Below are positions 1 through 64,000 of a stretch of DNA of 64,000 bases, piece by piece; within the stretch, counting starts at the first letter, position 1; each line of letters begins with the position of its first letter. A model generated the notes under the pieces. That model saw only the letters and a list, made by a program, of their open reading frames with translations, had not been told where the DNA came from and ran no database searches. The DNA comes from Mycobacterium sp. Marseille-P9652 (GTDB lineage Bacteria > Actinomycetota > Actinomycetes > Mycobacteriales > Mycobacteriaceae), in assembly GCF_902652685.1 (NCBI RefSeq), contig NZ_CACRUY010000019.1:23311-87310 (forward strand). The letters run 5' to 3'. A program made the translations under genes and the position numbers.

Positions 1-2
1 GC

Positions 3-1202
3 ATCGTCGAGGACGCCGATGGCGTGTGTTTCTGGGTGTACGACGGCCTGCAGCTGCCGAACATCGGGCTCAACGCGGTTGCGGGCCGGCCGAACGACGA
101 ATGGGGATTCGAGCCGTCGCGATTCAGCGACATGCGCGCCGGGTGTTACGACGTCGACGCACGGGTGAACGACTTGGATGCCTCCGGTGTGCTTGCCTCC
201 CTGTGCTTTCCGTCGTTCCCCACCATCTCCGGCGCGCTGTTCACCTACCGTGGAGACCGCGACGTGTCCGAGGCGATGGTGCGCGCCTACAACGACTGGC
301 ACATCGAGGACTGGTGCGGCCGGCATCCCGACCGGTTCATCCCGATGGGGATCCTGCCGTTGTGGGACCCGGCCCTGGCGGCGGCGGAAGTGCGGCGCCT
401 GGCGGGGCGGGGCTGTCGCGCGGTGACGGCTCCGCAGCACATCGGCAGCTACGGGCAGCCTCCGTGGCAGGATCCGCACTGGGATCCGCTGTGGCAGGCG
501 ATCTGCGAAGAGAACACGGTGGTGAACATCCACATCGGCACGGGCGGCGGGTTACCCGTGCCGTCCGACCTGACCACCTATCTGGCCTACAACTCGATGC
601 TGCCGATCGACACCCAGCGCTTCGTGGCCGACCTGTTGTTCTCACCGATCCTGAAGAAATTCCCGTCCATCAAATTCTCGCTGTCGGAGGGCGGCATCGG
701 GTGGATTCCCTTCCTGCTGGAGCGATTCGAGGACATCTACTCGCGCCAGCGGGCCTGGACGGGGGACGACCTGGGTGATGGGCTGAGCCCCAGCGACGTG
801 TATCGCCGCAACTTCATGTCGTGCTTCATCCGCGACCGGGTCGGGATCGAGATGCGGGAGCGCATCGGAGTGGAGACCATCTGCTGGGAGATGGACTACC
901 CGCATTCGGACAGCAGCTGGCCGGACGCGCCCGAGCAGCTCGCCGCACAGTTGGAGGGCTGCACACCCGACGAGGTCGAGGCCATCTCCTGGCGTAATGC
1001 GGCTCGCGCCTTCGGCTACACCGGCGTCGAGCGGCGGGGCAGGGAGAACTGCACCGTGGCAGCCCTGCGGGGCAGAATTGCCGGCCTCGATCTGTCGGCG
1101 CCGAAGGTCGATGCCGGCCGTGCACCCCGGGCCGGCGCCACCGCGATCACATACGGCGACATGAAGCTACGGATGGCGTCGATCCTTCGTGGTGGGGCGT
1201 GA
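3..1202 (+). CDS. Amidohydrolase (COG2159/ACMSD-like), 5' end outside window
   Basis: The reading frame is open to the left edge, so the gene starts upstream; the first GTG at 24 is internal. The protein is a TIM-barrel metal-dependent amidohydrolase of the ACMSD-like family, which includes hydrolases and decarboxylases of cyclic or aromatic acids. Visible family motifs are the HIG segment near base 530, a SEGGIGW segment near 685 and MDYPHSDSSW near 893, whose Asp is a likely metal ligand. The first metal motif lies outside the window. It closely resembles the amidohydrolase at 18842-20137 (shared PNIGLNAVAG and CFPSFP segments). The stop overlaps the next GTG start (GTGA), so it heads the operon. 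The substrate is unknown. Confidence 0.85.
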   Translation: MVEDADGVCFWVYDGLQLPNIGLNAVAGRPNDEWGFEPSRFSDMRAGCYDVDARVNDLDASGVLASLCFPSFPTISGALFTYRGDRDVSEAMVRAYNDWHIEDWCGRHPDRFIPMGILPLWDPALAAAEVRRLAGRGCRAVTAPQHIGSYGQPPWQDPHWDPLWQAICEENTVVNIHIGTGGGLPVPSDLTTYLAYNSMLPIDTQRFVADLLFSPILKKFPSIKFSLSEGGIGWIPFLLERFEDIYSRQRAWTGDDLGDGLSPSDVYRRNFMSCFIRDRVGIEMRERIGVETICWEMDYPHSDSSWPDAPEQLAAQLEGCTPDEVEAISWRNAARAFGYTGVERRGRENCTVAALRGRIAGLDLSAPKVDAGRAPRAGATAITYGDMKLRMASILRGGA

Positions 1203-2395
1203 CCGAACCGGATTACGGCGTCGTCCTCGGTGAGGCCGATCGGCAGTTCCGCGACGAGGTTCGCGCCTTTCTGGCGTCGGCACTGACGGCCGACGTCCGT
1301 GGCCCCGGGCGCGACGAGGCAGACCGGCTGCACCGAATGCGGCTATGGCAGAGTCGGCTTCACGACGCCAGCCTGGCCGCGATCTCCTGGCCCGTGCCAT
1401 TCGGGGGTCGCGGCGCCACTCCCGTGCAGCAGCTCATCTTCAACGCCGAAATGGCCGCCGCGCGTGCGCCCGAGCCCATCAACCGCAGCGCGGTCAATCA
1501 GCTCGGCCCCACCATCATTCAATGGGGCACCGACGAGCAACGCCAACGGTATCTGCCGAAAATCCTCTCGGGCGAGGAAGTATGGTGCCAGGGCTTCAGC
1601 GAGCCCGACGCGGGCAGTGACCTCGCCGCCCTGAAGACCAGGGCCGAACTGTGCGACGACGAGTTGATCATCAACGGCCAGAAAATCTGGACCTCTAAGG
1701 CCCAGTACGCGGACTGGATCTACATCCTGGCGCGCACCGATCCGGCAGCGGACAAGCACCAAGGGATCAGTTACGTCCTGGTTCCGCTGAGCGCGAGCGG
1801 GATCGAGGTGCGCCCGATCCGCCAGGTCACCGGACAGGCCGAGTTCAACGAGGTGTTCTTCGATTCGGTGCGGGTGCCGCTCGCCAACGTGCTCGGCCCA
1901 CTGCACGGCGGTTGGCAGGTGGCCAAATCCACGCTCGGCTACGAGCGCGTCGGACAGAGCCGCACCCACCGCATCGAACGGCGGTTGGGAATCCTGGTGC
2001 GGATGGCCCAGGAGCAGGGAGCGCTGGGGCAGGGGGCCCGCGGCGATGACGGCTACGTGGCTGACCGGATCGTCGGTTTCGCCGCACGAGTTGAGGCATT
2101 GCGTCAAATTGCGGCACAGGCAACGGCCGCCGGCGTCCGTGGTGAAAGTCCCGGACCCGAAGCGTCGGTCGCCAAGCTCTTGACCTCGGAGGTCGACCAG
2201 GCGATGGCCAACTTCGGGCTCGACCTCGCCGGACCGGGCGGAACCCTGGAACGCGGCTCGGTGGGGACGGCCAAGAACGGCAACGTCGCACAGAGCTACC
2301 TGCTGATGCGGGCCGCCACATTCGGCGCGGGAACGTCGGAGGTTCAGCGCAACGTCATCGCCGAGAAGATGCTGGGGTTGCCCCGTGACCCATGA
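1199..2395 (+). CDS. Acyl-CoA dehydrogenase, subunit with FSEP and GTSEVQR motifs (fadE-like)
   Basis: This 398-residue flavoprotein would introduce an alpha,beta double bond in an acyl-CoA. It has the dehydrogenase signature GFSEPDAGSDLAAL (about residues 132-145) and a C-terminal GTSEVQRN segment (about 378-385). It lacks the RxxFGxPIxxFQ motif of homomeric enzymes, and that motif is present in the next gene. This split is what mycobacterial alpha2beta2 dehydrogenases such as ChsE1-ChsE2 show, so the two products probably form one enzyme. The GTG start overlaps the upstream stop by 4 bp. The identity of the acyl substrate cannot be inferred. Confidence 0.9.
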   Translation: MTEPDYGVVLGEADRQFRDEVRAFLASALTADVRGPGRDEADRLHRMRLWQSRLHDASLAAISWPVPFGGRGATPVQQLIFNAEMAAARAPEPINRSAVNQLGPTIIQWGTDEQRQRYLPKILSGEEVWCQGFSEPDAGSDLAALKTRAELCDDELIINGQKIWTSKAQYADWIYILARTDPAADKHQGISYVLVPLSASGIEVRPIRQVTGQAEFNEVFFDSVRVPLANVLGPLHGGWQVAKSTLGYERVGQSRTHRIERRLGILVRMAQEQGALGQGARGDDGYVADRIVGFAARVEALRQIAAQATAAGVRGESPGPEASVAKLLTSEVDQAMANFGLDLAGPGGTLERGSVGTAKNGNVAQSYLLMRAATFGAGTSEVQRNVIAEKMLGLPRDP

Positions 2396-3470
2396 CGGCC
2401 CGTCATCGTTGAGCGACATCGCAGAAAGCGCAAAGGAACTCGCCCGACTGCGCGCGTCGGCTGACGACATCCTCCGGAGGGCATGGTCGCCGCAGGCGTT
2501 TCGCGCTCTGCTCGATGGCCCGGGTGCGGTGTTCGACCCGAAGCTGTGGCAGACCATCACCGAAGCCGGATGGGCCGACGTCCTGGTCAGCGCGACCGGC
2601 GGCGGGGGAGGGGGTGGCCTTCGCGAACTGTGTGTCCTCGCCGAGGCCGTCGGCGCCGCATCGGCACCCGTCCCGCTCGCTGCTGCTGCGGCGGCAGGGT
2701 GGTGTGAGGACGGGTGCGCCGACGGCGTCAGCCTCTTGTTGCTCGAGCGCGGTGAGCACACCGAGGCGGGGGTCTCGGGGGTATGGCCGCTCGTGCCGTA
2801 CGGCGCGGTCGCGACCAGGCTGCTGGTCTGCGCGGGCACGGGTGAGGCCACGGTTCTGGGCGCGGTCGAACCCACCGCACCCGGCGTGCTCTGTGAACCG
2901 GTGACCCCGCTCGACCACAACCCTGCGGCGCGAATCACGTTCGACAACGCGCCCATTCGGGTGATCGAGACGGGTGAGTGCGCCGGACGTCGCCACCGTC
3001 AGGCGGGTCTGCGGAGTTGGCTTGCTCAGGTGGCCGAACTGGTCGGCATTGCGTCGGCCGCGAATGACGCCGCAACCGAGTATGCGAAGCTGCGCGTCGC
3101 CTTCGGTCGCCCCATCGGCGCCTTCCAGGCGATCAAACACCGCCTGGTCGACCAGCGGTGCGCTATCGAAGTGGGGCGCGCACTCGTCAACCGGGCCGCC
3201 GACGCCTGCCAGCAGCAGCATCCCGATGCCGCGGCGCTCGTCTCGCTCGCCGCCTTCTGGGGCATCGACGCGCTGCGCGCGGTACCTGAAGGCGCCACCC
3301 AGGTCTTCGGCGGAATCGCCTACACGTGGGAGCACGACGCGCACATCTACCTGCGCCGCGCGGCCAGCGCGGCGGCGAACCTGGGCACCCGCGCCTACCA
3401 CCGCGAGGTGGCCACGCGGTGGCTGACCGCTCGTCACCCGGCGACCGAGACCCGGGGGGGCGTGACGTGA
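2385..3470 (+). CDS. Acyl-CoA dehydrogenase, partner subunit (fadE-like)
   Basis: This 361-residue protein is the complementary half of a heteromeric acyl-CoA dehydrogenase. It carries FGRPIGAFQAIKH in the third quarter and QVFGGIAYTWEHD near the C terminus, the flavin-contacting motifs absent from the preceding protein, but has no FSEP or GTSEVQR segment. The N-terminal domain is short and rich in Gly/Ala. The GTG start at 2385 lies inside the upstream gene (11-bp overlap), and the stop overlaps the next GTG. Coupled translation fits an obligate complex, inferred from the ChsE-type precedent. Confidence 0.88.
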   Translation: MTHDGPSSLSDIAESAKELARLRASADDILRRAWSPQAFRALLDGPGAVFDPKLWQTITEAGWADVLVSATGGGGGGGLRELCVLAEAVGAASAPVPLAAAAAAGWCEDGCADGVSLLLLERGEHTEAGVSGVWPLVPYGAVATRLLVCAGTGEATVLGAVEPTAPGVLCEPVTPLDHNPAARITFDNAPIRVIETGECAGRRHRQAGLRSWLAQVAELVGIASAANDAATEYAKLRVAFGRPIGAFQAIKHRLVDQRCAIEVGRALVNRAADACQQQHPDAAALVSLAAFWGIDALRAVPEGATQVFGGIAYTWEHDAHIYLRRAASAAANLGTRAYHREVATRWLTARHPATETRGGVT

Positions 3471-5596
3471 ACGCAACGGGCCAAACGCCTTTCCTCTCGG
3501 GTGTGCGGGTGCTTCAACTTGGTGACGGCATCGCCGGTTCGGCCGCCACGGCGCTGCTGGCCAGCCTCGGTGCGGAAGCGACGAAGGTGGTTGATGCCGA
3601 CGCACCTCATCGGGCGGGTCCCGTGATCGTCACCCCGGCCGGACCGGTCGCGGCCGTGGACCTCACTCTCGATCGCGGCAAGCGGATCGTCCACCCACCG
3701 ACGGACCTCTCCGCATTGACCGACGAGTACGACCTCGTGATCGTCGACCACGGGCGTGCCGTCACGCCACCGGCCGCCGACAACGCAGTCGTCGTCACAG
3801 TCAGCCCGTTCGGCCTCGATGGGCCTCGGTCGTCGGAGCCCGGCGGCGAGCTCGTCGCCCAGGCGGCCGGCGGTCTGCTGGCCACCATCGAGGGGTCCGA
3901 CGGTGCGCCCGTACCGGCGCCGGGCTACGTGGCCCTGAAGGCGGCGGGAGCCGTCACGGCGCTGGCGGCATTGCATGGCCTCGATCGGCGCAACGAGAGC
4001 CACGGGCCGGTGCTCGTCGACGTGTCGGTGCAGGAGGCGGTCGCGTTCACCGCGGCACTTCCGGAATGCGCCCACGTGCTCTATGGGTGCCCCGGAAGGG
4101 CCGGCAGCGGGCGTTATCTCGCGCCGTCGGGACTGTTTCCCTGCCGCGACGGCCTGGTCCGCATCACCGCAGTCGAGAACCACCAGTGGCGGGGTCTGCT
4201 TGCGGCGCTCGGCCATCCGGGCTGGGCCGACGGTCTCGACGAACGCCAGGCCCGCATCGACCACGCCGATCTGATCAACCAACACGTAACAGCCTGGGCG
4301 GCAACGCACGACAAGGAAGAGTGCGCGGCAACGCTACAAGCCAACGGCGTGCCGTCGACACCGGTGAATACCGCTAAAGAGATCTTGGCCTCACCGCAGT
4401 TCGCCTTCCGCGGCACTCTCTCGACGACGCCGCTCTGCGGCGTCGAAGTCCCCGTGCTCGAGTCGCCGTGGCTCACCCACGTTGGACAACGGTCGGATCA
4501 CACTCGCACCGGCCGCCTGAGCGACGTACGGATAGCCGAACTGACCCACGTCTTAGCCGGGCCGATCGTCGGTGCGCTGCTCGGTGCGATGGGGGCCACG
4601 GTGCTGCGGCTCGAAGATCCTCAGCGGCTCGACATTTACCGGCGGACTGGTCCGTTCGCCCGGGGTAAGCCCGGTGTCAACCGCGGTGCGTATTTCGCGG
4701 TGGCCAACCACTCCAAGCAAAGCCTGTTGATCGATCCTGCGCGCACCGTGGACGACGTCGCCGCGGCGTTATCCGACGTTGACGTCCTCATCGAGAACGT
4801 CGGCAGTGCGCGCCTCGCCAAACTCAAGGTGGATCCGGCCGACATGGCCCGTTCGGGGAGGCTCGCACTGCGGGTCTCCGGCTTCGGCTCGGAGGGGCCC
4901 ATGGCCGGGTACCGGGTGTACGCCAACAACGTTCAGGCTTATGGCGGGTTGGCCGGATTGACGGTCGGACCGGATGGAGCTCCGGCGCGGCTCGGCACCG
5001 TGATCGCCGACCCGTTGTCCTCGGTCGTGGGCGCAGCCGTGATCGCGGCGTGGGCCGTCGGGCCCGCGCGTGACACCGGCGCCATCATCGACCTCTCCAT
5101 GGCCGAGGTCGTCGCGTCCACCGTGGCCGAGTTCGTCGCCGCAGCCGCGGGGAGCCCCGACACCGGAGATTCCCGGCATCGCGGCGTCTATCGCGCCGCC
5201 GACGGCCGCTGGGTCGCCGTTGAAGTCGTGGAGCCCGATGAGTGGAAATGCCTGGCAGAGTTCTCTGGAGTATCGAATGATTCGGGGCATCCAGCGATCG
5301 TCGAGAAGCTGACGGGCCTGGTTGCCGCCGCGTCGGCCGACGATGTCTCCGCGCGACTGAACGCGTTGGGTTTGCGCGCCGCGGCGGTGCAACGGGCCGA
5401 GGACCTCGTTGTCGATCCGCATCTGGCGGTTCGCGGATTCTTTCCGGAGATCGCTCATCCAGACCCGGACATCAGTCCCGCCCGTCTCGTTGGGTTGCCG
5501 TGGCGATTCCACGGTCAAGGACCCGTCCCGCTCATGCCGCCACCGGCCCTGGGCAACGCGACTGCGCACCAAGGAGGCATGACCAATGTCCGCTGA
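3467..5596 (+). CDS. Tandem-domain CaiB/BaiF CoA-transferase
   Basis: A class III CoA-transferase of 709 residues made of two fused CaiB/BaiF domains (roughly 8-345 and 350-700). Class III enzymes move CoA between acids through an Asp-anchored intermediate. Domain 2 retains the expected Asp (VIADPLSSVVG), while the aligned position in domain 1 (GYVALKAAG) reads Tyr by eye, so domain 1 looks catalytically degenerate. CaiB enzymes are normally interlocked dimers, and here both protomers are on one chain. The start chosen is GTG 3467, which overlaps the upstream stop (GTGA); an open frame runs further upstream but lies within the dehydrogenase gene. Confidence 0.9.
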   Translation: MNATGQTPFLSGVRVLQLGDGIAGSAATALLASLGAEATKVVDADAPHRAGPVIVTPAGPVAAVDLTLDRGKRIVHPPTDLSALTDEYDLVIVDHGRAVTPPAADNAVVVTVSPFGLDGPRSSEPGGELVAQAAGGLLATIEGSDGAPVPAPGYVALKAAGAVTALAALHGLDRRNESHGPVLVDVSVQEAVAFTAALPECAHVLYGCPGRAGSGRYLAPSGLFPCRDGLVRITAVENHQWRGLLAALGHPGWADGLDERQARIDHADLINQHVTAWAATHDKEECAATLQANGVPSTPVNTAKEILASPQFAFRGTLSTTPLCGVEVPVLESPWLTHVGQRSDHTRTGRLSDVRIAELTHVLAGPIVGALLGAMGATVLRLEDPQRLDIYRRTGPFARGKPGVNRGAYFAVANHSKQSLLIDPARTVDDVAAALSDVDVLIENVGSARLAKLKVDPADMARSGRLALRVSGFGSEGPMAGYRVYANNVQAYGGLAGLTVGPDGAPARLGTVIADPLSSVVGAAVIAAWAVGPARDTGAIIDLSMAEVVASTVAEFVAAAAGSPDTGDSRHRGVYRAADGRWVAVEVVEPDEWKCLAEFSGVSNDSGHPAIVEKLTGLVAAASADDVSARLNALGLRAAAVQRAEDLVVDPHLAVRGFFPEIAHPDPDISPARLVGLPWRFHGQGPVPLMPPPALGNATAHQGGMTNVR

Positions 5597-5816
5597 TCGT
5601 CCCGCCACCGTGTGGGCGTCGACCTTCGTTCCCGGGAAGTCACCGATCCCCGGGTACGGCCAGGACGGCTACAGCGTCGCCTGGGTCGACACCCCCGACG
5701 GGCGGTTGCAAGTGCTGGTATCCGGGCGTCGTCCGGCGCCCGGCACCGTCGGCCGACTCGTCGACAAGACGTTGGAGGACAACATCATCGTTCTGTTCGA
5801 GGCGCAATCCGAATGA
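5586..5816 (+). CDS. Mini DUF35-type OB-fold protein without zinc ribbon
   Basis: A 76-residue protein resembling the C-terminal OB-fold half of DUF35 proteins (segment SVAWVDTPDGRLQVLV), with no cysteines and hence no zinc ribbon. DUF35 proteins accompany thiolase-like enzymes; in cholesterol degradation the DUF35 domain of ChsH2 binds the aldolase Ltp2. The gene starts 11 bp inside the preceding gene and its stop overlaps the thiolase-like start (ATGA), so a complex with that protein is likely. The family assignment rests on length, context and the OB-like strand pattern. Confidence 0.7.
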   Translation: MSADRPATVWASTFVPGKSPIPGYGQDGYSVAWVDTPDGRLQVLVSGRRPAPGTVGRLVDKTLEDNIIVLFEAQSE

Positions 5817-6931
5817 CAGGGACGCACGTCGCCGGTATCGGCGTCACACCGTTTGGCAAATTCGCCGACACCGCGCTGGCGACGCTCGGCTTCCGGGCCG
5901 CCGAGGCGGCACTTGCCGACGCGGGTATCGGCTATGACGCTGTCGGCGAGGTGTTCACTTCGTCCTCGATGGCGCCGCCCCAGACCGGCCTCAAAGTCGC
6001 ACTCCGCCTGGGCCGCACAGGGGTTCCGGTCACCGCCGTCGAGAGCGCCTCGGCGGGAGGCATGGTGGCCCTGCGACACGCCGTGTGGGCGGTGGCCTCC
6101 GGTCGTTGCGACACCGCGCTGGCGATCGGCTACGAGAAGACCACCGCGCTGGAACCCGGCGGCGTGGTGCCGGCGGCGGTCGACTTTTGGGACCGCTTCC
6201 CACCGCAGGTCCACTACGCGATCGAGGCGGATCGGTGGCTGCATGAGACCGGTTGCGGGCCGGAGGTTTTCGGAGCCGTCGCGGCCAAGTCGTACAACCA
6301 GGCGCGGCTGAATCCGCTCGCGGCGCGGCGCAACGACGACGAAGTAACGGTTGACCAGGTCATGGCTGCGCGGATGGTCGCCGAGCCGCTCACCAAGATG
6401 ATGTGTCACGCGTCCGTCGATGGTGGTGCGGCGATCGTCGTGACCGCCGGGCAGCGTCCCCGGTCCGTGGCGGTCAACGCGATCGAGCAGACGAGCTGGC
6501 CGCGAGATCAGGCCTGGCCGCTCGCCGGTCCGTGTGTCGGGCCGCCGTCACAGATCACGCTGACCGCTCGGCGCGCGTTCGAGGCGGCGCGGGCAACGCC
6601 GCACGACGTCGGATTGGTCTCCCTGCATGACATGTGCGCCAGCGAGGAGGTCACCGCGCTGATCGCGCTCGGCCTCGTGGAGGGCCGGGAGGTGGCCGAG
6701 CTGGCCCAGACGGGCGGCCTGGGATCCAAAGGCAGGCTGCCGACCAACACCGACGGCGGCTGCCTTGCTCGCGGCCACGCGTTCGGTGCGACCGGACTGG
6801 CCCAGGTCGCCGAGGTGGTGGGTCAGCTTCGCGGAGAGGCGGATTCGCGGCAAGTCGCCGACCCTCGCGTCGGGCTGGCGCAGGCGATGGGCGGCGGCGG
6901 CTCCTGCGTCGTCGCCGTGCTGGGTCGGTGA
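5813..6931 (+). CDS. Thiolase-superfamily protein (SCP-x/Ltp-like)
   Basis: A 372-residue thiolase-fold protein. The N-terminal nucleophile region reads VESASAGGMVAL, so the cysteine of ordinary thiolases appears replaced by Ala. The C-terminal glycine-rich segment GGCLARGHAFGATG matches the thiolase GH motif. It lacks the YD(S/G)F segment seen in the other two thiolase-like genes of the window, so it belongs to another subgroup. It may be a C-C lyase or acyl-CoA-binding partner acting with the small DUF35 protein just upstream. The ATG at 5813 overlaps the upstream stop; a longer open frame upstream is out of phase with the DUF35 gene and unlikely to be used. Confidence 0.85.
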   Translation: MTGTHVAGIGVTPFGKFADTALATLGFRAAEAALADAGIGYDAVGEVFTSSSMAPPQTGLKVALRLGRTGVPVTAVESASAGGMVALRHAVWAVASGRCDTALAIGYEKTTALEPGGVVPAAVDFWDRFPPQVHYAIEADRWLHETGCGPEVFGAVAAKSYNQARLNPLAARRNDDEVTVDQVMAARMVAEPLTKMMCHASVDGGAAIVVTAGQRPRSVAVNAIEQTSWPRDQAWPLAGPCVGPPSQITLTARRAFEAARATPHDVGLVSLHDMCASEEVTALIALGLVEGREVAELAQTGGLGSKGRLPTNTDGGCLARGHAFGATGLAQVAEVVGQLRGEADSRQVADPRVGLAQAMGGGGSCVVAVLGR

Positions 6932-6934
6932 TCG

Positions 6935-8149
6935 ATGGTGGCTCTCAGCAATCCCGCGCAGTTCTTCGGCGCCGACGCGCTTCCGGATCCGTATCCGCTG
7001 TATGACCGGATGCGCGCAGAGGCGCCGGTGCATCGCATCGGAAGCTCGGCGTTCTACGCCGTGTGCGGTTGGGATGCCGTGATGGAGGCCGTCGAACGCG
7101 TCGACGATTTTTCGTCGAACCTCACCGCGACGATGGTCTATCACGATGACGCGACGGTCACCCCATTCGAGATGGCTCCGCCCGGCGACCCTTCTCACGC
7201 CTTGGCCACCGCGGATGATCCGGTGCACGCCATGCACCGAAAGATCTTGCTACCGCACCTGTCCGCTAAGAGGGTCCGCATCATCGAGGAGTTCGCCGCC
7301 CATACCGCCGACCGGTTGTGGAACGAGCATCTGCGCGGCGACCGGATTGAATGGATGAGCGCGATGGCCAACCGACTCCCGATGATGGTGGTGGCCAGAC
7401 TGCTGGGCCTTCCCGACGGCGACGTCGACAAACTCATTCGCCTCGGCTACGCCACCACGACGCTGCTCGACGGCATCGTCACGGAGACTCAGCTCGCAGC
7501 GGCCCGAGCCGCGGCGATAGAACTGTCCGGCTATGTCGTGGAACATTTCGAAAAGGCAAGTGTCGAAGCCGAACACGGCCTGATGGCTGACCTGGCCCAA
7601 CGCTGCGCTACTGGCGAGTTGGAGCAGCACCCGGCGCTGACGATGATGCTGACTCTGTTCAGCGCCGCCGGCGAATCCACTGCATCACTTCTGGGCAGCG
7701 CGGCATGGATTCTCACCGACCGCCCCGAAATCCAAAGGCAGCTTCGTAACAATCCCGAACTGCTGGGCGCCTTCGTCGAAGAGGTACTGCGCTACGAGGC
7801 GCCGTTTCGTGGCCACTACCGCCACGTGATGCGCGATGCCACGCTCGGCGGAGTCGAGGTGCCCGCCAATTCCCATCTGCTGCTGATGTGGGGAGCGGCC
7901 AATCGCGATCCCGCGCACTTCGAGGCGCCAAACGAATTTCGCCTCGACCGCAGCAACTCCAAGGGACACGTGACCTTCGGTAAGGGAGCGCACTTCTGCC
8001 TGGGGGCCGCCCTGGCCCGCCTAGAGGCCCGAATCGTGTTGGGGATGCTGCTCGAGCGCACCAAATGGGTGGAAGCGATTGACGTCGGAGACTGGTTGCC
8101 CAGCATCCTGGTCCGGCGACGGGAGCGTCTCGAGTTGGCCGCCCGTTAG
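6935..8149 (+). CDS. Cytochrome P450
   Basis: A soluble 404-residue bacterial P450. The haem loop FGKGAHFCLG places the proximal Cys at about residue 355. The I-helix has SAAGEST and the K-helix has EEVLRYE (ExxR). It would need ferredoxin and reductase partners, and none is encoded nearby. It closes the operon that begins at the left edge, 3 bp after the thiolase-like gene, and would hydroxylate the pathway substrate or an intermediate. The P450 family number cannot be given without a search. Confidence 0.95.
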   Translation: MVALSNPAQFFGADALPDPYPLYDRMRAEAPVHRIGSSAFYAVCGWDAVMEAVERVDDFSSNLTATMVYHDDATVTPFEMAPPGDPSHALATADDPVHAMHRKILLPHLSAKRVRIIEEFAAHTADRLWNEHLRGDRIEWMSAMANRLPMMVVARLLGLPDGDVDKLIRLGYATTTLLDGIVTETQLAAARAAAIELSGYVVEHFEKASVEAEHGLMADLAQRCATGELEQHPALTMMLTLFSAAGESTASLLGSAAWILTDRPEIQRQLRNNPELLGAFVEEVLRYEAPFRGHYRHVMRDATLGGVEVPANSHLLLMWGAANRDPAHFEAPNEFRLDRSNSKGHVTFGKGAHFCLGAALARLEARIVLGMLLERTKWVEAIDVGDWLPSILVRRRERLELAAR

Positions 8150-8155
8150 CGGTCG

Positions 8156-8309
8156 TCAGCCGATTCCGCCGAGTGCGGAGATCCGCTCCCAGTCGCGACC
8201 GAGTTCCACGATGAGCGCCACGGTGCGTTGTGCGAACGCAGTTCGACGGTCCAGGAGCCGGTGTGGTCGGTGCGGTGGAAGCCGATGAGCGGGTTGTGCG
8301 GGGTCAGCG
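8156..8309 (-). pseudogene. Relic of a CaiB/BaiF CoA-transferase gene
   Basis: The sequence between the P450 and APH-like genes is a gene remnant. On the minus strand the first frame reads TPHNPLIGFHRTD, matching the middle of the intact CoA-transferase at 9641-10861 (TPHNPLTGFYRTR). A second frame then reads AFAQRTVALIVELGRDWERI and ends in a stop at 8156-8158, matching that protein's C terminus (ELGKDWDDI). The stretch between those two segments, well over 100 codons in the intact copy, is missing and the frames differ. The relic touches the stop codon of the APH-like gene. It is most simply a decayed paralogue that once followed the APH-like gene. Confidence 0.75.
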
Positions 8310-9644
8310 GCCGAGCAACTGCGCCAGGGGTACTAGCGGCCGCACGCCCCCAGCGCGATTGAGAACTGGTTCCAGCAAACGCATCTGCCGCATGATGCGG
8401 CGGTGGAACAGCCGTATGAGTTCGGCGTCCATGTGCTCGGGCGCTCGCAGCACGAATGCCTCCAAGGCCTCATCGCCTGCACGCCAGTCGGTGTATCGGG
8501 AGCCGAGCAGGCGTTCGACGTCGTCGAGGTTTTCGGATTCGATCGCGGGACCGTGCCGGCACACGCCGGCAACGTAGCGCGCGGTTTGCGCCGTTTGATG
8601 TCGGCGAAAGCGCTCAATCTCGGTCTCGGCGGGTAATTCCTCGATGATGGGTGCCAACGCGTCGACAAGGCCGCTCTGGCGGACATCCGGCGCCTGCGGG
8701 AGTCGGTAATCGTCGAGGGCGACGCCCTCGACCGCGGCCATTGCTTCGACGGCGTTGAGCGAGCATTGCTGAAACCACTCCTCATACTGCAGCAGGTCAC
8801 TCATCGGAAATGGGTTGTGCAAGATCATCACCAACGAGAGAGGCGTGGTGAGCGAGAACTGCGCGGTGTGGAACTCGACCACCGGCAGGTCCAGTTCTAC
8901 GCCGGAAACCTCCTCATAGCGCCGGAACGCGCGCTCGAGGTCACCGAAGGGCTCGGAGATGTCCCGCAGGCGCAGTCCTGCGAGGTCATGTGCGGTGTCG
9001 CCGAGGTAGGCCAGTTCGACGTCGAGCAGTCCGGTCACACGACCATCGGCGAACATGAACTGTCCGGGATCGCCGAGGACGAAGCGCGGGTCGAACCGGT
9101 GCGCGGGAACGTGGCGGCGGATCCAGCCGATGCCGAATTCCAGAAACGGCTCCGGGTGTTTCTTGGTGGACCGATACCTCGCGACGGACTCTTCGAAGCT
9201 CGACAACGCGTGCTGCCGTGGGTCTTTAGGTAACTTGAGTCCGACAGCGGAGAATTCACGTGGATCCAGCCGATGGATCCGCGCAAGGATTTCCATGTAT
9301 TCGTCGATGACCGAGATGCGCTCTGCTGCGCTCGGCGAGGTTGACAGATTGGTGGCGCCGGGCAGGCGATCCATCACGATGGCCGGTGGAGCGTCAATCC
9401 GACCGTGAATGTGTGGAACTGGAATCCCCTGCTTCTCAAGGGCTTCGATGACATTCGCTTCCCGATGAGTGGACAACGAGAACTCCATGCCCTCGCGGTC
9501 GCCACGCACATACAGCGGCATGATTGTGCCGTCGCGTTCGACGTCGGCGAACCAGGCCGGACGCCAACGTGGTTGGCGCTCGAAGGCCCGCACGGGCCCT
9601 AGGTGACTCTCGAGCCAGCTTCGTACCGCCTCATCGGGTGTCAC
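8304..9644 (-). CDS. APH/choline-kinase-like phosphotransferase, divergent active site
   Basis: A 446-residue protein with the layout of the aminoglycoside phosphotransferase (APH) family. The catalytic HGDxxxxN motif appears as LGDPGQFM (residues 190-197): the Asp is kept, but His and Asn are changed. The DWE metal motif reads DVE (208-210), followed by GDTAHDLAG. Family members next to fadE genes often act on hydroxyacyl-CoA intermediates (ACAD11-like), which is a possible role, but changed residues make kinase activity uncertain. The GTG start overlaps the stop of the upstream CoA-transferase gene (GTGA). The intact family member at 58545 gives a useful contrast. Confidence 0.8.
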   Translation of the reverse strand: MTPDEAVRSWLESHLGPVRAFERQPRWRPAWFADVERDGTIMPLYVRGDREGMEFSLSTHREANVIEALEKQGIPVPHIHGRIDAPPAIVMDRLPGATNLSTSPSAAERISVIDEYMEILARIHRLDPREFSAVGLKLPKDPRQHALSSFEESVARYRSTKKHPEPFLEFGIGWIRRHVPAHRFDPRFVLGDPGQFMFADGRVTGLLDVELAYLGDTAHDLAGLRLRDISEPFGDLERAFRRYEEVSGVELDLPVVEFHTAQFSLTTPLSLVMILHNPFPMSDLLQYEEWFQQCSLNAVEAMAAVEGVALDDYRLPQAPDVRQSGLVDALAPIIEELPAETEIERFRRHQTAQTARYVAGVCRHGPAIESENLDDVERLLGSRYTDWRAGDEALEAFVLRAPEHMDAELIRLFHRRIMRQMRLLEPVLNRAGGVRPLVPLAQLLGR

Positions 9645-10861
9645 GCGATGGTTCCGCCGTCCTTGAGGACGATGATGTCGTCCCAGTCCTTACCCAGTTC
9701 GAGTAACAGCGCTTCGGTATGTTCCGCGAACTCCGGCGACGGCCCGAGCCGCAGCGGGGTCTCGTCGAACAGCACGGGGCTGGCGACCAATTCGTACGAC
9801 TCGGTGCCACCATCAACGGATACGATGCCGCCGTTGGCACGCACCTGAGGGTCGGTTGCCACCTCGGCGGTGTTGAGCACCGGCGCCCACTGGCCGTCGA
9901 AATCCGCGAGCGCCTTGCGCCAGTGGTCGAGCGGCTCCGCAGCGATCACCTCGCGCAGCACGGCGGTGGCTTCGCCGGCGTTCTTGGCGAGCAGCTCATG
10001 GCTGGCGAACCGATCGTCCGCCGCGAGTTCGGGAACCCCTACCCGCGCACAGAAGTCGGCGAAGTATCGAAACGCCTGCAGCATCGACAATCCGAGGAAC
10101 CTGTCGTCGCGAGTGCGGTAGAAGCCGGTGAGCGGGTTGTGCGGTGTGACGTTGGCGCCGGCCGGGTTGGCGACCCACGGCTCGCCGCTGACCAGCGCGG
10201 CGTTGACCGCGACGCCCATCGCCCAGACACCCACGCCGAGCAGTGAGATGTCGACCGTCCGCGCCACCCCGGTGCGCTCACGTTCGAAGAGTGCGGCGGC
10301 GATCCCGCCGGCGATCGTCATGCCGCCGATCGAATCGCCGTAGGCCGGACCAGGCTGCGCGACAACCCCGTTCAGGTCGCTGGGGGTGGTGCTGGCCGCC
10401 CCGGCGGCCCGACTCCAGAACCCCGTCATGTCATAGCCGCCTTTCCGGCCGTCATCGCCGAGGGGGCCGTAGGCGCTGCCGCGCGCATAGATGATGTCGG
10501 GGTTGGCCGCGCGCAGGTCGTCGACCTCGATCTTGAGCTTCGCGCGCGCATCGGGCAGGAAGTTGGTCAGGAACACGTCACTGGTTCGGGCGATCTCCAT
10601 CAACAGCTCGTGGCCGTCGGGGGTCGAGATATCCAGCGCGACGGACCGCTTCCCCCGGTTCGCGTGTTCCATCACGGGATTGCGCGGACCTTCGATCGTG
10701 ATGTTGCCGAGTTGCCGCAGGCCGCGTTGCGAATCGCCGGTGCGGGGATGCTCGATTTTAACGACGTCGGCGCCCCAGTCGGCCAGCACGGCTCCCGCGG
10801 CGGGGACGAACGTCCATTGCGCGACCTCCAGGACGCGCACGCCGGCCATCGGTCCGCCCAT
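9641..10861 (-). CDS. CaiB/BaiF CoA-transferase
   Basis: A single-domain class III CoA-transferase of 406 residues. It begins with the typical GVRVLEVAQW...LADWGADVVKIEHP segment, and the catalytic region reads AYGDSIGGMTIAG with the expected Asp. It would attach CoA to an acid made by the upstream P450 or exchange CoA between intermediates. It lies 11 bp downstream of the P450 gene and overlaps the APH-like gene by 4 bp, giving a three-gene minus-strand operon. The ATG at 10861 fits the usual N-terminal length. Confidence 0.93.
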   Translation of the reverse strand: MGGPMAGVRVLEVAQWTFVPAAGAVLADWGADVVKIEHPRTGDSQRGLRQLGNITIEGPRNPVMEHANRGKRSVALDISTPDGHELLMEIARTSDVFLTNFLPDARAKLKIEVDDLRAANPDIIYARGSAYGPLGDDGRKGGYDMTGFWSRAAGAASTTPSDLNGVVAQPGPAYGDSIGGMTIAGGIAAALFERERTGVARTVDISLLGVGVWAMGVAVNAALVSGEPWVANPAGANVTPHNPLTGFYRTRDDRFLGLSMLQAFRYFADFCARVGVPELAADDRFASHELLAKNAGEATAVLREVIAAEPLDHWRKALADFDGQWAPVLNTAEVATDPQVRANGGIVSVDGGTESYELVASPVLFDETPLRLGPSPEFAEHTEALLLELGKDWDDIIVLKDGGTIA

Positions 10862-10872
10862 CAGTGAGCCTT

Positions 10873-12078
10873 TCAGCGGTAGTCGAGCACAACAGGCAGG
10901 TGGTCGTGCGTGTGCACCAATGTCGACACGCGGGGCACTCGGTCGCCGACCACGTGAATACCCTTGGCGCGCCGCGCCACTTCCTCCAGGAGCAGACGAG
11001 CTTCGCGTCGAGCCAGGGCGGCGCCCATGCAGAAGTGCTCGCCGACTCCGAAGCCGAGGTGGTTGGCGGCGTCCTGGCGGTGGATGTCGAATTGTTCGGC
11101 CGTCGGGCCCCAGTGCTCCTGGTCACGGTTCCCGGAGGCATAGGCGAGCAGCACCCCGTCGCCTTCCTTGATCTCCGCGCCGCGCAGGCGAACGTCGCGG
11201 GCCGCCTGGCGGGCCATGCTCATCACCGGCGTCCAGTGACGCAGCACCTCCTCTACGGCGTTGCCGCTGAGGTCGGGGTCGGCGAACAACACCGCGGATT
11301 GGTCGGGATGCGTGTCGAGACAGTCCGCGATTCCGGCGATGAGGCTCTGCGTCGTCTCGCTGCCGGCGGCGAGCAAGGTGAGCGCGTAGATCATCACCTG
11401 CATCTCGTTGAAGGGCTCCCCGTCGATTGTCACCTCGGTGAGCAGCGTGAGGAGGTCGTCCTGCGGACGTTCCTTGCGTTCGGCGACGAGGCCCATCAGG
11501 TAGGGACCGATGTGTTCGAAGATGAACGCGTAGTCTTCGTCGCTCGCGGCGCCGCCACCGACGTTGGCAATCGTGGTGGCCCAGCCCGCGACTTTGGGCC
11601 AATCCTCTTCGGGGACTCCCAGCAGGTAGGCGAACACATAGACGGGGATGGGCTCGGCGACCCGTTGAATCCAGTCGAATTCGCCGTCCGGTAGGTCGTT
11701 GAGCACGTCGTTGACGACCTGGCGCACGCGGGCCTCCGTCTTGGCGACCGCGGCCGGTGTGAACCGCACGCCAACGGCTTTGCGGTGTATCCGGTGCACC
11801 GGCGGATCCATGAACATGATGCCGCGGTTCCCGTATCCTTGGGGGTCGCGGCCCTCCCGGTGCGCGATCAGGTCCATCATGATGCCGATGCGCTCCGACT
11901 TGAACTTCTCGGGCCGCGCCGAGATGCTCTTTATGTCTTCATATTTGGTGATGACCCAGAACTTGCCCTCGTCGTACCAGTGGACGGGATCGTGCTCGCG
12001 CAACTGAGCGAATGTGGCGTTCGGGTCGCCAAGATAGAACGCCGGCTCGTCGAACCGGGCCGCTGTGATCGTCACCAT
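10873..12078 (-). CDS. Cytochrome P450
   Basis: A 401-residue P450 with I-helix AAGSETTQ, K-helix EEVLRHW and haem loop GFGVGEHFCMG (Cys at about 350). The ATG at 12078 is preferred because the family-like N terminus begins MVTITAARFDEPAF; a longer frame to 12138 would run through the AT-rich promoter gap. It is the first gene of the minus-strand P450/CaiB/APH operon and is transcribed divergently from the CaiB gene at 12184. Perfect palindromes lie in the gap between them. The substrate is unknown. Confidence 0.93.
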   Translation of the reverse strand: MVTITAARFDEPAFYLGDPNATFAQLREHDPVHWYDEGKFWVITKYEDIKSISARPEKFKSERIGIMMDLIAHREGRDPQGYGNRGIMFMDPPVHRIHRKAVGVRFTPAAVAKTEARVRQVVNDVLNDLPDGEFDWIQRVAEPIPVYVFAYLLGVPEEDWPKVAGWATTIANVGGGAASDEDYAFIFEHIGPYLMGLVAERKERPQDDLLTLLTEVTIDGEPFNEMQVMIYALTLLAAGSETTQSLIAGIADCLDTHPDQSAVLFADPDLSGNAVEEVLRHWTPVMSMARQAARDVRLRGAEIKEGDGVLLAYASGNRDQEHWGPTAEQFDIHRQDAANHLGFGVGEHFCMGAALARREARLLLEEVARRAKGIHVVGDRVPRVSTLVHTHDHLPVVLDYR

Positions 12079-12096
12079 AAGACTGAACAATAGAAC

Positions 12097-12109
12097 ATTG
12101 ACTGTCAAT
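12097..12109. promoter_or_regulatory. Perfect 13-bp palindrome in divergent promoter
   Basis: The sequence ATTGACTGTCAAT is a perfect 6-1-6 inverted repeat 19 bp upstream of the P450 start. It lies in the 105-bp gap between the divergent P450 and CaiB genes, where a repressor operator is expected. The arms resemble the GATTGA/TCAATC repeat at 41149-41170. The binding protein is unknown; TetR type is inferred. Confidence 0.5.
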
Positions 12110-12160
12110 CTGCGAGCAGGCTTCCTCCGGCTGCGCACCGAGTGGCATGATTGGCAGAAG

Positions 12161-12173
12161 AACAGAATCTGTT
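12161..12173. promoter_or_regulatory. 13-bp palindrome upstream of CaiB gene
   Basis: AACAGAATCTGTT is an inverted repeat with 5-bp arms and a 3-bp centre, ending 10 bp before the ATG at 12184. Its size matches AACACTCAGTGTT at 24029. It is probably an operator or core promoter of the plus-strand operon. Confidence 0.45.
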
Positions 12174-12183
12174 TTATTGTTGC

Positions 12184-13422
12184 ATGGTGAGCGCCGGTCT
12201 ATCCCATCTCCGGGTGTGTGATCTGGGCGGTCAATTGGCCGGTGCCGGGGCGACGAAGATCCTGGCGGCCTTCGGCGCCGAGGTCATTCGAGTCGAAGAC
12301 CCCGTCACGCGCGGTATGTGGGACGCGTTGCGCGGCGTGGGCCCGTTCGTCGACGAGCGCCGGGGTGTGAATCTGGGGGCCGGCTTCAACAACCACAACG
12401 TGGGCAAGCTCGGCGTGACCATCAATCTGCGTGTCGAGGCCGGCAAGGAGCTGCTGCGTGAGCTGATCGCCGTCTCCGACATCGTCTGCGAGAACTTCGC
12501 GGCCGGCGTGCTGGACAGGATGGGTTTCGGCTACGACGAGCTGCGCCGGATCAAGCCGGACATCATCTACGTCTCCAACTGCGGCTTCGGGCACAGCGGA
12601 CCGTACCGCGACTTCAAGACCTGGGGCCCGATCGTCCAGGCGCTGAGCGGGCTGACCTTCACCGCCGGACTGCCCGACCACGAGCCCGCTGGATGGGGCT
12701 ACTCGTACATGGACCACATCGCCGCCTACTACATGACGACCGCGATTCTGGCGGCCCTGCATCAGCGCGAACGCACCGGCGAGGGCCAGCACATCGACTT
12801 GGCCACGGTGCCGGCGGGAATCGCCATGCTGCCCACCGAGGTGCTGGACTGGACCGTCAACGAGCGGCCCGCGCGCCGGCCGGGGCTCCCGGACGGTAAC
12901 CACGCCGACTTCGGTGAGATGGCCCCGCATGGGATTTACCCGTGCCTGGGCGAGGACCGCTGGCTCGCCATCGCCTGCCGCGACGACCGGGATGTCGCCC
13001 TGCTGTCCAAAGTCATCGACGAACCGCGACTGACGGACGACCGGTTCGCCACCCTGGAACAGCGGTTGCTCGGCGCCGACGCACTCGACGAACTCGTCAG
13101 CGCGTGCACCCGGACTCGCGAAGCGTCCACGCTGTCAAGCGAACTCTGCGCGGCCGGGGTTCCGGCGAGCGTCGTCAAGTCCCCCCGGGAGCGGATCGAC
13201 GAGGACCCGGACCTTGCAGAGTGGGGACTCTTCCCTACCGTGGCGCACCCCGAAATCGGGTCGGTGCGCGTCGAAGGGATTCCCCTGCGGATGTCGGCCT
13301 CGCCGTGGGCCATTTCGCGGGCCGCGCCGTGTCTGGGCGAACACAACCGGACCGTGCTGGGCGGCCTGCTCGGGCGCAGCGATCAGGAGTTGGAGGAATT
13401 GAAAAGGCAGGGTGTGATCTGA
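12184..13422 (+). CDS. CaiB/BaiF CoA-transferase
   Basis: A class III CoA-transferase of 412 residues. The N-terminal LRVCDLGGQLAGAGATKILA segment and the catalytic-region GYSYMDHIAAYY (Asp retained) identify the family. A TTG at 12151 would add 11 residues, but those run through the AT-rich palindromic promoter, so ATG 12184 is preferred. No clear ribosome-binding site precedes it, and a leaderless transcript is possible. The stop overlaps the apparent CTG start of a second CaiB gene, which suggests a heteromeric transferase. Confidence 0.9.
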   Translation: MVSAGLSHLRVCDLGGQLAGAGATKILAAFGAEVIRVEDPVTRGMWDALRGVGPFVDERRGVNLGAGFNNHNVGKLGVTINLRVEAGKELLRELIAVSDIVCENFAAGVLDRMGFGYDELRRIKPDIIYVSNCGFGHSGPYRDFKTWGPIVQALSGLTFTAGLPDHEPAGWGYSYMDHIAAYYMTTAILAALHQRERTGEGQHIDLATVPAGIAMLPTEVLDWTVNERPARRPGLPDGNHADFGEMAPHGIYPCLGEDRWLAIACRDDRDVALLSKVIDEPRLTDDRFATLEQRLLGADALDELVSACTRTREASTLSSELCAAGVPASVVKSPRERIDEDPDLAEWGLFPTVAHPEIGSVRVEGIPLRMSASPWAISRAAPCLGEHNRTVLGGLLGRSDQELEELKRQGVI

Positions 13423-14621
13423 ACGCGCTGAGCGGGATTCGGGTCGTCGAGATCAGCGGCCAGTTCACCCCCGTCGGGGGAAGGCTGCTCGCCGAACTCG
13501 GCGCCGAGGTCGTCGTCGTCGAACCTCCCACCGGATCCTCACATCGGTCGCGGCCGCCGTTCGCCCACGACAACACTGGGCCGAATACCAGCCTGCGATG
13601 GTGGAGCGGCAACGTAGGCAAACGGTCGGTGACCGTCGATCTCGACACCGCGCAGGGCGTCAACGCACTGGGGCGCCTGATCGCCGGCGCCGACATCGTG
13701 ATCTCCGCCGATGGCCCCGTCGGCGATGTCCGGCGCCCATCCCTGATCTGGGTGGCGGTCAGCCCCTTCGGGCTGGACAGCGTCCGCGCCGACCAACCGG
13801 TCACCGACCTCACGATGCTCGCCGGCGGGGGTCCGGTTTGGAACTGCGGATACGACGACCATTCTCTGCCGCCGATCCGCGGCGCCGGCGAGCAGTCGGC
13901 CAACATCGCCGGCCTGTACTGCGCGATCGGAGCGCTGGTCGCCCTGGCGCACCGCGACCAGACCGGCGAGGGTCAGCTCGTCGACGTCAGTGTCAACGCC
14001 GCCTGCAACGTCAGTTCGGAGCAGACCACCTACCACTGGCTGGTCAACAACGAGACGTGCGTCCGGCAGACCGGCCGGCACGCGTACTTCACGCCGAGTC
14101 AGCCGACCCAGGTCCGATGCGCGGACGGCGCCTACGCCACCACCGGCGTGCTGCCCCGAAAACCGGTGGAATTCGCGAAGCTGCTTGATTGGCTCGGGGA
14201 CCTCGGCCTCACCGACGAGCTTCCCGAAGCGGTGTTCTTGGAGATGGCCGCCTCTCGCGACGAGCCGGTCGACATCGCGATGATCGGTGCCGACGACGAA
14301 ACCACCGCGATACTGACCGCGGCCCGCGACGCGATCACCTTGATCGCCTCCCGCATGCCGGCCAACGAGTACTTCCTGGAGAGCCAGCGACGCGGGTTCC
14401 CCGCCGGAGCGGTGCTGTCACCCGACGAGGCCTTCGAGAACGAACACATCGCCGCCCGCGGATTTCAGGTGCCGGTCCACCACCGCGAACCGGGGGAGAC
14501 CTTCCGCTATCCCGGCACGCCATACCTGTTCAGCGCCAGTCCTGCAGGCGGTCCGGCACGGCCACCCCTGCTCGGGGAACACAACGCGCTGCTCGACGAA
14601 CTCGCCGACGACACCGCATGA
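13419..14621 (+). CDS. CaiB/BaiF CoA-transferase with apparent CTG start
   Basis: A class III transferase homologue of about 400 residues. Homology begins at ALSGIRVVEISGQF, immediately after the upstream stop, and the only start-like codon there is CTG 13419, which overlaps that stop as CTGA just as other genes here overlap by ATGA or GTGA. I find no in-frame ATG, GTG or TTG between the upstream stop and 13632. The catalytic Asp position appears to be Glu (GAGEQSANIAG), so this chain may be a structural partner of the previous transferase. The next gene overlaps by ATGA. Confidence 0.82.
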   Translation: MNALSGIRVVEISGQFTPVGGRLLAELGAEVVVVEPPTGSSHRSRPPFAHDNTGPNTSLRWWSGNVGKRSVTVDLDTAQGVNALGRLIAGADIVISADGPVGDVRRPSLIWVAVSPFGLDSVRADQPVTDLTMLAGGGPVWNCGYDDHSLPPIRGAGEQSANIAGLYCAIGALVALAHRDQTGEGQLVDVSVNAACNVSSEQTTYHWLVNNETCVRQTGRHAYFTPSQPTQVRCADGAYATTGVLPRKPVEFAKLLDWLGDLGLTDELPEAVFLEMAASRDEPVDIAMIGADDETTAILTAARDAITLIASRMPANEYFLESQRRGFPAGAVLSPDEAFENEHIAARGFQVPVHHREPGETFRYPGTPYLFSASPAGGPARPPLLGEHNALLDELADDTA

Positions 14622-15070
14622 CCGACCGCCTCACCCACATCGGGCTGTGCGTCAGCGATCTCGGGAAAGCTGTCGAGTTCTATTGCTCAGCACTTGGATT
14701 CGAAGAGTGCGGTCGGATGCGGGTAGACGGGCCGGACACGGCACAGCTGCTGGGGGTGGTGGGGCTGGTGCTTGACCTTGTATATCTGCAGCGCGATGGA
14801 TTTCGGCTCGAGTTGCTCAACTACGTGGCCCCGGGCGTTGACGGAAGTGACGGGCCTCGACAGATGAACGCGGTGGGCTTCACGCACCTGTCTTTCCGCG
14901 TCGACGACCCGGACGCGTTCGTCGCAGGTATCGAGCGCTTGGGTGGCCGCGCTCGACCGGAACGGACGGTGACGTTCGGGGGCGGCAATCGGGGACTGAT
15001 GGCCACCGACCCCGATGGGAACTGGATCGAATTGATCGAACGAACGCCGCCCAAGCAACTGAGCAATTAG
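14618..15070 (+). CDS. VOC (glyoxalase/epimerase-type) protein
   Basis: A 150-residue vicinal-oxygen-chelate protein with two beta-alpha-beta-beta-beta modules. It opens with LTHIGLCVSDLGKAVEFY and ends with LMATDPDGNWIELIE, the usual first and last metal-binding strands. A methylmalonyl-CoA-epimerase-like or dioxygenase-like role is possible, and epimerisation of an alpha-methyl acyl-CoA would fit neighbouring acyl-CoA genes (inference). The ATG overlaps the CaiB stop by 4 bp. The preceding segment of open frame belongs to another phase of the CaiB gene. Confidence 0.85.
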   Translation: MTDRLTHIGLCVSDLGKAVEFYCSALGFEECGRMRVDGPDTAQLLGVVGLVLDLVYLQRDGFRLELLNYVAPGVDGSDGPRQMNAVGFTHLSFRVDDPDAFVAGIERLGGRARPERTVTFGGGNRGLMATDPDGNWIELIERTPPKQLSN

Positions 15071-15108
15071 TCACTCAACGTCCGATTGTTCACCACGATG
15101 ATAGAGTC

Positions 15109-16308
15109 ATGGCCGTGCCAGCGACCAGCGAGTTGATGTATTCGCCGTTCTCCAAGGCGATCTTCGACGATCCGTACCCGGTGTACCGGAGACTGCGCGA
15201 CGAGGCGCCCGTCTACCGGGATGCCGAGAACCGCTGGTGGGTCCTGTCCAGATTCGACGACGTATCGCAGGCTCTCCGCGATTGGGAGACCTTCTCGTCC
15301 AAGCGCGGTCCGGCGCCGGAGAACCCGGACAACGACGGACGCAAGTACTCGGTGATCTCGATGGACCCGCCCCGCCACGACCGCATTCGCGGGGTTCTGA
15401 AGAGTTTCTTCACGCCAAAAGCGGTCGCAGCCATGGAATCTGCCCTGCGGGAGGTGGTCAACACGCACCTCGACCGGCTACGGCCGGGTACCACCGTCGA
15501 CGCGATGGAGGCCTTCGCGTTCTCGGTGCCCACGGACGTGATCGGTGACCTCCTCGGCGTGCCGCACACCGACCGTCAGCAGCTGCGCGTCTGGTGGGAG
15601 GCCTTCCTCACCCGGGAAGAAGGGCAGGTCGCGATGCCGGCCAAGGCCATCGAGGCCAACCGTCTGATCAGCCAGTACATCGGGGACCTGATCGAGCGGC
15701 GCCGCACCGACCCGGGCGACGACCTGATCAGCGTCGTGCTGCAAGCCACGTTCGACGACCCCGAAGCCGGCGGTCACCGCTCCCTGACCGCGCACGAAGT
15801 GCTGATGTTCTGCAATCTCCTGTCGGCCGCCGGCTCGGAAACCACGCAGAAGCTGATCTCCAACGGCCTCGTCGCGCTCGCCGAACACCCCCAGGAGTGG
15901 CATCGCATCGTGAAGGATCGCAGCCTCATTCCCGCCGCGGTGAACGAGGCGCTGCGCTACGACACCCCGAGCCACTGGGTGGCCCGCACCTTGACCCGGC
16001 CCATCCAGCGGCACGGCGTCACCATGGACGCCGGCGACTGGGTGCTGCTGCTCCTGGGCAGCGCCAACCGCGACGAACGGCGCTACCACGACCCCGACCG
16101 CTTCATCGTCGACAGGCCGCGCGGCACCGACGTGTATTTCGGGTGGGGGATTCACATCTGTCTGGGGCAATGGTTGGCGCGCCGGGAGGCGCAGCTGGTG
16201 TTCTCTTACATCGCCGACAAGTTCCCCGACTACGCCATCGGGGCGCGCGAACGCGTGCTGACCGCGACGGTGCGTGGATATACCAGCGTGGAGATGACCC
16301 TGCGCTGA
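15109..16308 (+). CDS. Cytochrome P450
   Basis: A 399-residue P450 with I-helix AAGSETTQ, K-helix NEALRYD and haem loop YFGWGIHICLG (Cys at about 351). The loop has Trp and Ile where the other P450s here have Lys/His and His/Phe, so it is not a recent duplicate of them. A 38-bp gap separates it from the VOC gene, enough for a weak promoter (TTGTTCACC...GATAGAG). The acyl-CoA dehydrogenase pair follows after 2 bp. Confidence 0.94.
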   Translation: MAVPATSELMYSPFSKAIFDDPYPVYRRLRDEAPVYRDAENRWWVLSRFDDVSQALRDWETFSSKRGPAPENPDNDGRKYSVISMDPPRHDRIRGVLKSFFTPKAVAAMESALREVVNTHLDRLRPGTTVDAMEAFAFSVPTDVIGDLLGVPHTDRQQLRVWWEAFLTREEGQVAMPAKAIEANRLISQYIGDLIERRRTDPGDDLISVVLQATFDDPEAGGHRSLTAHEVLMFCNLLSAAGSETTQKLISNGLVALAEHPQEWHRIVKDRSLIPAAVNEALRYDTPSHWVARTLTRPIQRHGVTMDAGDWVLLLLGSANRDERRYHDPDRFIVDRPRGTDVYFGWGIHICLGQWLARREAQLVFSYIADKFPDYAIGARERVLTATVRGYTSVEMTLR

Positions 16309-16310
16309 CC

Positions 16311-17354
16311 ATGGAGATCGCGTTCACCGACGAGCAGCAACTGCTCCGCGACACCGCCGCGCAGCTGGGGGAGAGCGTCGCCGTCACCAGCGCGGACGCC
16401 ATCCCGACCGGCGAAGCGCTCGACGCCCAGTGGCGCCGCCTGGTGGATCTCGGTGTGCCAACGCTGCGTTGCCCCACCCTGTGCGGACTCGAGGCGAGCG
16501 GCGTGGAAACCGTCATCGTGATCGAAGAACTCGCCAAAACCCTCAGCGCCGTTCCGGTTATGGGCCAGGCGGTGCTGGCCACCGAACTCCTCGAGGCGGC
16601 CCGGGCCGAGAAAGAACTGGAGCTCGTCGCGGAAGGCAGCCTTCGGCTCGCGCCGGTGCTGCGCCCCGACCTAACGGGATTCGGCTCAGCTCACCGACCC
16701 GGGGTGGCATTCGACGCCGCGGGCGCCACCCACGCACTACTGGCGACCCACACCGACGGACATCGTCGGCTTGTGTGCGCACCGCTGGGCGCCGCCGACC
16801 ACCCTGCTCTGGACCTGACCCGGGAATTCCGTTGTTTACCAGTCGATTCGGCCGCCTCCGCGCAGGTGATCGGAGATCCCGTCGATGACGAACGGTGGCG
16901 GCGGGTGGAGTCGTTGGCGATGACCGCCGTCGCCGCCGACTTGGTCGGCATCATGCAGGGCGCCCTGGACGATGCGGTCTGTTACGCGGGTGAGCGGGCT
17001 CAGTTCGGTGTGAAGATCGGCTCGTTTCAGGCCGTGGGCCATCTGCTCGCCGATGCCCTGGTGCAGGTCGAGGGCGCCCGGAGTTGCCTCTGGCACGCCG
17101 CGTGGGCGACCGACCACCTGCCGGCCGACGAGGCACGCCTGTCGGCGATGACCGCGAAGGCATACGCCTCCGCCGCGGGCCGAGAGGTGGTGGAGGCGAC
17201 GGTTCAGGTGTTCGGTGGCATCGCGATCACCTGGGAGCACGTTTCGCACCTGCGGTTGCGCCGGGCTCTCTTGGACCGGCGATTGTTCGGCGACGAGACG
17301 GTGCACTACGAGGCCATCGGCGCGCTGCGGCTGGCGAACCGGGAGCTCGCTTAG
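16311..17354 (+). CDS. Acyl-CoA dehydrogenase, FQ-type partner subunit (fadE-like)
   Basis: A 347-residue dehydrogenase homologue with FGVKIGSFQAVGH and QVFGGIAITWEHVSHLRL but without the FSEP or GTSE motifs. The next gene has exactly the opposite set, so the two probably assemble as an alpha2beta2 enzyme. The order of the two subunit types is reversed relative to the 1199/2385 pair. ATG 16311 is 2 bp after the P450 stop; an open frame further upstream is a different phase of that gene. Confidence 0.88.
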   Translation: MEIAFTDEQQLLRDTAAQLGESVAVTSADAIPTGEALDAQWRRLVDLGVPTLRCPTLCGLEASGVETVIVIEELAKTLSAVPVMGQAVLATELLEAARAEKELELVAEGSLRLAPVLRPDLTGFGSAHRPGVAFDAAGATHALLATHTDGHRRLVCAPLGAADHPALDLTREFRCLPVDSAASAQVIGDPVDDERWRRVESLAMTAVAADLVGIMQGALDDAVCYAGERAQFGVKIGSFQAVGHLLADALVQVEGARSCLWHAAWATDHLPADEARLSAMTAKAYASAAGREVVEATVQVFGGIAITWEHVSHLRLRRALLDRRLFGDETVHYEAIGALRLANRELA

Positions 17355-17356
17355 CG

Positions 17357-18496
17357 ATGGACTTCAACGACAGCGCACCCGAAGCGCAGTTCCGCGCCGA
17401 GCTCAGGCGGTGGCTGTCCGACCACGCCGCCGACGCAGCCATCCCCGATGATCCGGCTGCTCGGGCTGACGCCCAAAATGCCTGGCATCAAACGCTTTAC
17501 GAAGCCGGATACATCGGGTTGTCCTTCCCCGTCGAGTATGGAGGACATGGCAAGCCGCCGGTCTACGAGGCAATCCTCAACGACGAGCTCGGGCGGGCCG
17601 GGTCCGCGCCCATCGAGGGCGTGGGTCACCTCAGCAACGCGTTGCGCCTGTTCGGGACCGACGAGCAGCGCGACGCGTTGCTGCCCGGCCTGTTGTCCGG
17701 CCGCGTGCGCTGGTGTCAGGGCTTCTCTGAACCCGAGGCCGGATCCGACCTCGCCGGGCTCAAGACCCGGGCCGATCTCATCGACACCGACGGGCGTGAG
17801 ATCTTTCGCGTCAACGGCCGCAAGATTTGGACGAGCTTCGGTGCGGTCGCCGACTGGTGCTTCCTGCTGTGCCGCACCGAGCCGGACGCGCCGAAGCACG
17901 CGGGCATCTCCGTGTTGCTGGTGCCGATGTCGACGCCCGGCATCGAGGTGCGCCCCATCATGAACGCCGCACGCAACCGTGAGTTCACCGAGATCACCTT
18001 CGACAACGTGGAGGTACCGGCGATAAACCTGCTCGGCAAACGCGGGGACGGCTGGTCGATCGCCAACCAGTTGCTTGCGTACGAACGCGGTCCCAGCGAT
18101 ATCAACTGGATCGGCCGGCTCAAAACCCAGTTACTGCGCCTGGAGGAGGACGTACGCGTCGGCTGGCTCGAAGACTCCCCGTCGGCTCGGGCCCGGCTGG
18201 GGCAGGCCTACGTCGAGTTGCGAGCGCTGCAGATCAAGGTCATGAGATCGCTCACGGAGCGCCAAAACGGCAAGCTTCCCGGGCCCGAGGGGTCGGTCGA
18301 CAAACTGCTCATGACGCGTGCCGACCAGTTCTTCGCCCATGCCATGATGGACCTTTCGGCCAGTGGCCCGCTGCTCACCGAAGGCCTGGAATGGGACATC
18401 TACGTGTGGTCACGCGCCGCCGGCATCTACGGCGGAACCGCCCAAATCCAGCGCAACATCGTCGCCCAACGGGTGCTGGGTTTGCCGCGCGCCTGA
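17357..18496 (+). CDS. Acyl-CoA dehydrogenase, FSEP-type subunit (fadE-like)
   Basis: A 379-residue flavoprotein with GFSEPEAGSDLAGL (residues 122-135) and a C-terminal GGTAQIQRNIVAQRVLGLPR segment. It pairs with the preceding gene, from which it is separated by 2 bp. In the C-terminal segment the usual GTSE is GTAQ, so the Glu there is replaced by Gln, which may affect the reaction or reflect the divided active site. It resembles the protein at 1199 in length and motif layout. Confidence 0.9.
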   Translation: MDFNDSAPEAQFRAELRRWLSDHAADAAIPDDPAARADAQNAWHQTLYEAGYIGLSFPVEYGGHGKPPVYEAILNDELGRAGSAPIEGVGHLSNALRLFGTDEQRDALLPGLLSGRVRWCQGFSEPEAGSDLAGLKTRADLIDTDGREIFRVNGRKIWTSFGAVADWCFLLCRTEPDAPKHAGISVLLVPMSTPGIEVRPIMNAARNREFTEITFDNVEVPAINLLGKRGDGWSIANQLLAYERGPSDINWIGRLKTQLLRLEEDVRVGWLEDSPSARARLGQAYVELRALQIKVMRSLTERQNGKLPGPEGSVDKLLMTRADQFFAHAMMDLSASGPLLTEGLEWDIYVWSRAAGIYGGTAQIQRNIVAQRVLGLPRA

Positions 18497-18505
18497 GCGG
18501 GCCAG

Positions 18506-18724
18506 TCAGCCCTGCCGTTCCGCCGTGAGGTACTTGTAGGCCTCTTCGAGCCCTTTGAGTCGTCGGATCAGGGTCTCGTCCTTGCCGTCCAACGTGCCGA
18601 GTTTGGCTTTCACCTCGACTATTTCCGCGGCGAGGCGTTCGGCCGCCTCACCCTTGGTGAGCAGGTCCTGGTCGGCCCAGTCGTCGTGCGGGATGCGCGA
18701 CGGTGGCGGTTCGGGCTGTGTCAT
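18506..18724 (-). CDS. Small coiled-coil hypothetical protein
   Basis: A 72-residue acidic and lysine-rich protein: a proline-rich N terminus (PEPPPSRIP) is followed by a helical heptad-like region from about residue 22 to the end. No signal peptide or catalytic motif is visible. It is transcribed opposite to its neighbours and is divergent from the amidohydrolase at 18842. Similar short proteins occur as conserved mycobacterial hypotheticals, but I cannot name a function. Confidence 0.65.
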   Translation of the reverse strand: MTQPEPPPSRIPHDDWADQDLLTKGEAAERLAAEIVEVKAKLGTLDGKDETLIRRLKGLEEAYKYLTAERQG

Positions 18725-18841
18725 GGTTCTCCTTGATGCGGCCTGGTCGTTTGAGCTCAGGCCACGTCCGGCGCTATAGTCAACTAGTCATAATCTGTTC
18801 ACTTGTACCGTATCGCACGACTTCGAGAAACGACTCCCACC

Positions 18842-20137
18842 ATGCCGCTGCAACCTTCTATGAAGCTCCTGTCCGTCGACGACCACCTGATCGAGCCACC
18901 GCAGGTCTGGGCGGACAGGCTGCCAAAGAAGTTCCTGGAGGACGGACCCCGCATCGTCGAGTTTCCGCGCGACGGGGCCCCGCCCGTGCAGCAATGGGTG
19001 TACGAGGGCAGGCCCTATCCCAACATCGGGCTGAATGCGGTCGCCGGCAAGTCGCCGGAGGAGTTCGGTGTCGATCCAATCCGCTACGCCGACATGATCC
19101 CCGGGTGCTACGACCCGAAGGCCCGGCTGGCGGACATGGACATCGACGGCGTGCACGCCATGCTGTGCTTTCCGTCCTTTCCGCGCTTCTGCGGCACCGT
19201 GTTCCTGGAAGGCGAGGACAAGGAACTCGCCCACCTGTCCGTCCAGGCGTGGAACGACTTCTCGCTCGACGAGTGGTGCGCCACCGACCCCGCCCGGTTC
19301 ATCCCGATGGCGATCACCCCGCTGTGGGACCCGGCCCTGATCGTCGCCGAAATCGAGCGGGTGGCGGCCAAGGGGGCAAGAGCGATCGGGCTGCCGGACA
19401 ACCCCACCAACCTGAAGCTGCCCAGCTACCACACCGCTTACTGGGAGCCGGTGTGGTCGGCGCTCCAAGAGACGAACCTGACTGCGGTGATGCACTTCGG
19501 CAGTGGCGGATTCCCGCCCCAGACGGCGCCCGAGGCGCCCTTCGCGGTGATGATCACGTTGATGGGTACCACGTCCATGGCCGCGGCGACCGAGCTGATC
19601 TTTTCGCCGGTGTTCCACAAACACCCGAACCTCAAAGTCGCATTCTCCGAGGGCGGCGTGGGCTGGATGCCGTACCTGGTCGAGCGGGCGGACTATGTCT
19701 GGCGCAAGCACAAGTTCTACCAGAACATCCACCCCACGGTCGCGCCGTCGGAACTGTTCCGCCGCAACATCTCCGGATGCTTCATCGAGGACGAGGTCGG
19801 CATGTCGATGCGCCACCAGATCGGCATCGACAACATCACCTGGGAATGCGACTACCCGCACTCGGACTCGTTCTGGCCAAAGAGTCGGGCGCGCGCGGAG
19901 GAGATGCTCGCGGACGTGCCCGACGAGGAGGCCGCCAAGATCGTCGAACTCAACACGCGGCGCTGGTATGCGTTCCCGGAGGACGGCTTCAAGTCCTGCA
20001 CGGCGGATGCCGGATGGCGCCCGAATGGCGGCAACGCACCCGATTACGACTACGACGAGGTGATGGCCGGCCACGGCGGGATCGGCTTGGAGGCCTTCCT
20101 GAATAAGATGGAAGAGCAGAAGTCCCATAAGATCTGA
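18842..20137 (+). CDS. Amidohydrolase (COG2159/ACMSD-like)
   Basis: A 431-residue TIM-barrel hydrolase or decarboxylase. The metal motifs visible are VDDHLIEPP near the N terminus, VMHFGSGG in the middle, FSEGGVGWMPY and ECDYPHSDSFWP toward the C terminus. It is a close relative of the truncated gene at the left edge. ATG 18842 gives the VDDH motif a normal distance from the start; ATG 18860 is an alternative and a frame from 18803 starts in promoter-like sequence. The upstream TATAGTCAACTAGTCATAATCTGTTC stretch, split here as two AT-rich blocks, is the likely promoter. Confidence 0.9.
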   Translation: MPLQPSMKLLSVDDHLIEPPQVWADRLPKKFLEDGPRIVEFPRDGAPPVQQWVYEGRPYPNIGLNAVAGKSPEEFGVDPIRYADMIPGCYDPKARLADMDIDGVHAMLCFPSFPRFCGTVFLEGEDKELAHLSVQAWNDFSLDEWCATDPARFIPMAITPLWDPALIVAEIERVAAKGARAIGLPDNPTNLKLPSYHTAYWEPVWSALQETNLTAVMHFGSGGFPPQTAPEAPFAVMITLMGTTSMAAATELIFSPVFHKHPNLKVAFSEGGVGWMPYLVERADYVWRKHKFYQNIHPTVAPSELFRRNISGCFIEDEVGMSMRHQIGIDNITWECDYPHSDSFWPKSRARAEEMLADVPDEEAAKIVELNTRRWYAFPEDGFKSCTADAGWRPNGGNAPDYDYDEVMAGHGGIGLEAFLNKMEEQKSHKI

Positions 20138-20142
20138 CCGGT

Positions 20143-20156
20143 CCGCGCGCACGCGG
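20143..20156. terminator. GC hairpin between convergent genes
   Basis: CCGCG-CGCA-CGCGG forms a 5-bp perfect stem with a 4-base loop in the 20-bp gap between the convergent amidohydrolase and cyclase genes. There is no T-tract, so it would be a mycobacterial-type stem-only terminator at best. Confidence 0.3.
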
Positions 20157-20157
20157 C

Positions 20158-21651
20158 TCAATCGAGCGGGACGGCGATGTCGGTCGAAGTGGTGCGGCCG
20201 CGTAGCACCTTGGAGTCGATGACCCGCCACCGCCGCGACTCCTCCTGATTGGCCATGACCACTGCCGCGGCCGACACGGCGACGCCGGCCGACAGCTTGG
20301 CGATTTCGGTGAGCCGCGCCGCCTCGTTGACCGGGTCGCCGATCACCGTGTATTCGTAGCGGCCCGGATGGCCGACGTTGCCGGCCACCGCCATGCCGGC
20401 CGACACTCCGATGCCGGCCCTGATCGGCGCGCCGGGTGGATTCAGTAGCGCGTTGAGTTCACGCGCTGTGGCCAACGCGTGGGCGGCGCTGTCGGCATCT
20501 TCGAAAGGAGCGCCAAAAATCGCCAGTGCGGCGTCCCCTTCAAACTTGTTGATCAGACCACTGTTTCGTTCCACGACATTCACCACCACTGCGAAAAATT
20601 TGTTGAGCGTCTCCAACAACTCGGGTGGTTCCACTGTGGCGGCCAGTCGTGTCGAGCCGACGAGGTCCACAAATAACACCGCCACCTCGCGGTTGACACC
20701 CCCCATCTCAATCTGGTCACCGGCGGCGAGTTGCTCGGCCAAACGGGCCACCTCGTGGCCGACGTGGCGGCCGAACAGGTCGCGCAACCGTTCGCGTTCG
20801 CGTAGACCAGTTGCCATGGTGTTGAAACCGGCCTGCAGTAGCCCGAGCTCCGAGGCGTCGAAAACGGGCACCGATACGTCGAAATCGCCACGCCGCACCG
20901 TTTGCATGCCGCGCGTCACTTCGTCGATGGGATCGGCTATGGCCGACCCGTTGAACGCCGCGACCACTAAGCCGCACGCCACCGTGCAACTGTCGAGCAC
21001 CAGTACGGTGAGGGCGAGCCGGTGCGCCGGATAATCCACGGCCAAGGCGCTGGCGGCGACCAGGATACCCATCAGCAGCGGAGCACCGGTTCCGATCAAC
21101 CAGGCGCTCATGGCACGCAGCCGGAGGCCTGGCCCTTGAGGCTGTGTCGGCGGGTGATCGGTGAGCAGCTTGGCCGTTGTCGGCCGTAGCGCGATCTTGC
21201 ACATCCAATACGACAGTGCGGTTGTCACGATGGCGCCCAGGATCATCGACACGCCCAGCGTCGCCGCCAGCCACGGTGTGCCGAGGTTGATCAGGACGAA
21301 AACGACGCTGGCCGTGGACCACACCGCCCCGTGGACGACGGCCATCCTCCTCGGTATGGCCAAGACGACCCGCCGCGCGGTCGCGTCGCTCGCGCCCGCC
21401 GGCAGGCTCATCCACAAATAACCGCAGATCGACGCACAGGGAAGGCTGACGGCGCAATAGCAGAGCGCCACAACGATGTTGAACCGCAACACATGTTGTT
21501 GGGCGAGCGCCGTGCCCGTCGGCAGGCCCCACAGGGCCAGTGCGGCGATCAACGCCGAGCCGACAATCGTTGGGATGACCGCCCCGGAAATGAGCAGGGG
21601 TCTTCCGGCGGGAGCGAACGGCGAACGCAGCCCGCGCCGGACCCGCTTCAC
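20158..21651 (-). CDS. Membrane HAMP adenylyl/guanylyl cyclase (class III)
   Basis: A 497-residue signalling enzyme with about six hydrophobic N-terminal segments (to about residue 235), a HAMP linker (PIDEVTRGMQTVRRGDFDV) and a C-terminal class III cyclase domain. Catalytic features are visible: VDLVGS with metal Asp 329, NKFEGD with Lys 369 and Asp 373, and GDPVNEAARL with Asp 439, Asn 442 and Arg 446. The architecture equals that of M. tuberculosis Rv1318c-Rv1320c/Rv3645. The signal it senses is unknown, and cAMP production next to catabolic genes suggests a CRP-type link (inference). The GTG start overlaps the upstream lactonase stop. Confidence 0.93.
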   Translation of the reverse strand: MKRVRRGLRSPFAPAGRPLLISGAVIPTIVGSALIAALALWGLPTGTALAQQHVLRFNIVVALCYCAVSLPCASICGYLWMSLPAGASDATARRVVLAIPRRMAVVHGAVWSTASVVFVLINLGTPWLAATLGVSMILGAIVTTALSYWMCKIALRPTTAKLLTDHPPTQPQGPGLRLRAMSAWLIGTGAPLLMGILVAASALAVDYPAHRLALTVLVLDSCTVACGLVVAAFNGSAIADPIDEVTRGMQTVRRGDFDVSVPVFDASELGLLQAGFNTMATGLRERERLRDLFGRHVGHEVARLAEQLAAGDQIEMGGVNREVAVLFVDLVGSTRLAATVEPPELLETLNKFFAVVVNVVERNSGLINKFEGDAALAIFGAPFEDADSAAHALATARELNALLNPPGAPIRAGIGVSAGMAVAGNVGHPGRYEYTVIGDPVNEAARLTEIAKLSAGVAVSAAAVVMANQEESRRWRVIDSKVLRGRTTSTDIAVPLD

Positions 21652-22595
21652 GTCGACGCCTGCGCAGCGCCCGAAACTTCCCGCCAGTGTTCGACCGCCA
21701 CCAATCGTCCCGATGAGGCGAGCGTCATGAACAACGTCTCGCCATCGGTGCTGACTGCGACGTTGGTCGTCATTGGGTCGTCGGCGGGAATCGCGCCCAG
21801 CAGTTCTCCGGTCGGGGAGATGACGGTGACACCGCCGGTCCCGAGGGTCGCGACGATGATTCTGCCGGCCGCGTCCACACAGAGCCCGTCGGCACCTCCG
21901 ACGTTCAGGGGACCACCGCTGGGCACCGTTGCCAGACCGCGCGCCCGGGACACCTCTCCGGGCCCGTCGAGAGTGAATTCCCAGACCCGTCGCGTGCGCG
22001 TCTCGGCCACGTAGAGCAACGCCCCGTCGGGGGACAGGGCCACGCCATTGGGCATCTCGAGTGGGTAGACGATCTCGCGAAGCCCACCGTCGACGGTGCC
22101 GTAGAGCAGCCCGGTCATGCCGCGGTTCCGGTTGTGCGTGGTTCCGCCGTCGGTGACATAGAAGCCGCCATCGCCGTCAACGCAGATGTCGCTGGGCCGC
22201 ATCAGCGGCAGCGTGCTGCCTGAAAGCGTGATGAATTCGGTGTACAGGATGCTGACCTCACCGCCGGCTTCGATCAGCTGCAGCGCGGGCACTACGGGGT
22301 GGTCGGGCGCCCCCATTGGCCGGAAAAGCGTTGCGCAGCCGACGAAGTCGTAGGGCCAGGGGCCGAGCCCGAAGCTGGAACCGCCGTTCTGACAGACCAC
22401 CAACCGACCGTCCGGAAGCCGGGCCACCCCGTTGGGGCCGCCGCCGGTCTCGGCGCCGGTCTCAGTGACGCCGTCGGGGCGGACGCGGGTGATCCTGCCG
22501 GCCGCCATCTCCGACACGACGACGGACCCATCGTCGAAGGGAACCGGGCTCTCGGGAAACAAAAGCCCTTCGGCCAGGCAACGGCCAGCGCTCAC
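21648..22595 (-). CDS. SMP-30/gluconolactonase-like beta-propeller hydrolase
   Basis: A 315-residue six-bladed propeller protein of the SMP-30/LRE family, likely a lactonase. Metal-ligand positions are visible as FPESPV (Glu), MPNGVALSPD (Asn) and GGADGLCVD (Asp). It could open a lactone produced by Baeyer-Villiger-like or P450 chemistry in the surrounding pathway (inference). GTG 22595 is chosen because it overlaps the upstream stop (GTGA) and the family homology begins there; an upstream extension to 22640 lies inside the SnoaL gene. Confidence 0.87.
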   Translation of the reverse strand: MSAGRCLAEGLLFPESPVPFDDGSVVVSEMAAGRITRVRPDGVTETGAETGGGPNGVARLPDGRLVVCQNGGSSFGLGPWPYDFVGCATLFRPMGAPDHPVVPALQLIEAGGEVSILYTEFITLSGSTLPLMRPSDICVDGDGGFYVTDGGTTHNRNRGMTGLLYGTVDGGLREIVYPLEMPNGVALSPDGALLYVAETRTRRVWEFTLDGPGEVSRARGLATVPSGGPLNVGGADGLCVDAAGRIIVATLGTGGVTVISPTGELLGAIPADDPMTTNVAVSTDGETLFMTLASSGRLVAVEHWREVSGAAQAST

Positions 22596-23137
22596 GGCCG
22601 TTCCTCGTCGCTCCGCGTCACCGCGTTGCTCTGCCACCACTCCGTGAAGACCGGGTCGGTCAGCGGCAGGTCACCAACCCCGGTCTGGTTTCGTGGCCAG
22701 AAGGCAGCCTCTTGTGCCAGGGGCGACGCCCGGCGGTTCACGCCGTAGAACAGGCGATGCCTTCGGTGCAGGAAAAGCCAACGGCTGCCATAACGTTCGT
22801 AACGGTCCTCGTACTTGATGAGCTGTTCGACGAACCCCTCGGCGTGGGTCTGCGCGAAGCACTGGGCCCAGACCTGCCCGCGGGCGCGGTCCTCGGTGTC
22901 CAGCTCCACGAGGTGGTTGGCGACAAGGATGACCGCGAACACGCTGGCGTCGAGGCTGGCCGACATCAGCCGGCGCAGCGCTTCGCGCCCCTCACCGTGG
23001 TCGCCGAACCGGGCATGCGGGACGAACAATTCGGCCATCGCATCGACGTCGCGCGCTTCGATCGCGGCGGCGTAACGGTAGGGCAGCTGACGAATCTCCT
23101 CCTTCGCCAACAGTTCCCGGACTTGCGCGTCATGCAT
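22592..23137 (-). CDS. SnoaL/NTF2-like protein
   Basis: A 181-residue alpha+beta-barrel protein of the SnoaL-like family. The N-terminal helix LLAKEEIRQLPYRYAAAIEARDVDAMAELF is characteristic (given here in parts: AIEARD, AELFVPHARFGDH), followed by FLHRRHRLFYG. Family members are isomerases, dehydratases or ligand-binding proteins, and conserved His/Asp pairs in the pocket can act as acid-base. It lies 6 bp downstream of an SDR gene and is coupled to the lactonase gene. The frame is open far upstream, but only the segment from ATG 23137 is coding. Confidence 0.85.
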   Translation of the reverse strand: MHDAQVRELLAKEEIRQLPYRYAAAIEARDVDAMAELFVPHARFGDHGEGREALRRLMSASLDASVFAVILVANHLVELDTEDRARGQVWAQCFAQTHAEGFVEQLIKYEDRYERYGSRWLFLHRRHRLFYGVNRRASPLAQEAAFWPRNQTGVGDLPLTDPVFTEWWQSNAVTRSDEERP

Positions 23138-23142
23138 TGTGG

Positions 23143-23958
23143 CTATGGGACCGGGGTCGGCGGGCCGAGGATGTAGCGTCCGGATTGCGGGTGGTGATAC
23201 CAGCCGCCCGCCGCCGAGGTCCCACCGTCGACGTGCAGCGTCTGCCCGGTCACGTAGGCGCTGAGGTCGCTGGCGAGGAATATTGCCGCCCCGGCCATCT
23301 CGTCGACGTGGCCCGCGCGGCCCATCGGCACCATCAATTTGGCGTTCTCGACACCGTTCGGTGCCATCTTCTCCAGGCTCTCGGTGAGCGTGAAGTCGGG
23401 TGCGAGCCCATTGACGCGGATGTTGTGCGGCGCCAGTTCCAGGGCCGCGGTCTTGGTGAAGTTGACCACTCCCGCTTTGGCCGCGGCATAGGCGGCGAAC
23501 CCGGGCGCGGCCCGTACCGCCTCGATGGTGCTGATGTTGATGACGCTGCCGCCCCGCCCCGCCTCGACCAGGGCCCGCGCGATGCGCTGCGTACAGAGCA
23601 GAACCTGAGTCAGGTTGATCCGGATCAGGGCGTCCCAGCCATTGGGAGAGGTGTCCAGCAACCCGGACCAGAAGACCCCGCCCGCATTGTTGACCAGGAT
23701 GGTCGGAACGCCCAGTGCGTCGACGGTGGTGGCCAGCGCCGCGTCGACCTGTTCGGCGTCGCGTACATCGGTGACACACGCGAGGCCGCCGATGCGGGCG
23801 GCCACCTCCGTGGCGCTCGGCTGGTCCTTCTCCCAGATGGCCACCCGCGCGCCGAATTCGGTGAAGGCCGCGGCGATGGCGCTGCCAATCCCACCGCCCC
23901 CGCCCGTGACGACGGCGACCCGGCCGTCCAGCGATGCGGCGTTCCGGTGCAGCGTCAT
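23143..23958 (-). CDS. SDR-family oxidoreductase
   Basis: A 271-residue classical SDR. It has the nucleotide-binding TGGGGGIG, the NNAGG segment, a catalytic Ser in INISTIEA and YAAAKAG (Tyr-xxx-Lys). It would oxidise or reduce a hydroxyl/keto group with NAD(P). It leads the minus-strand operon SDR-SnoaL-lactonase-cyclase and diverges from the SDR at 24114 across a 155-bp promoter gap. Confidence 0.92.
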   Translation of the reverse strand: MTLHRNAASLDGRVAVVTGGGGGIGSAIAAAFTEFGARVAIWEKDQPSATEVAARIGGLACVTDVRDAEQVDAALATTVDALGVPTILVNNAGGVFWSGLLDTSPNGWDALIRINLTQVLLCTQRIARALVEAGRGGSVINISTIEAVRAAPGFAAYAAAKAGVVNFTKTAALELAPHNIRVNGLAPDFTLTESLEKMAPNGVENAKLMVPMGRAGHVDEMAGAAIFLASDLSAYVTGQTLHVDGGTSAAGGWYHHPQSGRYILGPPTPVP

Positions 23959-24028
23959 TCACTTCTCCTCACGCCCATCGGACCGCGTTGGGAAGGGATA
24001 TCCACCATGTGACCGCGAGTGACAGATT

Positions 24029-24041
24029 AACACTCAGTGTT
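24029..24041. promoter_or_regulatory. 13-bp perfect palindrome (putative operator)
   Basis: AACACTCAGTGTT is a perfect 6-1-6 inverted repeat in the divergent promoter between the SDR genes at 23958 and 24114. It is followed by the AT-rich TCTATTATCC. Position and symmetry suggest a TetR-type operator controlling both directions. Confidence 0.5.
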
Positions 24042-24113
24042 CTATTATCCAATGAAGTGGTGGCGGCCACGGTGTTGTGTGGCGTGCCGCCGAATCTGAC
24101 GATGGAGGAGCAG

Positions 24114-24971
24114 ATGCAGCGACTGAGCGGCAAGGTCGCCGTCATCACCGGCGCGGCGCGCGGCCAAGGCCGCAGCCACGCCATCCACCTGGCCGACGAG
24201 GGCGCCGACATCATTGCGCTCGACATCTGTGCTGACATCGACACCAACGGATACCCGCTGGCGACGCGCGCCGACCTCGACGAGACGGTCAACCTCGTCG
24301 AGAAGTCGGGCCGGCGCGCGGTGTCCGCAGTTGTCGATGTTCGCGACCGCGCTGCCCTGAAGAAGGCGATCGACGAGGCGGTCGCGGAGTTGGGCGGCCT
24401 GCACGTAGTGGTGGCCAACGCCGGAATTTGTCCGCTGGGCAACGACGTTCCGTCGCGCGGTTTCACCGACGCGTTCGACGTCGACTTCATCGGCGTGGTC
24501 AACGCCGTCCATGTGTGCTTGGAGCACCTCGGGGCCGGCGCCTCGATCATCGTCACGGGATCCATCGCCGGTCTGGTCGACCAGAAGGATCTGGCCAGCG
24601 GCGGCGGCCCGCAAGGCCCCGGCGGCGCGGGCTACGGGCTCGCCAAGAAGATGCTGCGTGAGTACACGAAGGGACTGGCCCTGTCGCTGGCTCCGGAACA
24701 GATCCGGATCAACACCGTGCATCCGACGAACGTCAACACCGATATGCTGCACAACCTTCCGATGTACCGAACGTTCCGTCCGGACTTGCCGGAGCCGACT
24801 CGCGCGGACGCCGAGATCGTCTTCCCGGTGCTGCAGGCGATGCCCGTGCCGTGGATCGAGCCGGAGGACGTGTCGTTTCTGGTGGTGTACCTCGCCTCCG
24901 ACGAGTCGCGTTACGTCACCGGTCAGCAATTGTTCGTCGACGCGGGCGCGGGTCTCAAACTGGGGCTGTAA
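24114..24971 (+). CDS. Mycofactocin-type SDR oxidoreductase
   Basis: A 285-residue SDR with TGAARGQG and the insertion DICADID...ATRADLDETV, typical of mycofactocin-coupled SDRs in which NAD stays bound and mycofactocin re-oxidises it. NAG (VANAGIC) and YGLAKK (catalytic Tyr-Lys) are present. ATG 24114 is preceded by GGAGGAG 4-10 bp upstream, so it is preferred over ATG 24102. It would oxidise an alcohol, for instance one made by a P450. The mycofactocin biosynthesis genes themselves are not in the window. Confidence 0.9.
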   Translation: MQRLSGKVAVITGAARGQGRSHAIHLADEGADIIALDICADIDTNGYPLATRADLDETVNLVEKSGRRAVSAVVDVRDRAALKKAIDEAVAELGGLHVVVANAGICPLGNDVPSRGFTDAFDVDFIGVVNAVHVCLEHLGAGASIIVTGSIAGLVDQKDLASGGGPQGPGGAGYGLAKKMLREYTKGLALSLAPEQIRINTVHPTNVNTDMLHNLPMYRTFRPDLPEPTRADAEIVFPVLQAMPVPWIEPEDVSFLVVYLASDESRYVTGQQLFVDAGAGLKLGL

Positions 24972-24984
24972 CTGTCGGGCAAGT

Positions 24985-25782
24985 TCAGCGTCCACGAAAG
25001 TTCGGGTCGCGTCGCTCGCTGAAGGCCGCCATGCCCTCGGCGACGTCGTCGGTCGCGGCGACCTGCTCCACCAACAGCGCCTCGGTACGGAAGGCGGCAT
25101 CGCGGTCGACGTCGAACGCCTGATTCAGCATCGCCTTGGCCGCCGCGAGCGCACGGGTGGGCCCCTCGGCGAGGCGATTGGCCCAGGCCGCTGTCTCGGC
25201 TTCCAGGTCGTCGGGGGCGACGACCTTGTTGACCAGGCCGAGGTGTTCGGCCTCCGCCGCGGACAGCTCCCCGCCGAAAAACAGCAGCTGCTTTGCGACG
25301 TTGAACGGGACCTTGCGCGCGAGCAGATAGGCGGCACCCCCGTCCGGCGCGAGCCCGCGCCGCGCGAAAAGCTCGATAATGCGGGCACTTTCGGCGGCCA
25401 CGATGAGATCGCAGGCCAGCACCATGCTGGCGCCCACCCCGGCGGCGATCCCGTTGAGCGCGCACAGCACCGGTTTCTCGCAGTCGAGCAACGCGGACAC
25501 CACCGCCTGAGACCCGGTGCGCAAGATGCGGGCGGCGTCGCCCGCAACGCGGTCCTTCTTGGGCTGCATCCCGGGATCCCGGAGATTCGGTCCCGTACAG
25601 AAGTGCTTGTCACCGCGGCCGGTGAGCACCACCGCCCGGACGCCTGGCTCGTCGGATGCCGACCGCAGGTGTTCGATGAGGGCTTGCTGCACCGCCCGCG
25701 TCACCGAGTTGCCGGCCTCGGGGCGGTCCAAGACCAACCAGAGCACCGCGCCCTCGGTGCGGACGGCAAGCCCGGGGGTCAC
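24985..25782 (-). CDS. Enoyl-CoA hydratase/isomerase (crotonase fold)
   Basis: A 265-residue crotonase. The oxyanion-hole region reads GIAAGVGASMVLACD and the second active-site loop is RRGLAPDGGAAYLL. The classical hydratase glutamates (E144/E164 in the rat enzyme) are absent by eye, while PDGG resembles PaaG-type isomerases, so a double-bond isomerase or other crotonase chemistry is more likely than hydration. The GTG start overlaps the stop of the upstream P450 gene (GTGA). Confidence 0.85.
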   Translation of the reverse strand: MTPGLAVRTEGAVLWLVLDRPEAGNSVTRAVQQALIEHLRSASDEPGVRAVVLTGRGDKHFCTGPNLRDPGMQPKKDRVAGDAARILRTGSQAVVSALLDCEKPVLCALNGIAAGVGASMVLACDLIVAAESARIIELFARRGLAPDGGAAYLLARKVPFNVAKQLLFFGGELSAAEAEHLGLVNKVVAPDDLEAETAAWANRLAEGPTRALAAAKAMLNQAFDVDRDAAFRTEALLVEQVAATDDVAEGMAAFSERRDPNFRGR

Positions 25783-26975
25783 AGCCGCATCGGCACGCTG
25801 GCCGGGCCGCGCACGGAATTGGTGTGCACGTACGTCACCGCGCCTTCGTCGACGTCCCAGGTGGGGAACCGCTTCAGCGTCTCCTCCAGAGCAATCCGGG
25901 TCTCCAGGCGGGCCAGCGCCGCGCCCAGGCAGAAGTGCGATCCGTGCCCGAAGCTGATGTGCCGGATCCCCGTGCGCTCGACGTCGAGGACGTCGGGGTT
26001 GACGTATTGGCGTTCGTCGCGGCCTGCCGACCCCGTCAGCAGGGCAACGCGCGATCCCGCCGGGATGAGCGTGCCGTTGTAGGTGGCATCGCGTTTCGTG
26101 TAGCGGCCCTGTACGGGCGACGGCGCGTCATAGCGCAGCAGTTCCTCCACGGCGTTGCCGATCAGGTCCGGCCGGTCGACCAGCTTGGCCCGCTGGTCGG
26201 GGTACCGCGCCAGCGTCAGCGCGGCCCATCCCAGCAGGCGCGCGACGGTCTCGTTGCCGGCGACGTTGATCATCGCGATGAACATCAACACTTCACCGTC
26301 GTCCAGGCGACGAGTCTTGCGGCCCGCCTGGACCAGGTCGGAGGCCATCAGGCTGCCGACGATGTCGTCGGTCGGTGTGGCCCGCCGTCGCTGAATCTGA
26401 TCCGCGTAGTAGGCGAACAGCTTCGCGTTGGCCTGCTGGCCCTCCTCGCTGAGCTGGGTCGTGCCCTCGTCGCGGTGTAGCTGGGCATCCGACCACTCAC
26501 GCAGGTTGTCGTGGTCTTCCTCGGGAAAGCCCAGCATGGAGCTGATCACCATCACCGGGAGCTTCATCGAGAACTCGCGCACGTAGTCAAAGCCGCCCGT
26601 CCCCACGAACGCATCCAGGTAGTCACAGCAGAGCGAGCGCACCCGGTCCTCGAGCTGAGCAATCTGGGTGCGAAAGAATGTGCGATTGACCATCTTTCGC
26701 AGTGCGGTGTGATCGGGTGGATCCATCATGATCATCGCCCGCGGCGACGGCCACGGCTCGTCGGTGATCGCATCGAGGGTGAGCCCATGCGACGAGGAGA
26801 ACGTCTCGGTGTCCAACGACGCCTCCATCACGTCGCCGAACCGGCTCAACGCGTAGAAGTCGTAATGCGCGTTGTAGTACGTTGGCGCTTCGTCGCGCAG
26901 CCGTTTCCAGACCCCGTACGGATTCTGGTGCAGCGCGCGGTCGAACGGATCCCAACGTAACTCGATCGTCGTCAT
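25779..26975 (-). CDS. Cytochrome P450
   Basis: A 398-residue P450 with I-helix NVAGNETVAR, K-helix EELLRYD and haem loop SFGHGSHFCLG (Cys at about 349). The I-helix has AGNET instead of the usual AGxET plus Thr, which is still compatible with oxygen activation. ATG 26975 follows GAGAGGACG, a good ribosome-binding site; an extension to 27002 would enter the promoter. It is co-transcribed with a crotonase and divergent from the crotonase at 27071. Confidence 0.93.
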   Translation of the reverse strand: MTTIELRWDPFDRALHQNPYGVWKRLRDEAPTYYNAHYDFYALSRFGDVMEASLDTETFSSSHGLTLDAITDEPWPSPRAMIMMDPPDHTALRKMVNRTFFRTQIAQLEDRVRSLCCDYLDAFVGTGGFDYVREFSMKLPVMVISSMLGFPEEDHDNLREWSDAQLHRDEGTTQLSEEGQQANAKLFAYYADQIQRRRATPTDDIVGSLMASDLVQAGRKTRRLDDGEVLMFIAMINVAGNETVARLLGWAALTLARYPDQRAKLVDRPDLIGNAVEELLRYDAPSPVQGRYTKRDATYNGTLIPAGSRVALLTGSAGRDERQYVNPDVLDVERTGIRHISFGHGSHFCLGAALARLETRIALEETLKRFPTWDVDEGAVTYVHTNSVRGPASVPMRL

Positions 26976-27000
26976 CGGCACCGTCCTCTCGTCAAAGAAC

Positions 27001-27022
27001 ACTATTACATTATCTGTATAGT
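27001..27022. promoter_or_regulatory. AT-rich inverted repeat between divergent genes
   Basis: ACTAT (27001-27005) and ATAGT (27018-27022) form an inverted repeat with a 12-bp spacer in the 95-bp gap between the P450 and crotonase genes. TTATCTG within the spacer resembles sequences in other promoter gaps of the window. It is a candidate operator or overlapping -10 boxes. Confidence 0.35.
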
Positions 27023-27070
27023 TGCACCATCGGCGACGATGTGCTTGCCCGGTCTTGAGGAGGATTAGCG

Positions 27071-27883
27071 ATGGAAACGCGAGAACTCGAGCACGTGATC
27101 TACCAGAAGGACGGCCCCATTGCGCGGATCATCCTCAACAACCCCAACGCCGCCAACGCACAGTCCTCCGAGATGGTCCACAGCGTCAACGAGGCGCTGG
27201 ACGACGCGCAGTACGACTATGACATCAAGGTCGTGATCATCAAGGCCAACGGCAAGGGATTCTGCTCAGGCCACATCCCCACCGGCGCGTACCCCGAATT
27301 CATGGCCGAACTGCAGGCGTCGGGGAAGGTATGGCGTTCAGCGGCACAACTGTTCCTGTGGCCGGTGCTGAAATTGTGGGAATTCCCCAAGCCGGTGATC
27401 GCCCAGGTGCACGGGTATGCGATCGGCGGCGGCACGACATGGGCGCTGATCCCTGAGATCACGGTGTGTTCCGAGGACGCGTGGTTTCAGATGCCCTTGG
27501 TGCCGGGGTTCGGTCTGCCGGGCGCCGAGACCATGTTCGAGCCGTGGGTGTTCATGAACTACAAGCGGGCCGCCGAGTACCTCTACACCGCGCAGCGGTT
27601 GAGCGCGGCGGAAGCGCTCGAGTTCGGCCTCGTGAACCGGGTCGTCCCCGCCGACGAGCTCGAGGCCACCGTCGAGGACCTGGCCGCACAGATCGCGAAG
27701 GCGCCCCTGATCACGTTGCAGGCCGTCAAGTCCGGCGTCATCCGCGCGTGGGAGACGATGGGCTTTCGGACTCACCAGCAAGCGAGTAACGACCTGCAGG
27801 CGATGGTGACCGGCAGCAAGGAGTTCCAGGAATTCATCGCGGAGCTCATGAAGAAGGGCTCCAAACCGACTGAACGCATTTAG
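27071..27883 (+). CDS. Enoyl-CoA hydratase/isomerase-family protein
   Basis: A 270-residue crotonase with GFCSGHIPTG (oxyanion hole), AIGGGTTWALIPE and MPLVPGFGLPGAE. Thr stands where classical hydratases have catalytic Glu144, and the second Glu is Leu, so the reaction is unclear. The C-terminal tail is longer and lysine-rich. A strong GAGGAGG ribosome-binding site lies at 27057-27063. It is 2 bp upstream of an acyl-CoA dehydrogenase gene, so both probably act on one CoA thioester. Confidence 0.86.
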   Translation: METRELEHVIYQKDGPIARIILNNPNAANAQSSEMVHSVNEALDDAQYDYDIKVVIIKANGKGFCSGHIPTGAYPEFMAELQASGKVWRSAAQLFLWPVLKLWEFPKPVIAQVHGYAIGGGTTWALIPEITVCSEDAWFQMPLVPGFGLPGAETMFEPWVFMNYKRAAEYLYTAQRLSAAEALEFGLVNRVVPADELEATVEDLAAQIAKAPLITLQAVKSGVIRAWETMGFRTHQQASNDLQAMVTGSKEFQEFIAELMKKGSKPTERI

Positions 27884-27885
27884 CC

Positions 27886-29088
27886 ATGCCACTAAAGCCC
27901 ATCATCAGATTCGGCGGTGACGAGAGCACCGAGACCCTGCGTGCCTCAATCCGCGGGTGGCTGGCTGACAACCTCCCCGACGAGTTCCGCCGCACCGCGG
28001 CCAATCCCGACTACCTGCCGCGCGACGCTCACGAACGTGCGGTCGCGTTCTGCAGGGCGTTGCACGAGCGGGGATGGTTCGTGCCGCATTGGCCGGCCGA
28101 GTACGAGGGCGGCGGACGCGGGATCGTCGAACAAGTGGTTATCCGTGAGGAGCTCGCATATGCGGGCGCCCCGCTGGTGAACACCAACGGCGTGAACATG
28201 TTGGCACCGGTGCTATTCAAATACGGGACACCCGAACAGAAGTCGGAGCACCTGCCCGCCATCGCGCGCTCGGAACGCATGTGGGCACAGGGCTATTCGG
28301 AACCGGAGGCCGGTTCGGACCTGGCGTCGCTGCGCATGACGGCCCGGCGAGACGGAGACGAGTACGTCCTGGATGGGCAAAAGACGTGGACGAGCAACGG
28401 CGTGCTCGCGGACTGGATCTTCGTCCTGGCCCGCACCTCGCCGGTGGCCGACAAGCACCAGGCCGGAATCTCGTTCTTCCTCGTCGACCTGCAAAGTCCG
28501 GGCATCACGCGCCGGCCGATCCGGTCGATGACCGGTTATCCGACCTTCGCCGAGGAGTTCTTCGACGGTGTGCGCGTGCCCGCCGCCAACCTCGTGGGGG
28601 GCGAGGGGGAGGGCTGGACGGTCGGGAAGGCGCTGCTGGCCGCCGAGCGGTCGAATATCACCAGGGCGGCCCAGGCTCAGCGCTACCTCGACGAGCTGAT
28701 CGACTGGTGTCACGCGCAGAAGGGCTCAGCGCACGACCCGCTGTCCGATCCGGCCAACCGCATCGCGTTGGCCCGCGCCGTCGAACGCGTCGAGGTGGGC
28801 CGCGCCCTGTCCTACCGGGTAGCTCACCTGCAGGCGGCCGGCGCGCTGGACCCCGCGCTGCCGTCGTTGTCGAAGCTGTATCACTCCGAGCTGACCGCCG
28901 AACTGCGCGGACTCGGAGCCCAAATCCTCGGCCCGGCCGGCGAACTCATGCCGGATGACCCCGGCGCCGTGCTCGACGGGCACTTCTCCGAAGGCCTCTT
29001 GTTGTCGTTGCTCCACACGATCGGCGGCGGCACCAGCGAGATCCAGCGTGACCTGATCTCGACGGTCGGCCTGGGCATGCCGCGCTGA
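27886..29088 (+). CDS. Acyl-CoA dehydrogenase, FSEP-type subunit without adjacent partner
   Basis: A 400-residue flavoprotein with GYSEPEAGSDLASL (residues 136-149) and GGTSEIQRDLIS near the C terminus. As in the other FSEP-type subunits, the FGxPIxxFQ motif is missing, but no complementary subunit is adjacent. The only unpaired FQ-type subunit in the window is at 46552, so the two may be partners at a distance, or this protein pairs elsewhere. It converges on the crotonase gene at 29091 with a 2-bp gap. Confidence 0.88.
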   Translation: MPLKPIIRFGGDESTETLRASIRGWLADNLPDEFRRTAANPDYLPRDAHERAVAFCRALHERGWFVPHWPAEYEGGGRGIVEQVVIREELAYAGAPLVNTNGVNMLAPVLFKYGTPEQKSEHLPAIARSERMWAQGYSEPEAGSDLASLRMTARRDGDEYVLDGQKTWTSNGVLADWIFVLARTSPVADKHQAGISFFLVDLQSPGITRRPIRSMTGYPTFAEEFFDGVRVPAANLVGGEGEGWTVGKALLAAERSNITRAAQAQRYLDELIDWCHAQKGSAHDPLSDPANRIALARAVERVEVGRALSYRVAHLQAAGALDPALPSLSKLYHSELTAELRGLGAQILGPAGELMPDDPGAVLDGHFSEGLLLSLLHTIGGGTSEIQRDLISTVGLGMPR

Positions 29089-29090
29089 CG

Positions 29091-29849
29091 TCAGGAGTAG
29101 GCGGCTCGTCCTGCGGCGGCCGCCGAACGTTGCTGCGCCACGGTCGCCATCGCCAGTTCGAGCGGATGAAACGCGGCGAGCTGAGCGGCCTCGGCGGAGC
29201 TGATGAGGCGCTTGGTCATTTCGACCGCCCCGGCGTCGGCTCGCGCCAGGTCCCCGGCGATGGCTTCGGCACACGCGATCGCCGAACCGGGCTCCACTAC
29301 ATCGGTGACCAGTCCCAGGCGCTCGCCCTCGGCCGCCGACAGGCGGGCTCCGCGCAGCAGCAGCGAAGCCGCGCGGTGCCTCCCCAGCTGCTGGGTCAGG
29401 CGCCAGGCCAGCCCGCCGTCGGGAACCACGGCGCGGGCCACGAACGGGGCGGCGAAGTAGGCGTCGGACGCGCACACCACCAGGTCGCACGCCAGCGCCA
29501 GGCTCCATCCGAGGCCGACAGCGGCGCCCTCGACCGCGGCGATGGTCGGCACCGGCACCGCCTTGAGTTGCTCCATCACCCGTTGGGCATGTTCGACGCG
29601 CCCGGCCGGGCCCAACGGGCCACTGCCGTGGGCCGGCCCCGTCTTCAGATCGCCACCCGCGCAGAAGAATCCGTCCGCCCCCGCCAGCACGACGCCGCGA
29701 ACGTCATCCGCGACGACGCTGTGCAGGACGTCCGACAGTTCGGTCCACGACTCGTAGCGCAGGGCATTGCGCTGTCGCGGCCGGTTGAGCAGCACCACGG
29801 CGACGCCGTCGCGGTCTTCCCGACGGATCAGCGGATCGCTGACTGTCAC
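29091..29849 (-). CDS. Enoyl-CoA hydratase/isomerase-family protein
   Basis: A 252-residue crotonase with FFCAGGDLK, AVGLGWSLALACDL and VVPDGGLAW. The hydratase glutamates are missing and PDGG is kept, as in PaaG-like isomerases. GTG 29849 overlaps the stop of the next crotonase gene (GTGA), and the family N terminus starts there; a longer frame to 30164 is antisense noise within that gene. It is the last gene of a five-gene minus-strand operon. Confidence 0.85.
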   Translation of the reverse strand: MTVSDPLIRREDRDGVAVVLLNRPRQRNALRYESWTELSDVLHSVVADDVRGVVLAGADGFFCAGGDLKTGPAHGSGPLGPAGRVEHAQRVMEQLKAVPVPTIAAVEGAAVGLGWSLALACDLVVCASDAYFAAPFVARAVVPDGGLAWRLTQQLGRHRAASLLLRGARLSAAEGERLGLVTDVVEPGSAIACAEAIAGDLARADAGAVEMTKRLISSAEAAQLAAFHPLELAMATVAQQRSAAAAGRAAYS

Positions 29850-30646
29850 TGTCGCCCGAGGAACTTGTCGATGGCGGCGCGATGCTCGGGTGTGGTGAAG
29901 CACTCTGTCTCGGCCGAGATGCCGTATTCGAGGATGCCGGTGATCGCGCGCTGGGCGTGCAGATTCAGCGTCCGCTTGGTGTCCTGTACCGCCCTTGGCG
30001 GCAGCGCGGCGAGTCGGTGGGCCACCTTGAGCCCCTCCTGCTTGATCTCCGCGTGCGGTACGACCCGGTTGGCCAAGCCCAACTCGACGGCCTTGTCGGC
30101 CTTGATGCGTTCGCCGAGCATCAAATACTCCTTGGCCTTCAGCAGGCTCATCAGCAGTGGCCACAAGACAGATCCACCGTCACCGGCGACCAGTCCGCTC
30201 GCGACGTGGGTGTCGGCGAAGAAGGCGCGGTCGGACATCAGGACGATGTCACACAACACCGCGATGCTGCACCCGAAGCCGACCGCGGGCCCGTTGACGG
30301 CCGCGACCACGGGCAGCGGAAAGTCGATCATGTCGCGGACGATGCGGCGGGCGTCGCGCATGCCGGCGCGCCGCGTCACCGGGTTGTTGACGTGGGTTTC
30401 CAACCACTCCACGAGGTTTCCGCCGGCGGAGAAGTAGTCGCCCGTGCCGGTGATGAGCACCGCGCGTGCTTCGGGATCCTCAGCAAGATCAGCCCATAGC
30501 CTCGTGAATGCCGTGTGCATTGTGTTGTTGACTGCGTTGGCGTCGTCAGGGTTGTTCAATGTCACGATCCGAACGGGACCGTCGGTGGCCACGAGGATCT
30601 CCTCGCACCCGGTCAACTCCGACGTGCCTTGCGGTAGCTCGGTCAT
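29846..30646 (-). CDS. Enoyl-CoA hydratase/isomerase-family protein
   Basis: A 266-residue crotonase with YFSAGGNLVEW, AVGFGCSIAVLCDI and LVAGDGGSVLW. The position of hydratase Glu164 appears to be His (ADTH). It is flanked by two further crotonase genes in the same direction, giving a tandem set of three diverged paralogues that probably act on successive or alternative CoA intermediates. ATG 30646 is 6 bp downstream of the preceding gene. Confidence 0.85.
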   Translation of the reverse strand: MTELPQGTSELTGCEEILVATDGPVRIVTLNNPDDANAVNNTMHTAFTRLWADLAEDPEARAVLITGTGDYFSAGGNLVEWLETHVNNPVTRRAGMRDARRIVRDMIDFPLPVVAAVNGPAVGFGCSIAVLCDIVLMSDRAFFADTHVASGLVAGDGGSVLWPLLMSLLKAKEYLMLGERIKADKAVELGLANRVVPHAEIKQEGLKVAHRLAALPPRAVQDTKRTLNLHAQRAITGILEYGISAETECFTTPEHRAAIDKFLGRQ

Positions 30647-30652
30647 GGGCGG

Positions 30653-31504
30653 TCAGCCATCCTCGCGCGGCGCCAGCCACGCGGATCGTCTGGTCTGAAC
30701 GAACGCGTCGCGGTCATGGCTGACCGCCCAATCCGGCGATCGCTTCTGCAGGAATGCCGTAAAGGCCTCGATTTGTTCGGCGGTTCCGATCGACGACCAG
30801 TAGCCCGTCACGTCGACGGGCGGGAGCGCGCGCGCCATCTCGCGTTTGACGGCCGCGCGGGCGACGGGGCCAGTCTTTCGGACTCGCTCGAGCAACGCAT
30901 CGACTTCCGACCGCAGGGAGTCGTGCGGGACAACTTTACCAACCAGACCGAGTCGCTCGGCTTCGGTCGCATCGACCCAATCATTGCCGTAGATAAGGTG
31001 ATTGGCCCTCAGCGTGCCCAGCCGCTGCGGCAGGCGGGCGGCGACGAACGCCTCATACACGCCGCGGGTCAGGTCCGGGACCCGGAACCGGGCGCGGTCG
31101 GACGCGACGACGAGGTCGGCAAACAACGTCATCACCAAGCCGCCGCCCATGGCGATGCCGTTGACGGCGCAGACGACGAGTTTCGGTATCTTGCCCAGTG
31201 TTTCGAATGGCGTGCCGTCGTAGGACTCGGTGAACGCGTCCCAGCTGCGATCCGGATTCTCCACGGCGTTCATGTCGCCGCCCGCACAGAACACATCGCC
31301 CGTCCCGGTGATCACCAGGAAATTCAGGTCCGGTTCGTCGGCGACGATCATCGCGGCCCGCTTGATCCCGTGATAACCGTCGGCGGTGACGGCGTTCCGC
31401 TTCTCCGGTCGGTTGATGGTGACGGTCAGGGTGTCGCCGTCGATGCGCCCCTTGAGCTCGGCGGCGCAGAGGTCGACGTCGACGGAATCCGGTAGCGCGC
31501 TCAC
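30653..31504 (-). CDS. Enoyl-CoA hydratase/isomerase-family protein
   Basis: A 283-residue crotonase with VFCAGGDMNAVE, GIAMGGGLVMTLFADL and RVPDLTRGVYEAF. The second acidic position is Asp rather than Glu, and the first is lost, so a hydrolase, isomerase or ring-opening function is conceivable. GTG 31504 overlaps the stop of the lipoyl-domain gene (GTGA), tying it to the 2-oxoacid-dehydrogenase-like genes upstream. Confidence 0.85.
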   Translation of the reverse strand: MSALPDSVDVDLCAAELKGRIDGDTLTVTINRPEKRNAVTADGYHGIKRAAMIVADEPDLNFLVITGTGDVFCAGGDMNAVENPDRSWDAFTESYDGTPFETLGKIPKLVVCAVNGIAMGGGLVMTLFADLVVASDRARFRVPDLTRGVYEAFVAARLPQRLGTLRANHLIYGNDWVDATEAERLGLVGKVVPHDSLRSEVDALLERVRKTGPVARAAVKREMARALPPVDVTGYWSSIGTAEQIEAFTAFLQKRSPDWAVSHDRDAFVQTRRSAWLAPREDG

Positions 31505-31734
31505 TGCGCCTCGATCACGGCGAGCAGTTCACCGACGTCATAGCTTGCCCCGGCGCTGATCTTCCAGGTGACGAGGCCACTGGCGGGCGCCTCGATGTCC
31601 ATCTCGACCTTGTCGGTGGCGATCTGGTAAAGCGGATCCCCTTCGGAAACCTGGGCCCCGTCGGCCACGTAGATCTGAGTGACCTCCGCTTCGGTGATCG
31701 CGTCGCCCGGCTTCGGCATCCGCACCTCCGTCAC
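31501..31734 (-). CDS. Stand-alone lipoyl/biotinyl carrier domain protein
   Basis: A 77-residue protein consisting only of a lipoyl domain: MPKPGDAITEAEV at the start, the lipoylation loop TDKVEMDIEAP with Lys 42, and a C-terminal GELLAVIE strand. Normally this domain is fused to the E2 acyltransferase, but here no catalytic E2 follows. GTG 31734 overlaps the E1 gene stop (GTGA), so it is probably the acyl carrier of the adjacent fused E1. The long open frame upstream is another phase of the E1 gene. Confidence 0.88.
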   Translation of the reverse strand: MTEVRMPKPGDAITEAEVTQIYVADGAQVSEGDPLYQIATDKVEMDIEAPASGLVTWKISAGASYDVGELLAVIEAQ

Positions 31735-33749
31735 ACGATCCCCCTGATCGCTTCGACCAGTCGCGCGGCGTCCGGGCGGCAGGCGGCTTCCAATGTCGCC
31801 GCCCGCGGCACGGGCGTGTAGGTGCCGGCCACGCGCTGGATGGGGCTCGCCAGCACGCCGAAAAGATCCGTTCCGACGGCCGCGGCGATTTCGGCTCCCG
31901 GGCCGCAGAATCCGACGGATTCGTGGGTGACGACCAGCCGACGGGTTCTGCGGACGGATTCGAGGACGGTGGCCAGATCCAACGGCACCAGCGTGCGGAG
32001 ATCGACCACCTCCACCGAAACGCTCTGCGCGGCAAGCTGGTCGGCGGCGTCGAGCGCGGCGTGCACCAGGCTGCCGTAGGTGCAGATGGTGACGTCGGTG
32101 CCGGCGCGTTTGACGTCGGCCTGCCCGAGCGGGATCACGTAGTCGGTCGTCGGGACGGGGCCCTTGCCGCCGCCGTAGTAAAGCTTCATCGACTCGATGA
32201 ACAGGCAGGGATCGTCTTCTCCGAGGCAGGCGTTGAGCAGCCCGACCGCGTCGGCGGCGGTGCTGGGCCAGACGACCTTGATGCCGGGTGTGTGCATCGC
32301 CCACGCCTCGAACGCTTGCGAGTGCTGCGGGCCGGCCGCCGTCCCCACCATGGCGCGGATGACCATCGGTGCGCCCTGCCGGCCGCCGGACATGTACCGG
32401 ATCTTCGCGGCGTGGTTGGCGATCTGATCCATGGCCACGCCGAGGAAGTCCACGAACATGAGCTCCGCCACCGGCCGGAGGCCGCCCAGCGCCGCACCCA
32501 CGGCGGCCCCGATGATCGAGGATTCGGCGATCGGGGTGTCGCGCACCCGGTGGCTGCCGTACTTCGTCGACAACCCGGCGGTGATCTTGAACATGCCGCC
32601 CGACGGGTCGGCAATGTCCTCCCCGAGGAGCACGATCGAATCGTCGGCCGCCATCGCGCGGTCCAGGGTGCGGTGAATCGCCTGCACGAGGCCCAGGGTC
32701 TCCGTTTCGCCCTGGGGAATCGCGGCTCGCTCCGTTACCGGCGACGCGATCTCGATGCCGTCCGCGGCGAACACGTCGCGGGTCAGTTCATCGGCATCGG
32801 GGGGGTCGGCGTCGCGCGCGGCGGCGAAGGCCGCGTCGATCTCGGCGACCAGCTCCGCATCGATGCGGTCGAGGTCGGCCTCGTCGGCCAGGCCCTCCTC
32901 GACGAGCCGCCGCCGATACCGGGCGAAGGGCGGGTCGGCGCGCCTGGCGGCCAGTTCGTCCGGGTCGGCATACGGCATCTGGTCGCCGAAGTAGTGCCCC
33001 TGCAGGCGGTAGGCGACGGCTTCGACGAACGACGGGCCGGCCCCGGAGCGAGCCCGCTCGGCCGCCTCGGACACGGCTTGGTACACCGCGTGCGGGTCCG
33101 TGCCGTCGACCGTGACGCCGGGCATCGCGTAGCCCGCGGCCCGGTCGGACAGTCGAGCCGTTCGGGTGTACCCGGCCACCGGCGTGCACTCGGCCCAGGC
33201 GTTGTTCTGGCAGAAGAACACCACCGGAAGCGCCCACAGCGCCGCCATGTTCATCGCCTCGTGGACGTAGCCGATGCTGGTCGCCCCGTCGCCGAAGCTC
33301 ACCAGCACCACGCGGTCGCTGCCCTTGATGGCCTCCGCCAGCGCGATCCCGTTCGCGATCAGGGGACCCGCACCCACGATGCCGGTGGTCCAGGCGATGC
33401 CATGCTCGGGGTCGTAGATGCCCATCGCGCCGGCCTTGCCCTTCGACAGGCCGGTGCCGCGGCCCAGGATCTCGGCGAAGTACCCGGGCAGGTCGATGCC
33501 CTTGGCCACGACGTCGCCGAGTCCGCGATAGGTGGTGACGAGTTGATCGGTGCTCGAGAGGGCGAGCGCGGCCCCCGCCGACATCGCCTCCTGACCGTCC
33601 ACCGGCCAGTAGCTCATCGCGATTTCACCGGACGACAGCCCTTTTCGGACGCGCTGGTCGCAGTGGCGCACCTTGCTCATGAGGCGGTACAACTCGACGG
33701 CACGGTCGCTGCTCAGTGCCCGGGTTCCCGTGTCTACCTGCGTGGCCAT
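31731..33749 (-). CDS. Fused E1 alpha-beta thiamine-diphosphate 2-oxoacid dehydrogenase
   Basis: A 672-residue protein with both E1 subunits on one chain. The alpha half (about 15-325) has the thiamine-diphosphate motif GDG (153-155)...NN (182-183), and the beta half (about 350-672) starts with LLGEDIADPSGG. E1 oxidatively decarboxylates 2-oxoacids, or cleaves acetoin-like diketones, onto lipoyl-lysine. No E2 acyltransferase or E3 dihydrolipoamide dehydrogenase is near. ATG 33749 follows AAGGAG; an upstream extension to 33794 overlaps the AT-rich promoter. Its neighbours (lipoyl domain and three crotonases) suggest one acyl-CoA-forming pathway. Confidence 0.92.
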   Translation of the reverse strand: MATQVDTGTRALSSDRAVELYRLMSKVRHCDQRVRKGLSSGEIAMSYWPVDGQEAMSAGAALALSSTDQLVTTYRGLGDVVAKGIDLPGYFAEILGRGTGLSKGKAGAMGIYDPEHGIAWTTGIVGAGPLIANGIALAEAIKGSDRVVLVSFGDGATSIGYVHEAMNMAALWALPVVFFCQNNAWAECTPVAGYTRTARLSDRAAGYAMPGVTVDGTDPHAVYQAVSEAAERARSGAGPSFVEAVAYRLQGHYFGDQMPYADPDELAARRADPPFARYRRRLVEEGLADEADLDRIDAELVAEIDAAFAAARDADPPDADELTRDVFAADGIEIASPVTERAAIPQGETETLGLVQAIHRTLDRAMAADDSIVLLGEDIADPSGGMFKITAGLSTKYGSHRVRDTPIAESSIIGAAVGAALGGLRPVAELMFVDFLGVAMDQIANHAAKIRYMSGGRQGAPMVIRAMVGTAAGPQHSQAFEAWAMHTPGIKVVWPSTAADAVGLLNACLGEDDPCLFIESMKLYYGGGKGPVPTTDYVIPLGQADVKRAGTDVTICTYGSLVHAALDAADQLAAQSVSVEVVDLRTLVPLDLATVLESVRRTRRLVVTHESVGFCGPGAEIAAAVGTDLFGVLASPIQRVAGTYTPVPRAATLEAACRPDAARLVEAIRGIV

Positions 33750-33855
33750 CACCACTCCTTCGCGATGCGCTCCGCCGACGAGCATACAATACAATATGAC
33801 GATATCTGTTCAGTCGTCCGATGGACGGCTCCCGGCAGGAAGAACTTCGACCTCG

Positions 33856-35130
33856 ATGCCCGCACGCCCAGCCTTACAAGCCGGTGAAGGCCTGCCCACC
33901 AATGTGCACGGTGCCGCCGACCCCCGCTTTGCCTGCGCAGTGAAAACCTTCGCCAGACTCTTTCCCGGTCCCCGGTATGGCGGTGGCGCGCTGTCGGTCT
34001 ACGTCGACGGCCAACCGGTCGTCGACGTGTGGACCGGCCGGTCGGATCGCGAGGGGCGGGTGCCCTGGTCCGCGGACACCGGCGCGATGGTCTTCTCCGC
34101 GGGTAAGGGCGTGGCGTCGACTGTCCTGCACCGGCTCGCCGACCGTGGATTGCTCTCCTACGACAACCCCATCGCGCAGTACTGGCCCGCGTTCGGCGCC
34201 AACGGGAAGTCCGACATCACCGTGCGCGACATGATGCGGCACACGACCGGCCTGTCCCGGCTCGGGACCGTCACGGCCGAGCAGTTGCTCGATCACCGAT
34301 TCATGGAAGAGCGGCTGGCCGCGGCGCCGGTTGACCGTCTCGCCGGTCGAGCCGCGTACCACGCGTTCACCTTCGGATGGTTGGCATCCGGATTGGCCCG
34401 CGCGATCACCGGCAAGGGCATGCGGGAGCTCTTCCGCACGGAAGTCGCGCAACCACTGGACACCGACGGTATCCACCTCGGGCGTCCGCCGGCCGATGCG
34501 CCCACGAAGGCCGCGCAGACGATGTTCCCGCAACGGTTCTCGGGCGGGCCGGTGCTTGGCCGGCTGATTTCGCTCATGGCCAGGCTGCCGGTTCCGGGTC
34601 CGCTCGGCGCAACCTACGTACCCGGTATCACCTCGCTGGTACAGGGCGACATGGCGCTGCTGGACAGCGAGATCCCCGCGGTGAACGCGGTGGTGACCGC
34701 CCGCGGGCTGGCCAAGATGTATGGGGCGCTCACCAACGGCGGATCTATCGATGGGCAGCGATTCCTCTCGCAGGAATTGGTCGCGTCGCTCACGGGCAGG
34801 CGCAGCCTTCGGCCAGACCTCAACGTCTTCTTCCCGATGTCGTTTCACCTGGGGTACCACGGATCACCGGTACCGGGTCTCCTGCGGGGCTTCGGGCACG
34901 CCGGTCTGGGCGGCACCATCGGCTGGGCCGACCCGATCACCAAGAGCTCGTTCGGCTTCGTCCACAACCGACTGCTGACGCCGATGGTCGCCGACCAACT
35001 CCTCTTCGTACCGCTGCTGATACCGCTGCAGCGTGCCGTCAACGAGGCGCACGGCGGCGAGCTCGTCACAGTCCCACGGTTCGGCGCACGACCCTCCGAC
35101 GAGGCGCGCACCGAAACCGCCGGCCGCTGA
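33856..35130 (+). CDS. Serine beta-lactamase-like hydrolase/esterase
   Basis: A 424-residue protein of the beta-lactamase/LipL-LipE esterase family. The nucleophile motif is SAGK (Ser 81, Lys 84), followed by the Tyr-containing AAYHAFTFGW segment and GHAGLGGTIGW near the C terminus. It would hydrolyse an ester or lactone. No signal peptide is seen, so it is probably cytoplasmic. ATG 33856 is a judgement: ATG 33796 would give 20 more residues but lies inside the AT-rich promoter shared with the E1 gene, and GTG codons downstream are also possible. Confidence 0.85.
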   Translation: MPARPALQAGEGLPTNVHGAADPRFACAVKTFARLFPGPRYGGGALSVYVDGQPVVDVWTGRSDREGRVPWSADTGAMVFSAGKGVASTVLHRLADRGLLSYDNPIAQYWPAFGANGKSDITVRDMMRHTTGLSRLGTVTAEQLLDHRFMEERLAAAPVDRLAGRAAYHAFTFGWLASGLARAITGKGMRELFRTEVAQPLDTDGIHLGRPPADAPTKAAQTMFPQRFSGGPVLGRLISLMARLPVPGPLGATYVPGITSLVQGDMALLDSEIPAVNAVVTARGLAKMYGALTNGGSIDGQRFLSQELVASLTGRRSLRPDLNVFFPMSFHLGYHGSPVPGLLRGFGHAGLGGTIGWADPITKSSFGFVHNRLLTPMVADQLLFVPLLIPLQRAVNEAHGGELVTVPRFGARPSDEARTETAGR

Positions 35131-35188
35131 CCCGACAACCTCAGGCGGTATCGTCTACGGGTCTCTATCCGGCCGGCACGGGAAGCAG

Positions 35189-35641
35189 ATGGACATCTCG
35201 CGGGCAGTTCCCCATGCGGAACTCGAGGCGCTCTCCCGCAGGTATGCCGCGGCGGTCGATCGCCGAGATCGCGACGCCCTCCTGGCGGTGTTCGCACCCG
35301 ACGCGTCCATGCTCGTCGAAAGGCCCGGGCGCGAACCCGGAACGCTGACCGGACACGGCGAAATCAAACGAGTTATCGACATCGTCGCGCGCTGGCCGCG
35401 CACGGCACACCTGGTCGCGCAGGGACTGTATGTCGTCGATGGGAAGTCGGCGGTCGGCGAAACCTACTGCACTGCCAATCACTTTCGTGGTGGCGAGCCG
35501 GACGGTCGCAACCACGTCATGCACATCCGCTACTTGGACCAATACTCGCTCGACGGCGAAGGACAGTGGCGGATCGCGCATCGCCGGGTCGTCGTCGATG
35601 CGACCGAAGATCGGCCTGCGTCGATCGGAGATCTCAGCTGA
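35189..35641 (+). CDS. SnoaL/NTF2-like protein
   Basis: A 150-residue cone-shaped alpha+beta-barrel protein: the N-terminal helix ALSRRYAAAVDRRDRDALLAVF (read as RRYAAAVDRRD plus DALLAVF) and YLDQYS...WRIAHRRV are typical of SnoaL-like proteins. Such proteins isomerise or dehydrate polycyclic intermediates. It is preceded by GGAAG and overlaps the next ATG by one base (TGATG). Two others of this type lie at 22592 and 45910. Confidence 0.83.
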   Translation: MDISRAVPHAELEALSRRYAAAVDRRDRDALLAVFAPDASMLVERPGREPGTLTGHGEIKRVIDIVARWPRTAHLVAQGLYVVDGKSAVGETYCTANHFRGGEPDGRNHVMHIRYLDQYSLDGEGQWRIAHRRVVVDATEDRPASIGDLS

Positions 35642-36573
35642 TGGCATTGATCCAGCTTTCAATGGGGATTCCGTCGTACTCGGCGGAGGCGCCGTCCGAC
35701 TGGAATCACCTGACCGAATGGGCACAGCTGCTGGAGCAGGCTGGATTCGACCGCCTGCTGGTATCGGAGCACGTCGCGTTCGGCATGAACATGGACGCGT
35801 ACGCGGATCCGCGGACCGGCGGAACGGTAGGCGGTCGCCAACCGACCGGACCGGACGGGCACTGGCTGGAACCGCTCACGACGCTGACCTACCTGGCGGC
35901 GAGGACCGAGCGAATCCGGCTCGGCACGAACATTTTGCTCGCCGCGCTGCGTCCGGCCGCGGTCCTCGCGAAAACCCTTGCGACGATGGATGTTCTGTCC
36001 GGTGGCCGCATCGATGTCGGCGTGGGGGTCGGCTGGCAGCGCGAGGAATACGACACGGCCGGGGTGGACTTCGACCGGCGCGGGGCGATCCTGGACCAGA
36101 CGCTCGAGGTATGCCAGCGGTTCTGGCGGGAGAACGAGGTGAGCTACCACTCGTCCGATCTGAGTTTCGAGCGGATACACCAGATGCCGAAACCGGTGCA
36201 GCCCGGCGGGATTCCGCTCTGGGTGAGCGGGACGGTGAACCGAGCGGTCGCTCGCCGGCTCGCGCGCTTTGGACGGGGCTGGATCCCGTGGGGTCCCGAC
36301 GCGAGGGATGTCGCGGAGGGAATACGTCGAATGCGCGCCGCGGTCGAGCGCGCCGGCGGCGACCCTGACGGGTTCGGTATTGCCGGGACGCTGCGTGTCC
36401 AGACAAGTGCCGATGGCCGGCCCGACCTGTCGGCGGCCGCCGCGGAAGCGGCCTCGCTCGCGAACGCAGGCGTGACCGATCTGCGGATGACGCGCTGGCC
36501 CCTGCCCGACGCGAACCGGGACCGCGAGATGCCCGCCCTTGTCAGGGCGGTCCGTGACGCTGTCGGGGACTAG
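35641..36573 (+). CDS. LLM-class F420-dependent oxidoreductase
   Basis: A 310-residue TIM-barrel protein of the luciferase-like family, subgroup of mycobacterial F420-dependent enzymes: LLVSEHVAFGMN near residue 40, LGTNILLAALRPAAVLAKTL... (LAKTLATMDVLSGGR) and GVGVGWQREEY. It would carry hydride between F420 and an alcohol or enone of the pathway. It starts at TGATG overlapping the SnoaL stop. Its TAG stop shares the CTAG palindrome with the stop of the convergent gene. Confidence 0.88.
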   Translation: MALIQLSMGIPSYSAEAPSDWNHLTEWAQLLEQAGFDRLLVSEHVAFGMNMDAYADPRTGGTVGGRQPTGPDGHWLEPLTTLTYLAARTERIRLGTNILLAALRPAAVLAKTLATMDVLSGGRIDVGVGVGWQREEYDTAGVDFDRRGAILDQTLEVCQRFWRENEVSYHSSDLSFERIHQMPKPVQPGGIPLWVSGTVNRAVARRLARFGRGWIPWGPDARDVAEGIRRMRAAVERAGGDPDGFGIAGTLRVQTSADGRPDLSAAAAEAASLANAGVTDLRMTRWPLPDANRDREMPALVRAVRDAVGD

Positions 36574-36968
36574 GGCGTGCGGATCGACTCGAGTTGCGCG
36601 GTGAGCAGCATCCGGTCGAAATAGCACCGTTCCAGGACGAGATCGCGCCCGCGGAAACCAAAGAGATTGACGCTCAACATGTCGAGCGGTGTGCCGGGCG
36701 CGGTCGTCCGCGTCTCCACGACCAGCCCGTCCTCGCCGTGGTAGAGCCCTTCGGCGGAGTATTGCAGGAGCGGGAGATCCGCCCACTGCTGCAACAACAT
36801 TGCGCGGACCGCCTCGTCGCCATCGAAAACGGTTCCCGTAGGGATGATCTCGTAGCGGGGATGGGTGAAGGTGGCCATCGCCGCCTCGATGTCGCGCGCA
36901 TTCTCGGCCGCGACGTGCCGGAGCACGAGCTCTTCGCGGGCGCGCCGCAGCGCGCTGTCAGGACTCAC
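36570..36968 (-). CDS. SnoaL/NTF2-like protein
   Basis: A 132-residue NTF2-fold protein with VLRHVAAENARDIEAAMATF at the start and LSVNLFGFRGRDLVLERCYFD at the end (the latter in two strands). It may be an isomerase/dehydratase or a ligand-binding protein. GTG 36968 overlaps the DUF35 gene stop (GTGA) and replaces a longer non-homologous start. It is the last gene of the LLM-ligase-thiolase-DUF35 operon. Confidence 0.8.
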   Translation of the reverse strand: MSPDSALRRAREELVLRHVAAENARDIEAAMATFTHPRYEIIPTGTVFDGDEAVRAMLLQQWADLPLLQYSAEGLYHGEDGLVVETRTTAPGTPLDMLSVNLFGFRGRDLVLERCYFDRMLLTAQLESIRTP

Positions 36969-37360
36969 TTCGGTTCGAAGACAGCGAGGTTGCGGCCGTC
37001 CTCGAGCGGCACCCACGCCACGGTGACGCGGTCACCGACCGCGGGAGGGCGGCCGAACACGTTCGACATCATGCGGACACCTTCATCCAAATCGACGAGC
37101 ACCACCGAATACGGCACCTTGTCGGCGAGTGCGGGGAGCGCGGCGCGGTGGTGCACGCTGACCGCGTAGACGACCCCGTCGCCGCTCAACTTCTCCCACG
37201 TCAGCGACGAACCGCCGCAGTGCGGGCAGACGAACCGCGGGTACCAGACCAGCCGCGCGCACGACTCGCATCGTTGGACAATCAGCTCGTGACGCCGGGT
37301 TGCGTCCCAGAAGGGTGCGGACGCCGGGCTGGGCTGGGGGACCGGCAGCGTATCGGTCAC
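36965..37360 (-). CDS. DUF35 OB-fold protein with zinc ribbon
   Basis: A 131-residue DUF35 protein: a rubredoxin-like ribbon with Cys 31, 34, 45 and 48 (CESC...CPHC) and an OB fold (VVLVDLDEGVRMMSNVFG). DUF35 proteins bind thiolase-fold partners; in ChsH2 this domain is needed by the Ltp2 aldolase. The GTG overlaps the thiolase-like gene stop, so the pair is translationally coupled and probably forms a C-C-cleaving complex. Confidence 0.9.
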   Translation of the reverse strand: MTDTLPVPQPSPASAPFWDATRRHELIVQRCESCARLVWYPRFVCPHCGGSSLTWEKLSGDGVVYAVSVHHRAALPALADKVPYSVVLVDLDEGVRMMSNVFGRPPAVGDRVTVAWVPLEDGRNLAVFEPK

Positions 37361-38523
37361 AGCGTGGCCACCGTTCCCAGAATCACGGTCGACGTCGCCG
37401 AGAGGACCCCGCCGGTGCCGTGTGCGACAGCCGTTTTCGCTTCCGGAACCTGGCGCTCGCCGCATTCACCCCGCAGCTGGCGTGTGGCCTCGACGAGCAG
37501 GAAGGCCCCGAACGCCCCGGGGTGGGTGTAGGCGAGGCCACCGCCGGACGTCTGACCCGGCAGCGCACCCCCGGGTCCCAATGTCCCGTCCGCGACGAAC
37601 GGACCGCCTTCGCCTTTGCCGCAGAAGCCCAAGTCCTCGAGCGCTAGCAACACCGTGATGGTGAACGAGTCGTAGAGTTCGACCACGTCGATGTCGGCCG
37701 GGGTGAGGCCCGCGGCACGGAAGGCGGCCGGCCCCGAGAGCGCCCCCGGCGTGACGGTGAGGTCGGGCATTTGGGAGATCATCGCGTGCGAGGCCGCCGA
37801 CGCCGCACCCAGGACGAAGGCCGCCGGCCTGGCCAGGTCGCGTGCGCGCTCGGCGCTCGTGACAACCAGCGCCGCGGCGCCGTCGGTGACCAGGCAGCAC
37901 TCGAGCTTGTGCAGCGGTTCGGCGAGGAAGCCCGAGCCCAGGACGTCCTGGACGGTGATCGCCTCGCGCAGGTGAGCTCGTTCGTTCAGCGCGGCCCACC
38001 GCCGGGTGTCGACGGCGATCTGCGCCAGCTGTTCGGGTGTCGTCCCGTACGTCGCCATGTGGCGGTTGGCCGCCAGGGCGTAGGCGCTGATCGGGAGCAT
38101 CACCCCGAACGGCGTCTCCCACTCCAGGCGCTCGGGAGTGGCGAAGACGCCGAGGCCCTTTTCACCACGCTTGCGGGCGGCGCGCGGCGTCGAGGCATAG
38201 ACGATCACGACCGTCTCCGCCTCGCCGGCTGCGATCGCCGCGGCGGCGTGCTCGACGTACAACCCGTAGCTGGCGCCGCCGATCTGCGTGGCGTCGGTGA
38301 AGCGCGGCGCTATCCCCAGGTACTCGGCCAGCTCCACCGAATGCATGAGCGTGCCGCCGGTGCAGGTGCACAACCCGTCGACTTCGCGGAGCGACAAACC
38401 CGCGTCTGCCAGGGCGGCGGTGATCACGCGCGCCTCGAGCTCGCGCAGCGGAACGTCGATCACCCCGGTTGCCGAAACCTCCTCGGCCACGCCGACAATG
38501 GCGGCCACACCTCGGGTCGTCAA
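37357..38523 (-). CDS. Thiolase-fold lipid-transfer/aldolase-type protein (Ltp2-like)
   Basis: A 388-residue thiolase-superfamily protein. The nucleophile region reads TQIGGASYGLYVEHAA, without Cys, and VELYDSFTITVLL carries the YDxF tyrosine found in Ltp2-type retro-aldolases. SGGGLAYTHPGAFG replaces the thiolase GHP motif. With the DUF35 protein it probably forms a retro-aldolase that releases a short CoA thioester. A TTG start at 38523 overlaps the upstream ligase stop as TTGA, fitting the coupling pattern. Confidence 0.87.
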   Translation of the reverse strand: MTTRGVAAIVGVAEEVSATGVIDVPLRELEARVITAALADAGLSLREVDGLCTCTGGTLMHSVELAEYLGIAPRFTDATQIGGASYGLYVEHAAAAIAAGEAETVVIVYASTPRAARKRGEKGLGVFATPERLEWETPFGVMLPISAYALAANRHMATYGTTPEQLAQIAVDTRRWAALNERAHLREAITVQDVLGSGFLAEPLHKLECCLVTDGAAALVVTSAERARDLARPAAFVLGAASAASHAMISQMPDLTVTPGALSGPAAFRAAGLTPADIDVVELYDSFTITVLLALEDLGFCGKGEGGPFVADGTLGPGGALPGQTSGGGLAYTHPGAFGAFLLVEATRQLRGECGERQVPEAKTAVAHGTGGVLSATSTVILGTVATL

Positions 38524-40019
38524 TTTTCTGTCCCTTCGAAGAGCTCGCTCAGCCCTGGTTGGCTGACCTTGAGCGATGGTGTGCGGGGCAACTCCTCGAC
38601 GATGACCAGCCGGGCCGGAACGTAGTAACGGCTCAATCGTTCACGCGCGTAGGCGAGCAAGTCTTCGGGCGTGGCGCGCGCGCCTTCGGTCAACTCGACC
38701 GCCGCGACAGGCACGCGGCCGAGCCGTTCATCGGGCAGGCCGGTCACGCCTACATCGCGGACCGCCGGATGGCTACGCAAGACATCGACGATCTCGGCCG
38801 GATTGACCTTGAAACCCCCGCGAATGATGACGTCGTCGGTGCGCCCGTCGATGAACACAAACCCGTCGGCGTCGACCCGGCCGAGGTCTGTGGTCCGCAC
38901 CCATTCCCCGCCCATGGTGCGAACCTCGATGCGGCCCTGCTCGCCGGGTGGCATCTCGGAGTCGTCCTCGACAGACATGACGCGGATCTCCCGGCCGCGC
39001 TGCGGGCGCCCGACGCTTCCGCGTTTGAGGGTCGCCCACTGCCGATGCAAGGCGAGGTTCCAGCCGGCCACGCCGCCGGCGAATTCCGTTGCCCCGTAGG
39101 ACGGCAGCACCGCGACGCCGTAGCGGCACTCGAACCTCGTCTGCAGCTCGACCGGGAGATGCGCGGTTCCCGAGGTCACCACCTCGACGCTCGAAAAGGC
39201 ATCCGGGTCCACGCCCGCGTCGATCACCATCGCCATGGCCGACGGCACCAGGCTCACGGCCTTCGGTCGGTGCCGGAGTAGCAAGTCCACAAAGTCGGGA
39301 ACGCGGAATCGCTCCAGGAGCGCGATCTTTCTCCCCTCGCAGATGTTGAGCAGCGTGCGGAACAGCCCGGACATGTGCACCAGGGGAGAGGAGACGATGG
39401 CGACACCCGAGCGGAGTTTGAGTTCCGAGTCACGCCCGCGCCCAACACTGTAATGCGCGCTGGCCGCTGCGACGGTCTGTTCAAACGATCTGTAGGTCAG
39501 TGGTATTCGCTTGGGCGGCCCCGTGGTTCCGCTCGTCAGCATCTCGACGGCGACGCCTTCGGCGGGCGGACGGAACGGGCCTGGTCCGGGATGTTCCAGC
39601 CCGTCCACAACGGCCGCACTGGCCGCGTCACTCAACGCCCGAATACCTAGCGCCCCAGCGGCAGCGTCGACGATTCCGGCGCGCTCCCAGTCGGCCTGCA
39701 ACGCCACGACCGCAGGCAACCGCAGCTCGCGGATGTCGGCGCAGAGCCCGGCGTCACCCTGGGACGGGTTGATCGTGACCACGCAACCGCCGGTCAGCAG
39801 CACGCCGAGCAGGGCCCCCACCATAGCGGGATGATTGCGCAGCACGAGGCCGACGGGTGACCCCCGCCCCAAACCGACTGAGCCCAAGCAATGTTGGACG
39901 TCCGCGGCGACGTCCGACAGTTCCTGCCAGTCAATCCACTGGCCCTCGTACTCGATCGCGGGCGCCCGCGAGTCGAGGGCGAAAACCGCGCGGATGCGAT
40001 CGGCGAGTTGCTGGCTCAA
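38520..40019 (-). CDS. AMP-dependent acyl-CoA synthetase
   Basis: A 499-residue ligase of the fadD/ANL family. The AMP-binding loop LTSGTTGPPK is at 161-170, the GATEFAGG motif follows, and the RTTDLGRVDADGFVFIDGRTDD...RGGFK hinge leads to the C-terminal domain. The catalytic Lys of the last motif is probably in SLKVSQ. It would activate a carboxylic acid as acyl-CoA, and the natural acid is unknown. Its ATG overlaps the stop of the LLM gene by 4 bp. Confidence 0.92.
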   Translation of the reverse strand: MSQQLADRIRAVFALDSRAPAIEYEGQWIDWQELSDVAADVQHCLGSVGLGRGSPVGLVLRNHPAMVGALLGVLLTGGCVVTINPSQGDAGLCADIRELRLPAVVALQADWERAGIVDAAAGALGIRALSDAASAAVVDGLEHPGPGPFRPPAEGVAVEMLTSGTTGPPKRIPLTYRSFEQTVAAASAHYSVGRGRDSELKLRSGVAIVSSPLVHMSGLFRTLLNICEGRKIALLERFRVPDFVDLLLRHRPKAVSLVPSAMAMVIDAGVDPDAFSSVEVVTSGTAHLPVELQTRFECRYGVAVLPSYGATEFAGGVAGWNLALHRQWATLKRGSVGRPQRGREIRVMSVEDDSEMPPGEQGRIEVRTMGGEWVRTTDLGRVDADGFVFIDGRTDDVIIRGGFKVNPAEIVDVLRSHPAVRDVGVTGLPDERLGRVPVAAVELTEGARATPEDLLAYARERLSRYYVPARLVIVEELPRTPSLKVSQPGLSELFEGTEN

Positions 40020-41089
40020 GCCGCGGCTGCCGCGAGCTCGGTCGCCGCGGGGATCACCTCTTGGGCGAACAACTTCATGGACTCGTACACCTTGGTGCGG
40101 TCCATGGCGCCACCGCGCGACATGCGCAGAATGATGTTGCGCCAGCCCATGTCGATGACGGTGCGCATCTTCTCGACGATGCGGTCCGGGTCACCCATCA
40201 GCGTGAGGTGCGAATTCAGCACCTGTTCGTAGCTCTGCTTGTCGTGCTTTTCGAACCAGTCCGAGTAGGCCTTGTAGTCGGCCGGAATCTCGCCGCCGCG
40301 CTCGAACGGGCTCGAATACTTGCGATGCGTCTGAATGGAGAGCTCGACGCTTTCGCGGGGGTAGCTGCGCGCGAACGCGTCGTCCTGGTGGCAGAAGGCG
40401 TTGAGCAGCGCCCACACGTGGCCGGTGGCGGCGTCCAGTCCTTTTTCCGATTGGACCTTCAGGTAAATGTCCAGCGCCCCCTGCAGATCGGGGTCGACCT
40501 GATAGGGGTTGCCGATGATCGCGCCGAACCCCTTCTCGGCGAGCCATTCGAAGCTGGACGGCGTCTTCATCACGGTGCCCCACACGGGGATCGGCTGCTG
40601 CGCCGGCCGCGGGTAGATCGTGACGTCCTCCAGATGGAAGTACTTGCCGTGGAAGCTGACGTTCTCTTCGGCCAGAAGGCGGCTGACGATCTCCACGCAC
40701 TCCTGGTACCGGCCGGTGGCCTCCTCCATCGAGATGCCGAAGCCCTTGAACTCGTGCGCCTGATAGCCGCGCCCGAAGCCGGCGTCGAAGCGCCCGCCGG
40801 ACAGGACGTCGACCAAGGCGATCCGTTCGGCCAACTGAATCGGCTCGTGGAAGGGCGCCACCATGCAGGCCGTACCGATGCGGATGCGCTCGGTCTGCGC
40901 GGCGATGGCGGTCGCCACTTGGGGCAGGTCCGGGAGCATGCCGTAGGGGGAGAAGTGGTGTTCGGCCAGCCAGATCTCGTCGTAGCCGAGCTCCTCCGCC
41001 CAGCGCGCCTCCTCGAGCACGTTGGCCAGCACCTCCCGCTCGCTGAGGTGGTTGGGCTTGTCGCCGAGGATGAACACGCCGAACTTCAT
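40016..41089 (-). CDS. LLM-class flavin monooxygenase/oxidoreductase
   Basis: A 357-residue luciferase-like protein with IWLAEHHFSPYGMLPD near residue 43, a motif of the LuxA-type FMN or F420 enzymes, and GRGYQAHEFKGFG. It could be a Baeyer-Villiger-like or alkanal monooxygenase, or an F420 reductase. ATG 41089 follows GGGAGGGA. It is the first gene of the minus-strand operon and diverges from the hydratase at 41189. Confidence 0.88.
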   Translation of the reverse strand: MKFGVFILGDKPNHLSEREVLANVLEEARWAEELGYDEIWLAEHHFSPYGMLPDLPQVATAIAAQTERIRIGTACMVAPFHEPIQLAERIALVDVLSGGRFDAGFGRGYQAHEFKGFGISMEEATGRYQECVEIVSRLLAEENVSFHGKYFHLEDVTIYPRPAQQPIPVWGTVMKTPSSFEWLAEKGFGAIIGNPYQVDPDLQGALDIYLKVQSEKGLDAATGHVWALLNAFCHQDDAFARSYPRESVELSIQTHRKYSSPFERGGEIPADYKAYSDWFEKHDKQSYEQVLNSHLTLMGDPDRIVEKMRTVIDMGWRNIILRMSRGGAMDRTKVYESMKLFAQEVIPAATELAAAAA

Positions 41090-41148
41090 GTCGGTCCCTC
41101 CCGCTCGCTTCGTTAAAAGTAGTTGCACTGACTGCCACAATAATGCAC

Positions 41149-41170
41149 GATTGAACACATATCGTCAATC
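41149..41170. promoter_or_regulatory. 22-bp inverted repeat (putative TetR operator)
   Basis: GATTGA (41149-41154) and TCAATC (41165-41170) are perfect 6-bp arms around a 10-bp AT-rich spacer. The repeat lies 19 bp before the hydratase start in the divergent promoter region. The TetR gene at 42013 is in the same plus-strand operon and may autoregulate through it (inference). Confidence 0.5.
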
Positions 41171-41188
41171 CGTTTAGTAGGGAGAGTC

Positions 41189-42016
41189 GTGGCTCTGTTC
41201 GACTCTGCGGTCGGAACCGTGTTGCCGCCGAGCACCTTCCGCTGGGGCGAGACCGACGTGATCCTGTACGCGTTGGGGGTGGGCGCCCGCCCGCCGTCCG
41301 AGCTGAGGCTCCTCAACGAGGCTTGCGGTCCCGATGTGCTGCCGACGTTCGCCCTGGTGGCCAACTGGTGGGCCGTCAAGGATCTGCGCAGTGCGCTCGA
41401 CCTGGGGACGTATCCGATCGTGCACTCCGCGCAGTCGCTGGAGCTACACCGGCCGATCGGCGCCGACGGGGAAATGTCGGTGCAGGCCGAGGTGTCGGCG
41501 GTCTGGGACAAGGGCAAACACGCGGCCGTCGAGGTGACCAGCCGCGGCGCCGATCCGGACGGGACCGTGTTCGTCGCCAGGTCCCAGACCATGGTTCTCG
41601 GTGCGGGGGGATTCGGCGGCGACCGTGGACCCGCCGCGGAACCGGACCCGGACGGGCCGCCGGACGCGATATTCGACGACGTCGTCCGGCCCGAGCAGGC
41701 TGCCCTCTACCGCCTCTCGGGTGATCGCAACCAACTGCACATCGACCCGGAGGCGGCCCGGAAGTACGGCTTCGACGACGTCTTCCTGCACGGGCTGTGC
41801 ACGCTCGGGTTCGCCGCGCGGGCGGTGATCGACCGGATCGGTGACGGGAACCCCCGGTCGCTGACATCCTTGAGCTGCCGGTTCTCCAAACAGGTAAAGC
41901 TCGATGCTCCGCTGCGGACGGAGATCTGGCGGACCGAAGGCTCGGTGCGTTTCCGGACGCTGCAGGGTGACGCCGTCGCCCTCAGCTCCGGAACCGCCAC
42001 GCTGGCAGGGGTGTGA
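41189..42016 (+). CDS. Double-hotdog (R)-hydratase (MaoC/MFE-2 type)
   Basis: A 275-residue protein with an N-terminal hotdog domain and a C-terminal hydratase 2 motif, YRLSGDRNQLHIDPEAARKYGF...FLHGLCTLG, holding the catalytic Asp and His. Eukaryotic MFE-2 and mycobacterial ChsH-type proteins hydrate 2-enoyl-CoAs in this way. It is the true hydratase candidate of the neighbourhood, since the crotonase paralogues lack hydratase glutamates. GTG 41189 follows a GGGAGA site. Its stop overlaps the TetR start (GTGA). Confidence 0.9.
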   Translation: MALFDSAVGTVLPPSTFRWGETDVILYALGVGARPPSELRLLNEACGPDVLPTFALVANWWAVKDLRSALDLGTYPIVHSAQSLELHRPIGADGEMSVQAEVSAVWDKGKHAAVEVTSRGADPDGTVFVARSQTMVLGAGGFGGDRGPAAEPDPDGPPDAIFDDVVRPEQAALYRLSGDRNQLHIDPEAARKYGFDDVFLHGLCTLGFAARAVIDRIGDGNPRSLTSLSCRFSKQVKLDAPLRTEIWRTEGSVRFRTLQGDAVALSSGTATLAGV

Positions 42017-42657
42017 GCATGGACCAACGACGGGCCCGCGGGTTACGCAACCGACAGGCGCTCATCCATGCGGCGATCGAGCTGTTCACCACTCAGGGCT
42101 ACGAGGGCACCACCGTCGACCAGATCTCCGCGGCGGCCGGGGTCGCGCCGCGCACGTTCTTCCATCACTTTTCCAGCAAGGAAGACATCCTGTTCGACGG
42201 TTACGCCGAGCGGCTGCAGGAGGCGATCCGCCGCTTCCGCGCCGCGCGGTCTGACTCCCTGTGCGACGCGCTCGCCGAGACGTCGATGGCCGTGGCCCGG
42301 GCCATCGTCGATCAGCCCGACATGTTCCTGGTCCGCGCGCGGATGTATCACAGCCTGCCGGCGCTGCGCGCGACGATGCTGCGGATCAACGAGGACTGGA
42401 TCGATCAGCTCACGGCCGAGGTCGCGCGCTGGCTGGGCAGCGACACCCAACCGGACTTGCGGCCTCGGCTGGCCGCGACGCTGATCAACGCCGCCAACCG
42501 CGCAGCGATCGATTCGTGGGTCGCCGCCGGTGGTCGGGGCGAGTTGTCCCAACTGATGGCCGAATCCGTGGAGTTGGTGCGGCCCTCGATCGCCGCGATC
42601 GAGCGCACCGTCGCAACGTCCGGACCGGGACGAGGGGGTGGCAAGCGTGTCGGATGA
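42013..42657 (+). CDS. TetR-family transcriptional regulator
   Basis: A 214-residue TetR repressor. The helix-turn-helix lies at about 10-55 (IHAAIELFTTQGYEGTTVDQ, then AAAGVAPRTFFHHFSSKEDI). The C-terminal ligand pocket is divergent, and such regulators of fatty-acid and terpenoid catabolism often bind acyl-CoA. GTG 42013 overlaps the hydratase stop; ATG 42019 is an alternative. It is coupled to the hydratase and followed by an SDR gene, so it probably represses its own operon. Confidence 0.92.
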   Translation: MSMDQRRARGLRNRQALIHAAIELFTTQGYEGTTVDQISAAAGVAPRTFFHHFSSKEDILFDGYAERLQEAIRRFRAARSDSLCDALAETSMAVARAIVDQPDMFLVRARMYHSLPALRATMLRINEDWIDQLTAEVARWLGSDTQPDLRPRLAATLINAANRAAIDSWVAAGGRGELSQLMAESVELVRPSIAAIERTVATSGPGRGGGKRVG

Positions 42658-43396
42658 TTCCCGTCCGCTCGCGGTCGTCACCGGGGGAGCGAGGGGCATC
42701 GGTGAATCGATTGTGGCCGCGCTCATGTGTAGCGGGCACCGGGTAGCAGCGATCGACGTGAACGCGAAGGCCATTGCGCGCGCCGAGGATTCGGATGAGG
42801 CGAGATCGGGATTGCTCGTCCCGATGAACGTGTCGATCACAGACCGTGGCGCGGTCGAGGACGCGCTGAGCGGCTTGGTCGACCGGTACGGGCCCGTTCG
42901 GGCGTTGGTCAACAACGCGGGTATGACGCTGCCCGGCACGTTTCTCGATGAGACGGACGAGGACTGGGACCGCATTGTCGACGTCAATCTCAAGGGCACC
43001 TTCGTCATGGCGCAGGTCACCGCCCGGCAGATGGTCGCCCACGGCGGCGGGACCATCGTGAACGTCAGCTCGGTGTCAGCCCACGGGGTGCGCACCGGGC
43101 CGCCGGCCTACGCGGCCGCCAAGGCCGGTGTTGAAGGGCTGAGCCGGCTGATGGCCGTTCAGCTCGGGGTGCATGGGGTCCGGGTCAACACCGTCGTGGT
43201 CGGCACCACCGCGACGCCGTGGCTGTTGTCGCGCAAGACGTCCGACGAGCTGGCGCAGATGCGCAAGACGACGGTGACCGGAAACATCGGTGAGCCGGAG
43301 GACGTGGCGGGGGTGGTGGCCTTTCTGTGCTCGCCCGCCGCCAAACACGTCACCGGCCAACTCATTTCGGTTTCGGGCGGGCAGTGGATGCCATGA
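42647..43396 (+). CDS. SDR-family oxidoreductase
   Basis: A 249-residue classical SDR: TGGARGIG, NNAGMT, a Ser in VSSVSAHG and YAAAKAG. It probably acts as a 3-hydroxyacyl-CoA or alcohol dehydrogenase following the hydratase of the same operon. GTG 42647 is 8 bp from the GAGGGGG site, whereas GTG 42638 would sit directly on it; the gene overlaps TetR by 11 bp. Confidence 0.9.
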   Translation: MSDDSRPLAVVTGGARGIGESIVAALMCSGHRVAAIDVNAKAIARAEDSDEARSGLLVPMNVSITDRGAVEDALSGLVDRYGPVRALVNNAGMTLPGTFLDETDEDWDRIVDVNLKGTFVMAQVTARQMVAHGGGTIVNVSSVSAHGVRTGPPAYAAAKAGVEGLSRLMAVQLGVHGVRVNTVVVGTTATPWLLSRKTSDELAQMRKTTVTGNIGEPEDVAGVVAFLCSPAAKHVTGQLISVSGGQWMP

Positions 43397-43466
43397 CGTC
43401 GATGCGGAACGACGAGACAGATGCTGATGTAGTGTTTACTGCAACGAGACGATGCCAGGGGATGTC

Positions 43467-44234
43467 GTGGAACTGAAGAGAATCCTGTTCGACGTCTGCG
43501 AGCAGGTCGCCACCATCACGATCAATCGACCGGAACGGCTCAACGCCACCGACGACCTGACCCGCACCGAGCTCGGCATCGCGTGGGCGCGGGTGCGGGA
43601 GGACCCGAACATCCGGGTCGCCATCATCACTGGGGCCGGCGACCGCGCATTCTCCGCGGGTCAGGACATCCGGGCAACGGCCGAGGGCGGCATCCGCAAC
43701 AAGGTCCCCGGCTCGCGGCTGCACCACAATGTGTGGAAGCCGGTCATCTGCGCCCTCAACGGAATCGTCGTCGGCGGCGGCCTGCATCAGGTCGCCGACG
43801 CCGATCTGATCATCGCGGCCGAGCACGCCGAGCTGATCGACACGCATCTGGCCGTGGGCAACGTGTTCGCGCTGGAGCCCGCCGTGCTGCTGCGCAGAAT
43901 GCCGCTCTCGATGGTGATGCAACTCGGGCTGATGACCAAGCAGGGCCGGATCAGCGCGCAGCGGGGCTACGAGATCGGCCTGATCAACGAGGTCGTGCCC
44001 GCGGACCGGCTGCAGCAGCGGGCGCGCGAAATCGCCTTGGACATTGCGAAACTCTCGCCGGCGACGGTCCAGGCGTCGATCAAGGCGATGTGGGCCAGCC
44101 TCGATGTCGGGCTGCGCGCGGCCAACGACGTCGCGTATCGCTATGTGCTGCAACACCAGCTGACCCATCCCGACTACCGGGAAGGGATGCTCGCATTCGC
44201 GGAAAAGCGGGAACCGCGGTGGGTCGTCGAATGA
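43467..44234 (+). CDS. Enoyl-CoA hydratase/isomerase-family protein
   Basis: A 255-residue crotonase with AFSAGQDIRAT, VVGGGLHQVADADL and DTHLAVGNVFALE. His and Asn occupy the two hydratase Glu regions, so the reaction is uncertain. GTG 43467 has CAGGGGAT in register; ATG 43452 would add five residues and is nearly as likely. A 70-bp gap with TGTAGTGTTTACT-like promoter sequence separates it from the SDR gene. Confidence 0.84.
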   Translation: MELKRILFDVCEQVATITINRPERLNATDDLTRTELGIAWARVREDPNIRVAIITGAGDRAFSAGQDIRATAEGGIRNKVPGSRLHHNVWKPVICALNGIVVGGGLHQVADADLIIAAEHAELIDTHLAVGNVFALEPAVLLRRMPLSMVMQLGLMTKQGRISAQRGYEIGLINEVVPADRLQQRAREIALDIAKLSPATVQASIKAMWASLDVGLRAANDVAYRYVLQHQLTHPDYREGMLAFAEKREPRWVVE

Positions 44235-44272
44235 GTCGTGGAATGAGCCGATGAGTTCCGGAATGACGCGCA

Positions 44273-45913
44273 ATGGATGAATGCGCACGAACGTTCAGTT
44301 ACGACCCGCTGCCGTACGCGCCCGTCGTCCCGTCGATGCTGGCCGGGCTGGTCGCCGCCTATGGGGACAACGACTTCGTCGTCTCGTCGGCGGGCGGTGG
44401 GACAATCGAACGGATCACCTACGGCCAGGCGGATACTCGGTCTGCAGAGATGGCGCGGCGGTTACTTGGAGGCGGAGTCACCAAAGGCGTTCGGGTCGGA
44501 ATCCTCGCGCCCAACGGACCCGACTTTGTGGTCGCCTTCCTGGCTGCCACCCGGATTGGCGCGGTCGCGGTGCCCATCAACACCTTCTTTCAGCCGCCGG
44601 AATTGAGGTGGCTGCTCCGCGACGCCGACATCCACACCCTGCTATCGGTCGACTCGCTGCTCGGCAAGGACATGCTGGCGCGGGTCGCCGATGCTGCGGG
44701 TGAGTTTCCGGCCCCGGGTGCGCCCCTGAACCTCGAGCGACTGCCGCAGTTGCGCAATGTATTCGGGCTCGGCGCCACCGAGCGGCCCTGGCCGAGTGTG
44801 TGGCCGGAACCCGTGCCCGAAGCGTTTCTGCGAGCGTGCGAATCCACCGTCCGCCCGTCCGACGACCTGGTCGTCATCTACACATCGGGAAGCACCTCGG
44901 ACCCGAAGGGCGTCATCCACACGCACGGCACCGCGATCGCACACTCTCGCTTCGTCGCCACGCAGCACGAGTGGAAACCCGACGACCGGGTGTACATCCC
45001 GATGGTGTTCTTCTGGGTCGCCGGGTTGGTCTTCGGTCTGCTCGGACCGATGCAGACCGGCGCCACCATCCTCACCGAGCACAAGTTCGACGCCGGCGAC
45101 GTGCTACGCCTCCTCGAATCCGAACGCGCGACGTACGCAACGGGTTTCCCGCACGTGGGCCGGGCGCTGGCGAATCATCCCGACTACGCCTCCACCGATC
45201 TGTCGAGCCTGCGCGGGGGATACCACCAGGTCCTGCTGCCGCCGGAACTGCGAGCTGCCGATCCGACGCTGCTGATCACCCAACTGGGGATGACCGAAAC
45301 ATGCAGTTCGCACACCTGGTGGCCACCACACGAACCGGTGCCGGAAAGCAAACGCGGATCGCTCGGGGTTGCGGCACCCGGCTATCAGCACAAGATCGTC
45401 GATGAAACCGGCGTGCAGCTGCCCAATGGGACGGTAGGGGAAATCTGCGTGCGAGGCACGGCCATGATGCGCGGCATGGTCGGACGGCAGCGCAGCGACC
45501 TGTTCGACGACGACGGCTGGTATCACACGAAGGACGCCGGATATTTGGACGACGACGGCTTCCTGTTCTTCACCGGTCGCACCGACGACATGATCAAGAC
45601 CTCCGGCGCCAACGTCGCACCGGTCGAGGTCGAGGCGGTGATCGGCAACGTCGACGGCGTCCGGATCGCCTATGTCGTCGGCGTTCCGGACACGGACAAG
45701 GGCGCGCTCGTCTGCGCCGTGGTCGTGCTCAACCAGGGGCGGTGCACGTCGCAGGATGAGCTCGCGGCCGCGTGCCGGAGGGAACTGGCCGCGTACAAGG
45801 TTCCCAAGCGGTGGGTGATCCTCCTCGACGCCGATCGGCTGCCGTACACCACCACGAACAAGATCGACAAGCCCCGGCTGGTGCAGTTACTGACGTCGGG
45901 CGAACTGGCATGA
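44273..45913 (+). CDS. AMP-dependent acyl-CoA synthetase
   Basis: A 546-residue ANL-family ligase. The phosphate loop YTSGSTSDPKG is at 203-213, LGMTETCSSH and HTKDAGYLDDDGFLFFTGRTDD follow, and the catalytic Lys is likely 530 or 533 in NKIDKPRL. It would activate a carboxylic acid for the pathway. It is followed by the SnoaL gene, whose ATG overlaps the stop (ATGA). Confidence 0.92.
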   Translation: MDECARTFSYDPLPYAPVVPSMLAGLVAAYGDNDFVVSSAGGGTIERITYGQADTRSAEMARRLLGGGVTKGVRVGILAPNGPDFVVAFLAATRIGAVAVPINTFFQPPELRWLLRDADIHTLLSVDSLLGKDMLARVADAAGEFPAPGAPLNLERLPQLRNVFGLGATERPWPSVWPEPVPEAFLRACESTVRPSDDLVVIYTSGSTSDPKGVIHTHGTAIAHSRFVATQHEWKPDDRVYIPMVFFWVAGLVFGLLGPMQTGATILTEHKFDAGDVLRLLESERATYATGFPHVGRALANHPDYASTDLSSLRGGYHQVLLPPELRAADPTLLITQLGMTETCSSHTWWPPHEPVPESKRGSLGVAAPGYQHKIVDETGVQLPNGTVGEICVRGTAMMRGMVGRQRSDLFDDDGWYHTKDAGYLDDDGFLFFTGRTDDMIKTSGANVAPVEVEAVIGNVDGVRIAYVVGVPDTDKGALVCAVVVLNQGRCTSQDELAAACRRELAAYKVPKRWVILLDADRLPYTTTNKIDKPRLVQLLTSGELA

Positions 45914-46551
45914 CCGGGTTGGAGGCGCGGGTCGCCCGGCTGGAGGCCATCGAGGAAATCCGGCAGCTGGCGGCGCGCTACGCAGTGGCGTTGGACATGC
46001 GCGACTTCGACTCTCTGGCAAATCTTTTCGTCGACGACGTCGGTGTGCCGGGCAAGCGCGGCGGCCGCGACGCGATGCGCCGATGGTACGACGCAGAGAT
46101 GCGCCCGACGCTGCTGGGCAGCGCGCACGGCGTCCTCGGCCACGTCATCGACGTCCACGACGCCGACACCGCGAGCGGACTTGTCTACTCGCGCAACGAC
46201 TTGGAAACCGAGACCGCGTGGTTCATCGAGATGCTGGCCTATCTCGACCGCTACGAAAGACGGGACGGCCGTTGGTATTTCGCGCGTCGCACCCCGCTGT
46301 TCTGGTACCGCAGCGACATCACCGACCCGCCGATCGGTCCGCAGAAGGTGCGCTGGCCCGGCGGCCCGAGCGAGGACGGCTCGTTCCATGACGCGTTCCC
46401 GTCGTGGGAGGAGTTCTGGGCGGCCGACCCCGGACGCTTCGATGCGCCGGTACCGGCCCCCGCCGCCGTGGGCGAGTGGCTGCGTACCCTGCGCCGGGGC
46501 GCTGAAGCGCCGAGGGTGCGCCCGACCGGGCGCAGTGCCGTGGAGTCTTGA
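45910..46551 (+). CDS. SnoaL/NTF2-like protein
   Basis: A 213-residue SnoaL-like protein, longer than usual because of a C-terminal extension of about 60 residues ending in arginine-rich sequence (GAEAPRVRPTGRS). The N-terminal helix LEAIEEIRQLAARYAVALDM is typical. It follows a ligase by ATGA overlap and is followed directly by a dehydrogenase gene, so a dehydratase or isomerase role on a CoA ester is plausible. Confidence 0.82.
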   Translation: MTGLEARVARLEAIEEIRQLAARYAVALDMRDFDSLANLFVDDVGVPGKRGGRDAMRRWYDAEMRPTLLGSAHGVLGHVIDVHDADTASGLVYSRNDLETETAWFIEMLAYLDRYERRDGRWYFARRTPLFWYRSDITDPPIGPQKVRWPGGPSEDGSFHDAFPSWEEFWAADPGRFDAPVPAPAAVGEWLRTLRRGAEAPRVRPTGRSAVES

Positions 46552-47679
46552 ATGTCGAGCCATGCAATGGCGTTCGGATTCACCGACGAGCAGAACGAAT
46601 TGCGCCGCGTCGTGCGCTCTTTCTTCGAGAGCAGGGCCGACGAGACGCAGGTGCGCCGCCACATGGAATCGCCCCTGGGCTACGACCCGTCGCTGTGGGC
46701 GCAGATGTCCGACGAGCTGGGCCTGGTAGGGCTCGCGATCCCAGAAGAATTCGGCGGACAGGGGTACACCTTCGTCGAACTCGGCGTCGTCGCCGAGGAG
46801 CTGGGGCGCGCCCTGGTTCCCTCCCCGTACTTCGCATCGGCGGTACTGGCGTCGAGCGCTCTGCTTGGCTCCGGCGACCGCGGCGCCCAAGAGCGGTACC
46901 TCCCGGGCATCGTGTCAGGGGCCACGATCGCCAGCCTGGCGGTCACCGAGGAGTCTGGCCGCTGGGAGGCAGGCGCTATCCGGGCTCGAGCGCGCGAAAC
47001 GGCCGACGGCTGGATGGTCGATGGAGCCAAAGTCTTTGTCCTCGACGGCTGCAGCGCAGATGTGTTGTTCGTGGCGGCCCAGACCGATTCCGGATTGTCG
47101 CTATTCGCTGTGGACGGCTTCGAGAGCGTCGCCCGGCGCGCGCTGTCCACCCTGGACCCGACCAGGAAATACGCCCGGATCGAATTCACTGCGACGCCCG
47201 CGTCGCTCGTCGGTCGTGCAGGCGGCGCAGCGGCGGTGTTGCGGTCGACCCTCGCCCTCGGCTGTGCCGCGCTGGCCGCCGAACAGGTCGGCGGCGCGCA
47301 GCGTTGCCTCGAGATGGCCGTCGCCTACGCGAAGGCACGCAGGCAATTCGGCAAGCCCATCGGCTCATTCCAGGCCATCCGCCACAAGTGCGCCGATGTA
47401 TTCCTCGACATCGAATGTGCCCGCGGGGCGGCCTATTACGCGGTGCGGGCCGCTGCCGAACGCTCGCCCGAATTGCCGGCGGTGGCGTCGTTGGCCAAGG
47501 CGTGCAGTTCGGAGGCGTACGCCCGGGCCGCCGCCGCCAACATTCAGATCCACGGTGGCATCGGATTCACCTGGGAACACCCCGCCCATCTGTACTTCAA
47601 GCGCGCTCAGTCGTCGGGGCACCTGCTGGGCGACGCCTCCTTTCACCGGCGACTGCTCGCCGACGAGATCGGGATCTGA
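46552..47679 (+). CDS. Acyl-CoA dehydrogenase, FQ-type subunit without adjacent partner
   Basis: A 375-residue dehydrogenase with FGKPIGSFQAIRH and QIHGGIGFTWEHPAHLYFKRA, but neither FSEP (VTEESGRWEAG instead) nor GTSEIQ. It looks like the partner type of the heteromeric enzymes, yet no FSEP-type gene is adjacent; the orphan FSEP-type protein at 27886 is the nearest candidate. The ATG immediately follows the upstream stop. Confidence 0.86.
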   Translation: MSSHAMAFGFTDEQNELRRVVRSFFESRADETQVRRHMESPLGYDPSLWAQMSDELGLVGLAIPEEFGGQGYTFVELGVVAEELGRALVPSPYFASAVLASSALLGSGDRGAQERYLPGIVSGATIASLAVTEESGRWEAGAIRARARETADGWMVDGAKVFVLDGCSADVLFVAAQTDSGLSLFAVDGFESVARRALSTLDPTRKYARIEFTATPASLVGRAGGAAAVLRSTLALGCAALAAEQVGGAQRCLEMAVAYAKARRQFGKPIGSFQAIRHKCADVFLDIECARGAAYYAVRAAAERSPELPAVASLAKACSSEAYARAAAANIQIHGGIGFTWEHPAHLYFKRAQSSGHLLGDASFHRRLLADEIGI

Positions 47680-47684
47680 GGGCC

Positions 47685-48494
47685 TCAGAAATCCGTGCCT
47701 CCGTCGATGTTGACGGCCGCGCCCGTCATGAAAGCGGCCCTGTCGCTCAGCAGGAACGCGATCAGCTCGCCCGCCTCCTCGGGACGGCCGCCGCGGCCGA
47801 GGGCGACGCGCATGTTCCAGTCCGGGTTGCTCGCCAGGTGCGTATAGATCGCGTCCTCCAGCGCAACTCCATATTGCGCTGCCCGCTTGGCGCGGATGAA
47901 GTCGTTCACCTCGGTGTCGAACAGCCCAGGGCACACGGTGTTCACCCGGATACCGTCCGGGCCATGCGTTTTGGCGAGGATCTTGGACAAGGTCAACACC
48001 GCGGCCTTCAGCGCGTTGTAAGGCGGAATGAGGACCTTGGGCGCCCGAACGGAATACGCGGCCGTCGTCACGATGGTCCCGCCCCCATTGCGTTGCAGGT
48101 GCGGGATGACCGCGCGGCACGAGCGCACGGTCCCCATCAGAATCAATTGGTAATACCAGTCCCACGACTCGTCGCCGTGTTCGAGGAAGGGTCCCTGCTG
48201 CTTCATCGGTCCCGCGGTGACGGCCAGGCCGCGCAATGGGCCCAGGCTTGTGGCCGCGCGGTCGACGGCGCGGTCCACCCCATCGCCGGCGGCGGCCGCG
48301 TCGACGCCGATCCCGACCGCACCCACCCCGTAGTCCGCGGTCAGTCGCTCTGCGCGTGCCCTGGCGCGGTCTCCGTCGCGAGCCAGCAACGCCACGTTGG
48401 CGCCATTCGCGGCGAGCTGCTCGGCGGCGGCGAACCCGATCCCGGTCGTCCCGCCGACGAGGACGAAGTTGCGTCCCGCCACGCCAAGCTCCAC
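47685..48494 (-). CDS. SDR-family oxidoreductase
   Basis: A 269-residue SDR with VGGTTGIG and PYNALKAA (Tyr-xxx-Lys). The NNAG motif is replaced by VTAG, so it is a divergent member, possibly with altered cofactor site. It is transcribed toward the dehydrogenase with a 5-bp gap and has its own promoter region of about 150 bp shared divergently with the TetR gene at 48649. Confidence 0.86.
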   Translation of the reverse strand: MELGVAGRNFVLVGGTTGIGFAAAEQLAANGANVALLARDGDRARARAERLTADYGVGAVGIGVDAAAAGDGVDRAVDRAATSLGPLRGLAVTAGPMKQQGPFLEHGDESWDWYYQLILMGTVRSCRAVIPHLQRNGGGTIVTTAAYSVRAPKVLIPPYNALKAAVLTLSKILAKTHGPDGIRVNTVCPGLFDTEVNDFIRAKRAAQYGVALEDAIYTHLASNPDWNMRVALGRGGRPEEAGELIAFLLSDRAAFMTGAAVNIDGGTDF

Positions 48495-48648
48495 GCGCTG
48501 CCCTCGTTTCTGGCGTAATCGCCGACTGAGGCCATACTAAACAGCAGGACGCCATGTGTCGCAATGACTACTTTATGGCCGCCTGCGGCGTCTTCTCGGC
48601 CCACGGACGGAACACGGCGCGTCGTTTTGTCGCGTAGCATAGAGCGAC

Positions 48649-49260
48649 ATGTCGACGAAACCAGCCCCTGCCGAGCTCTTGTCGGACGGGGAATTCGATC
48701 GCCGGGACCAGATTCTCGAGGCGGCGAACGAATGCTTCACGCAGCTCGGCATCCAGCGCACCAGCGTCCAAGACGTTGCGCGCAAAGCCAACGTGTCGCG
48801 TGGCACGGTGTACCGGTACTTCGAAGACCGCAACGTGCTCATCGACGCCGCCATCGAATTCGGCGCGCAGCGGTTCTATCGCGAGGTCGCTTCGGCGATG
48901 GCCAAGAAGAACACGCTGGCGGAGCAGGTCGGCGCGATGGCGGAAACGCACGCCAGAATCCTTCTTGACCATCGGACAAGGAACCGCCTGATGGCCGACG
49001 ACGCCGAGCTGATGCGGCACATGATCTCCGACGGTGACACCGCGGTCCGGCGAACCACCCAGTTCCTCGAACCCTATGTGCAAGCGGCGCGCGAGCGGGG
49101 CGAGGTCGGCACCGGCGTCGATGTCGCCGCGGCAAGCGAATGGCTGGCTCGCATCATCTGGTCATTCTCCACCGTCAACGAGGCCCAGACGTTCGACATG
49201 TCCAAGCCCGACACGGTCCGGCGCTACGTCGAAACCTTCGCCATCAATGGGCTCCGCTGA
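48649..49260 (+). CDS. TetR-family transcriptional regulator, paralogue A
   Basis: A 203-residue TetR regulator with helix-turn-helix NECFTQLGIQRTSVQDVARK...VSRGTVYRYFEDR. It is very similar throughout to the minus-strand regulator at 51440 (shared segments FAINGLR, DHRTRNRLMADDAELMRHM). The two form duplicated TetR-SDR modules. An SDR gene follows after a 49-bp gap that holds a 23-bp inverted repeat, a likely operator of this protein. Confidence 0.92.
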   Translation: MSTKPAPAELLSDGEFDRRDQILEAANECFTQLGIQRTSVQDVARKANVSRGTVYRYFEDRNVLIDAAIEFGAQRFYREVASAMAKKNTLAEQVGAMAETHARILLDHRTRNRLMADDAELMRHMISDGDTAVRRTTQFLEPYVQAARERGEVGTGVDVAAASEWLARIIWSFSTVNEAQTFDMSKPDTVRRYVETFAINGLR

Positions 49261-49283
49261 CACCAGCCGGAAGCCGCTCAACT

Positions 49284-49306
49284 GAACAAACTATGTACTA
49301 TTGTTC
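49284..49306. promoter_or_regulatory. 23-bp inverted repeat (putative operator)
   Basis: GAACAA (49284-49289) and TTGTTC (49301-49306) are perfect inverted arms around ACTATGTACTA. The repeat ends 3 bp before ATG 49310, between the TetR gene and its SDR neighbour, so repressor binding there would block initiation of the SDR gene. The same GAAC/GTTC arm type recurs at 52203. Confidence 0.55.
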
Positions 49307-49309
49307 CCC

Positions 49310-50113
49310 ATGTCGGACGGCTTTCAGACGACTTCGATCGGTGGTCAGCACATGGACGGACGGACGTTGGCCGGAAAGCGGGTCGCGGTGGTGGGCGCAT
49401 CGGCCGGGATCGGGCGGGCATTCGCCGTGCGGGCCGGCAAGGAGGGCGCCGATCTTCTCATCGCGGCACGCCGACGAGACCGTCTGGAGGAGGTTGCCGC
49501 GGAAGCCGGATGCGGCACGGCGGTCAGTGTGGATGTGCGCGACGCTGACGATTGCGCGCGGCTCGCCGAGACGGCCCGCGAGACCCTCGGCGCCATCGAT
49601 CTGCTGTTCGTCTCCGTGGGCTACGCCCCGTTGCGGATGTTCGCCGACACCTCCGCCGGGGACTGGCTCGATGTGATGCAGACCAACGTCGTCGGTGTGC
49701 ATCAAGTCATCAAGTGCTGCCTGCCGGTGCTAGCGCCGGCGGCGATCGTCGGCGCCCTGTCCTCCGAGACCGTTGGACAGCCACGGGCCGGGTTGGGCGC
49801 GTATTCCTCCAGCAAGGCCGCGCTAGCGGAAAGCCTGAATGCCTGGCGCACAGAGCATCCCGGCTTCCGCTACTGCTGCGTCGCGGTGGGCGGCACCGTT
49901 CCGACAGAGTTCACCGCGGCGTTCGACCCCGAACTGCTCGGGACGGTCGTGCAGGATTGGGTCGCGCGCGGCCTCTTGCAGGAGACATTGATGTCGCCCC
50001 AGGATGTCGCCGACTTGCTGGCAGGGACATTCGCCAGTGCTTTGAACTTTCCCGCCGTGGGCCTCGAGCAGATCGTGATTCGTCCACCGTCATCGCCGCG
50101 ACGTGCGGTATGA
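49310..50113 (+). CDS. SDR-family oxidoreductase
   Basis: A 267-residue SDR with VGASAGIGRAF and AYSSSKAALAES (Tyr-xxx-Lys). NNAG is replaced by VSVG and the C-terminal half is divergent, so it is an atypical SDR. ATG 49310 directly follows the inverted repeat and would be nearly leaderless; ATG 49352 (MDGRTLAGKR) is a good alternative that gives the common N terminus. The downstream DUF427-thioesterase gene begins 22 bp after the stop. Confidence 0.85.
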   Translation: MSDGFQTTSIGGQHMDGRTLAGKRVAVVGASAGIGRAFAVRAGKEGADLLIAARRRDRLEEVAAEAGCGTAVSVDVRDADDCARLAETARETLGAIDLLFVSVGYAPLRMFADTSAGDWLDVMQTNVVGVHQVIKCCLPVLAPAAIVGALSSETVGQPRAGLGAYSSSKAALAESLNAWRTEHPGFRYCCVAVGGTVPTEFTAAFDPELLGTVVQDWVARGLLQETLMSPQDVADLLAGTFASALNFPAVGLEQIVIRPPSSPRRAV

Positions 50114-50135
50114 GGCTGGCGACGAAAGGACAGTG

Positions 50136-51416
50136 ATGACAACGCAAGTCGAATCGGCGTGGCCCGATTATCCCGATTACCGCATCGAGGCGACCCGCTG
50201 TCCGCATAGAGGTGAGGTGTGGTTCGGTGACGTGCTCGTTGCCGAGAGCGATCGCTGCCTCGTGGTGACCGAGACCGATCACCGCGACCGGTTGTACTTC
50301 CCCGACGCCGACGTGCGGTGGGAGCTGTTGAGCCCGTCGGAGCACAGCACGGTGTGCCCCTTCAAGGGTCGGGCAAGCTATTGGAGCTTCAAGGGATCGA
50401 ACGACGGTGTCCAGAACGTCGTTTGGGCGTATCGCACGCCGTTGCCGGAGGTTGAAGCGATCGCGGGACACGTTTCCTTCTATGACGACGTCCTGCGGGT
50501 GGTTGTCGTCGAAGACTGGCCGGACGGCTCAACGGTTCCGGTGCGGTTTCCCCTGTGGGGAGACGCCGCCGAGCTGTGCAGGATCATCGACGTCGAGCAG
50601 GTGACCGAAAACCTGTTCATCGGGCCCGCACATGGGCCGACTGAGCGCAATGTCGTCGAGGGTGGCCAGCTGCTCGGCGAGGCGATCGTGGCCGCGTCGA
50701 AAGCGCTGCCCGGGCAACGCGTCACATCGGCATCGATGATCTTCCTCAAAGCGGCCTCGTTCGACGCTCCCGTGGACCTTTCGGTCGACGTGCTGCGGCG
50801 GGGCAGGTCATTTTCGTCGGCCGAGATTCGGATCAGTCAGGGGGGCGTATTGCGCAGCGCCGGTCTGGTGCTCGCGGACTCGGGAGCCGGCGACGTCATG
50901 CGGGACACCGAGCCCATGCCGGACGTTCCAGGACCCGATTCGGCGGTGTCGTTTCAGGGCTTTGGGATGACGGGCCGCGAGATTCGGGTGGTCGATGGTG
51001 CCTACGACCCGGATCCCGATCGGGTGGGCCCGCCGATTGTCAACGCCTGGGTGCGTTTTCGCGATGCGCCGGCGACCCCGTACCTGAACGCCGCGTTGCT
51101 GGCCCAGTCGACGACGCATTGGACGATCGCTGCTGGCATGTTGCCGCATCCGGGGCTGGGCGAGGCGCGGGCGCATGCCACCTTGTCGACCGGGATCATG
51201 AAGGCGACCATTGCATTCCACGACGACGTCGACGTCGCGGACTGGCTGCTCTACACCAACCACGCCTTTTGGTCCGGACGCGGGCTGGTGCAGGGCGACG
51301 GCCGGGTCTTCGCCCGGGACGGACGGCTCGCCGCGTCGTACATGATCCAGGCGATGGTGCGTGAGTTCGCGACCGAGCCTGCAGCGATGGGCCGCGACAG
51401 CCGGACGGCGATGTAG
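50136..51416 (+). CDS. DUF427 - acyl-CoA thioesterase (TesB-like) fusion
   Basis: A 426-residue two-domain protein. Residues about 16-130 form a DUF427 domain (ESDRCLVVTETDHRDRLYFP...STVCPFKGRASYWSF), and residues about 150-420 form a double-hotdog thioesterase/TesB-like domain (LFIGPAHGPTERNVVEGGQLL). It would hydrolyse acyl-CoA; the DUF427 part may bind ligand or gate access. GAAAGGA lies 6 bp upstream of ATG 50136. It is in the operon of TetR paralogue A. A search should confirm how common the fusion is. Confidence 0.8.
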   Translation: MTTQVESAWPDYPDYRIEATRCPHRGEVWFGDVLVAESDRCLVVTETDHRDRLYFPDADVRWELLSPSEHSTVCPFKGRASYWSFKGSNDGVQNVVWAYRTPLPEVEAIAGHVSFYDDVLRVVVVEDWPDGSTVPVRFPLWGDAAELCRIIDVEQVTENLFIGPAHGPTERNVVEGGQLLGEAIVAASKALPGQRVTSASMIFLKAASFDAPVDLSVDVLRRGRSFSSAEIRISQGGVLRSAGLVLADSGAGDVMRDTEPMPDVPGPDSAVSFQGFGMTGREIRVVDGAYDPDPDRVGPPIVNAWVRFRDAPATPYLNAALLAQSTTHWTIAAGMLPHPGLGEARAHATLSTGIMKATIAFHDDVDVADWLLYTNHAFWSGRGLVQGDGRVFARDGRLAASYMIQAMVREFATEPAAMGRDSRTAM

Positions 51417-51439
51417 GGAGCGTGCCGTCGACTGATGCG

Positions 51440-52051
51440 TCAGCGCAGGCCGTTGATCGCGAACTTCTCGACGTAGCGGCGGACGGTGGCCGGCTTGGTC
51501 ATATCGAAAGTCAGACCCTGATTGACGGTCGAGAAGGAATAGATGATGCGGGCCAACCATTCGCTGCCGGCAGTGACGTCGACTTGGGCGCCGACTTCCC
51601 CGCGTTTCTGAGCATCGCGGACATAGGGTTCCAAGAATTTGGTGGTGCGGCGGACAGCGGCGTCGCCGTCGGCGACCATGTGGCGCATCAACTCCGCGTC
51701 ATCGGCCATGAGCCGGTTGCGCGTTCGGTGGTCGAGCAGGATTTTGGCGTGGGTCTCTGCCATCGCGCCCAGTTGCTCTGCCAGCGTTGTCTTCTTGGCG
51801 ATCGCCGCGGCGACTTCGCGGTAGAAGCTTTGTGCGCCATGCTCGATGGCCGCCTCGATGAGGACATCACGATCGACAAAGTAACGATAGATGGTGCCAC
51901 GGGAGACCTTGGCCATGCGCGCCACGTCCTGCACGCTGGTGCGGTGGATGCCTAACTGGGCGAAGCATTCGTTCGCGGCATCGAGAATCTGGTCGCGGCG
52001 GTCGGCCTCGGCGCCGACCTCCGCTTCGTTGATGACCGGATCAGTCAACAT
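51440..52051 (-). CDS. TetR-family transcriptional regulator, paralogue B
   Basis: A 203-residue TetR regulator almost collinear with the one at 48649; it differs mainly in the N-terminal tail and in the region from residue 130. The helix-turn-helix is SVQDVARMAKVSRGTIYRY. It diverges from the SDR gene at 52250 with a GAAC/GTTC inverted repeat between them. One ancestral TetR-SDR pair was evidently duplicated and rearranged in orientation. Confidence 0.92.
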   Translation of the reverse strand: MLTDPVINEAEVGAEADRRDQILDAANECFAQLGIHRTSVQDVARMAKVSRGTIYRYFVDRDVLIEAAIEHGAQSFYREVAAAIAKKTTLAEQLGAMAETHAKILLDHRTRNRLMADDAELMRHMVADGDAAVRRTTKFLEPYVRDAQKRGEVGAQVDVTAGSEWLARIIYSFSTVNQGLTFDMTKPATVRRYVEKFAINGLR

Positions 52052-52202
52052 CTCACTCCTACGAACCCAAGGGCACTGATCTCAGCTCTTCATGCTACGC
52101 GACGTGCGGCTTTGCGTCCGGAAGCCGCACCGCTCCCCGAGGACGGTCGTGTCGTGGCGTGTGCCACTAGGCAGGGGCAACGACCATCTGCAATTATTAG
52201 AT

Positions 52203-52225
52203 AATAGAACGGATATTGTTCCATT
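52203..52225. promoter_or_regulatory. 23-bp partial palindrome (putative operator)
   Basis: AAT.GAAC (52203-52210) is mirrored by GTTC.ATT (52218-52225) around GGATATT. It lies 24 bp before the TTG start at 52250 in the divergent TetR/SDR gap. The arm type matches the repeat at 49284, as expected for two sites of near-identical TetR paralogues. Confidence 0.5.
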
Positions 52226-52249
52226 GTTACATCGCGGCAAGGAGTGGTG

Positions 52250-53047
52250 TTGTCTCGTCTCGAGGACAGGTACGCGCTGGTTACCGGCGGAGCTCAGGGG
52301 TTGGGAGGGGCCGTCGCTGAGGAGTTGGCCGAACTGGGCGCCCACGTCACAATCGTCGATCTGAACGGGGAGAAGGGCCTTGAGCGGGTGGAGCGCATTC
52401 GCAGCAACTGCGGACGGGCCTCCTTCGTCAGGGCCAATGTGGCCCACCGCGACGCGATTGAAGCCGCCGTACACGAGACGGCGGAAACCGGCGGCGGCCG
52501 CATCGACATCTTGGTCAACGCGGCCCAATTCTTCGCGATGCCCAAGGCGCTCGAGCTGGTCACCGATAAGGATTGGGAGCTCTCGGAGGCCACCGGGCCC
52601 AAGGCGACCTTTCGGTTCATGCAGCTTTGTTTCCCGTTCCTCCGAGAGTCGGGGCGGGCATCGGTGATCAACTTCGTCTCGGGGTCCGCCCTCGCCGGCA
52701 TCGCTTACACCGCTCCTTACTCGGCGGCCAAAGGCGCGGTGGCCGCGCTGACCAAAGTCGCCGCCAACGAGTGGGCTCGACACCGAATCCGCGTGAACGC
52801 GGTGTGCCCGTTCGCCCTCACGGAGGCCCAGGAAAAGCTGATCGGCACCGAGTGGGACAACTACACGCGGACCGCGGCGGCCTCGCCCATGAAGCGTGGC
52901 GCCAGCCCCGTGGAGATCGCGCCCGCGGTGGCTTTCCTCGCAGGAGACGGCGCGGCCTTCGTGACCGGCACGGTGCTCCATGTCGACGGAGGCATGACCG
53001 AGCTGTCGACGGTGGACTACTCGCAATCGCCCGGAGTGTTTGGCTAG
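52250..53047 (+). CDS. SDR-family oxidoreductase
   Basis: A 265-residue SDR with TGGAQGLG and YSAAKGAVA (Tyr-xxx-Lys); NNAG has become NAAQ. AAGGAG at 52239-52244 leaves TTG 52250 at the best distance; GTG 52244 and 52247 are closer alternatives. It begins the plus-strand operon SDR - DUF35 - thiolase-like - dehydrogenase controlled by the divergent TetR paralogue B. It may oxidise a beta-hydroxyacyl-CoA that the thiolase-like protein then cleaves. Confidence 0.88.
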   Translation: MSRLEDRYALVTGGAQGLGGAVAEELAELGAHVTIVDLNGEKGLERVERIRSNCGRASFVRANVAHRDAIEAAVHETAETGGGRIDILVNAAQFFAMPKALELVTDKDWELSEATGPKATFRFMQLCFPFLRESGRASVINFVSGSALAGIAYTAPYSAAKGAVAALTKVAANEWARHRIRVNAVCPFALTEAQEKLIGTEWDNYTRTAAASPMKRGASPVEIAPAVAFLAGDGAAFVTGTVLHVDGGMTELSTVDYSQSPGVFG

Positions 53048-53069
53048 CAGTCGGATTCGCCCATAACCC

Positions 53070-53495
53070 ATGACTCACATCCCAGACCCCGACCGGCCGG
53101 TCCCCGCGCTGACGGCCCTGAATCGGCCTTTCTGGACCGCCGGCGCCGACGGAGTGTTGCGCATGCAACGCTGCACCAGCTGCGGACGGCTGTGTCACCC
53201 GCCCGCGCTGCTGTGCCCTGTTGACCACGCGGCCACCGAGTATGTCGACCTCAGCGGCCGCGGGTTCGTCGAATCCTGGACGGTGAACCGCCACCAATGG
53301 TTCCCGGGGTTCACGCCGCCGTACCTCATCGCGTTCGTCAACCCGGTCGAAGACGAACGGGCACGCCTGCTGACCAACCTGGTGAACGTCCGTCCCGACG
53401 AGGTCACGCCAAATATGTCCGTCCGGGTCACGTTCGATCGACGCACAGACGGCGACGACGAGGTCTTCGTCCCATTGTTCGAGCCGGAGCGCTGA
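53070..53495 (+). CDS. DUF35 OB-fold protein, zinc ribbon with altered fourth ligand
   Basis: A 141-residue DUF35 protein. The ribbon has Cys 35, 38 and 49, but the fourth position is Asp 52 with His 53 next to it (CPVDH), so zinc would be bound with His/Asp or not at all. The OB part contains FVNPVEDERARLLTNLVNV. It overlaps the thiolase-like ATG by one base (TGATG) and probably forms a complex with that product. Confidence 0.88.
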   Translation: MTHIPDPDRPVPALTALNRPFWTAGADGVLRMQRCTSCGRLCHPPALLCPVDHAATEYVDLSGRGFVESWTVNRHQWFPGFTPPYLIAFVNPVEDERARLLTNLVNVRPDEVTPNMSVRVTFDRRTDGDDEVFVPLFEPER

Positions 53496-54670
53496 TGAGG
53501 AGCTTGGTGACCGACCGGGCCATCATCAGCGGCATCGGTCAGTCGGCGATCGGTCGCCGGTTGGGCCGCGACCCGCTGGAGCTCACCGCCGAAGCCTGTC
53601 TGGCCGCGGTCGACGACGCGGGCTTGTCCCTCGCCGATATCGACGGGCTGACAACCTATCCCGGTTCCTCGCAACCCGGCCTCGGGTTCTCCGGGGCGTC
53701 GCTGCGCGACATCCACGACGCGCTGGGAATCAGGCCGAACTGGGTCGCCGGGGGAGTGGAATCCCCCGGACAGCTCGGCGCTGTGGTGGATGCGATGCTG
53801 GCGGTCGCCGGAGGGCTTGCCAACCACGTCTTGTGTTGGCGCAGCATCTGGGAGGGCACCGCCCAGGGGGCCGGCCGGCGCAGGGGCTACGGCTCTGGTG
53901 GCGGCCGCCCCGCCGGAATGCTGGGTTGGCAGATGCCATTTGGCGTGACGGCGGCCAACCTGGCGGCGCTGCAGATCCGCGCGCGGATGGTGCGGTATGG
54001 CCTGACCCGGGAGCAGCTCGCGTCGATAGCGATCGCGCAGCGAGCCCACGCCGCGCGCAACCCCACGGCGATCTATCGCGAGCCACTCGACCTGGACGCG
54101 TACCTGAGCGTGCGGATGGTCTCCGACCCGCTCTGCATGTTCGACTGCGACATCGCCTGCGACGGGGCCACCGCGTTCGTCATCTCGCGTGCCGATCACG
54201 TCGCCGCGCTGGATCATCCCGGCGTGGCCGTCGAAGCCCTCGACTGCGCCCACCACGACCGGTTCACGTGGGAGGGCGGCGAAGACATCACCCGCATCAG
54301 TTCGCGCTGGTCCACGATTTGGGAGCGCACCGATTTCACGATCGACGATGTGGACGTGGCATCGTTGTATGACGGGTTCAGCGTCTTCGTGCTGTGCTGG
54401 CTGGAGGACTTCGGCTTCTGCCCGGTCGGCGAATCCGGCGCGTGGGTCGCGGAACCCGGGCGCATCTCGCTGGGCGGACAATTGCCCATCAACACTGCCG
54501 GGGGGCAGCTGTCCGGTGGACGCCTACACGGCTTCGGGCACCTGCACGAAGCATGCGTGCAGGTCCGTGGCGAGGCCGGTGCGCGACAGGTCGACGGCGC
54601 CACGCTGGCCGCGGTCGGCGTCGGAGCGGCCAACAGCGGAACTACCGCGATGCTGCTGCGGCGGGCTTGA
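53495..54670 (+). CDS. Thiolase-fold lipid-transfer/aldolase-type protein (Ltp2-like)
   Basis: A 391-residue thiolase-superfamily protein. The nucleophile region reads VAGGVESPGQLGAVVDAM, with no Cys; ASLYDGFSVFVLC keeps the YDxF tyrosine and GGQLSGGRLHGFGHLHEA is the C-terminal glycine-rich motif. This pattern is that of the Ltp2-type retro-aldolase rather than a thiolase. It is coupled to the DUF35 gene and followed, after a GAGGAGG site, by a dehydrogenase gene. Confidence 0.87.
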   Translation: MRSLVTDRAIISGIGQSAIGRRLGRDPLELTAEACLAAVDDAGLSLADIDGLTTYPGSSQPGLGFSGASLRDIHDALGIRPNWVAGGVESPGQLGAVVDAMLAVAGGLANHVLCWRSIWEGTAQGAGRRRGYGSGGGRPAGMLGWQMPFGVTAANLAALQIRARMVRYGLTREQLASIAIAQRAHAARNPTAIYREPLDLDAYLSVRMVSDPLCMFDCDIACDGATAFVISRADHVAALDHPGVAVEALDCAHHDRFTWEGGEDITRISSRWSTIWERTDFTIDDVDVASLYDGFSVFVLCWLEDFGFCPVGESGAWVAEPGRISLGGQLPINTAGGQLSGGRLHGFGHLHEACVQVRGEAGARQVDGATLAAVGVGAANSGTTAMLLRRA

Positions 54671-54713
54671 GACTGCCGTGCACAATGATCATGCGACGTC
54701 GAGGAGGACACCC

Positions 54714-55586
54714 ATGGCCGATGACCAAACGCCGAAATTGGGCTTCATTGGGCTGGGCAACCTTGGGGCGCCGATGGCCAAGCGATTGGTCGACTGGCCC
54801 GGGGGATTGATCGTCTTCGACGTACGGCCCGATGCCACAACGTCGTTCGCCGACGCCGGAGTGAAAGTCGCCGACGACGTCGCTGACGTCGCGGCCGCCG
54901 ACATCATCAGCGTCATGGTGCTCAATGACGAGCAAGTTCGCGACGTGGTGGCGCGACTCGCCCCGCGGGCCAAGCGCGGAACCGTCATCGCGATCCACTC
55001 GACGATCGATCACAGAACCGCGGTCGAACTGGCCGCGGAGCTCGGGCCTAACGGCATCCACGTCATCGATGCACCGGTCAGCGGCGGTGTGGAAGCGGTC
55101 AAGACGGGTGATCTGGCGGTCATGGTGGGTGCCGAACGTGAGGTCTATGAGCGCGTTAAACCGGCGTTCAAGCAGTGGGCATCCATGGTGGTCCACGCTG
55201 GAGAACCGGGCGCGGGGACACGGATGAAACTGGCGCGGAACATGCTGACTTTCACGTCTTTTGCGGCCGCCTGCGAAGCGATGAAACTCGCCGAATTGGC
55301 GGGTCTTGATGTGCAAGCGTTCAGCCGGGTCGTGCGCCACACCGACGCACACAGCGGTGGCACCGGCGCCATGATGTTCCGCGACGACATGAGCAAGCCG
55401 CTCGCCCCGGACCACTTCCTCTACCAGCCCTTCGTGCACACCCGCGAATTGGGAGAGAAGGATCTCAGCCTGGCGCTGGCTCTGGGCATGGAGGTGGACG
55501 CCGAGCTACCCCTGGCGGAGATCGCCTTGCGGAACTTGGCGGAAGGACTCGGGGTTCCGCACTCGACCGCCGCGGATCCTGCCTGA
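54714..55586 (+). CDS. 3-hydroxyisobutyrate-dehydrogenase-like oxidoreductase
   Basis: A 290-residue beta-hydroxyacid dehydrogenase. The NAD site GFIGLGNLGAPMAKRL is at 10-25, the substrate motif APVSGGVEAVKTGDLA follows and the catalytic Lys is in TRMKLARNML. It oxidises 3-hydroxy acids with a branched carbon such as 3-hydroxyisobutyrate, tartronate semialdehyde or larger homologues. A GAGGAGG site precedes ATG 54714. It could process the product of the upstream aldolase (inference). Confidence 0.9.
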   Translation: MADDQTPKLGFIGLGNLGAPMAKRLVDWPGGLIVFDVRPDATTSFADAGVKVADDVADVAAADIISVMVLNDEQVRDVVARLAPRAKRGTVIAIHSTIDHRTAVELAAELGPNGIHVIDAPVSGGVEAVKTGDLAVMVGAEREVYERVKPAFKQWASMVVHAGEPGAGTRMKLARNMLTFTSFAAACEAMKLAELAGLDVQAFSRVVRHTDAHSGGTGAMMFRDDMSKPLAPDHFLYQPFVHTRELGEKDLSLALALGMEVDAELPLAEIALRNLAEGLGVPHSTAADPA

Positions 55587-55637
55587 GATTACGTCGCCTG
55601 CAGGTCTGTCGTCTACCGAGCGACTCAAGACGCCGGG

Positions 55638-56272
55638 TCAGCGCTTCGAGAGGCCACTCATCAATACGTCTACCAGGCCGTCGTAACGTCCCATCGTCTC
55701 ACCGACCGTAGCCGTGACGCTGAGCATGCGATAAAGCGTGGCTCCGATCAGTGCGTCAGCGGCCGCTCCGATGTCGGCATCGGCGCGAATCTGACCCAGC
55801 GCAATTCCAGTTTGTAGCCGGCGCATCACCGCGCCGTGGAAGCGGCCAGTGAGTTGTTGGTACAAGGTGTCGCGGTCTTCAAGGTTTTCCGCCGCGGCAG
55901 CGGCAAGAGCCCGGACGGGTGCAATGTTTTCGGGTGCGGCACCGAGTGCGGCGGTTTAGTGCATCCAGGTCCTCAGATCTTCGATCGTGTCCCCAGTATC
56001 GGGAAGCGCGAAGTCCGTTTGCGCATAGGCGCTCATGACTGCTTCGGCCACCAAAGGGGCTTTCGACGGCCAGCGCCGGTATACGGTCTGCGTTCCCACC
56101 CGGCGTTAGCAGCGACCTTATCCATTGACACTCTGCCGTATCCGGCTTCGATCAACAGGGTGCGCGTCGCGTCCAGGATCGCCGTCGACAACTCCCCGGA
56201 CTTGACTGGAGGTACGCGGCTGCTAGTCAGCGCCCGCTCGAAATCGGGGTTACCAAACCCGTTCGGGCGCAA
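55638..56272 (-). pseudogene. TetR-family regulator, inactivated by frameshift and nonsense codon
   Basis: Read on the minus strand, the N-terminal helix-turn-helix TAILDATRTLLIEAGYGRVS...MDKVAANAG is intact, then one base is missing near 56095 (GGGTGGG for GGGGTGGG); the other frame continues as VGTQTVYRRWPSKAPLVAEA. A TAA follows after WMH (near 55957), then the frame resumes as TAALGAAPENIAP and ends with YDGLVDVLMSGLSKR. The two lesions inactivate a standard TetR gene of about 210 residues. A sequencing error could explain one lesion but not both. The TTG at 56272 and upstream palindrome mark the original 5' end. Confidence 0.75.
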
Positions 56273-56282
56273 TGTGTCTGAG

Positions 56283-56299
56283 TGTGACAGGATGTCACA
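56283..56299. promoter_or_regulatory. 17-bp perfect palindrome upstream of the broken TetR gene
   Basis: TGTGACAGGATGTCACA has 6-bp perfect arms and a 5-bp centre and starts 11 bp upstream of the TTG start of the TetR remnant. It is a likely autoregulatory operator. It also resembles a CRP half-site pair (TGTGA/TCACA) but with 7 rather than 6 bp between. Confidence 0.55.
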
Positions 56300-56388
56300 A
56301 CTCGACCGAAACTGGCGGCGGCGGCCTTGTGGGTATACCTCGCTTGCCCTGCAGGGGTTTAGCCTTTTCCGTGCACGTTGAGAAACCG

Positions 56389-56946
56389 TCAGTACTGAGT
56401 CACTATGTCAAGGACCTTGCCGCCAAGCAGCCCGAGCAGTCCACCGGAGATGCCGATGTGACCGGTGCCCTCGTTGAACAAACCGATGTTGCTGTTGCCC
56501 ACGTTGTAGAAGCCGGTGTTGTAGCTGCCTACGTTGTAAAAGCCGATGTTGTAGCTGCCCGTGTTGAAGAAGCCAATGTTGTTGTTGCCCGAATTGAAGG
56601 GGCCGAAGGCGCTGGAGACGCTGGTCCAAATCTGGTGGTCCAGTCCGACGACGAAATCCCCGACAGCGGCGGCATCGGTGCTGGCATAAGCAGCCGCACC
56701 CTGGCTGAGGTTCTGCACGAACCGGGTGTGAAACGTCGCCAGGCGGGAGCTCAGGGCTCGATATTCCTGGGCGTGGTTGCCCATTAGCGCCGTGATGGCC
56801 GCTGATACCTCATCGAGGGCTGGGGCAATTACGCCGTTCGTCGGGGCCGCGGCCGCCGCATTGGCCGCGGCCAGCGCCGAGCCAATGTTCTCCAATTGCC
56901 CAGCCACTTGACCGACAGCGTCCGGCGCCACATTCAGAAACGACAC
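56389..56946 (-). CDS. PE-family protein with MPTR-like decapeptide repeats
   Basis: A 185-residue protein. Residues 1 to about 95 are a PE domain (MSFLNVAPDAVGQVAGQLEN..., ANAAAAAPT, DEVSAAITALMGNHAQEY). After a short linker come decapeptide repeats of the form FYNVGSYNTG, the pattern of PPE-MPTR proteins (NxGxxNxG), rather than PGRS repeats. A glycine/leucine-rich C terminus (GGLLGLLGG) follows. PE proteins are exported by ESX secretion. GTG 56946 follows a GAAGGGA site. No PPE partner is adjacent. Confidence 0.85.
   Translation of the reverse strand: MSFLNVAPDAVGQVAGQLENIGSALAAANAAAAAPTNGVIAPALDEVSAAITALMGNHAQEYRALSSRLATFHTRFVQNLSQGAAAYASTDAAAVGDFVVGLDHQIWTSVSSAFGPFNSGNNNIGFFNTGSYNIGFYNVGSYNTGFYNVGNSNIGLFNEGTGHIGISGGLLGLLGGKVLDIVTQY
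56473..56592 (-). repeat. Four tandem 30-bp repeats within the PE gene
   Basis: Units 56473-56502, 56503-56532, 56533-56562 and 56563-56592 share GTTG(A/T)A(G/A)AA(G/A)CC.(A/G)TGTTG.. and encode decapeptides such as FYNVGSYNTG. They are coding repeats and a potential place for slippage. Confidence 0.85.
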
Positions 56947-57425
56947 AACACGTCATCCCTTCGACTCGTCACGGCGATCTCTCCCCCCGCGACCGTCGAG
57001 GACCGCCAGCGTAGTGGAACACGCACTCTTTTGCGGGCGGAATCACAATTCGGGGTCTATCGAGGCGTTCGTGTCACGACGTGGTCATAAATCGTGCGCT
57101 AAGCCCGAATAACGACGACGGGCGCACTCGGACGCGGGCATGCAACCACGGGCCATATTCGCAGGTCAAGAACAAAGAACGTGTCGATTGACACCATCGC
57201 ATATATGGGCATTCGCAAAGACCCCTGGCACCGATTGGCCCTTTCATAGTTCCGCTGGTGGGGTTTGACCCCCGCCCGACCCACAACAGCAGTACGGGTT
57301 CCGTTGATCTCGCCCTCGCTTGAATGCGCGAAAGTGTTTCGGCGATGGTTGACAGTTAGTCCCGCTGATCGGTGACAGACTGCAGCGGGAGTAGTCCGCC
57401 TGCGCGGCGAGTACCGTCAGCTCCC
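56947..57425. other. Gene-poor stretch upstream of the PE gene
   Basis: About 480 bp with no convincing gene. Short open frames here lack homologous features and have poor start sites. The promoter of the PE gene should lie near 56950-57010, and that of the oxidoreductase at 57426 near its left flank. No tRNA fold or palindrome was found. Confidence 0.5.
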
Positions 57426-58430
57426 GTGGAAATCTCCTGCGCGTTCGCGACGTCGTCGAATACTCACATACACGTCGAACTCGCCGAAGCGCTCGGCTAC
57501 AAACGCGCGTGGCTCTACGACTCGCCGGCGCTTTACCCCGACGTGTGGATGGTGCTGAGCCGGTGCGCAGAACGCACGACTCGCATCGGGCTGGGCCCCG
57601 GGGTACTTGTCCCCAGTCTGAGACACCCGATCGTCAATGCCGCCGCGATCGCCGAGCTCGCCGACCAGGCACCCGATCGGGTCGCCGTTGCAGTCGGCTC
57701 GGGGTTCACCGGACGCTTCACGCTGGGACAGCGACCGATGCCGTGGCGGCGAGTGGCCGAATACGTCCGCTGCCTCAAGGCGCTGCTGGCGGGCGAGTCG
57801 GCCGCGTGGGACGGCTCGACGATCCGGATGCTACAGCTTCCCGGCTTCGGCGCACGGCGGCCGCTCGATGTGCCGATTCTAATCGGCGCGGACGGCCCCA
57901 AGGGGTTAGCGGTCGCGGCCGAGTTGGGCGACGGCGTCTTCTCCGCCGCCGTGCCTCAGCCGGACGCCGTTAAGGCAGCCGACTGGCGCGCGTTGCTGGC
58001 GTTCGGCACCGTCCTCGACGACGGTGAGGATCTGACGTCGCCGCGGGTGATCGCCGCCGCCGGCCCGGCCGCCGTGGTGCTCTACCACGCGATGTACGAA
58101 CGCGGCGGCGCGGCGGCGGTGGACCCGCTGCCCGGTGGACGCGGCTGGCGCGAAGCGATTGAGACTGTGCCACAACACGAACGGCATCTCGCCATCCACG
58201 CCGGCCATCTCGTCGAGGCGAACCCCCGAGACGCACCGCACGTCGCCGAGCTGATCCCAATGGCGAGCTCGATGGCTTTGACTGCAACGCGGGACGAGAT
58301 ACCGCGCAAGATCGCCGCTCTGGGCGCACTGGGCGTCACCGAAGTGGCGTATCAGCCGGCGGGTCCGGATATCGAGCGTGAATTACGCGCGTTCGCGTCG
58401 GCTGCCGGCCTGACCGGTGTCGGCGGCTAA
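57426..58430 (+). CDS. LLM-class F420-dependent oxidoreductase
   Basis: A 334-residue TIM-barrel protein with AEALGYKRAWLYDSPALYPD near the N terminus, IGLGPGVLVPSLRHP, AVGSGFTGRFTLG and ILIGADGPKGLAVAAELGDG, typical of F420-dependent reductases. The reaction is unknown. GTG 57426 matches where the family N terminus begins; 57372 (ATG-like) would add a Ser/Pro-rich leader without homology. It is a single-gene unit with a 110-bp gap to the APH gene. Confidence 0.85.
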   Translation: MEISCAFATSSNTHIHVELAEALGYKRAWLYDSPALYPDVWMVLSRCAERTTRIGLGPGVLVPSLRHPIVNAAAIAELADQAPDRVAVAVGSGFTGRFTLGQRPMPWRRVAEYVRCLKALLAGESAAWDGSTIRMLQLPGFGARRPLDVPILIGADGPKGLAVAAELGDGVFSAAVPQPDAVKAADWRALLAFGTVLDDGEDLTSPRVIAAAGPAAVVLYHAMYERGGAAAVDPLPGGRGWREAIETVPQHERHLAIHAGHLVEANPRDAPHVAELIPMASSMALTATRDEIPRKIAALGALGVTEVAYQPAGPDIERELRAFASAAGLTGVGG

Positions 58431-58544
58431 CGCGAGGCGTGTATGGACCGCACGTTGGTCAGGCCGCTCTCCATACGGAGTCGGATCGAACCCGCCTGGA
58501 TTCGCGTTCGTAGAGCGTCTGCTTAGGCAAGTAACCTTGCGCCG

Positions 58545-59615
58545 ATGGACGGTGTGGCAGAACTGGTGCCGGTGCTACCGGCGCACCGCTTTGATGAGGC
58601 CGCCCTCGCGCGGTACCTGCGCGGCCACCTGCCGGGCTTCGACGGTCAACTGAGGGTTCGCCAATTTCAAGGCGGGCAGAGCAACCCCACATTTCACCTG
58701 CAAACCTCCGCCGGTGAGTATGTGCTTCGCAAGAAGCCACCGGGCAAGTTGCTGCCCCGGGCGCATGACGTGGAGCGCGAACACCGCGTCATGTCGGCGT
58801 TGTGCGACACCGCCGTGCCGGTGCCACGCATGCGGCTCTTGTGCAACGACGAATCCGTCATTGCCACAGCATTTTTCGTCATGGCTTATGTCCCCGGACG
58901 CATCTTCCATGACCCGGCCCTGCCTGGCATCGATCCGGCGCATCGCGCGGCGATCTACGAGGACCTCGCGCGGGTGCTCGCGGCGCTGCACGGAGTGGAC
59001 TGGCGTGCTGTGGGACTCGAGGGGTTCGGCAGGCCGGAAGGGTACCTGCAGCGTCAAGTCGCGTTGTGGACCAGGCAGTGGGAGGCCGCGCGTGTGGAGG
59101 ACATGCCGGCGATGGACCTGCTGGCGCAGTGGCTGCCAGAGCACCTGCCCACCGACGACGAACCGGCGTGCATTGCGCACGGTGACTACCGCCTGGGCAA
59201 CGTCCTGATCCATCCGACGGAGCCCCGCATTGTCGCGGTCCTCGACTGGGAGCTGGCAACCATCGGCCATCCGCTGGCCGACCTCGGCTATACCTGTCTG
59301 ACCTATCATCTTTCGCCGGAATTCAGCGGCACCAGGGGTGTGGCGGGCGAGGACTTGACGGGCACCGGCATACCCGATGAGCAAGCATTCGTCGCGAGTT
59401 ACTGTCGGCACGCGGACCGAGAGCCACCTCGCTCGCTCGACGCCTTCATCGTGTTCTCCATGTTCCGCCTTGCGTCGATCACCGCTGGCGTCTGGCGGCG
59501 CGGGCTCGACGGCAACGCGGCCGACTCCCGGGCCGGCTCAGCAGACGTGCGGGACCGCTATCGCGCCCTTGCGCAGATCGCGTGGGATCTCGCGCAACAA
59601 CTTTCGGGCGGATAG
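58545..59615 (+). CDS. APH-like phosphotransferase with intact active site
   Basis: A 356-residue APH/ACAD11-type kinase. It has FQGGQSNPTF (41-50), the ATP-lysine segment YVLRKKPPG (59-67), catalytic HGDYRLGN (212-219) and VLDWELATIGHPLADLG (232-248). ACAD11 relatives phosphorylate 4-hydroxyacyl-CoAs before dehydrogenation, so it could serve the catabolic genes; an antibiotic-modifying role is not supported. It contrasts with the altered active site of the protein at 8304. It is convergent with the MTB12-like gene. Confidence 0.9.
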   Translation: MDGVAELVPVLPAHRFDEAALARYLRGHLPGFDGQLRVRQFQGGQSNPTFHLQTSAGEYVLRKKPPGKLLPRAHDVEREHRVMSALCDTAVPVPRMRLLCNDESVIATAFFVMAYVPGRIFHDPALPGIDPAHRAAIYEDLARVLAALHGVDWRAVGLEGFGRPEGYLQRQVALWTRQWEAARVEDMPAMDLLAQWLPEHLPTDDEPACIAHGDYRLGNVLIHPTEPRIVAVLDWELATIGHPLADLGYTCLTYHLSPEFSGTRGVAGEDLTGTGIPDEQAFVASYCRHADREPPRSLDAFIVFSMFRLASITAGVWRRGLDGNAADSRAGSADVRDRYRALAQIAWDLAQQLSGG

Positions 59616-59660
59616 TGTGCGCGCAAGGCGTCAACGCGCGTCAAAGGCGAAAAGGCGCAA

Positions 59661-60188
59661 TCAGTGCCCGGCCACGGCCTGCACCAGCATGGTCGCCGAA
59701 GGGCTGGACAACACCCAGTTCCCGTTCTGGTTGACGAACATGAGGGACTTATGAACCGGGGCCGACAGCTTCGGGCCCGAGACAGCCACATCGGACATCA
59801 CCGTCGTCGGACCGTTCTGTTGGATGTTCGAGACGACAAACGACAGCGGGAGTTGCCCGTTCCGGTAGGCCACTCGCAGCTCGTGATCCATCTCGTGGCC
59901 CTCGCCCGACCCGATGCCGCCTTCGACCAGGCCGTCTTTGGTTCTGTATGACACGCCCGGATTGGAAAGGTCGTTGAGGATGCCAGTGAGCTGTTCTGAG
60001 GTCGGCAGAATCATCGTCGATGCGGGTTGCGGCGGGTCCTGCGGCAGCGGCGCGCCGACGGAGGCCAGGTGAACCTGAGGCAGGCCGGCGGGAACAATGC
60101 CCGACACGCTGGATGCCAGCCCGGCGGCGCCACCGCCGACGACGGCCAATGCAGCCGCACTGACGGCAATGGACTTCATGGATTTCAT
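59661..60188 (-). CDS. Secreted MTB12-family (CFP-2-like) protein
   Basis: A 175-residue exported protein with a signal peptide (KSIAVSAAALAVVGGGAAGLA) and a mature domain matching the low-molecular-weight antigen MTB12 (CFP-2, Rv2376c): APLPQDP, SEQLTGILNDLSNPGVS, LVEGGIG, LPLSFVVSNIQ, VSGPKLSAPV, FVNQNGNWVLS. It is a paralogue or orthologue and its function is unknown. ATG 60188 follows GGGAGA; ATG 60179 would shorten the signal peptide by three residues. Confidence 0.9.
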   Translation of the reverse strand: MKSMKSIAVSAAALAVVGGGAAGLASSVSGIVPAGLPQVHLASVGAPLPQDPPQPASTMILPTSEQLTGILNDLSNPGVSYRTKDGLVEGGIGSGEGHEMDHELRVAYRNGQLPLSFVVSNIQQNGPTTVMSDVAVSGPKLSAPVHKSLMFVNQNGNWVLSSPSATMLVQAVAGH

Positions 60189-60529
60189 GGCTCTCCCTGG
60201 TTGGTGCACGGACGTGCGGGACTATTTCCCGCATCTGTATGCCGGCATGCGTACTGGCACATCGTGCATCAATATGTGGGCCCAAAACTGCTCTGTATCA
60301 ATCGGTATCAATCTGTGAGGAAACTGTAGTGGCGCTCGTTGGTTGTTGAAGAGCAGTCACGACTGACTCGTCGCGCCATCGGCGGGCAAGGACGGTGCCA
60401 GCCGGCGGGGTGCCAGTAGTGAGTCAGACGAAAATCTCCAAACTCGCGTGACCGGCACCGCTTCACCGTTACGTTCACGACCGGCCTTCGGGGAGGCCTC
60501 CAATGCACAGACGTTCTTTCGGAGTAACA
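60189..60529. other. Intergenic stretch with a short direct repeat
   Basis: About 340 bp between divergent exported-protein genes with no credible coding frame. It contains two copies of GTATCAATC at 60295-60303 and 60305-60313, 10 bp apart, suggesting a helically phased activator or repressor site. Promoters of both neighbours should lie here. Confidence 0.5.
60295..60313. repeat. Direct repeat GTATCAATC x2
   Basis: Two identical nonamers start exactly one helix turn (10 bp) apart in the gap between the MTB12-like and DUF3761-like genes. They may be a regulator site; no named family is recognisable. Confidence 0.4.
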
Positions 60530-60895
60530 ATGCGCGTTCAGATTCGGGTGCTCGTCGTCGCTGGGGTGGTCGGAACGGCCGCCTTGGGCGCGGTCCCAGC
60601 GATCGTCACGAGCGGGCCGAGCACATCGTTGGCCAATTGCGGCACGGGCTATTACAAGAATTCGGATGGCCAATGCATACCCCATCCATCTCCTGGGCAG
60701 CCGTCGAATGGAACACCCGGCTTGCCGGCGAATGGCGTCCCGGGGCTGGTTGGTAGCGATGGTCCCGCGACCGGACCGAGTGGCCCTCCTCCGGGAGCTA
60801 CTGCGCGATGCCGTGACGGCGACTATTCCTACAGCACCCACCACACCGGCACCTGCTCAGGGCACGGTGGGGTGAGTCAATGGCTGAATAACTGA
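60530..60895 (+). CDS. Secreted DUF3761-like protein
   Basis: A 121-residue exported protein: a signal peptide-like N terminus (MRVQIRVLVVAGVVGTAALG), a proline/glycine-rich linker with NGTPGLPANGVPG, and a C-terminal CRDGDYSYSTHHTGTCSGHG segment followed by GVSQW, which is the DUF3761 pattern. Two cysteine pairs could form disulphides. GGAG precedes ATG 60530 (MHRR at 60503 would lengthen the N terminus). Function unknown. Confidence 0.8.
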   Translation: MRVQIRVLVVAGVVGTAALGAVPAIVTSGPSTSLANCGTGYYKNSDGQCIPHPSPGQPSNGTPGLPANGVPGLVGSDGPATGPSGPPPGATARCRDGDYSYSTHHTGTCSGHGGVSQWLNN

Positions 60896-61019
60896 CGGCC
60901 GCTGGGGCGACGATTGATGTTCGCGACGGTCATTGGCACCCGCATGGCACTACTTCCGCCCTGCTAAGGCCGACGGAAACGGTTACGGCGGTGGCAGACT
61001 GGCAGCCGAAGGGCAGCGG

Positions 61020-61579
61020 CTACGGGAAGGCGACAAGATATGTCTTGTTCTTCAGGTCCGCGGCGAGCTCGTCGACGTCGAAAGGCCGGTCGAGCCGAGC
61101 GTTCAACTCCTTCGGGCCGATCAGGAGGCTGATTCCGCGGTTTGGCGGGCGAAAAGGCGACCGATGTAGGGGTAGACACGTCGCATGATCGCCCGCTCCG
61201 CGGACGAGCAGCGCGTTGCGCAGTAGCCGCCGTGGCCGATCTCGTCGGTGAGGATCTCGCTGTAGAGCAGCTCGATCCGGCCGGCGACTGCGGGTTCGTC
61301 TGCGAACAACTGCCTGCCGACGCGACGTAGTTGGTCGAATATGATGCGGCCGGCCATCTCCGCGGCTCCGACGAACGTGAAGTTCAGCCGGTCGGGCGTG
61401 CAGACGGCGGACTTGACGAACTGGCGCATCACGAAGGGCCGGGGTGCGTCAGTGTCTCCGGGCTCGTCGCACCGCCACCAGCTCAGGAGCCGCCGGATCG
61501 CCGGAAAATATAGGAAAAACCCTGATGCGCCGGGGCTGGCCTGGTCAATACTGTCGGACCCTGACGGTGTTCGTGATTG
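61020..61579 (-). pseudogene. Truncated, frameshifted diiron/ferritin-like gene
   Basis: A minus-strand coding remnant runs SIDQASPGASGFFLYFPAIR... , LLYSEILTDEIGHGGYCATR (ExxH-like metal motif) to IGRLFARQTAES, then loses frame near 61133 and continues in another frame as LLIGPKELNARLDRPFDVDE to a TAG at 61020. One missing A restores the junction QTAE-ISLLIG. No plausible start or N-terminal half of the gene is visible, so it is truncated as well. The diiron assignment rests only on the ExxH helix. Confidence 0.6.
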
Positions 61580-61637
61580 CGCGACACCGCCCGTGTAAAA
61601 GGTGTCTCGTCGACAGTCGCATCGGAGGATTCGGGAC

Positions 61638-62084
61638 ATGAGCCATCCATCGAGATTTCTGAAAGCCGCACCGGCACTGGCAATTTCGGGACCGCTTACC
61701 GCACTAGCGTTGGCCAGCCCCGCGTCGGCGAACACGTACACCAAACACCTCGCGGTGGATTGCCCGCAGCCGTACAGCCAGACGTGCACGCCCAGGGCGG
61801 GTATGCAAGTGGGCGGCAGCGGGACCCCCTACTTGATCACCTTCACGGCGGACCCCAGCGCGTGTGCGCCGGGGATGGTGCACATCTTCGTCGACGGGGT
61901 CGAGCAGGGCCATTCCGAGGCAGGCCCGGGAATGCCCGCGCACTTCTTCAGAGTTGCCCACGGTCCGGGCAACGACCACACGGTCGACGTCCAGCTGGAT
62001 GGAGTGCTCGGGGGCTGCAACAAGGGCTCAATGAGTGGATGGTCCGGCACCCTCAAGGTTCAGACCGACGTCGAGGGCTTGTAG
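61638..62084 (+). CDS. Exported hypothetical protein
   Basis: A 148-residue protein with a signal peptide (FLKAAPALAISGPLTALALA, cleavage near ASA-NT) and a mature part with six Cys-containing strands: LAVDCPQPYSQTC, ADPSACAPG, HIFVDGVEQGHSEAGPG, GGCNKGSMSGWSG. It is likely a secreted mycobacterial protein of unknown function. ATG 61638 lies 3 bp after CGGGAC. The frame upstream in other phases overlaps the diiron-like pseudogene. Confidence 0.8.
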   Translation: MSHPSRFLKAAPALAISGPLTALALASPASANTYTKHLAVDCPQPYSQTCTPRAGMQVGGSGTPYLITFTADPSACAPGMVHIFVDGVEQGHSEAGPGMPAHFFRVAHGPGNDHTVDVQLDGVLGGCNKGSMSGWSGTLKVQTDVEGL

Positions 62085-62181
62085 CGGCTCGATATCCGCG
62101 CCTCGGCAGACGCCAATCCCGAAGCGGCTGCGCTAAAGCCGAATCAGGCGCTCGAGCGTCAACGCTGGCCTCACGCAACTC

Positions 62182-62688
62182 TCACGGAGCGAGCCGCCGC
62201 TGAAGCTCGGTGGTGACGTCAAGCTGGCGTTGCACCGTCGCCACGTCGGCTTCGAGGGCACTGGTGTCGGGCATGGTCGCGGCGGCGGCGTAACGGCCGA
62301 CCGCCGCCTCGATGGTCTCTACCGTCTTCGTGATCGCGGGAAGTAACTCTTCCCGCTGCGTCGGACCGAGTTGGGCGACGGCGACGAGGTGATCGTCGAG
62401 TTGAATTGCCGTCTGCTCCAGATCCGCGCGCAGCACAACCGTCGAGCCGGTGTCCAGAGCGTTGACCGCTCGCAGCGCGGCCATCGCGTCGCGCAGCCTG
62501 CGATGGAGCCGGGCTTCCGGGTCGTGCGATACCGCCCACGCCCGGGGTGCGGGCGTCGGACGGCCGGGAATCAACGCGTTGTCGCGCGAGATCGCCCGCT
62601 GTTGGTTGCGATGGACGACCCCCACAACCGCCGCCGTCACACCCACAATCAAAACAAGCAATAAAACCAGTGCCACAACGACTTCCAT
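62182..62688 (-). CDS. Membrane-anchored hypothetical protein
   Basis: A 168-residue protein with one N-terminal transmembrane segment (VVVALVLLLVLIVGVTAAVVG) and a mostly helical cytoplasmic or periplasmic remainder (RLHRRLRDAMAALRAVNALD; VETIEAAVGRYAAAA). It lies 3 bp downstream of the zinc-ribbon protein gene, so the two are probably co-transcribed. I do not recognise a function. Confidence 0.75.
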   Translation of the reverse strand: MEVVVALVLLLVLIVGVTAAVVGVVHRNQQRAISRDNALIPGRPTPAPRAWAVSHDPEARLHRRLRDAMAALRAVNALDTGSTVVLRADLEQTAIQLDDHLVAVAQLGPTQREELLPAITKTVETIEAAVGRYAAAATMPDTSALEADVATVQRQLDVTTELQRRLAP

Positions 62689-62691
62689 CGC

Positions 62692-63999
62692 TTACCTCTT
62701 ATGGACGTGGTGGCTGGGCGCGGGGGGCGAGTGATGACCGTGCGAACGGAAGTAGACGTAAACGGCGATCGCCAGGATGACGATCAAGACCGCGATCGCG
62801 ATGGCGATCGCCAGCTTCACCTTGCTCCACGGCCGGTCGCCGGCCACTTCTCCGGTGAGTCCGTTGATGGCTACCTGGAACGGCCTGCCGCTGTACATGA
62901 CGGTCAGCAGCCAGATCGGCAGGAGGAGGTGCTTGAACCCGAGGTAGTTCCACGAGGAGCGGAGCTGGTGGATCCGCTGGCGGTCCCCGCCGATGTCGGA
63001 ACGCACCGTTTTCTCGACGCCCTGCTCCATCTCCTGTTGCGCCTCGGGGAGGGCCTGCTCGGCGTCTTTGTCATACGTGCGGCACAGATGGCCGGCGACG
63101 AATTCTCCGGAGTACGCCCGGGCCTGTTCGACGGACCACGGCTCGAGCTCCTTGATGCGCTTCCGGTTCAGGGTTTCGCTGTCGTTGGCCAGGACCGGAA
63201 GGTCCGCAAAGCTGTTGTGCACCTGCCCCGCGACGCGGTACCAGTTCGTCCGCGTCTCGTATATCGGGTCGCCGTCGGAGTCGGTGCCCACCCGCACTTC
63301 ATAGTCCTCGCCGCGTTCGCCGTCGTACTGCGTGTCGATCTCGGCGTCGTAGGTGAAGTAGGCGGTGTACAGGCTCGACAAGGCTCCGATCTCTCGGTAC
63401 TTCTTGAAGTTGGTCGGTGCGAACCAGCGCTTGGTCACCCACTTTTCGATGTTCTGGCGGGCCTGTTTCTCGTCGATGCGAAACGGCACCACGCCGTCTA
63501 CCGGCAGTCGCGCCGGCGCGTTGTGCACGTCGTCGCGTTGGATCGGCGTCGCGCAGTAGGGGCACTTGGTCGCCGTCAGGCTACCGGCGAACTCGGTTGT
63601 GCCCCCGCAGTTCTGGCACTTGACCTCCCGCATGCCGGTGACATTGGGTCCCGCTTGGCGTTGCTGCATCTCCCGGAGTTGTTGCATCGCGGCGCGCAAT
63701 TCGCGGGACTTGACGGGAGTATCCGGCGCGCTGACGTCCGAATAGTTGCCGCAACTGGGACACCGCAGTTTCTGGCTGGCGATGTCGAAGTTGAGCTGGC
63801 CGCCGCACGACGGGCAGGGATAGGTGCGGGTGTGCTCGGTCTGGTGAAGCATCGCGTGACCGGCCAATCCGGCGTAGGAGCCGGGTGCCGGAGGAGGCGG
63901 AGGCGGAGCCACGGGAGGCGGGCCCGCCAGTGGCCGGGCGGCGGGCGGCGGCCCGGCCGGCGGTCGCGGCATCGGCGGGGGGCCGGCTTGTCGCGGAGG
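62692..63999 (-). CDS. Zinc-ribbon membrane protein, 5' end possibly outside window
   Basis: A protein with an N-terminal proline-rich segment, then two zinc ribbons (CPSC...CPSC and CQNC...CPYC), a central beta-rich domain (WFAPTNFKKYREIGALSSLYTAY, YDAEIDTQYDG) and a C-terminal transmembrane segment (AIAIAIAVLIVILAIAVYVYF) with a His/Ser-rich tail (HGHHSPP). ATG 63972 gives 426 residues, but the frame stays open (PPRQAGPPP) to the window edge, so the true start may be upstream. The ribbons resemble TFIIB/primosomal-type zinc modules; partner unknown. Confidence 0.8.
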   Translation of the reverse strand, partial: PPRQAGPPPMPRPPAGPPPAARPLAGPPPVAPPPPPPAPGSYAGLAGHAMLHQTEHTRTYPCPSCGGQLNFDIASQKLRCPSCGNYSDVSAPDTPVKSRELRAAMQQLREMQQRQAGPNVTGMREVKCQNCGGTTEFAGSLTATKCPYCATPIQRDDVHNAPARLPVDGVVPFRIDEKQARQNIEKWVTKRWFAPTNFKKYREIGALSSLYTAYFTYDAEIDTQYDGERGEDYEVRVGTDSDGDPIYETRTNWYRVAGQVHNSFADLPVLANDSETLNRKRIKELEPWSVEQARAYSGEFVAGHLCRTYDKDAEQALPEAQQEMEQGVEKTVRSDIGGDRQRIHQLRSSWNYLGFKHLLLPIWLLTVMYSGRPFQVAINGLTGEVAGDRPWSKVKLAIAIAIAVLIVILAIAVYVYFRSHGHHSPPAPSHHVHKR

Positions 64000-64000
64000 C

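Follow-up and report, generated by a model that had tools for sequence, protein, structure and literature searches.

The closest described systems to the proteins considered here are the Ltp2-ChsH2 (6ok1) and Sal-Shy (9myr) aldolases, in both of which the partner is a DUF35 protein. The catalytic residues reported for Ltp2 are the base Tyr294 in the motif YDHF, His296 and the acid Tyr344, and those reported for Sal are Tyr302, Cys304 and Gln352; substitution of Sal Cys304 with His, Ser or Ala is reported to leave no detectable activity (PMC12329534). The atf1-chsH4 genes of M. neoaurum, described as required in the 4-HBC branch of sterol side-chain degradation, encode an aldolase together with a free-standing DUF35 protein (PMC10398937). 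DUF35-type partners are also found in BbsAB and the archaeal acetoacetyl-CoA thiolase complex, and the two-domain layout of the family was stated in a 2010 paper to be conserved in all DUF35 homologues (PMC2954200). One mycobacterial thiolase-fold protein that has no nucleophilic cysteine, TLP1 of M. smegmatis (Gly102), is described as monomeric, with an extra C-terminal domain and without thiolase fingerprints (PMC3406046), and it is on this description, not on sequence, that we set it apart from the proteins below.

The window analyzed here is a stretch of 64,000 nt of Mycobacterium sp. Marseille-P9652 (contig NZ_CACRUY010000019.1, 23,311-87,310), and all positions count within it. ORF coordinates, Pfam matches and, for a 76-aa ORF, comparison with DUF35 confirmed the three pairs of DUF35 and thiolase-fold genes that the first-pass annotation had located. 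In the first pair, on the plus strand, the DUF35-type gene (ATG at 5586, stop at 5816) overlaps thl1 (5813..6931, ATG at 5813) by ATGA. The second pair is on the minus strand, where thl2 (38523-37357) comes first and is followed by its DUF35 gene (GTG at 37360, to 36965), with GTGA as the overlap. In the third, again on the plus strand, the DUF35 gene (53070-53495) and thl3 (53495..54670, ATG at 53495) have one base in common. Thiolase_C_1 was matched by Pfam in all three thiolase-fold proteins. To find a thiolase-fold gene close to a DUF35 gene is by itself nothing unusual, since all nine other DUF35 loci of the genome have one nearby (~6 kb inspected per locus). The pairs of the window are kept together in orthologues, and of the 12 DUF35-thiolase loci in the whole genome (5.7 Mb), 3 are inside these 64 kb (binomial P ~3e-4), which indicates that the pairing is more than chance.

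It had been proposed from the first reading that none of the three proteins has a cysteine at the nucleophile position and that two of them keep a tyrosine in a YD(S/G)F motif. Alignment with solved relatives bears this out. No cysteine is found at the canonical position in any of them, the column being occupied by Ser80 in thl1, Gly in thl2 and Ser in thl3, and the motif is present as YDSF in thl2 and YDGF in thl3 and absent from thl1. In a tree with solved relatives (65 rows), a branch at 100/100 splits thl1 from thl2 and thl3; the same split is found at 100/99 in a second tree (39 rows). Placement in the Ltp2/Sal aldolase superclade is found for thl2 and thl3 at 100/100 (65 rows), and not for thl1. 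Judged by sequence, the three thiolase-fold proteins are three different ways of having lost the nucleophilic cysteine.

On the aldolase side, thl2 and thl3 fall into separate clades, and no characterized member was found in either. Sal and the thl2 clade are sister groups (96/87, 65 rows). The link of thl3 to Ltp2 has 95/91 in the 65-row tree and is unsupported in the 39-row tree, where thl3 branches off before the remaining aldolases (93/32). thl2 carries Tyr284 (YDSF), His334 and the Gly mentioned above. It is a member of PRK06158 (NCBIfam score 472.9 vs the curated cut-off of 421) and matches the Sphaerobacter putative thiolase 4u4e with 371 bits, 6ok1 being its second PDB match; 4u4e and PRK06158 have the same YDSF and His. 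To our knowledge, no function is known for this family, and its name, acetyl-CoA acetyltransferase, is unfit for thl2, which has no nucleophilic Cys. The DUF35 partner of thl2 has an intact C4 zinc ribbon and an OB domain (Pfam). For thl3, 6ok1 is the best PDB match. Its nucleophile column differs among orthologues and is part of a loop shortened by two residues, and its DUF35 partner has, by Pfam, a zinc ribbon and an OB domain, with the zinc site pattern C-x2-C-x10-C-x3-H (C3H). Active-site columns are uniform in both families, reading Tyr/Ser/His in all 10 distinct thl2 sequences and Tyr/Gly/Arg in all 10 distinct thl3 sequences (the window's own included in each case).

Both proteins resemble Ltp2-ChsH2 in the thiolase fold without nucleophilic cysteine, the tyrosine base in YDxF and the DUF35 partner. 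They differ from it at the sites of Ltp2 His296 and Tyr344, which are Ser and His334 in thl2 and Gly and Arg343 in thl3, and in their free-standing DUF35 partners, which are as in ChsH4. Because His296 and Tyr344 are not kept, none of the three proteins was filed as Ltp2. The difference from Sal-Shy is similar: in the alignment columns neither thl2 nor thl3 has an equivalent of Sal Cys304 or Gln352, the tyrosine being the only one of the three residues present. We propose that thl2 and thl3 would cleave a β-hydroxyacyl-CoA by a retro-aldol reaction in which Tyr284 or Tyr292, respectively, takes the proton from the β-hydroxyl. The proton donor of thl2 would be His334, unlike that of either known aldolase, and in thl3, which has no evident proton donor, Arg343 may steady the enolate. 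The two would then be unstudied relatives of the steroid aldolases with new proton-donor sites. It should be mentioned that the proton donor of both characterized aldolases is missing in thl2 and in thl3, which is a point against such a mechanism, as is the inactivity of the Sal Cys304 variants.

On the thiolase side, thl1 groups with SCP2-thiolase, BbsAB and the archaeal acetoacetyl-CoA thiolase-DUF35 complex, and the PDB entries that match it best are those of SCP2-thiolase, an acetyl-CoA acetyltransferase and BbsB. Two thiolase histidines are retained, His272 (HD) and His322 (GHP-type), so that histidines and tree placement are those of a thiolase of the SCP2/BbsB type, and the nucleophilic cysteine is not. 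thl1 further differs from these enzymes in that both acid/base cysteines are replaced, by Met274 at the HDCF Cys and by Ala358 at the CxG Cys, while Cys275 (in HDMC, His272-Cys275) and Cys317 occupy sites neighboring the thiolase positions, and in that its partner has no zinc ribbon. The change to serine is placed twice on the tree, and as a single change in 60% of bootstrap trees. A search of open-license PMC papers returned no report of a natural serine thiolase. Identification of thl1 as a copy of Ltp2 was ruled out by the tree, the active-site residues and the fold. A plasmid origin was also rejected, as all 499 plasmid records that match thl1 are <60% identical and the best among the matches listed is 38%.

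In the reading that we lean toward, thl1 would perform a retro-Claisen-type step of the same pathway on a β-ketoacyl-CoA, with no aldol step and no cysteine thioester, and the OB domain alone would serve as its partner. A bolder reading, held with low confidence, would make thl1 the founder of a naturally occurring serine-type lineage within the thiolase superfamily, acting as a C-C hydrolase in which Ser80, together with His322, is aided by the relocated Cys275 and Cys317 and which releases a free acid and an acyl-CoA. A co-translated double CoA-transferase of family III (CaiB type; 3467..5596, plus strand, the exact start being a prediction) would then return CoA to the freed acid; in 33 of 35 pairs its gene immediately precedes that of the OB protein. 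In this serine-hydrolase reading the partner of thl1 would show that DUF35 can work in OB-only form.

It is, however, possible that thl1 is no active C-C cutter, since two acyltransferases of the PhlC type are reported to have lost all activity when Cys was changed to Ser at the nucleophile position (C88S; PMC6392133, PMC12955522). It could then be a catalytically silent scaffold, as has been said of PhlA in phloroglucinol acyltransferase, with bond cleavage left to thl2 and thl3. The replaced acid/base cysteines would fit such a role, which we nevertheless consider unlikely: the serine is kept without drift, as is the active-site histidine, in every one of the 38 distinct sequences of the family (that of the window among them), Cys275 and Cys317 are likewise present in 38/38, and His272, Asp273 and His322 are invariant in a 36-row alignment with three distant relatives. 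Decarboxylation of an acyl-CoA or acyl transfer, in place of C-C cleavage in a β-oxidation round, would be consistent with the coupling of thl1 to the CoA-transferase and with the slow decarboxylation of malonyl-CoA reported for the Trypanosoma thiolase-like protein TbSLP (PMC12329534), but TbSLP, in contrast to thl1, belongs to the YDCF type, and such chemistry, suggested by analogy, appears quite improbable. The original proposal that all three are Ltp2-like retro-aldolases cutting successive bonds draws on the absent cysteines, the DUF35-type partner of each and the one co-inherited island, and stands for thl2 and thl3 as candidates on the Ltp2/Sal side, but for the full set it is very improbable, as thl1 is separated at 100/100, has His272 and not Tyr at the aldolase base site and has its best structural matches among thiolases.

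On balance we lean toward a single pathway that breaks down a bulky carboxylic acid, either cyclic or branched, as the predicted function of the island, with three non-equivalent C-C cutting modules, retro-aldol for thl2 and thl3 and retro-Claisen-type for thl1. Orthologues of thl2 and thl3 are found in the same 9 of 60 genus genomes, a count that ignores the kinship of the nine, and the OB partner of thl1 is present in all nine. Much of the island is kept in Williamsia, where all three modules lie within 21 kb, and in an Actinomycetota MAG, which has thl1, thl2 and their partners; thl3 was not found in the part of the MAG contig that was inspected (32 kb). Taken together, this co-occurrence and conservation suggest that the three modules probably serve one pathway.

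The island also encodes P450s and acyl-CoA ligases, one ligase being directly upstream of thl2 (38520..40019, minus strand), and an MFE-2/MaoC-type hydratase (41189..42016, plus strand). On the plus strand near the first pair are an amidohydrolase-2 family protein (24..1202), which is upstream in many island copies, an acyl-CoA dehydrogenase with three Pfam domains (1199..2395) and its partner without a middle-domain match (2385..3470). A second acyl-CoA dehydrogenase pair follows on the same strand (16305..17354 and 17351..18496, starts approximate). In a PDB comparison covering one dehydrogenase partner (2385..3470), the best relative was Tcur3481 (6wy8), with 4x28_D also matched; this likeness hints at a bulky acyl-CoA. 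Relatives of the P450s, ligases and monooxygenases gave no lead to the substrate, their best PDB and NCBIfam matches being generic, and searches of open-license PMC papers on terpenoid clusters and on Tcur3481 found nothing. Curated models call proteins such as thl1-thl3 acetyl-CoA acetyltransferase, lipid-transfer protein or thiolase. If active, the three, among them the thiolase-side thl1 with its serine, would add to the catalysts that cut C-C bonds in bulky CoA esters and could be useful for steroid-like chemistry.

All three partners in the window have the OB domain of the DUF35 family (PF01796 + PF12172), and that of thl1 (5586..5816, plus strand) differs in being OB only. This 76-aa ORF, with no cysteine and no DUF35 match in Pfam, was identified as the OB half of DUF35 by profile, model and orthologue comparison; its zinc ribbon is missing, with a stop codon just upstream of the ORF start. 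A chance ORF was ruled out by matches across the genus and by conserved pairing: it is matched in 14 of 118 genus genomes at E ≤2.4e-22, and in two more at E 0.003-0.005, and the 4-base overlap with thl1 is found in 33 of 35 pairs. The ribbon is still present in a distant orthologous pair of thl1 and its partner, from a MAG, and together with the 76-aa form this pair makes the role of the zinc ribbon testable. A strict rule that a serine nucleophile goes with loss of the ribbon was dropped, because two serine-type pairs (L104, L118) retain it. A search by pattern suggests that the ribbon has gone from some DUF35 proteins beside aldolase-side proteins as well (L022, L025).

The first-pass annotation had placed three overlapping gene pairs in the window, and its coordinates are correct. 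The thiolase-fold genes thl1 (5813-6931, + strand), thl2 (37357-38523, - strand) and thl3 (53495-54670, + strand) overlap their DUF35-type partner genes (5586-5816, 36965-37360 and 53070-53495) by 4, 4 and 1 base, respectively, in a genome of 5.70 Mb on 128 contigs. By Pfam, thl1, thl2 and thl3 each match Thiolase_C_1, and the thl2 and thl3 partners each match zf-ChsH2 and OB_ChsH2_C; the 76-aa ORF beside thl1 matched neither partner domain in the same scan. In the thl3 partner the zinc site reads C-x2-C-x10-C-x3-H instead of four Cys. This pattern, kept in 10 of 12 distinct orthologue loci by manual count (Gln in the other two), differs from the Cys3His1 pattern reported for Shy, the DUF35 partner of the aldolase Sal. 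Mycobacterium is the almost certain genus: the closest named relatives of thl1, 92% identical, belong to M. scrofulaceum E3039, Mycobacterium sp. E796 and Mycobacterium sp. UM_CSW.

Active-site columns were read against solved relatives and the Ltp2 and Sal residues described in PMC12329534. The claimed absence of a nucleophilic Cys is borne out by this alignment, as is the tyrosine motif claimed for two of the proteins: thl1 has Ser80, HDMC and His322; thl2 has Gly, YDSF and His334; thl3 has Ser in a shortened loop, YDGF and Arg343. Counting distinct sequences, the window's own among them, Ser and His are found in 38/38 of the thl1 family (HDMC in 37, HDLC in one), and Gly, YDSF and His in 10/10 of the thl2 family. 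The thl3 family keeps YDGF and Arg in 10/10; its nucleophile column holds Ser in eight sequences, Val in one and Tyr in one. Cys317 of thl1, present in all 38 family sequences, occupies the column of Sal Gln347, where none of 18 comparison rows (seven from solved structures, ten from this genome and one from the genus genome G030) has Cys. As we read the alignment, Ala358 of thl1 would correspond to the second thiolase Cys. NCBIfam PRK06158 labels thl2 an acetyl-CoA acetyltransferase despite the absent nucleophilic Cys, possibly a misnaming of the whole family.

The proposal of three retro-aldolase modules is supported only in part. For thl2 and thl3, the clade they fall in, the Tyr base and the lack of a Cys make retro-aldol cleavage our best guess. 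The missing proton donors call for caution, since activity was undetectable in Sal C304H, C304S and C304A (PMC12329534). Genetic support for an aldolase with a free-standing DUF35 protein is described for M. neoaurum atf1-chsH4 in PMC10398937. A retro-Claisen-type step is favoured for thl1, since it is the sole thiolase-side protein among the scanned window ORFs. The same Cys-to-Ser change gave inactive PhlC-type enzymes (PMC6392133 Table 1; PMC12955522), so the natural Ser of thl1 must either work with altered surroundings (Cys275, Cys317) or mark a protein that has lost acylation.

Ser at the nucleophile column is also found outside thl1. A search of 396 phylum genomes gave matches at E 1e-45 or better in 15, own genome included; among 22 loci compared (15 from this search, seven found earlier), five have Ser (L113, L114, L118, L119, L019) and 17 have Cys. 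The DUF35 partners of the five Ser loci comprise three without a recognisable zinc pattern, one degenerate and one intact; Ser and ribbon loss are therefore not strictly linked.

In this genome it is nothing unusual for a DUF35 gene to be paired with a thiolase-fold gene. Of the 12 PF01796 matches, two lie inside the window and ten at nine further loci, and all nine loci (~6 kb fetched for each) carry a thiolase-fold gene. Among the proteins encoded there, two resemble Ltp2 by sequence (69-70% to 6ok1, with YDHF and Tyr) and one resembles Sal (51% to 9myr, with YDCY and Gln); an additional fetched locus, L030, encodes a plain SCP2-thiolase (64% to 6hsj). Under even spread, three of the 12 DUF35-thiolase loci falling within 64 kb would be unlikely (P about 3e-4), and this clustering agrees with a single functional island.

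The same 9 of 60 genus genomes carry orthologues of thl2 (85-100% identity) and of thl3 (80-100%, partial in G031), and each of the nine belongs to the 14 genomes, out of 118, that strongly match the 76-aa partner (raw counts, kinship ignored). The order of the genes is partly shuffled: G006 shares the thl1-thl2-thl3 order of the window, and G030 and G031 have thl3-thl1-thl2. The searched genome contigs hold 38 thl1-related loci, 35 orthologues and three distant. The partner lies beside the thl1 orthologue in 35/35, with a 4-base overlap in 33, and the double CoA-transferase gene (3467-5596, + strand, in the window) ends <=60 bases from the partner start in 33/35 (exceptions L089 and L104). 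Beyond these two genes, the surroundings of thl1 vary: a number of loci lack the P450 gene that follows thl1 and the APH-type kinase gene (8304-9644 in the window), the latter being present in some island copies and absent from others. In Williamsia all three modules lie within 21 kb, with further island genes to the right. An Actinomycetota MAG carries thl1 and thl2 with partners, dehydrogenases, CoA-transferases, an amidohydrolase and a lipoyl/E1 pair; thl3 is absent from the 32 kb read. In the window, the lipoyl-domain gene and the fused 2-oxoacid dehydrogenase E1 gene span 31501-33794 and share 61-67% identity with those of this distant MAG.

Neighbouring genes encode, by Pfam, acyl-CoA dehydrogenase pairs, CoA-transferases, acyl-CoA ligases, hydratases, short-chain dehydrogenases, P450s and luciferase-type monooxygenases. 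The dehydrogenase partner at 2385-3470, the one compared with the PDB, is closest to Tcur3481 (72 bits), and 4x28_D (49 bits) ranks eighth of 26; both come from heteromeric steroid-CoA dehydrogenases. Pfam scans of 56 window ORFs (55.6-57.4 and 58.4-64 kb outside the scan) gave no Rieske domain. The substrate is therefore inferred only as some bulky acid, cyclic or branched. A small gene at 14618-15070 matches the glyoxalase/dioxygenase superfamily in Pfam, and a HAMP-adenylate/guanylate cyclase gene (20158-21651) sits within the catabolic island.
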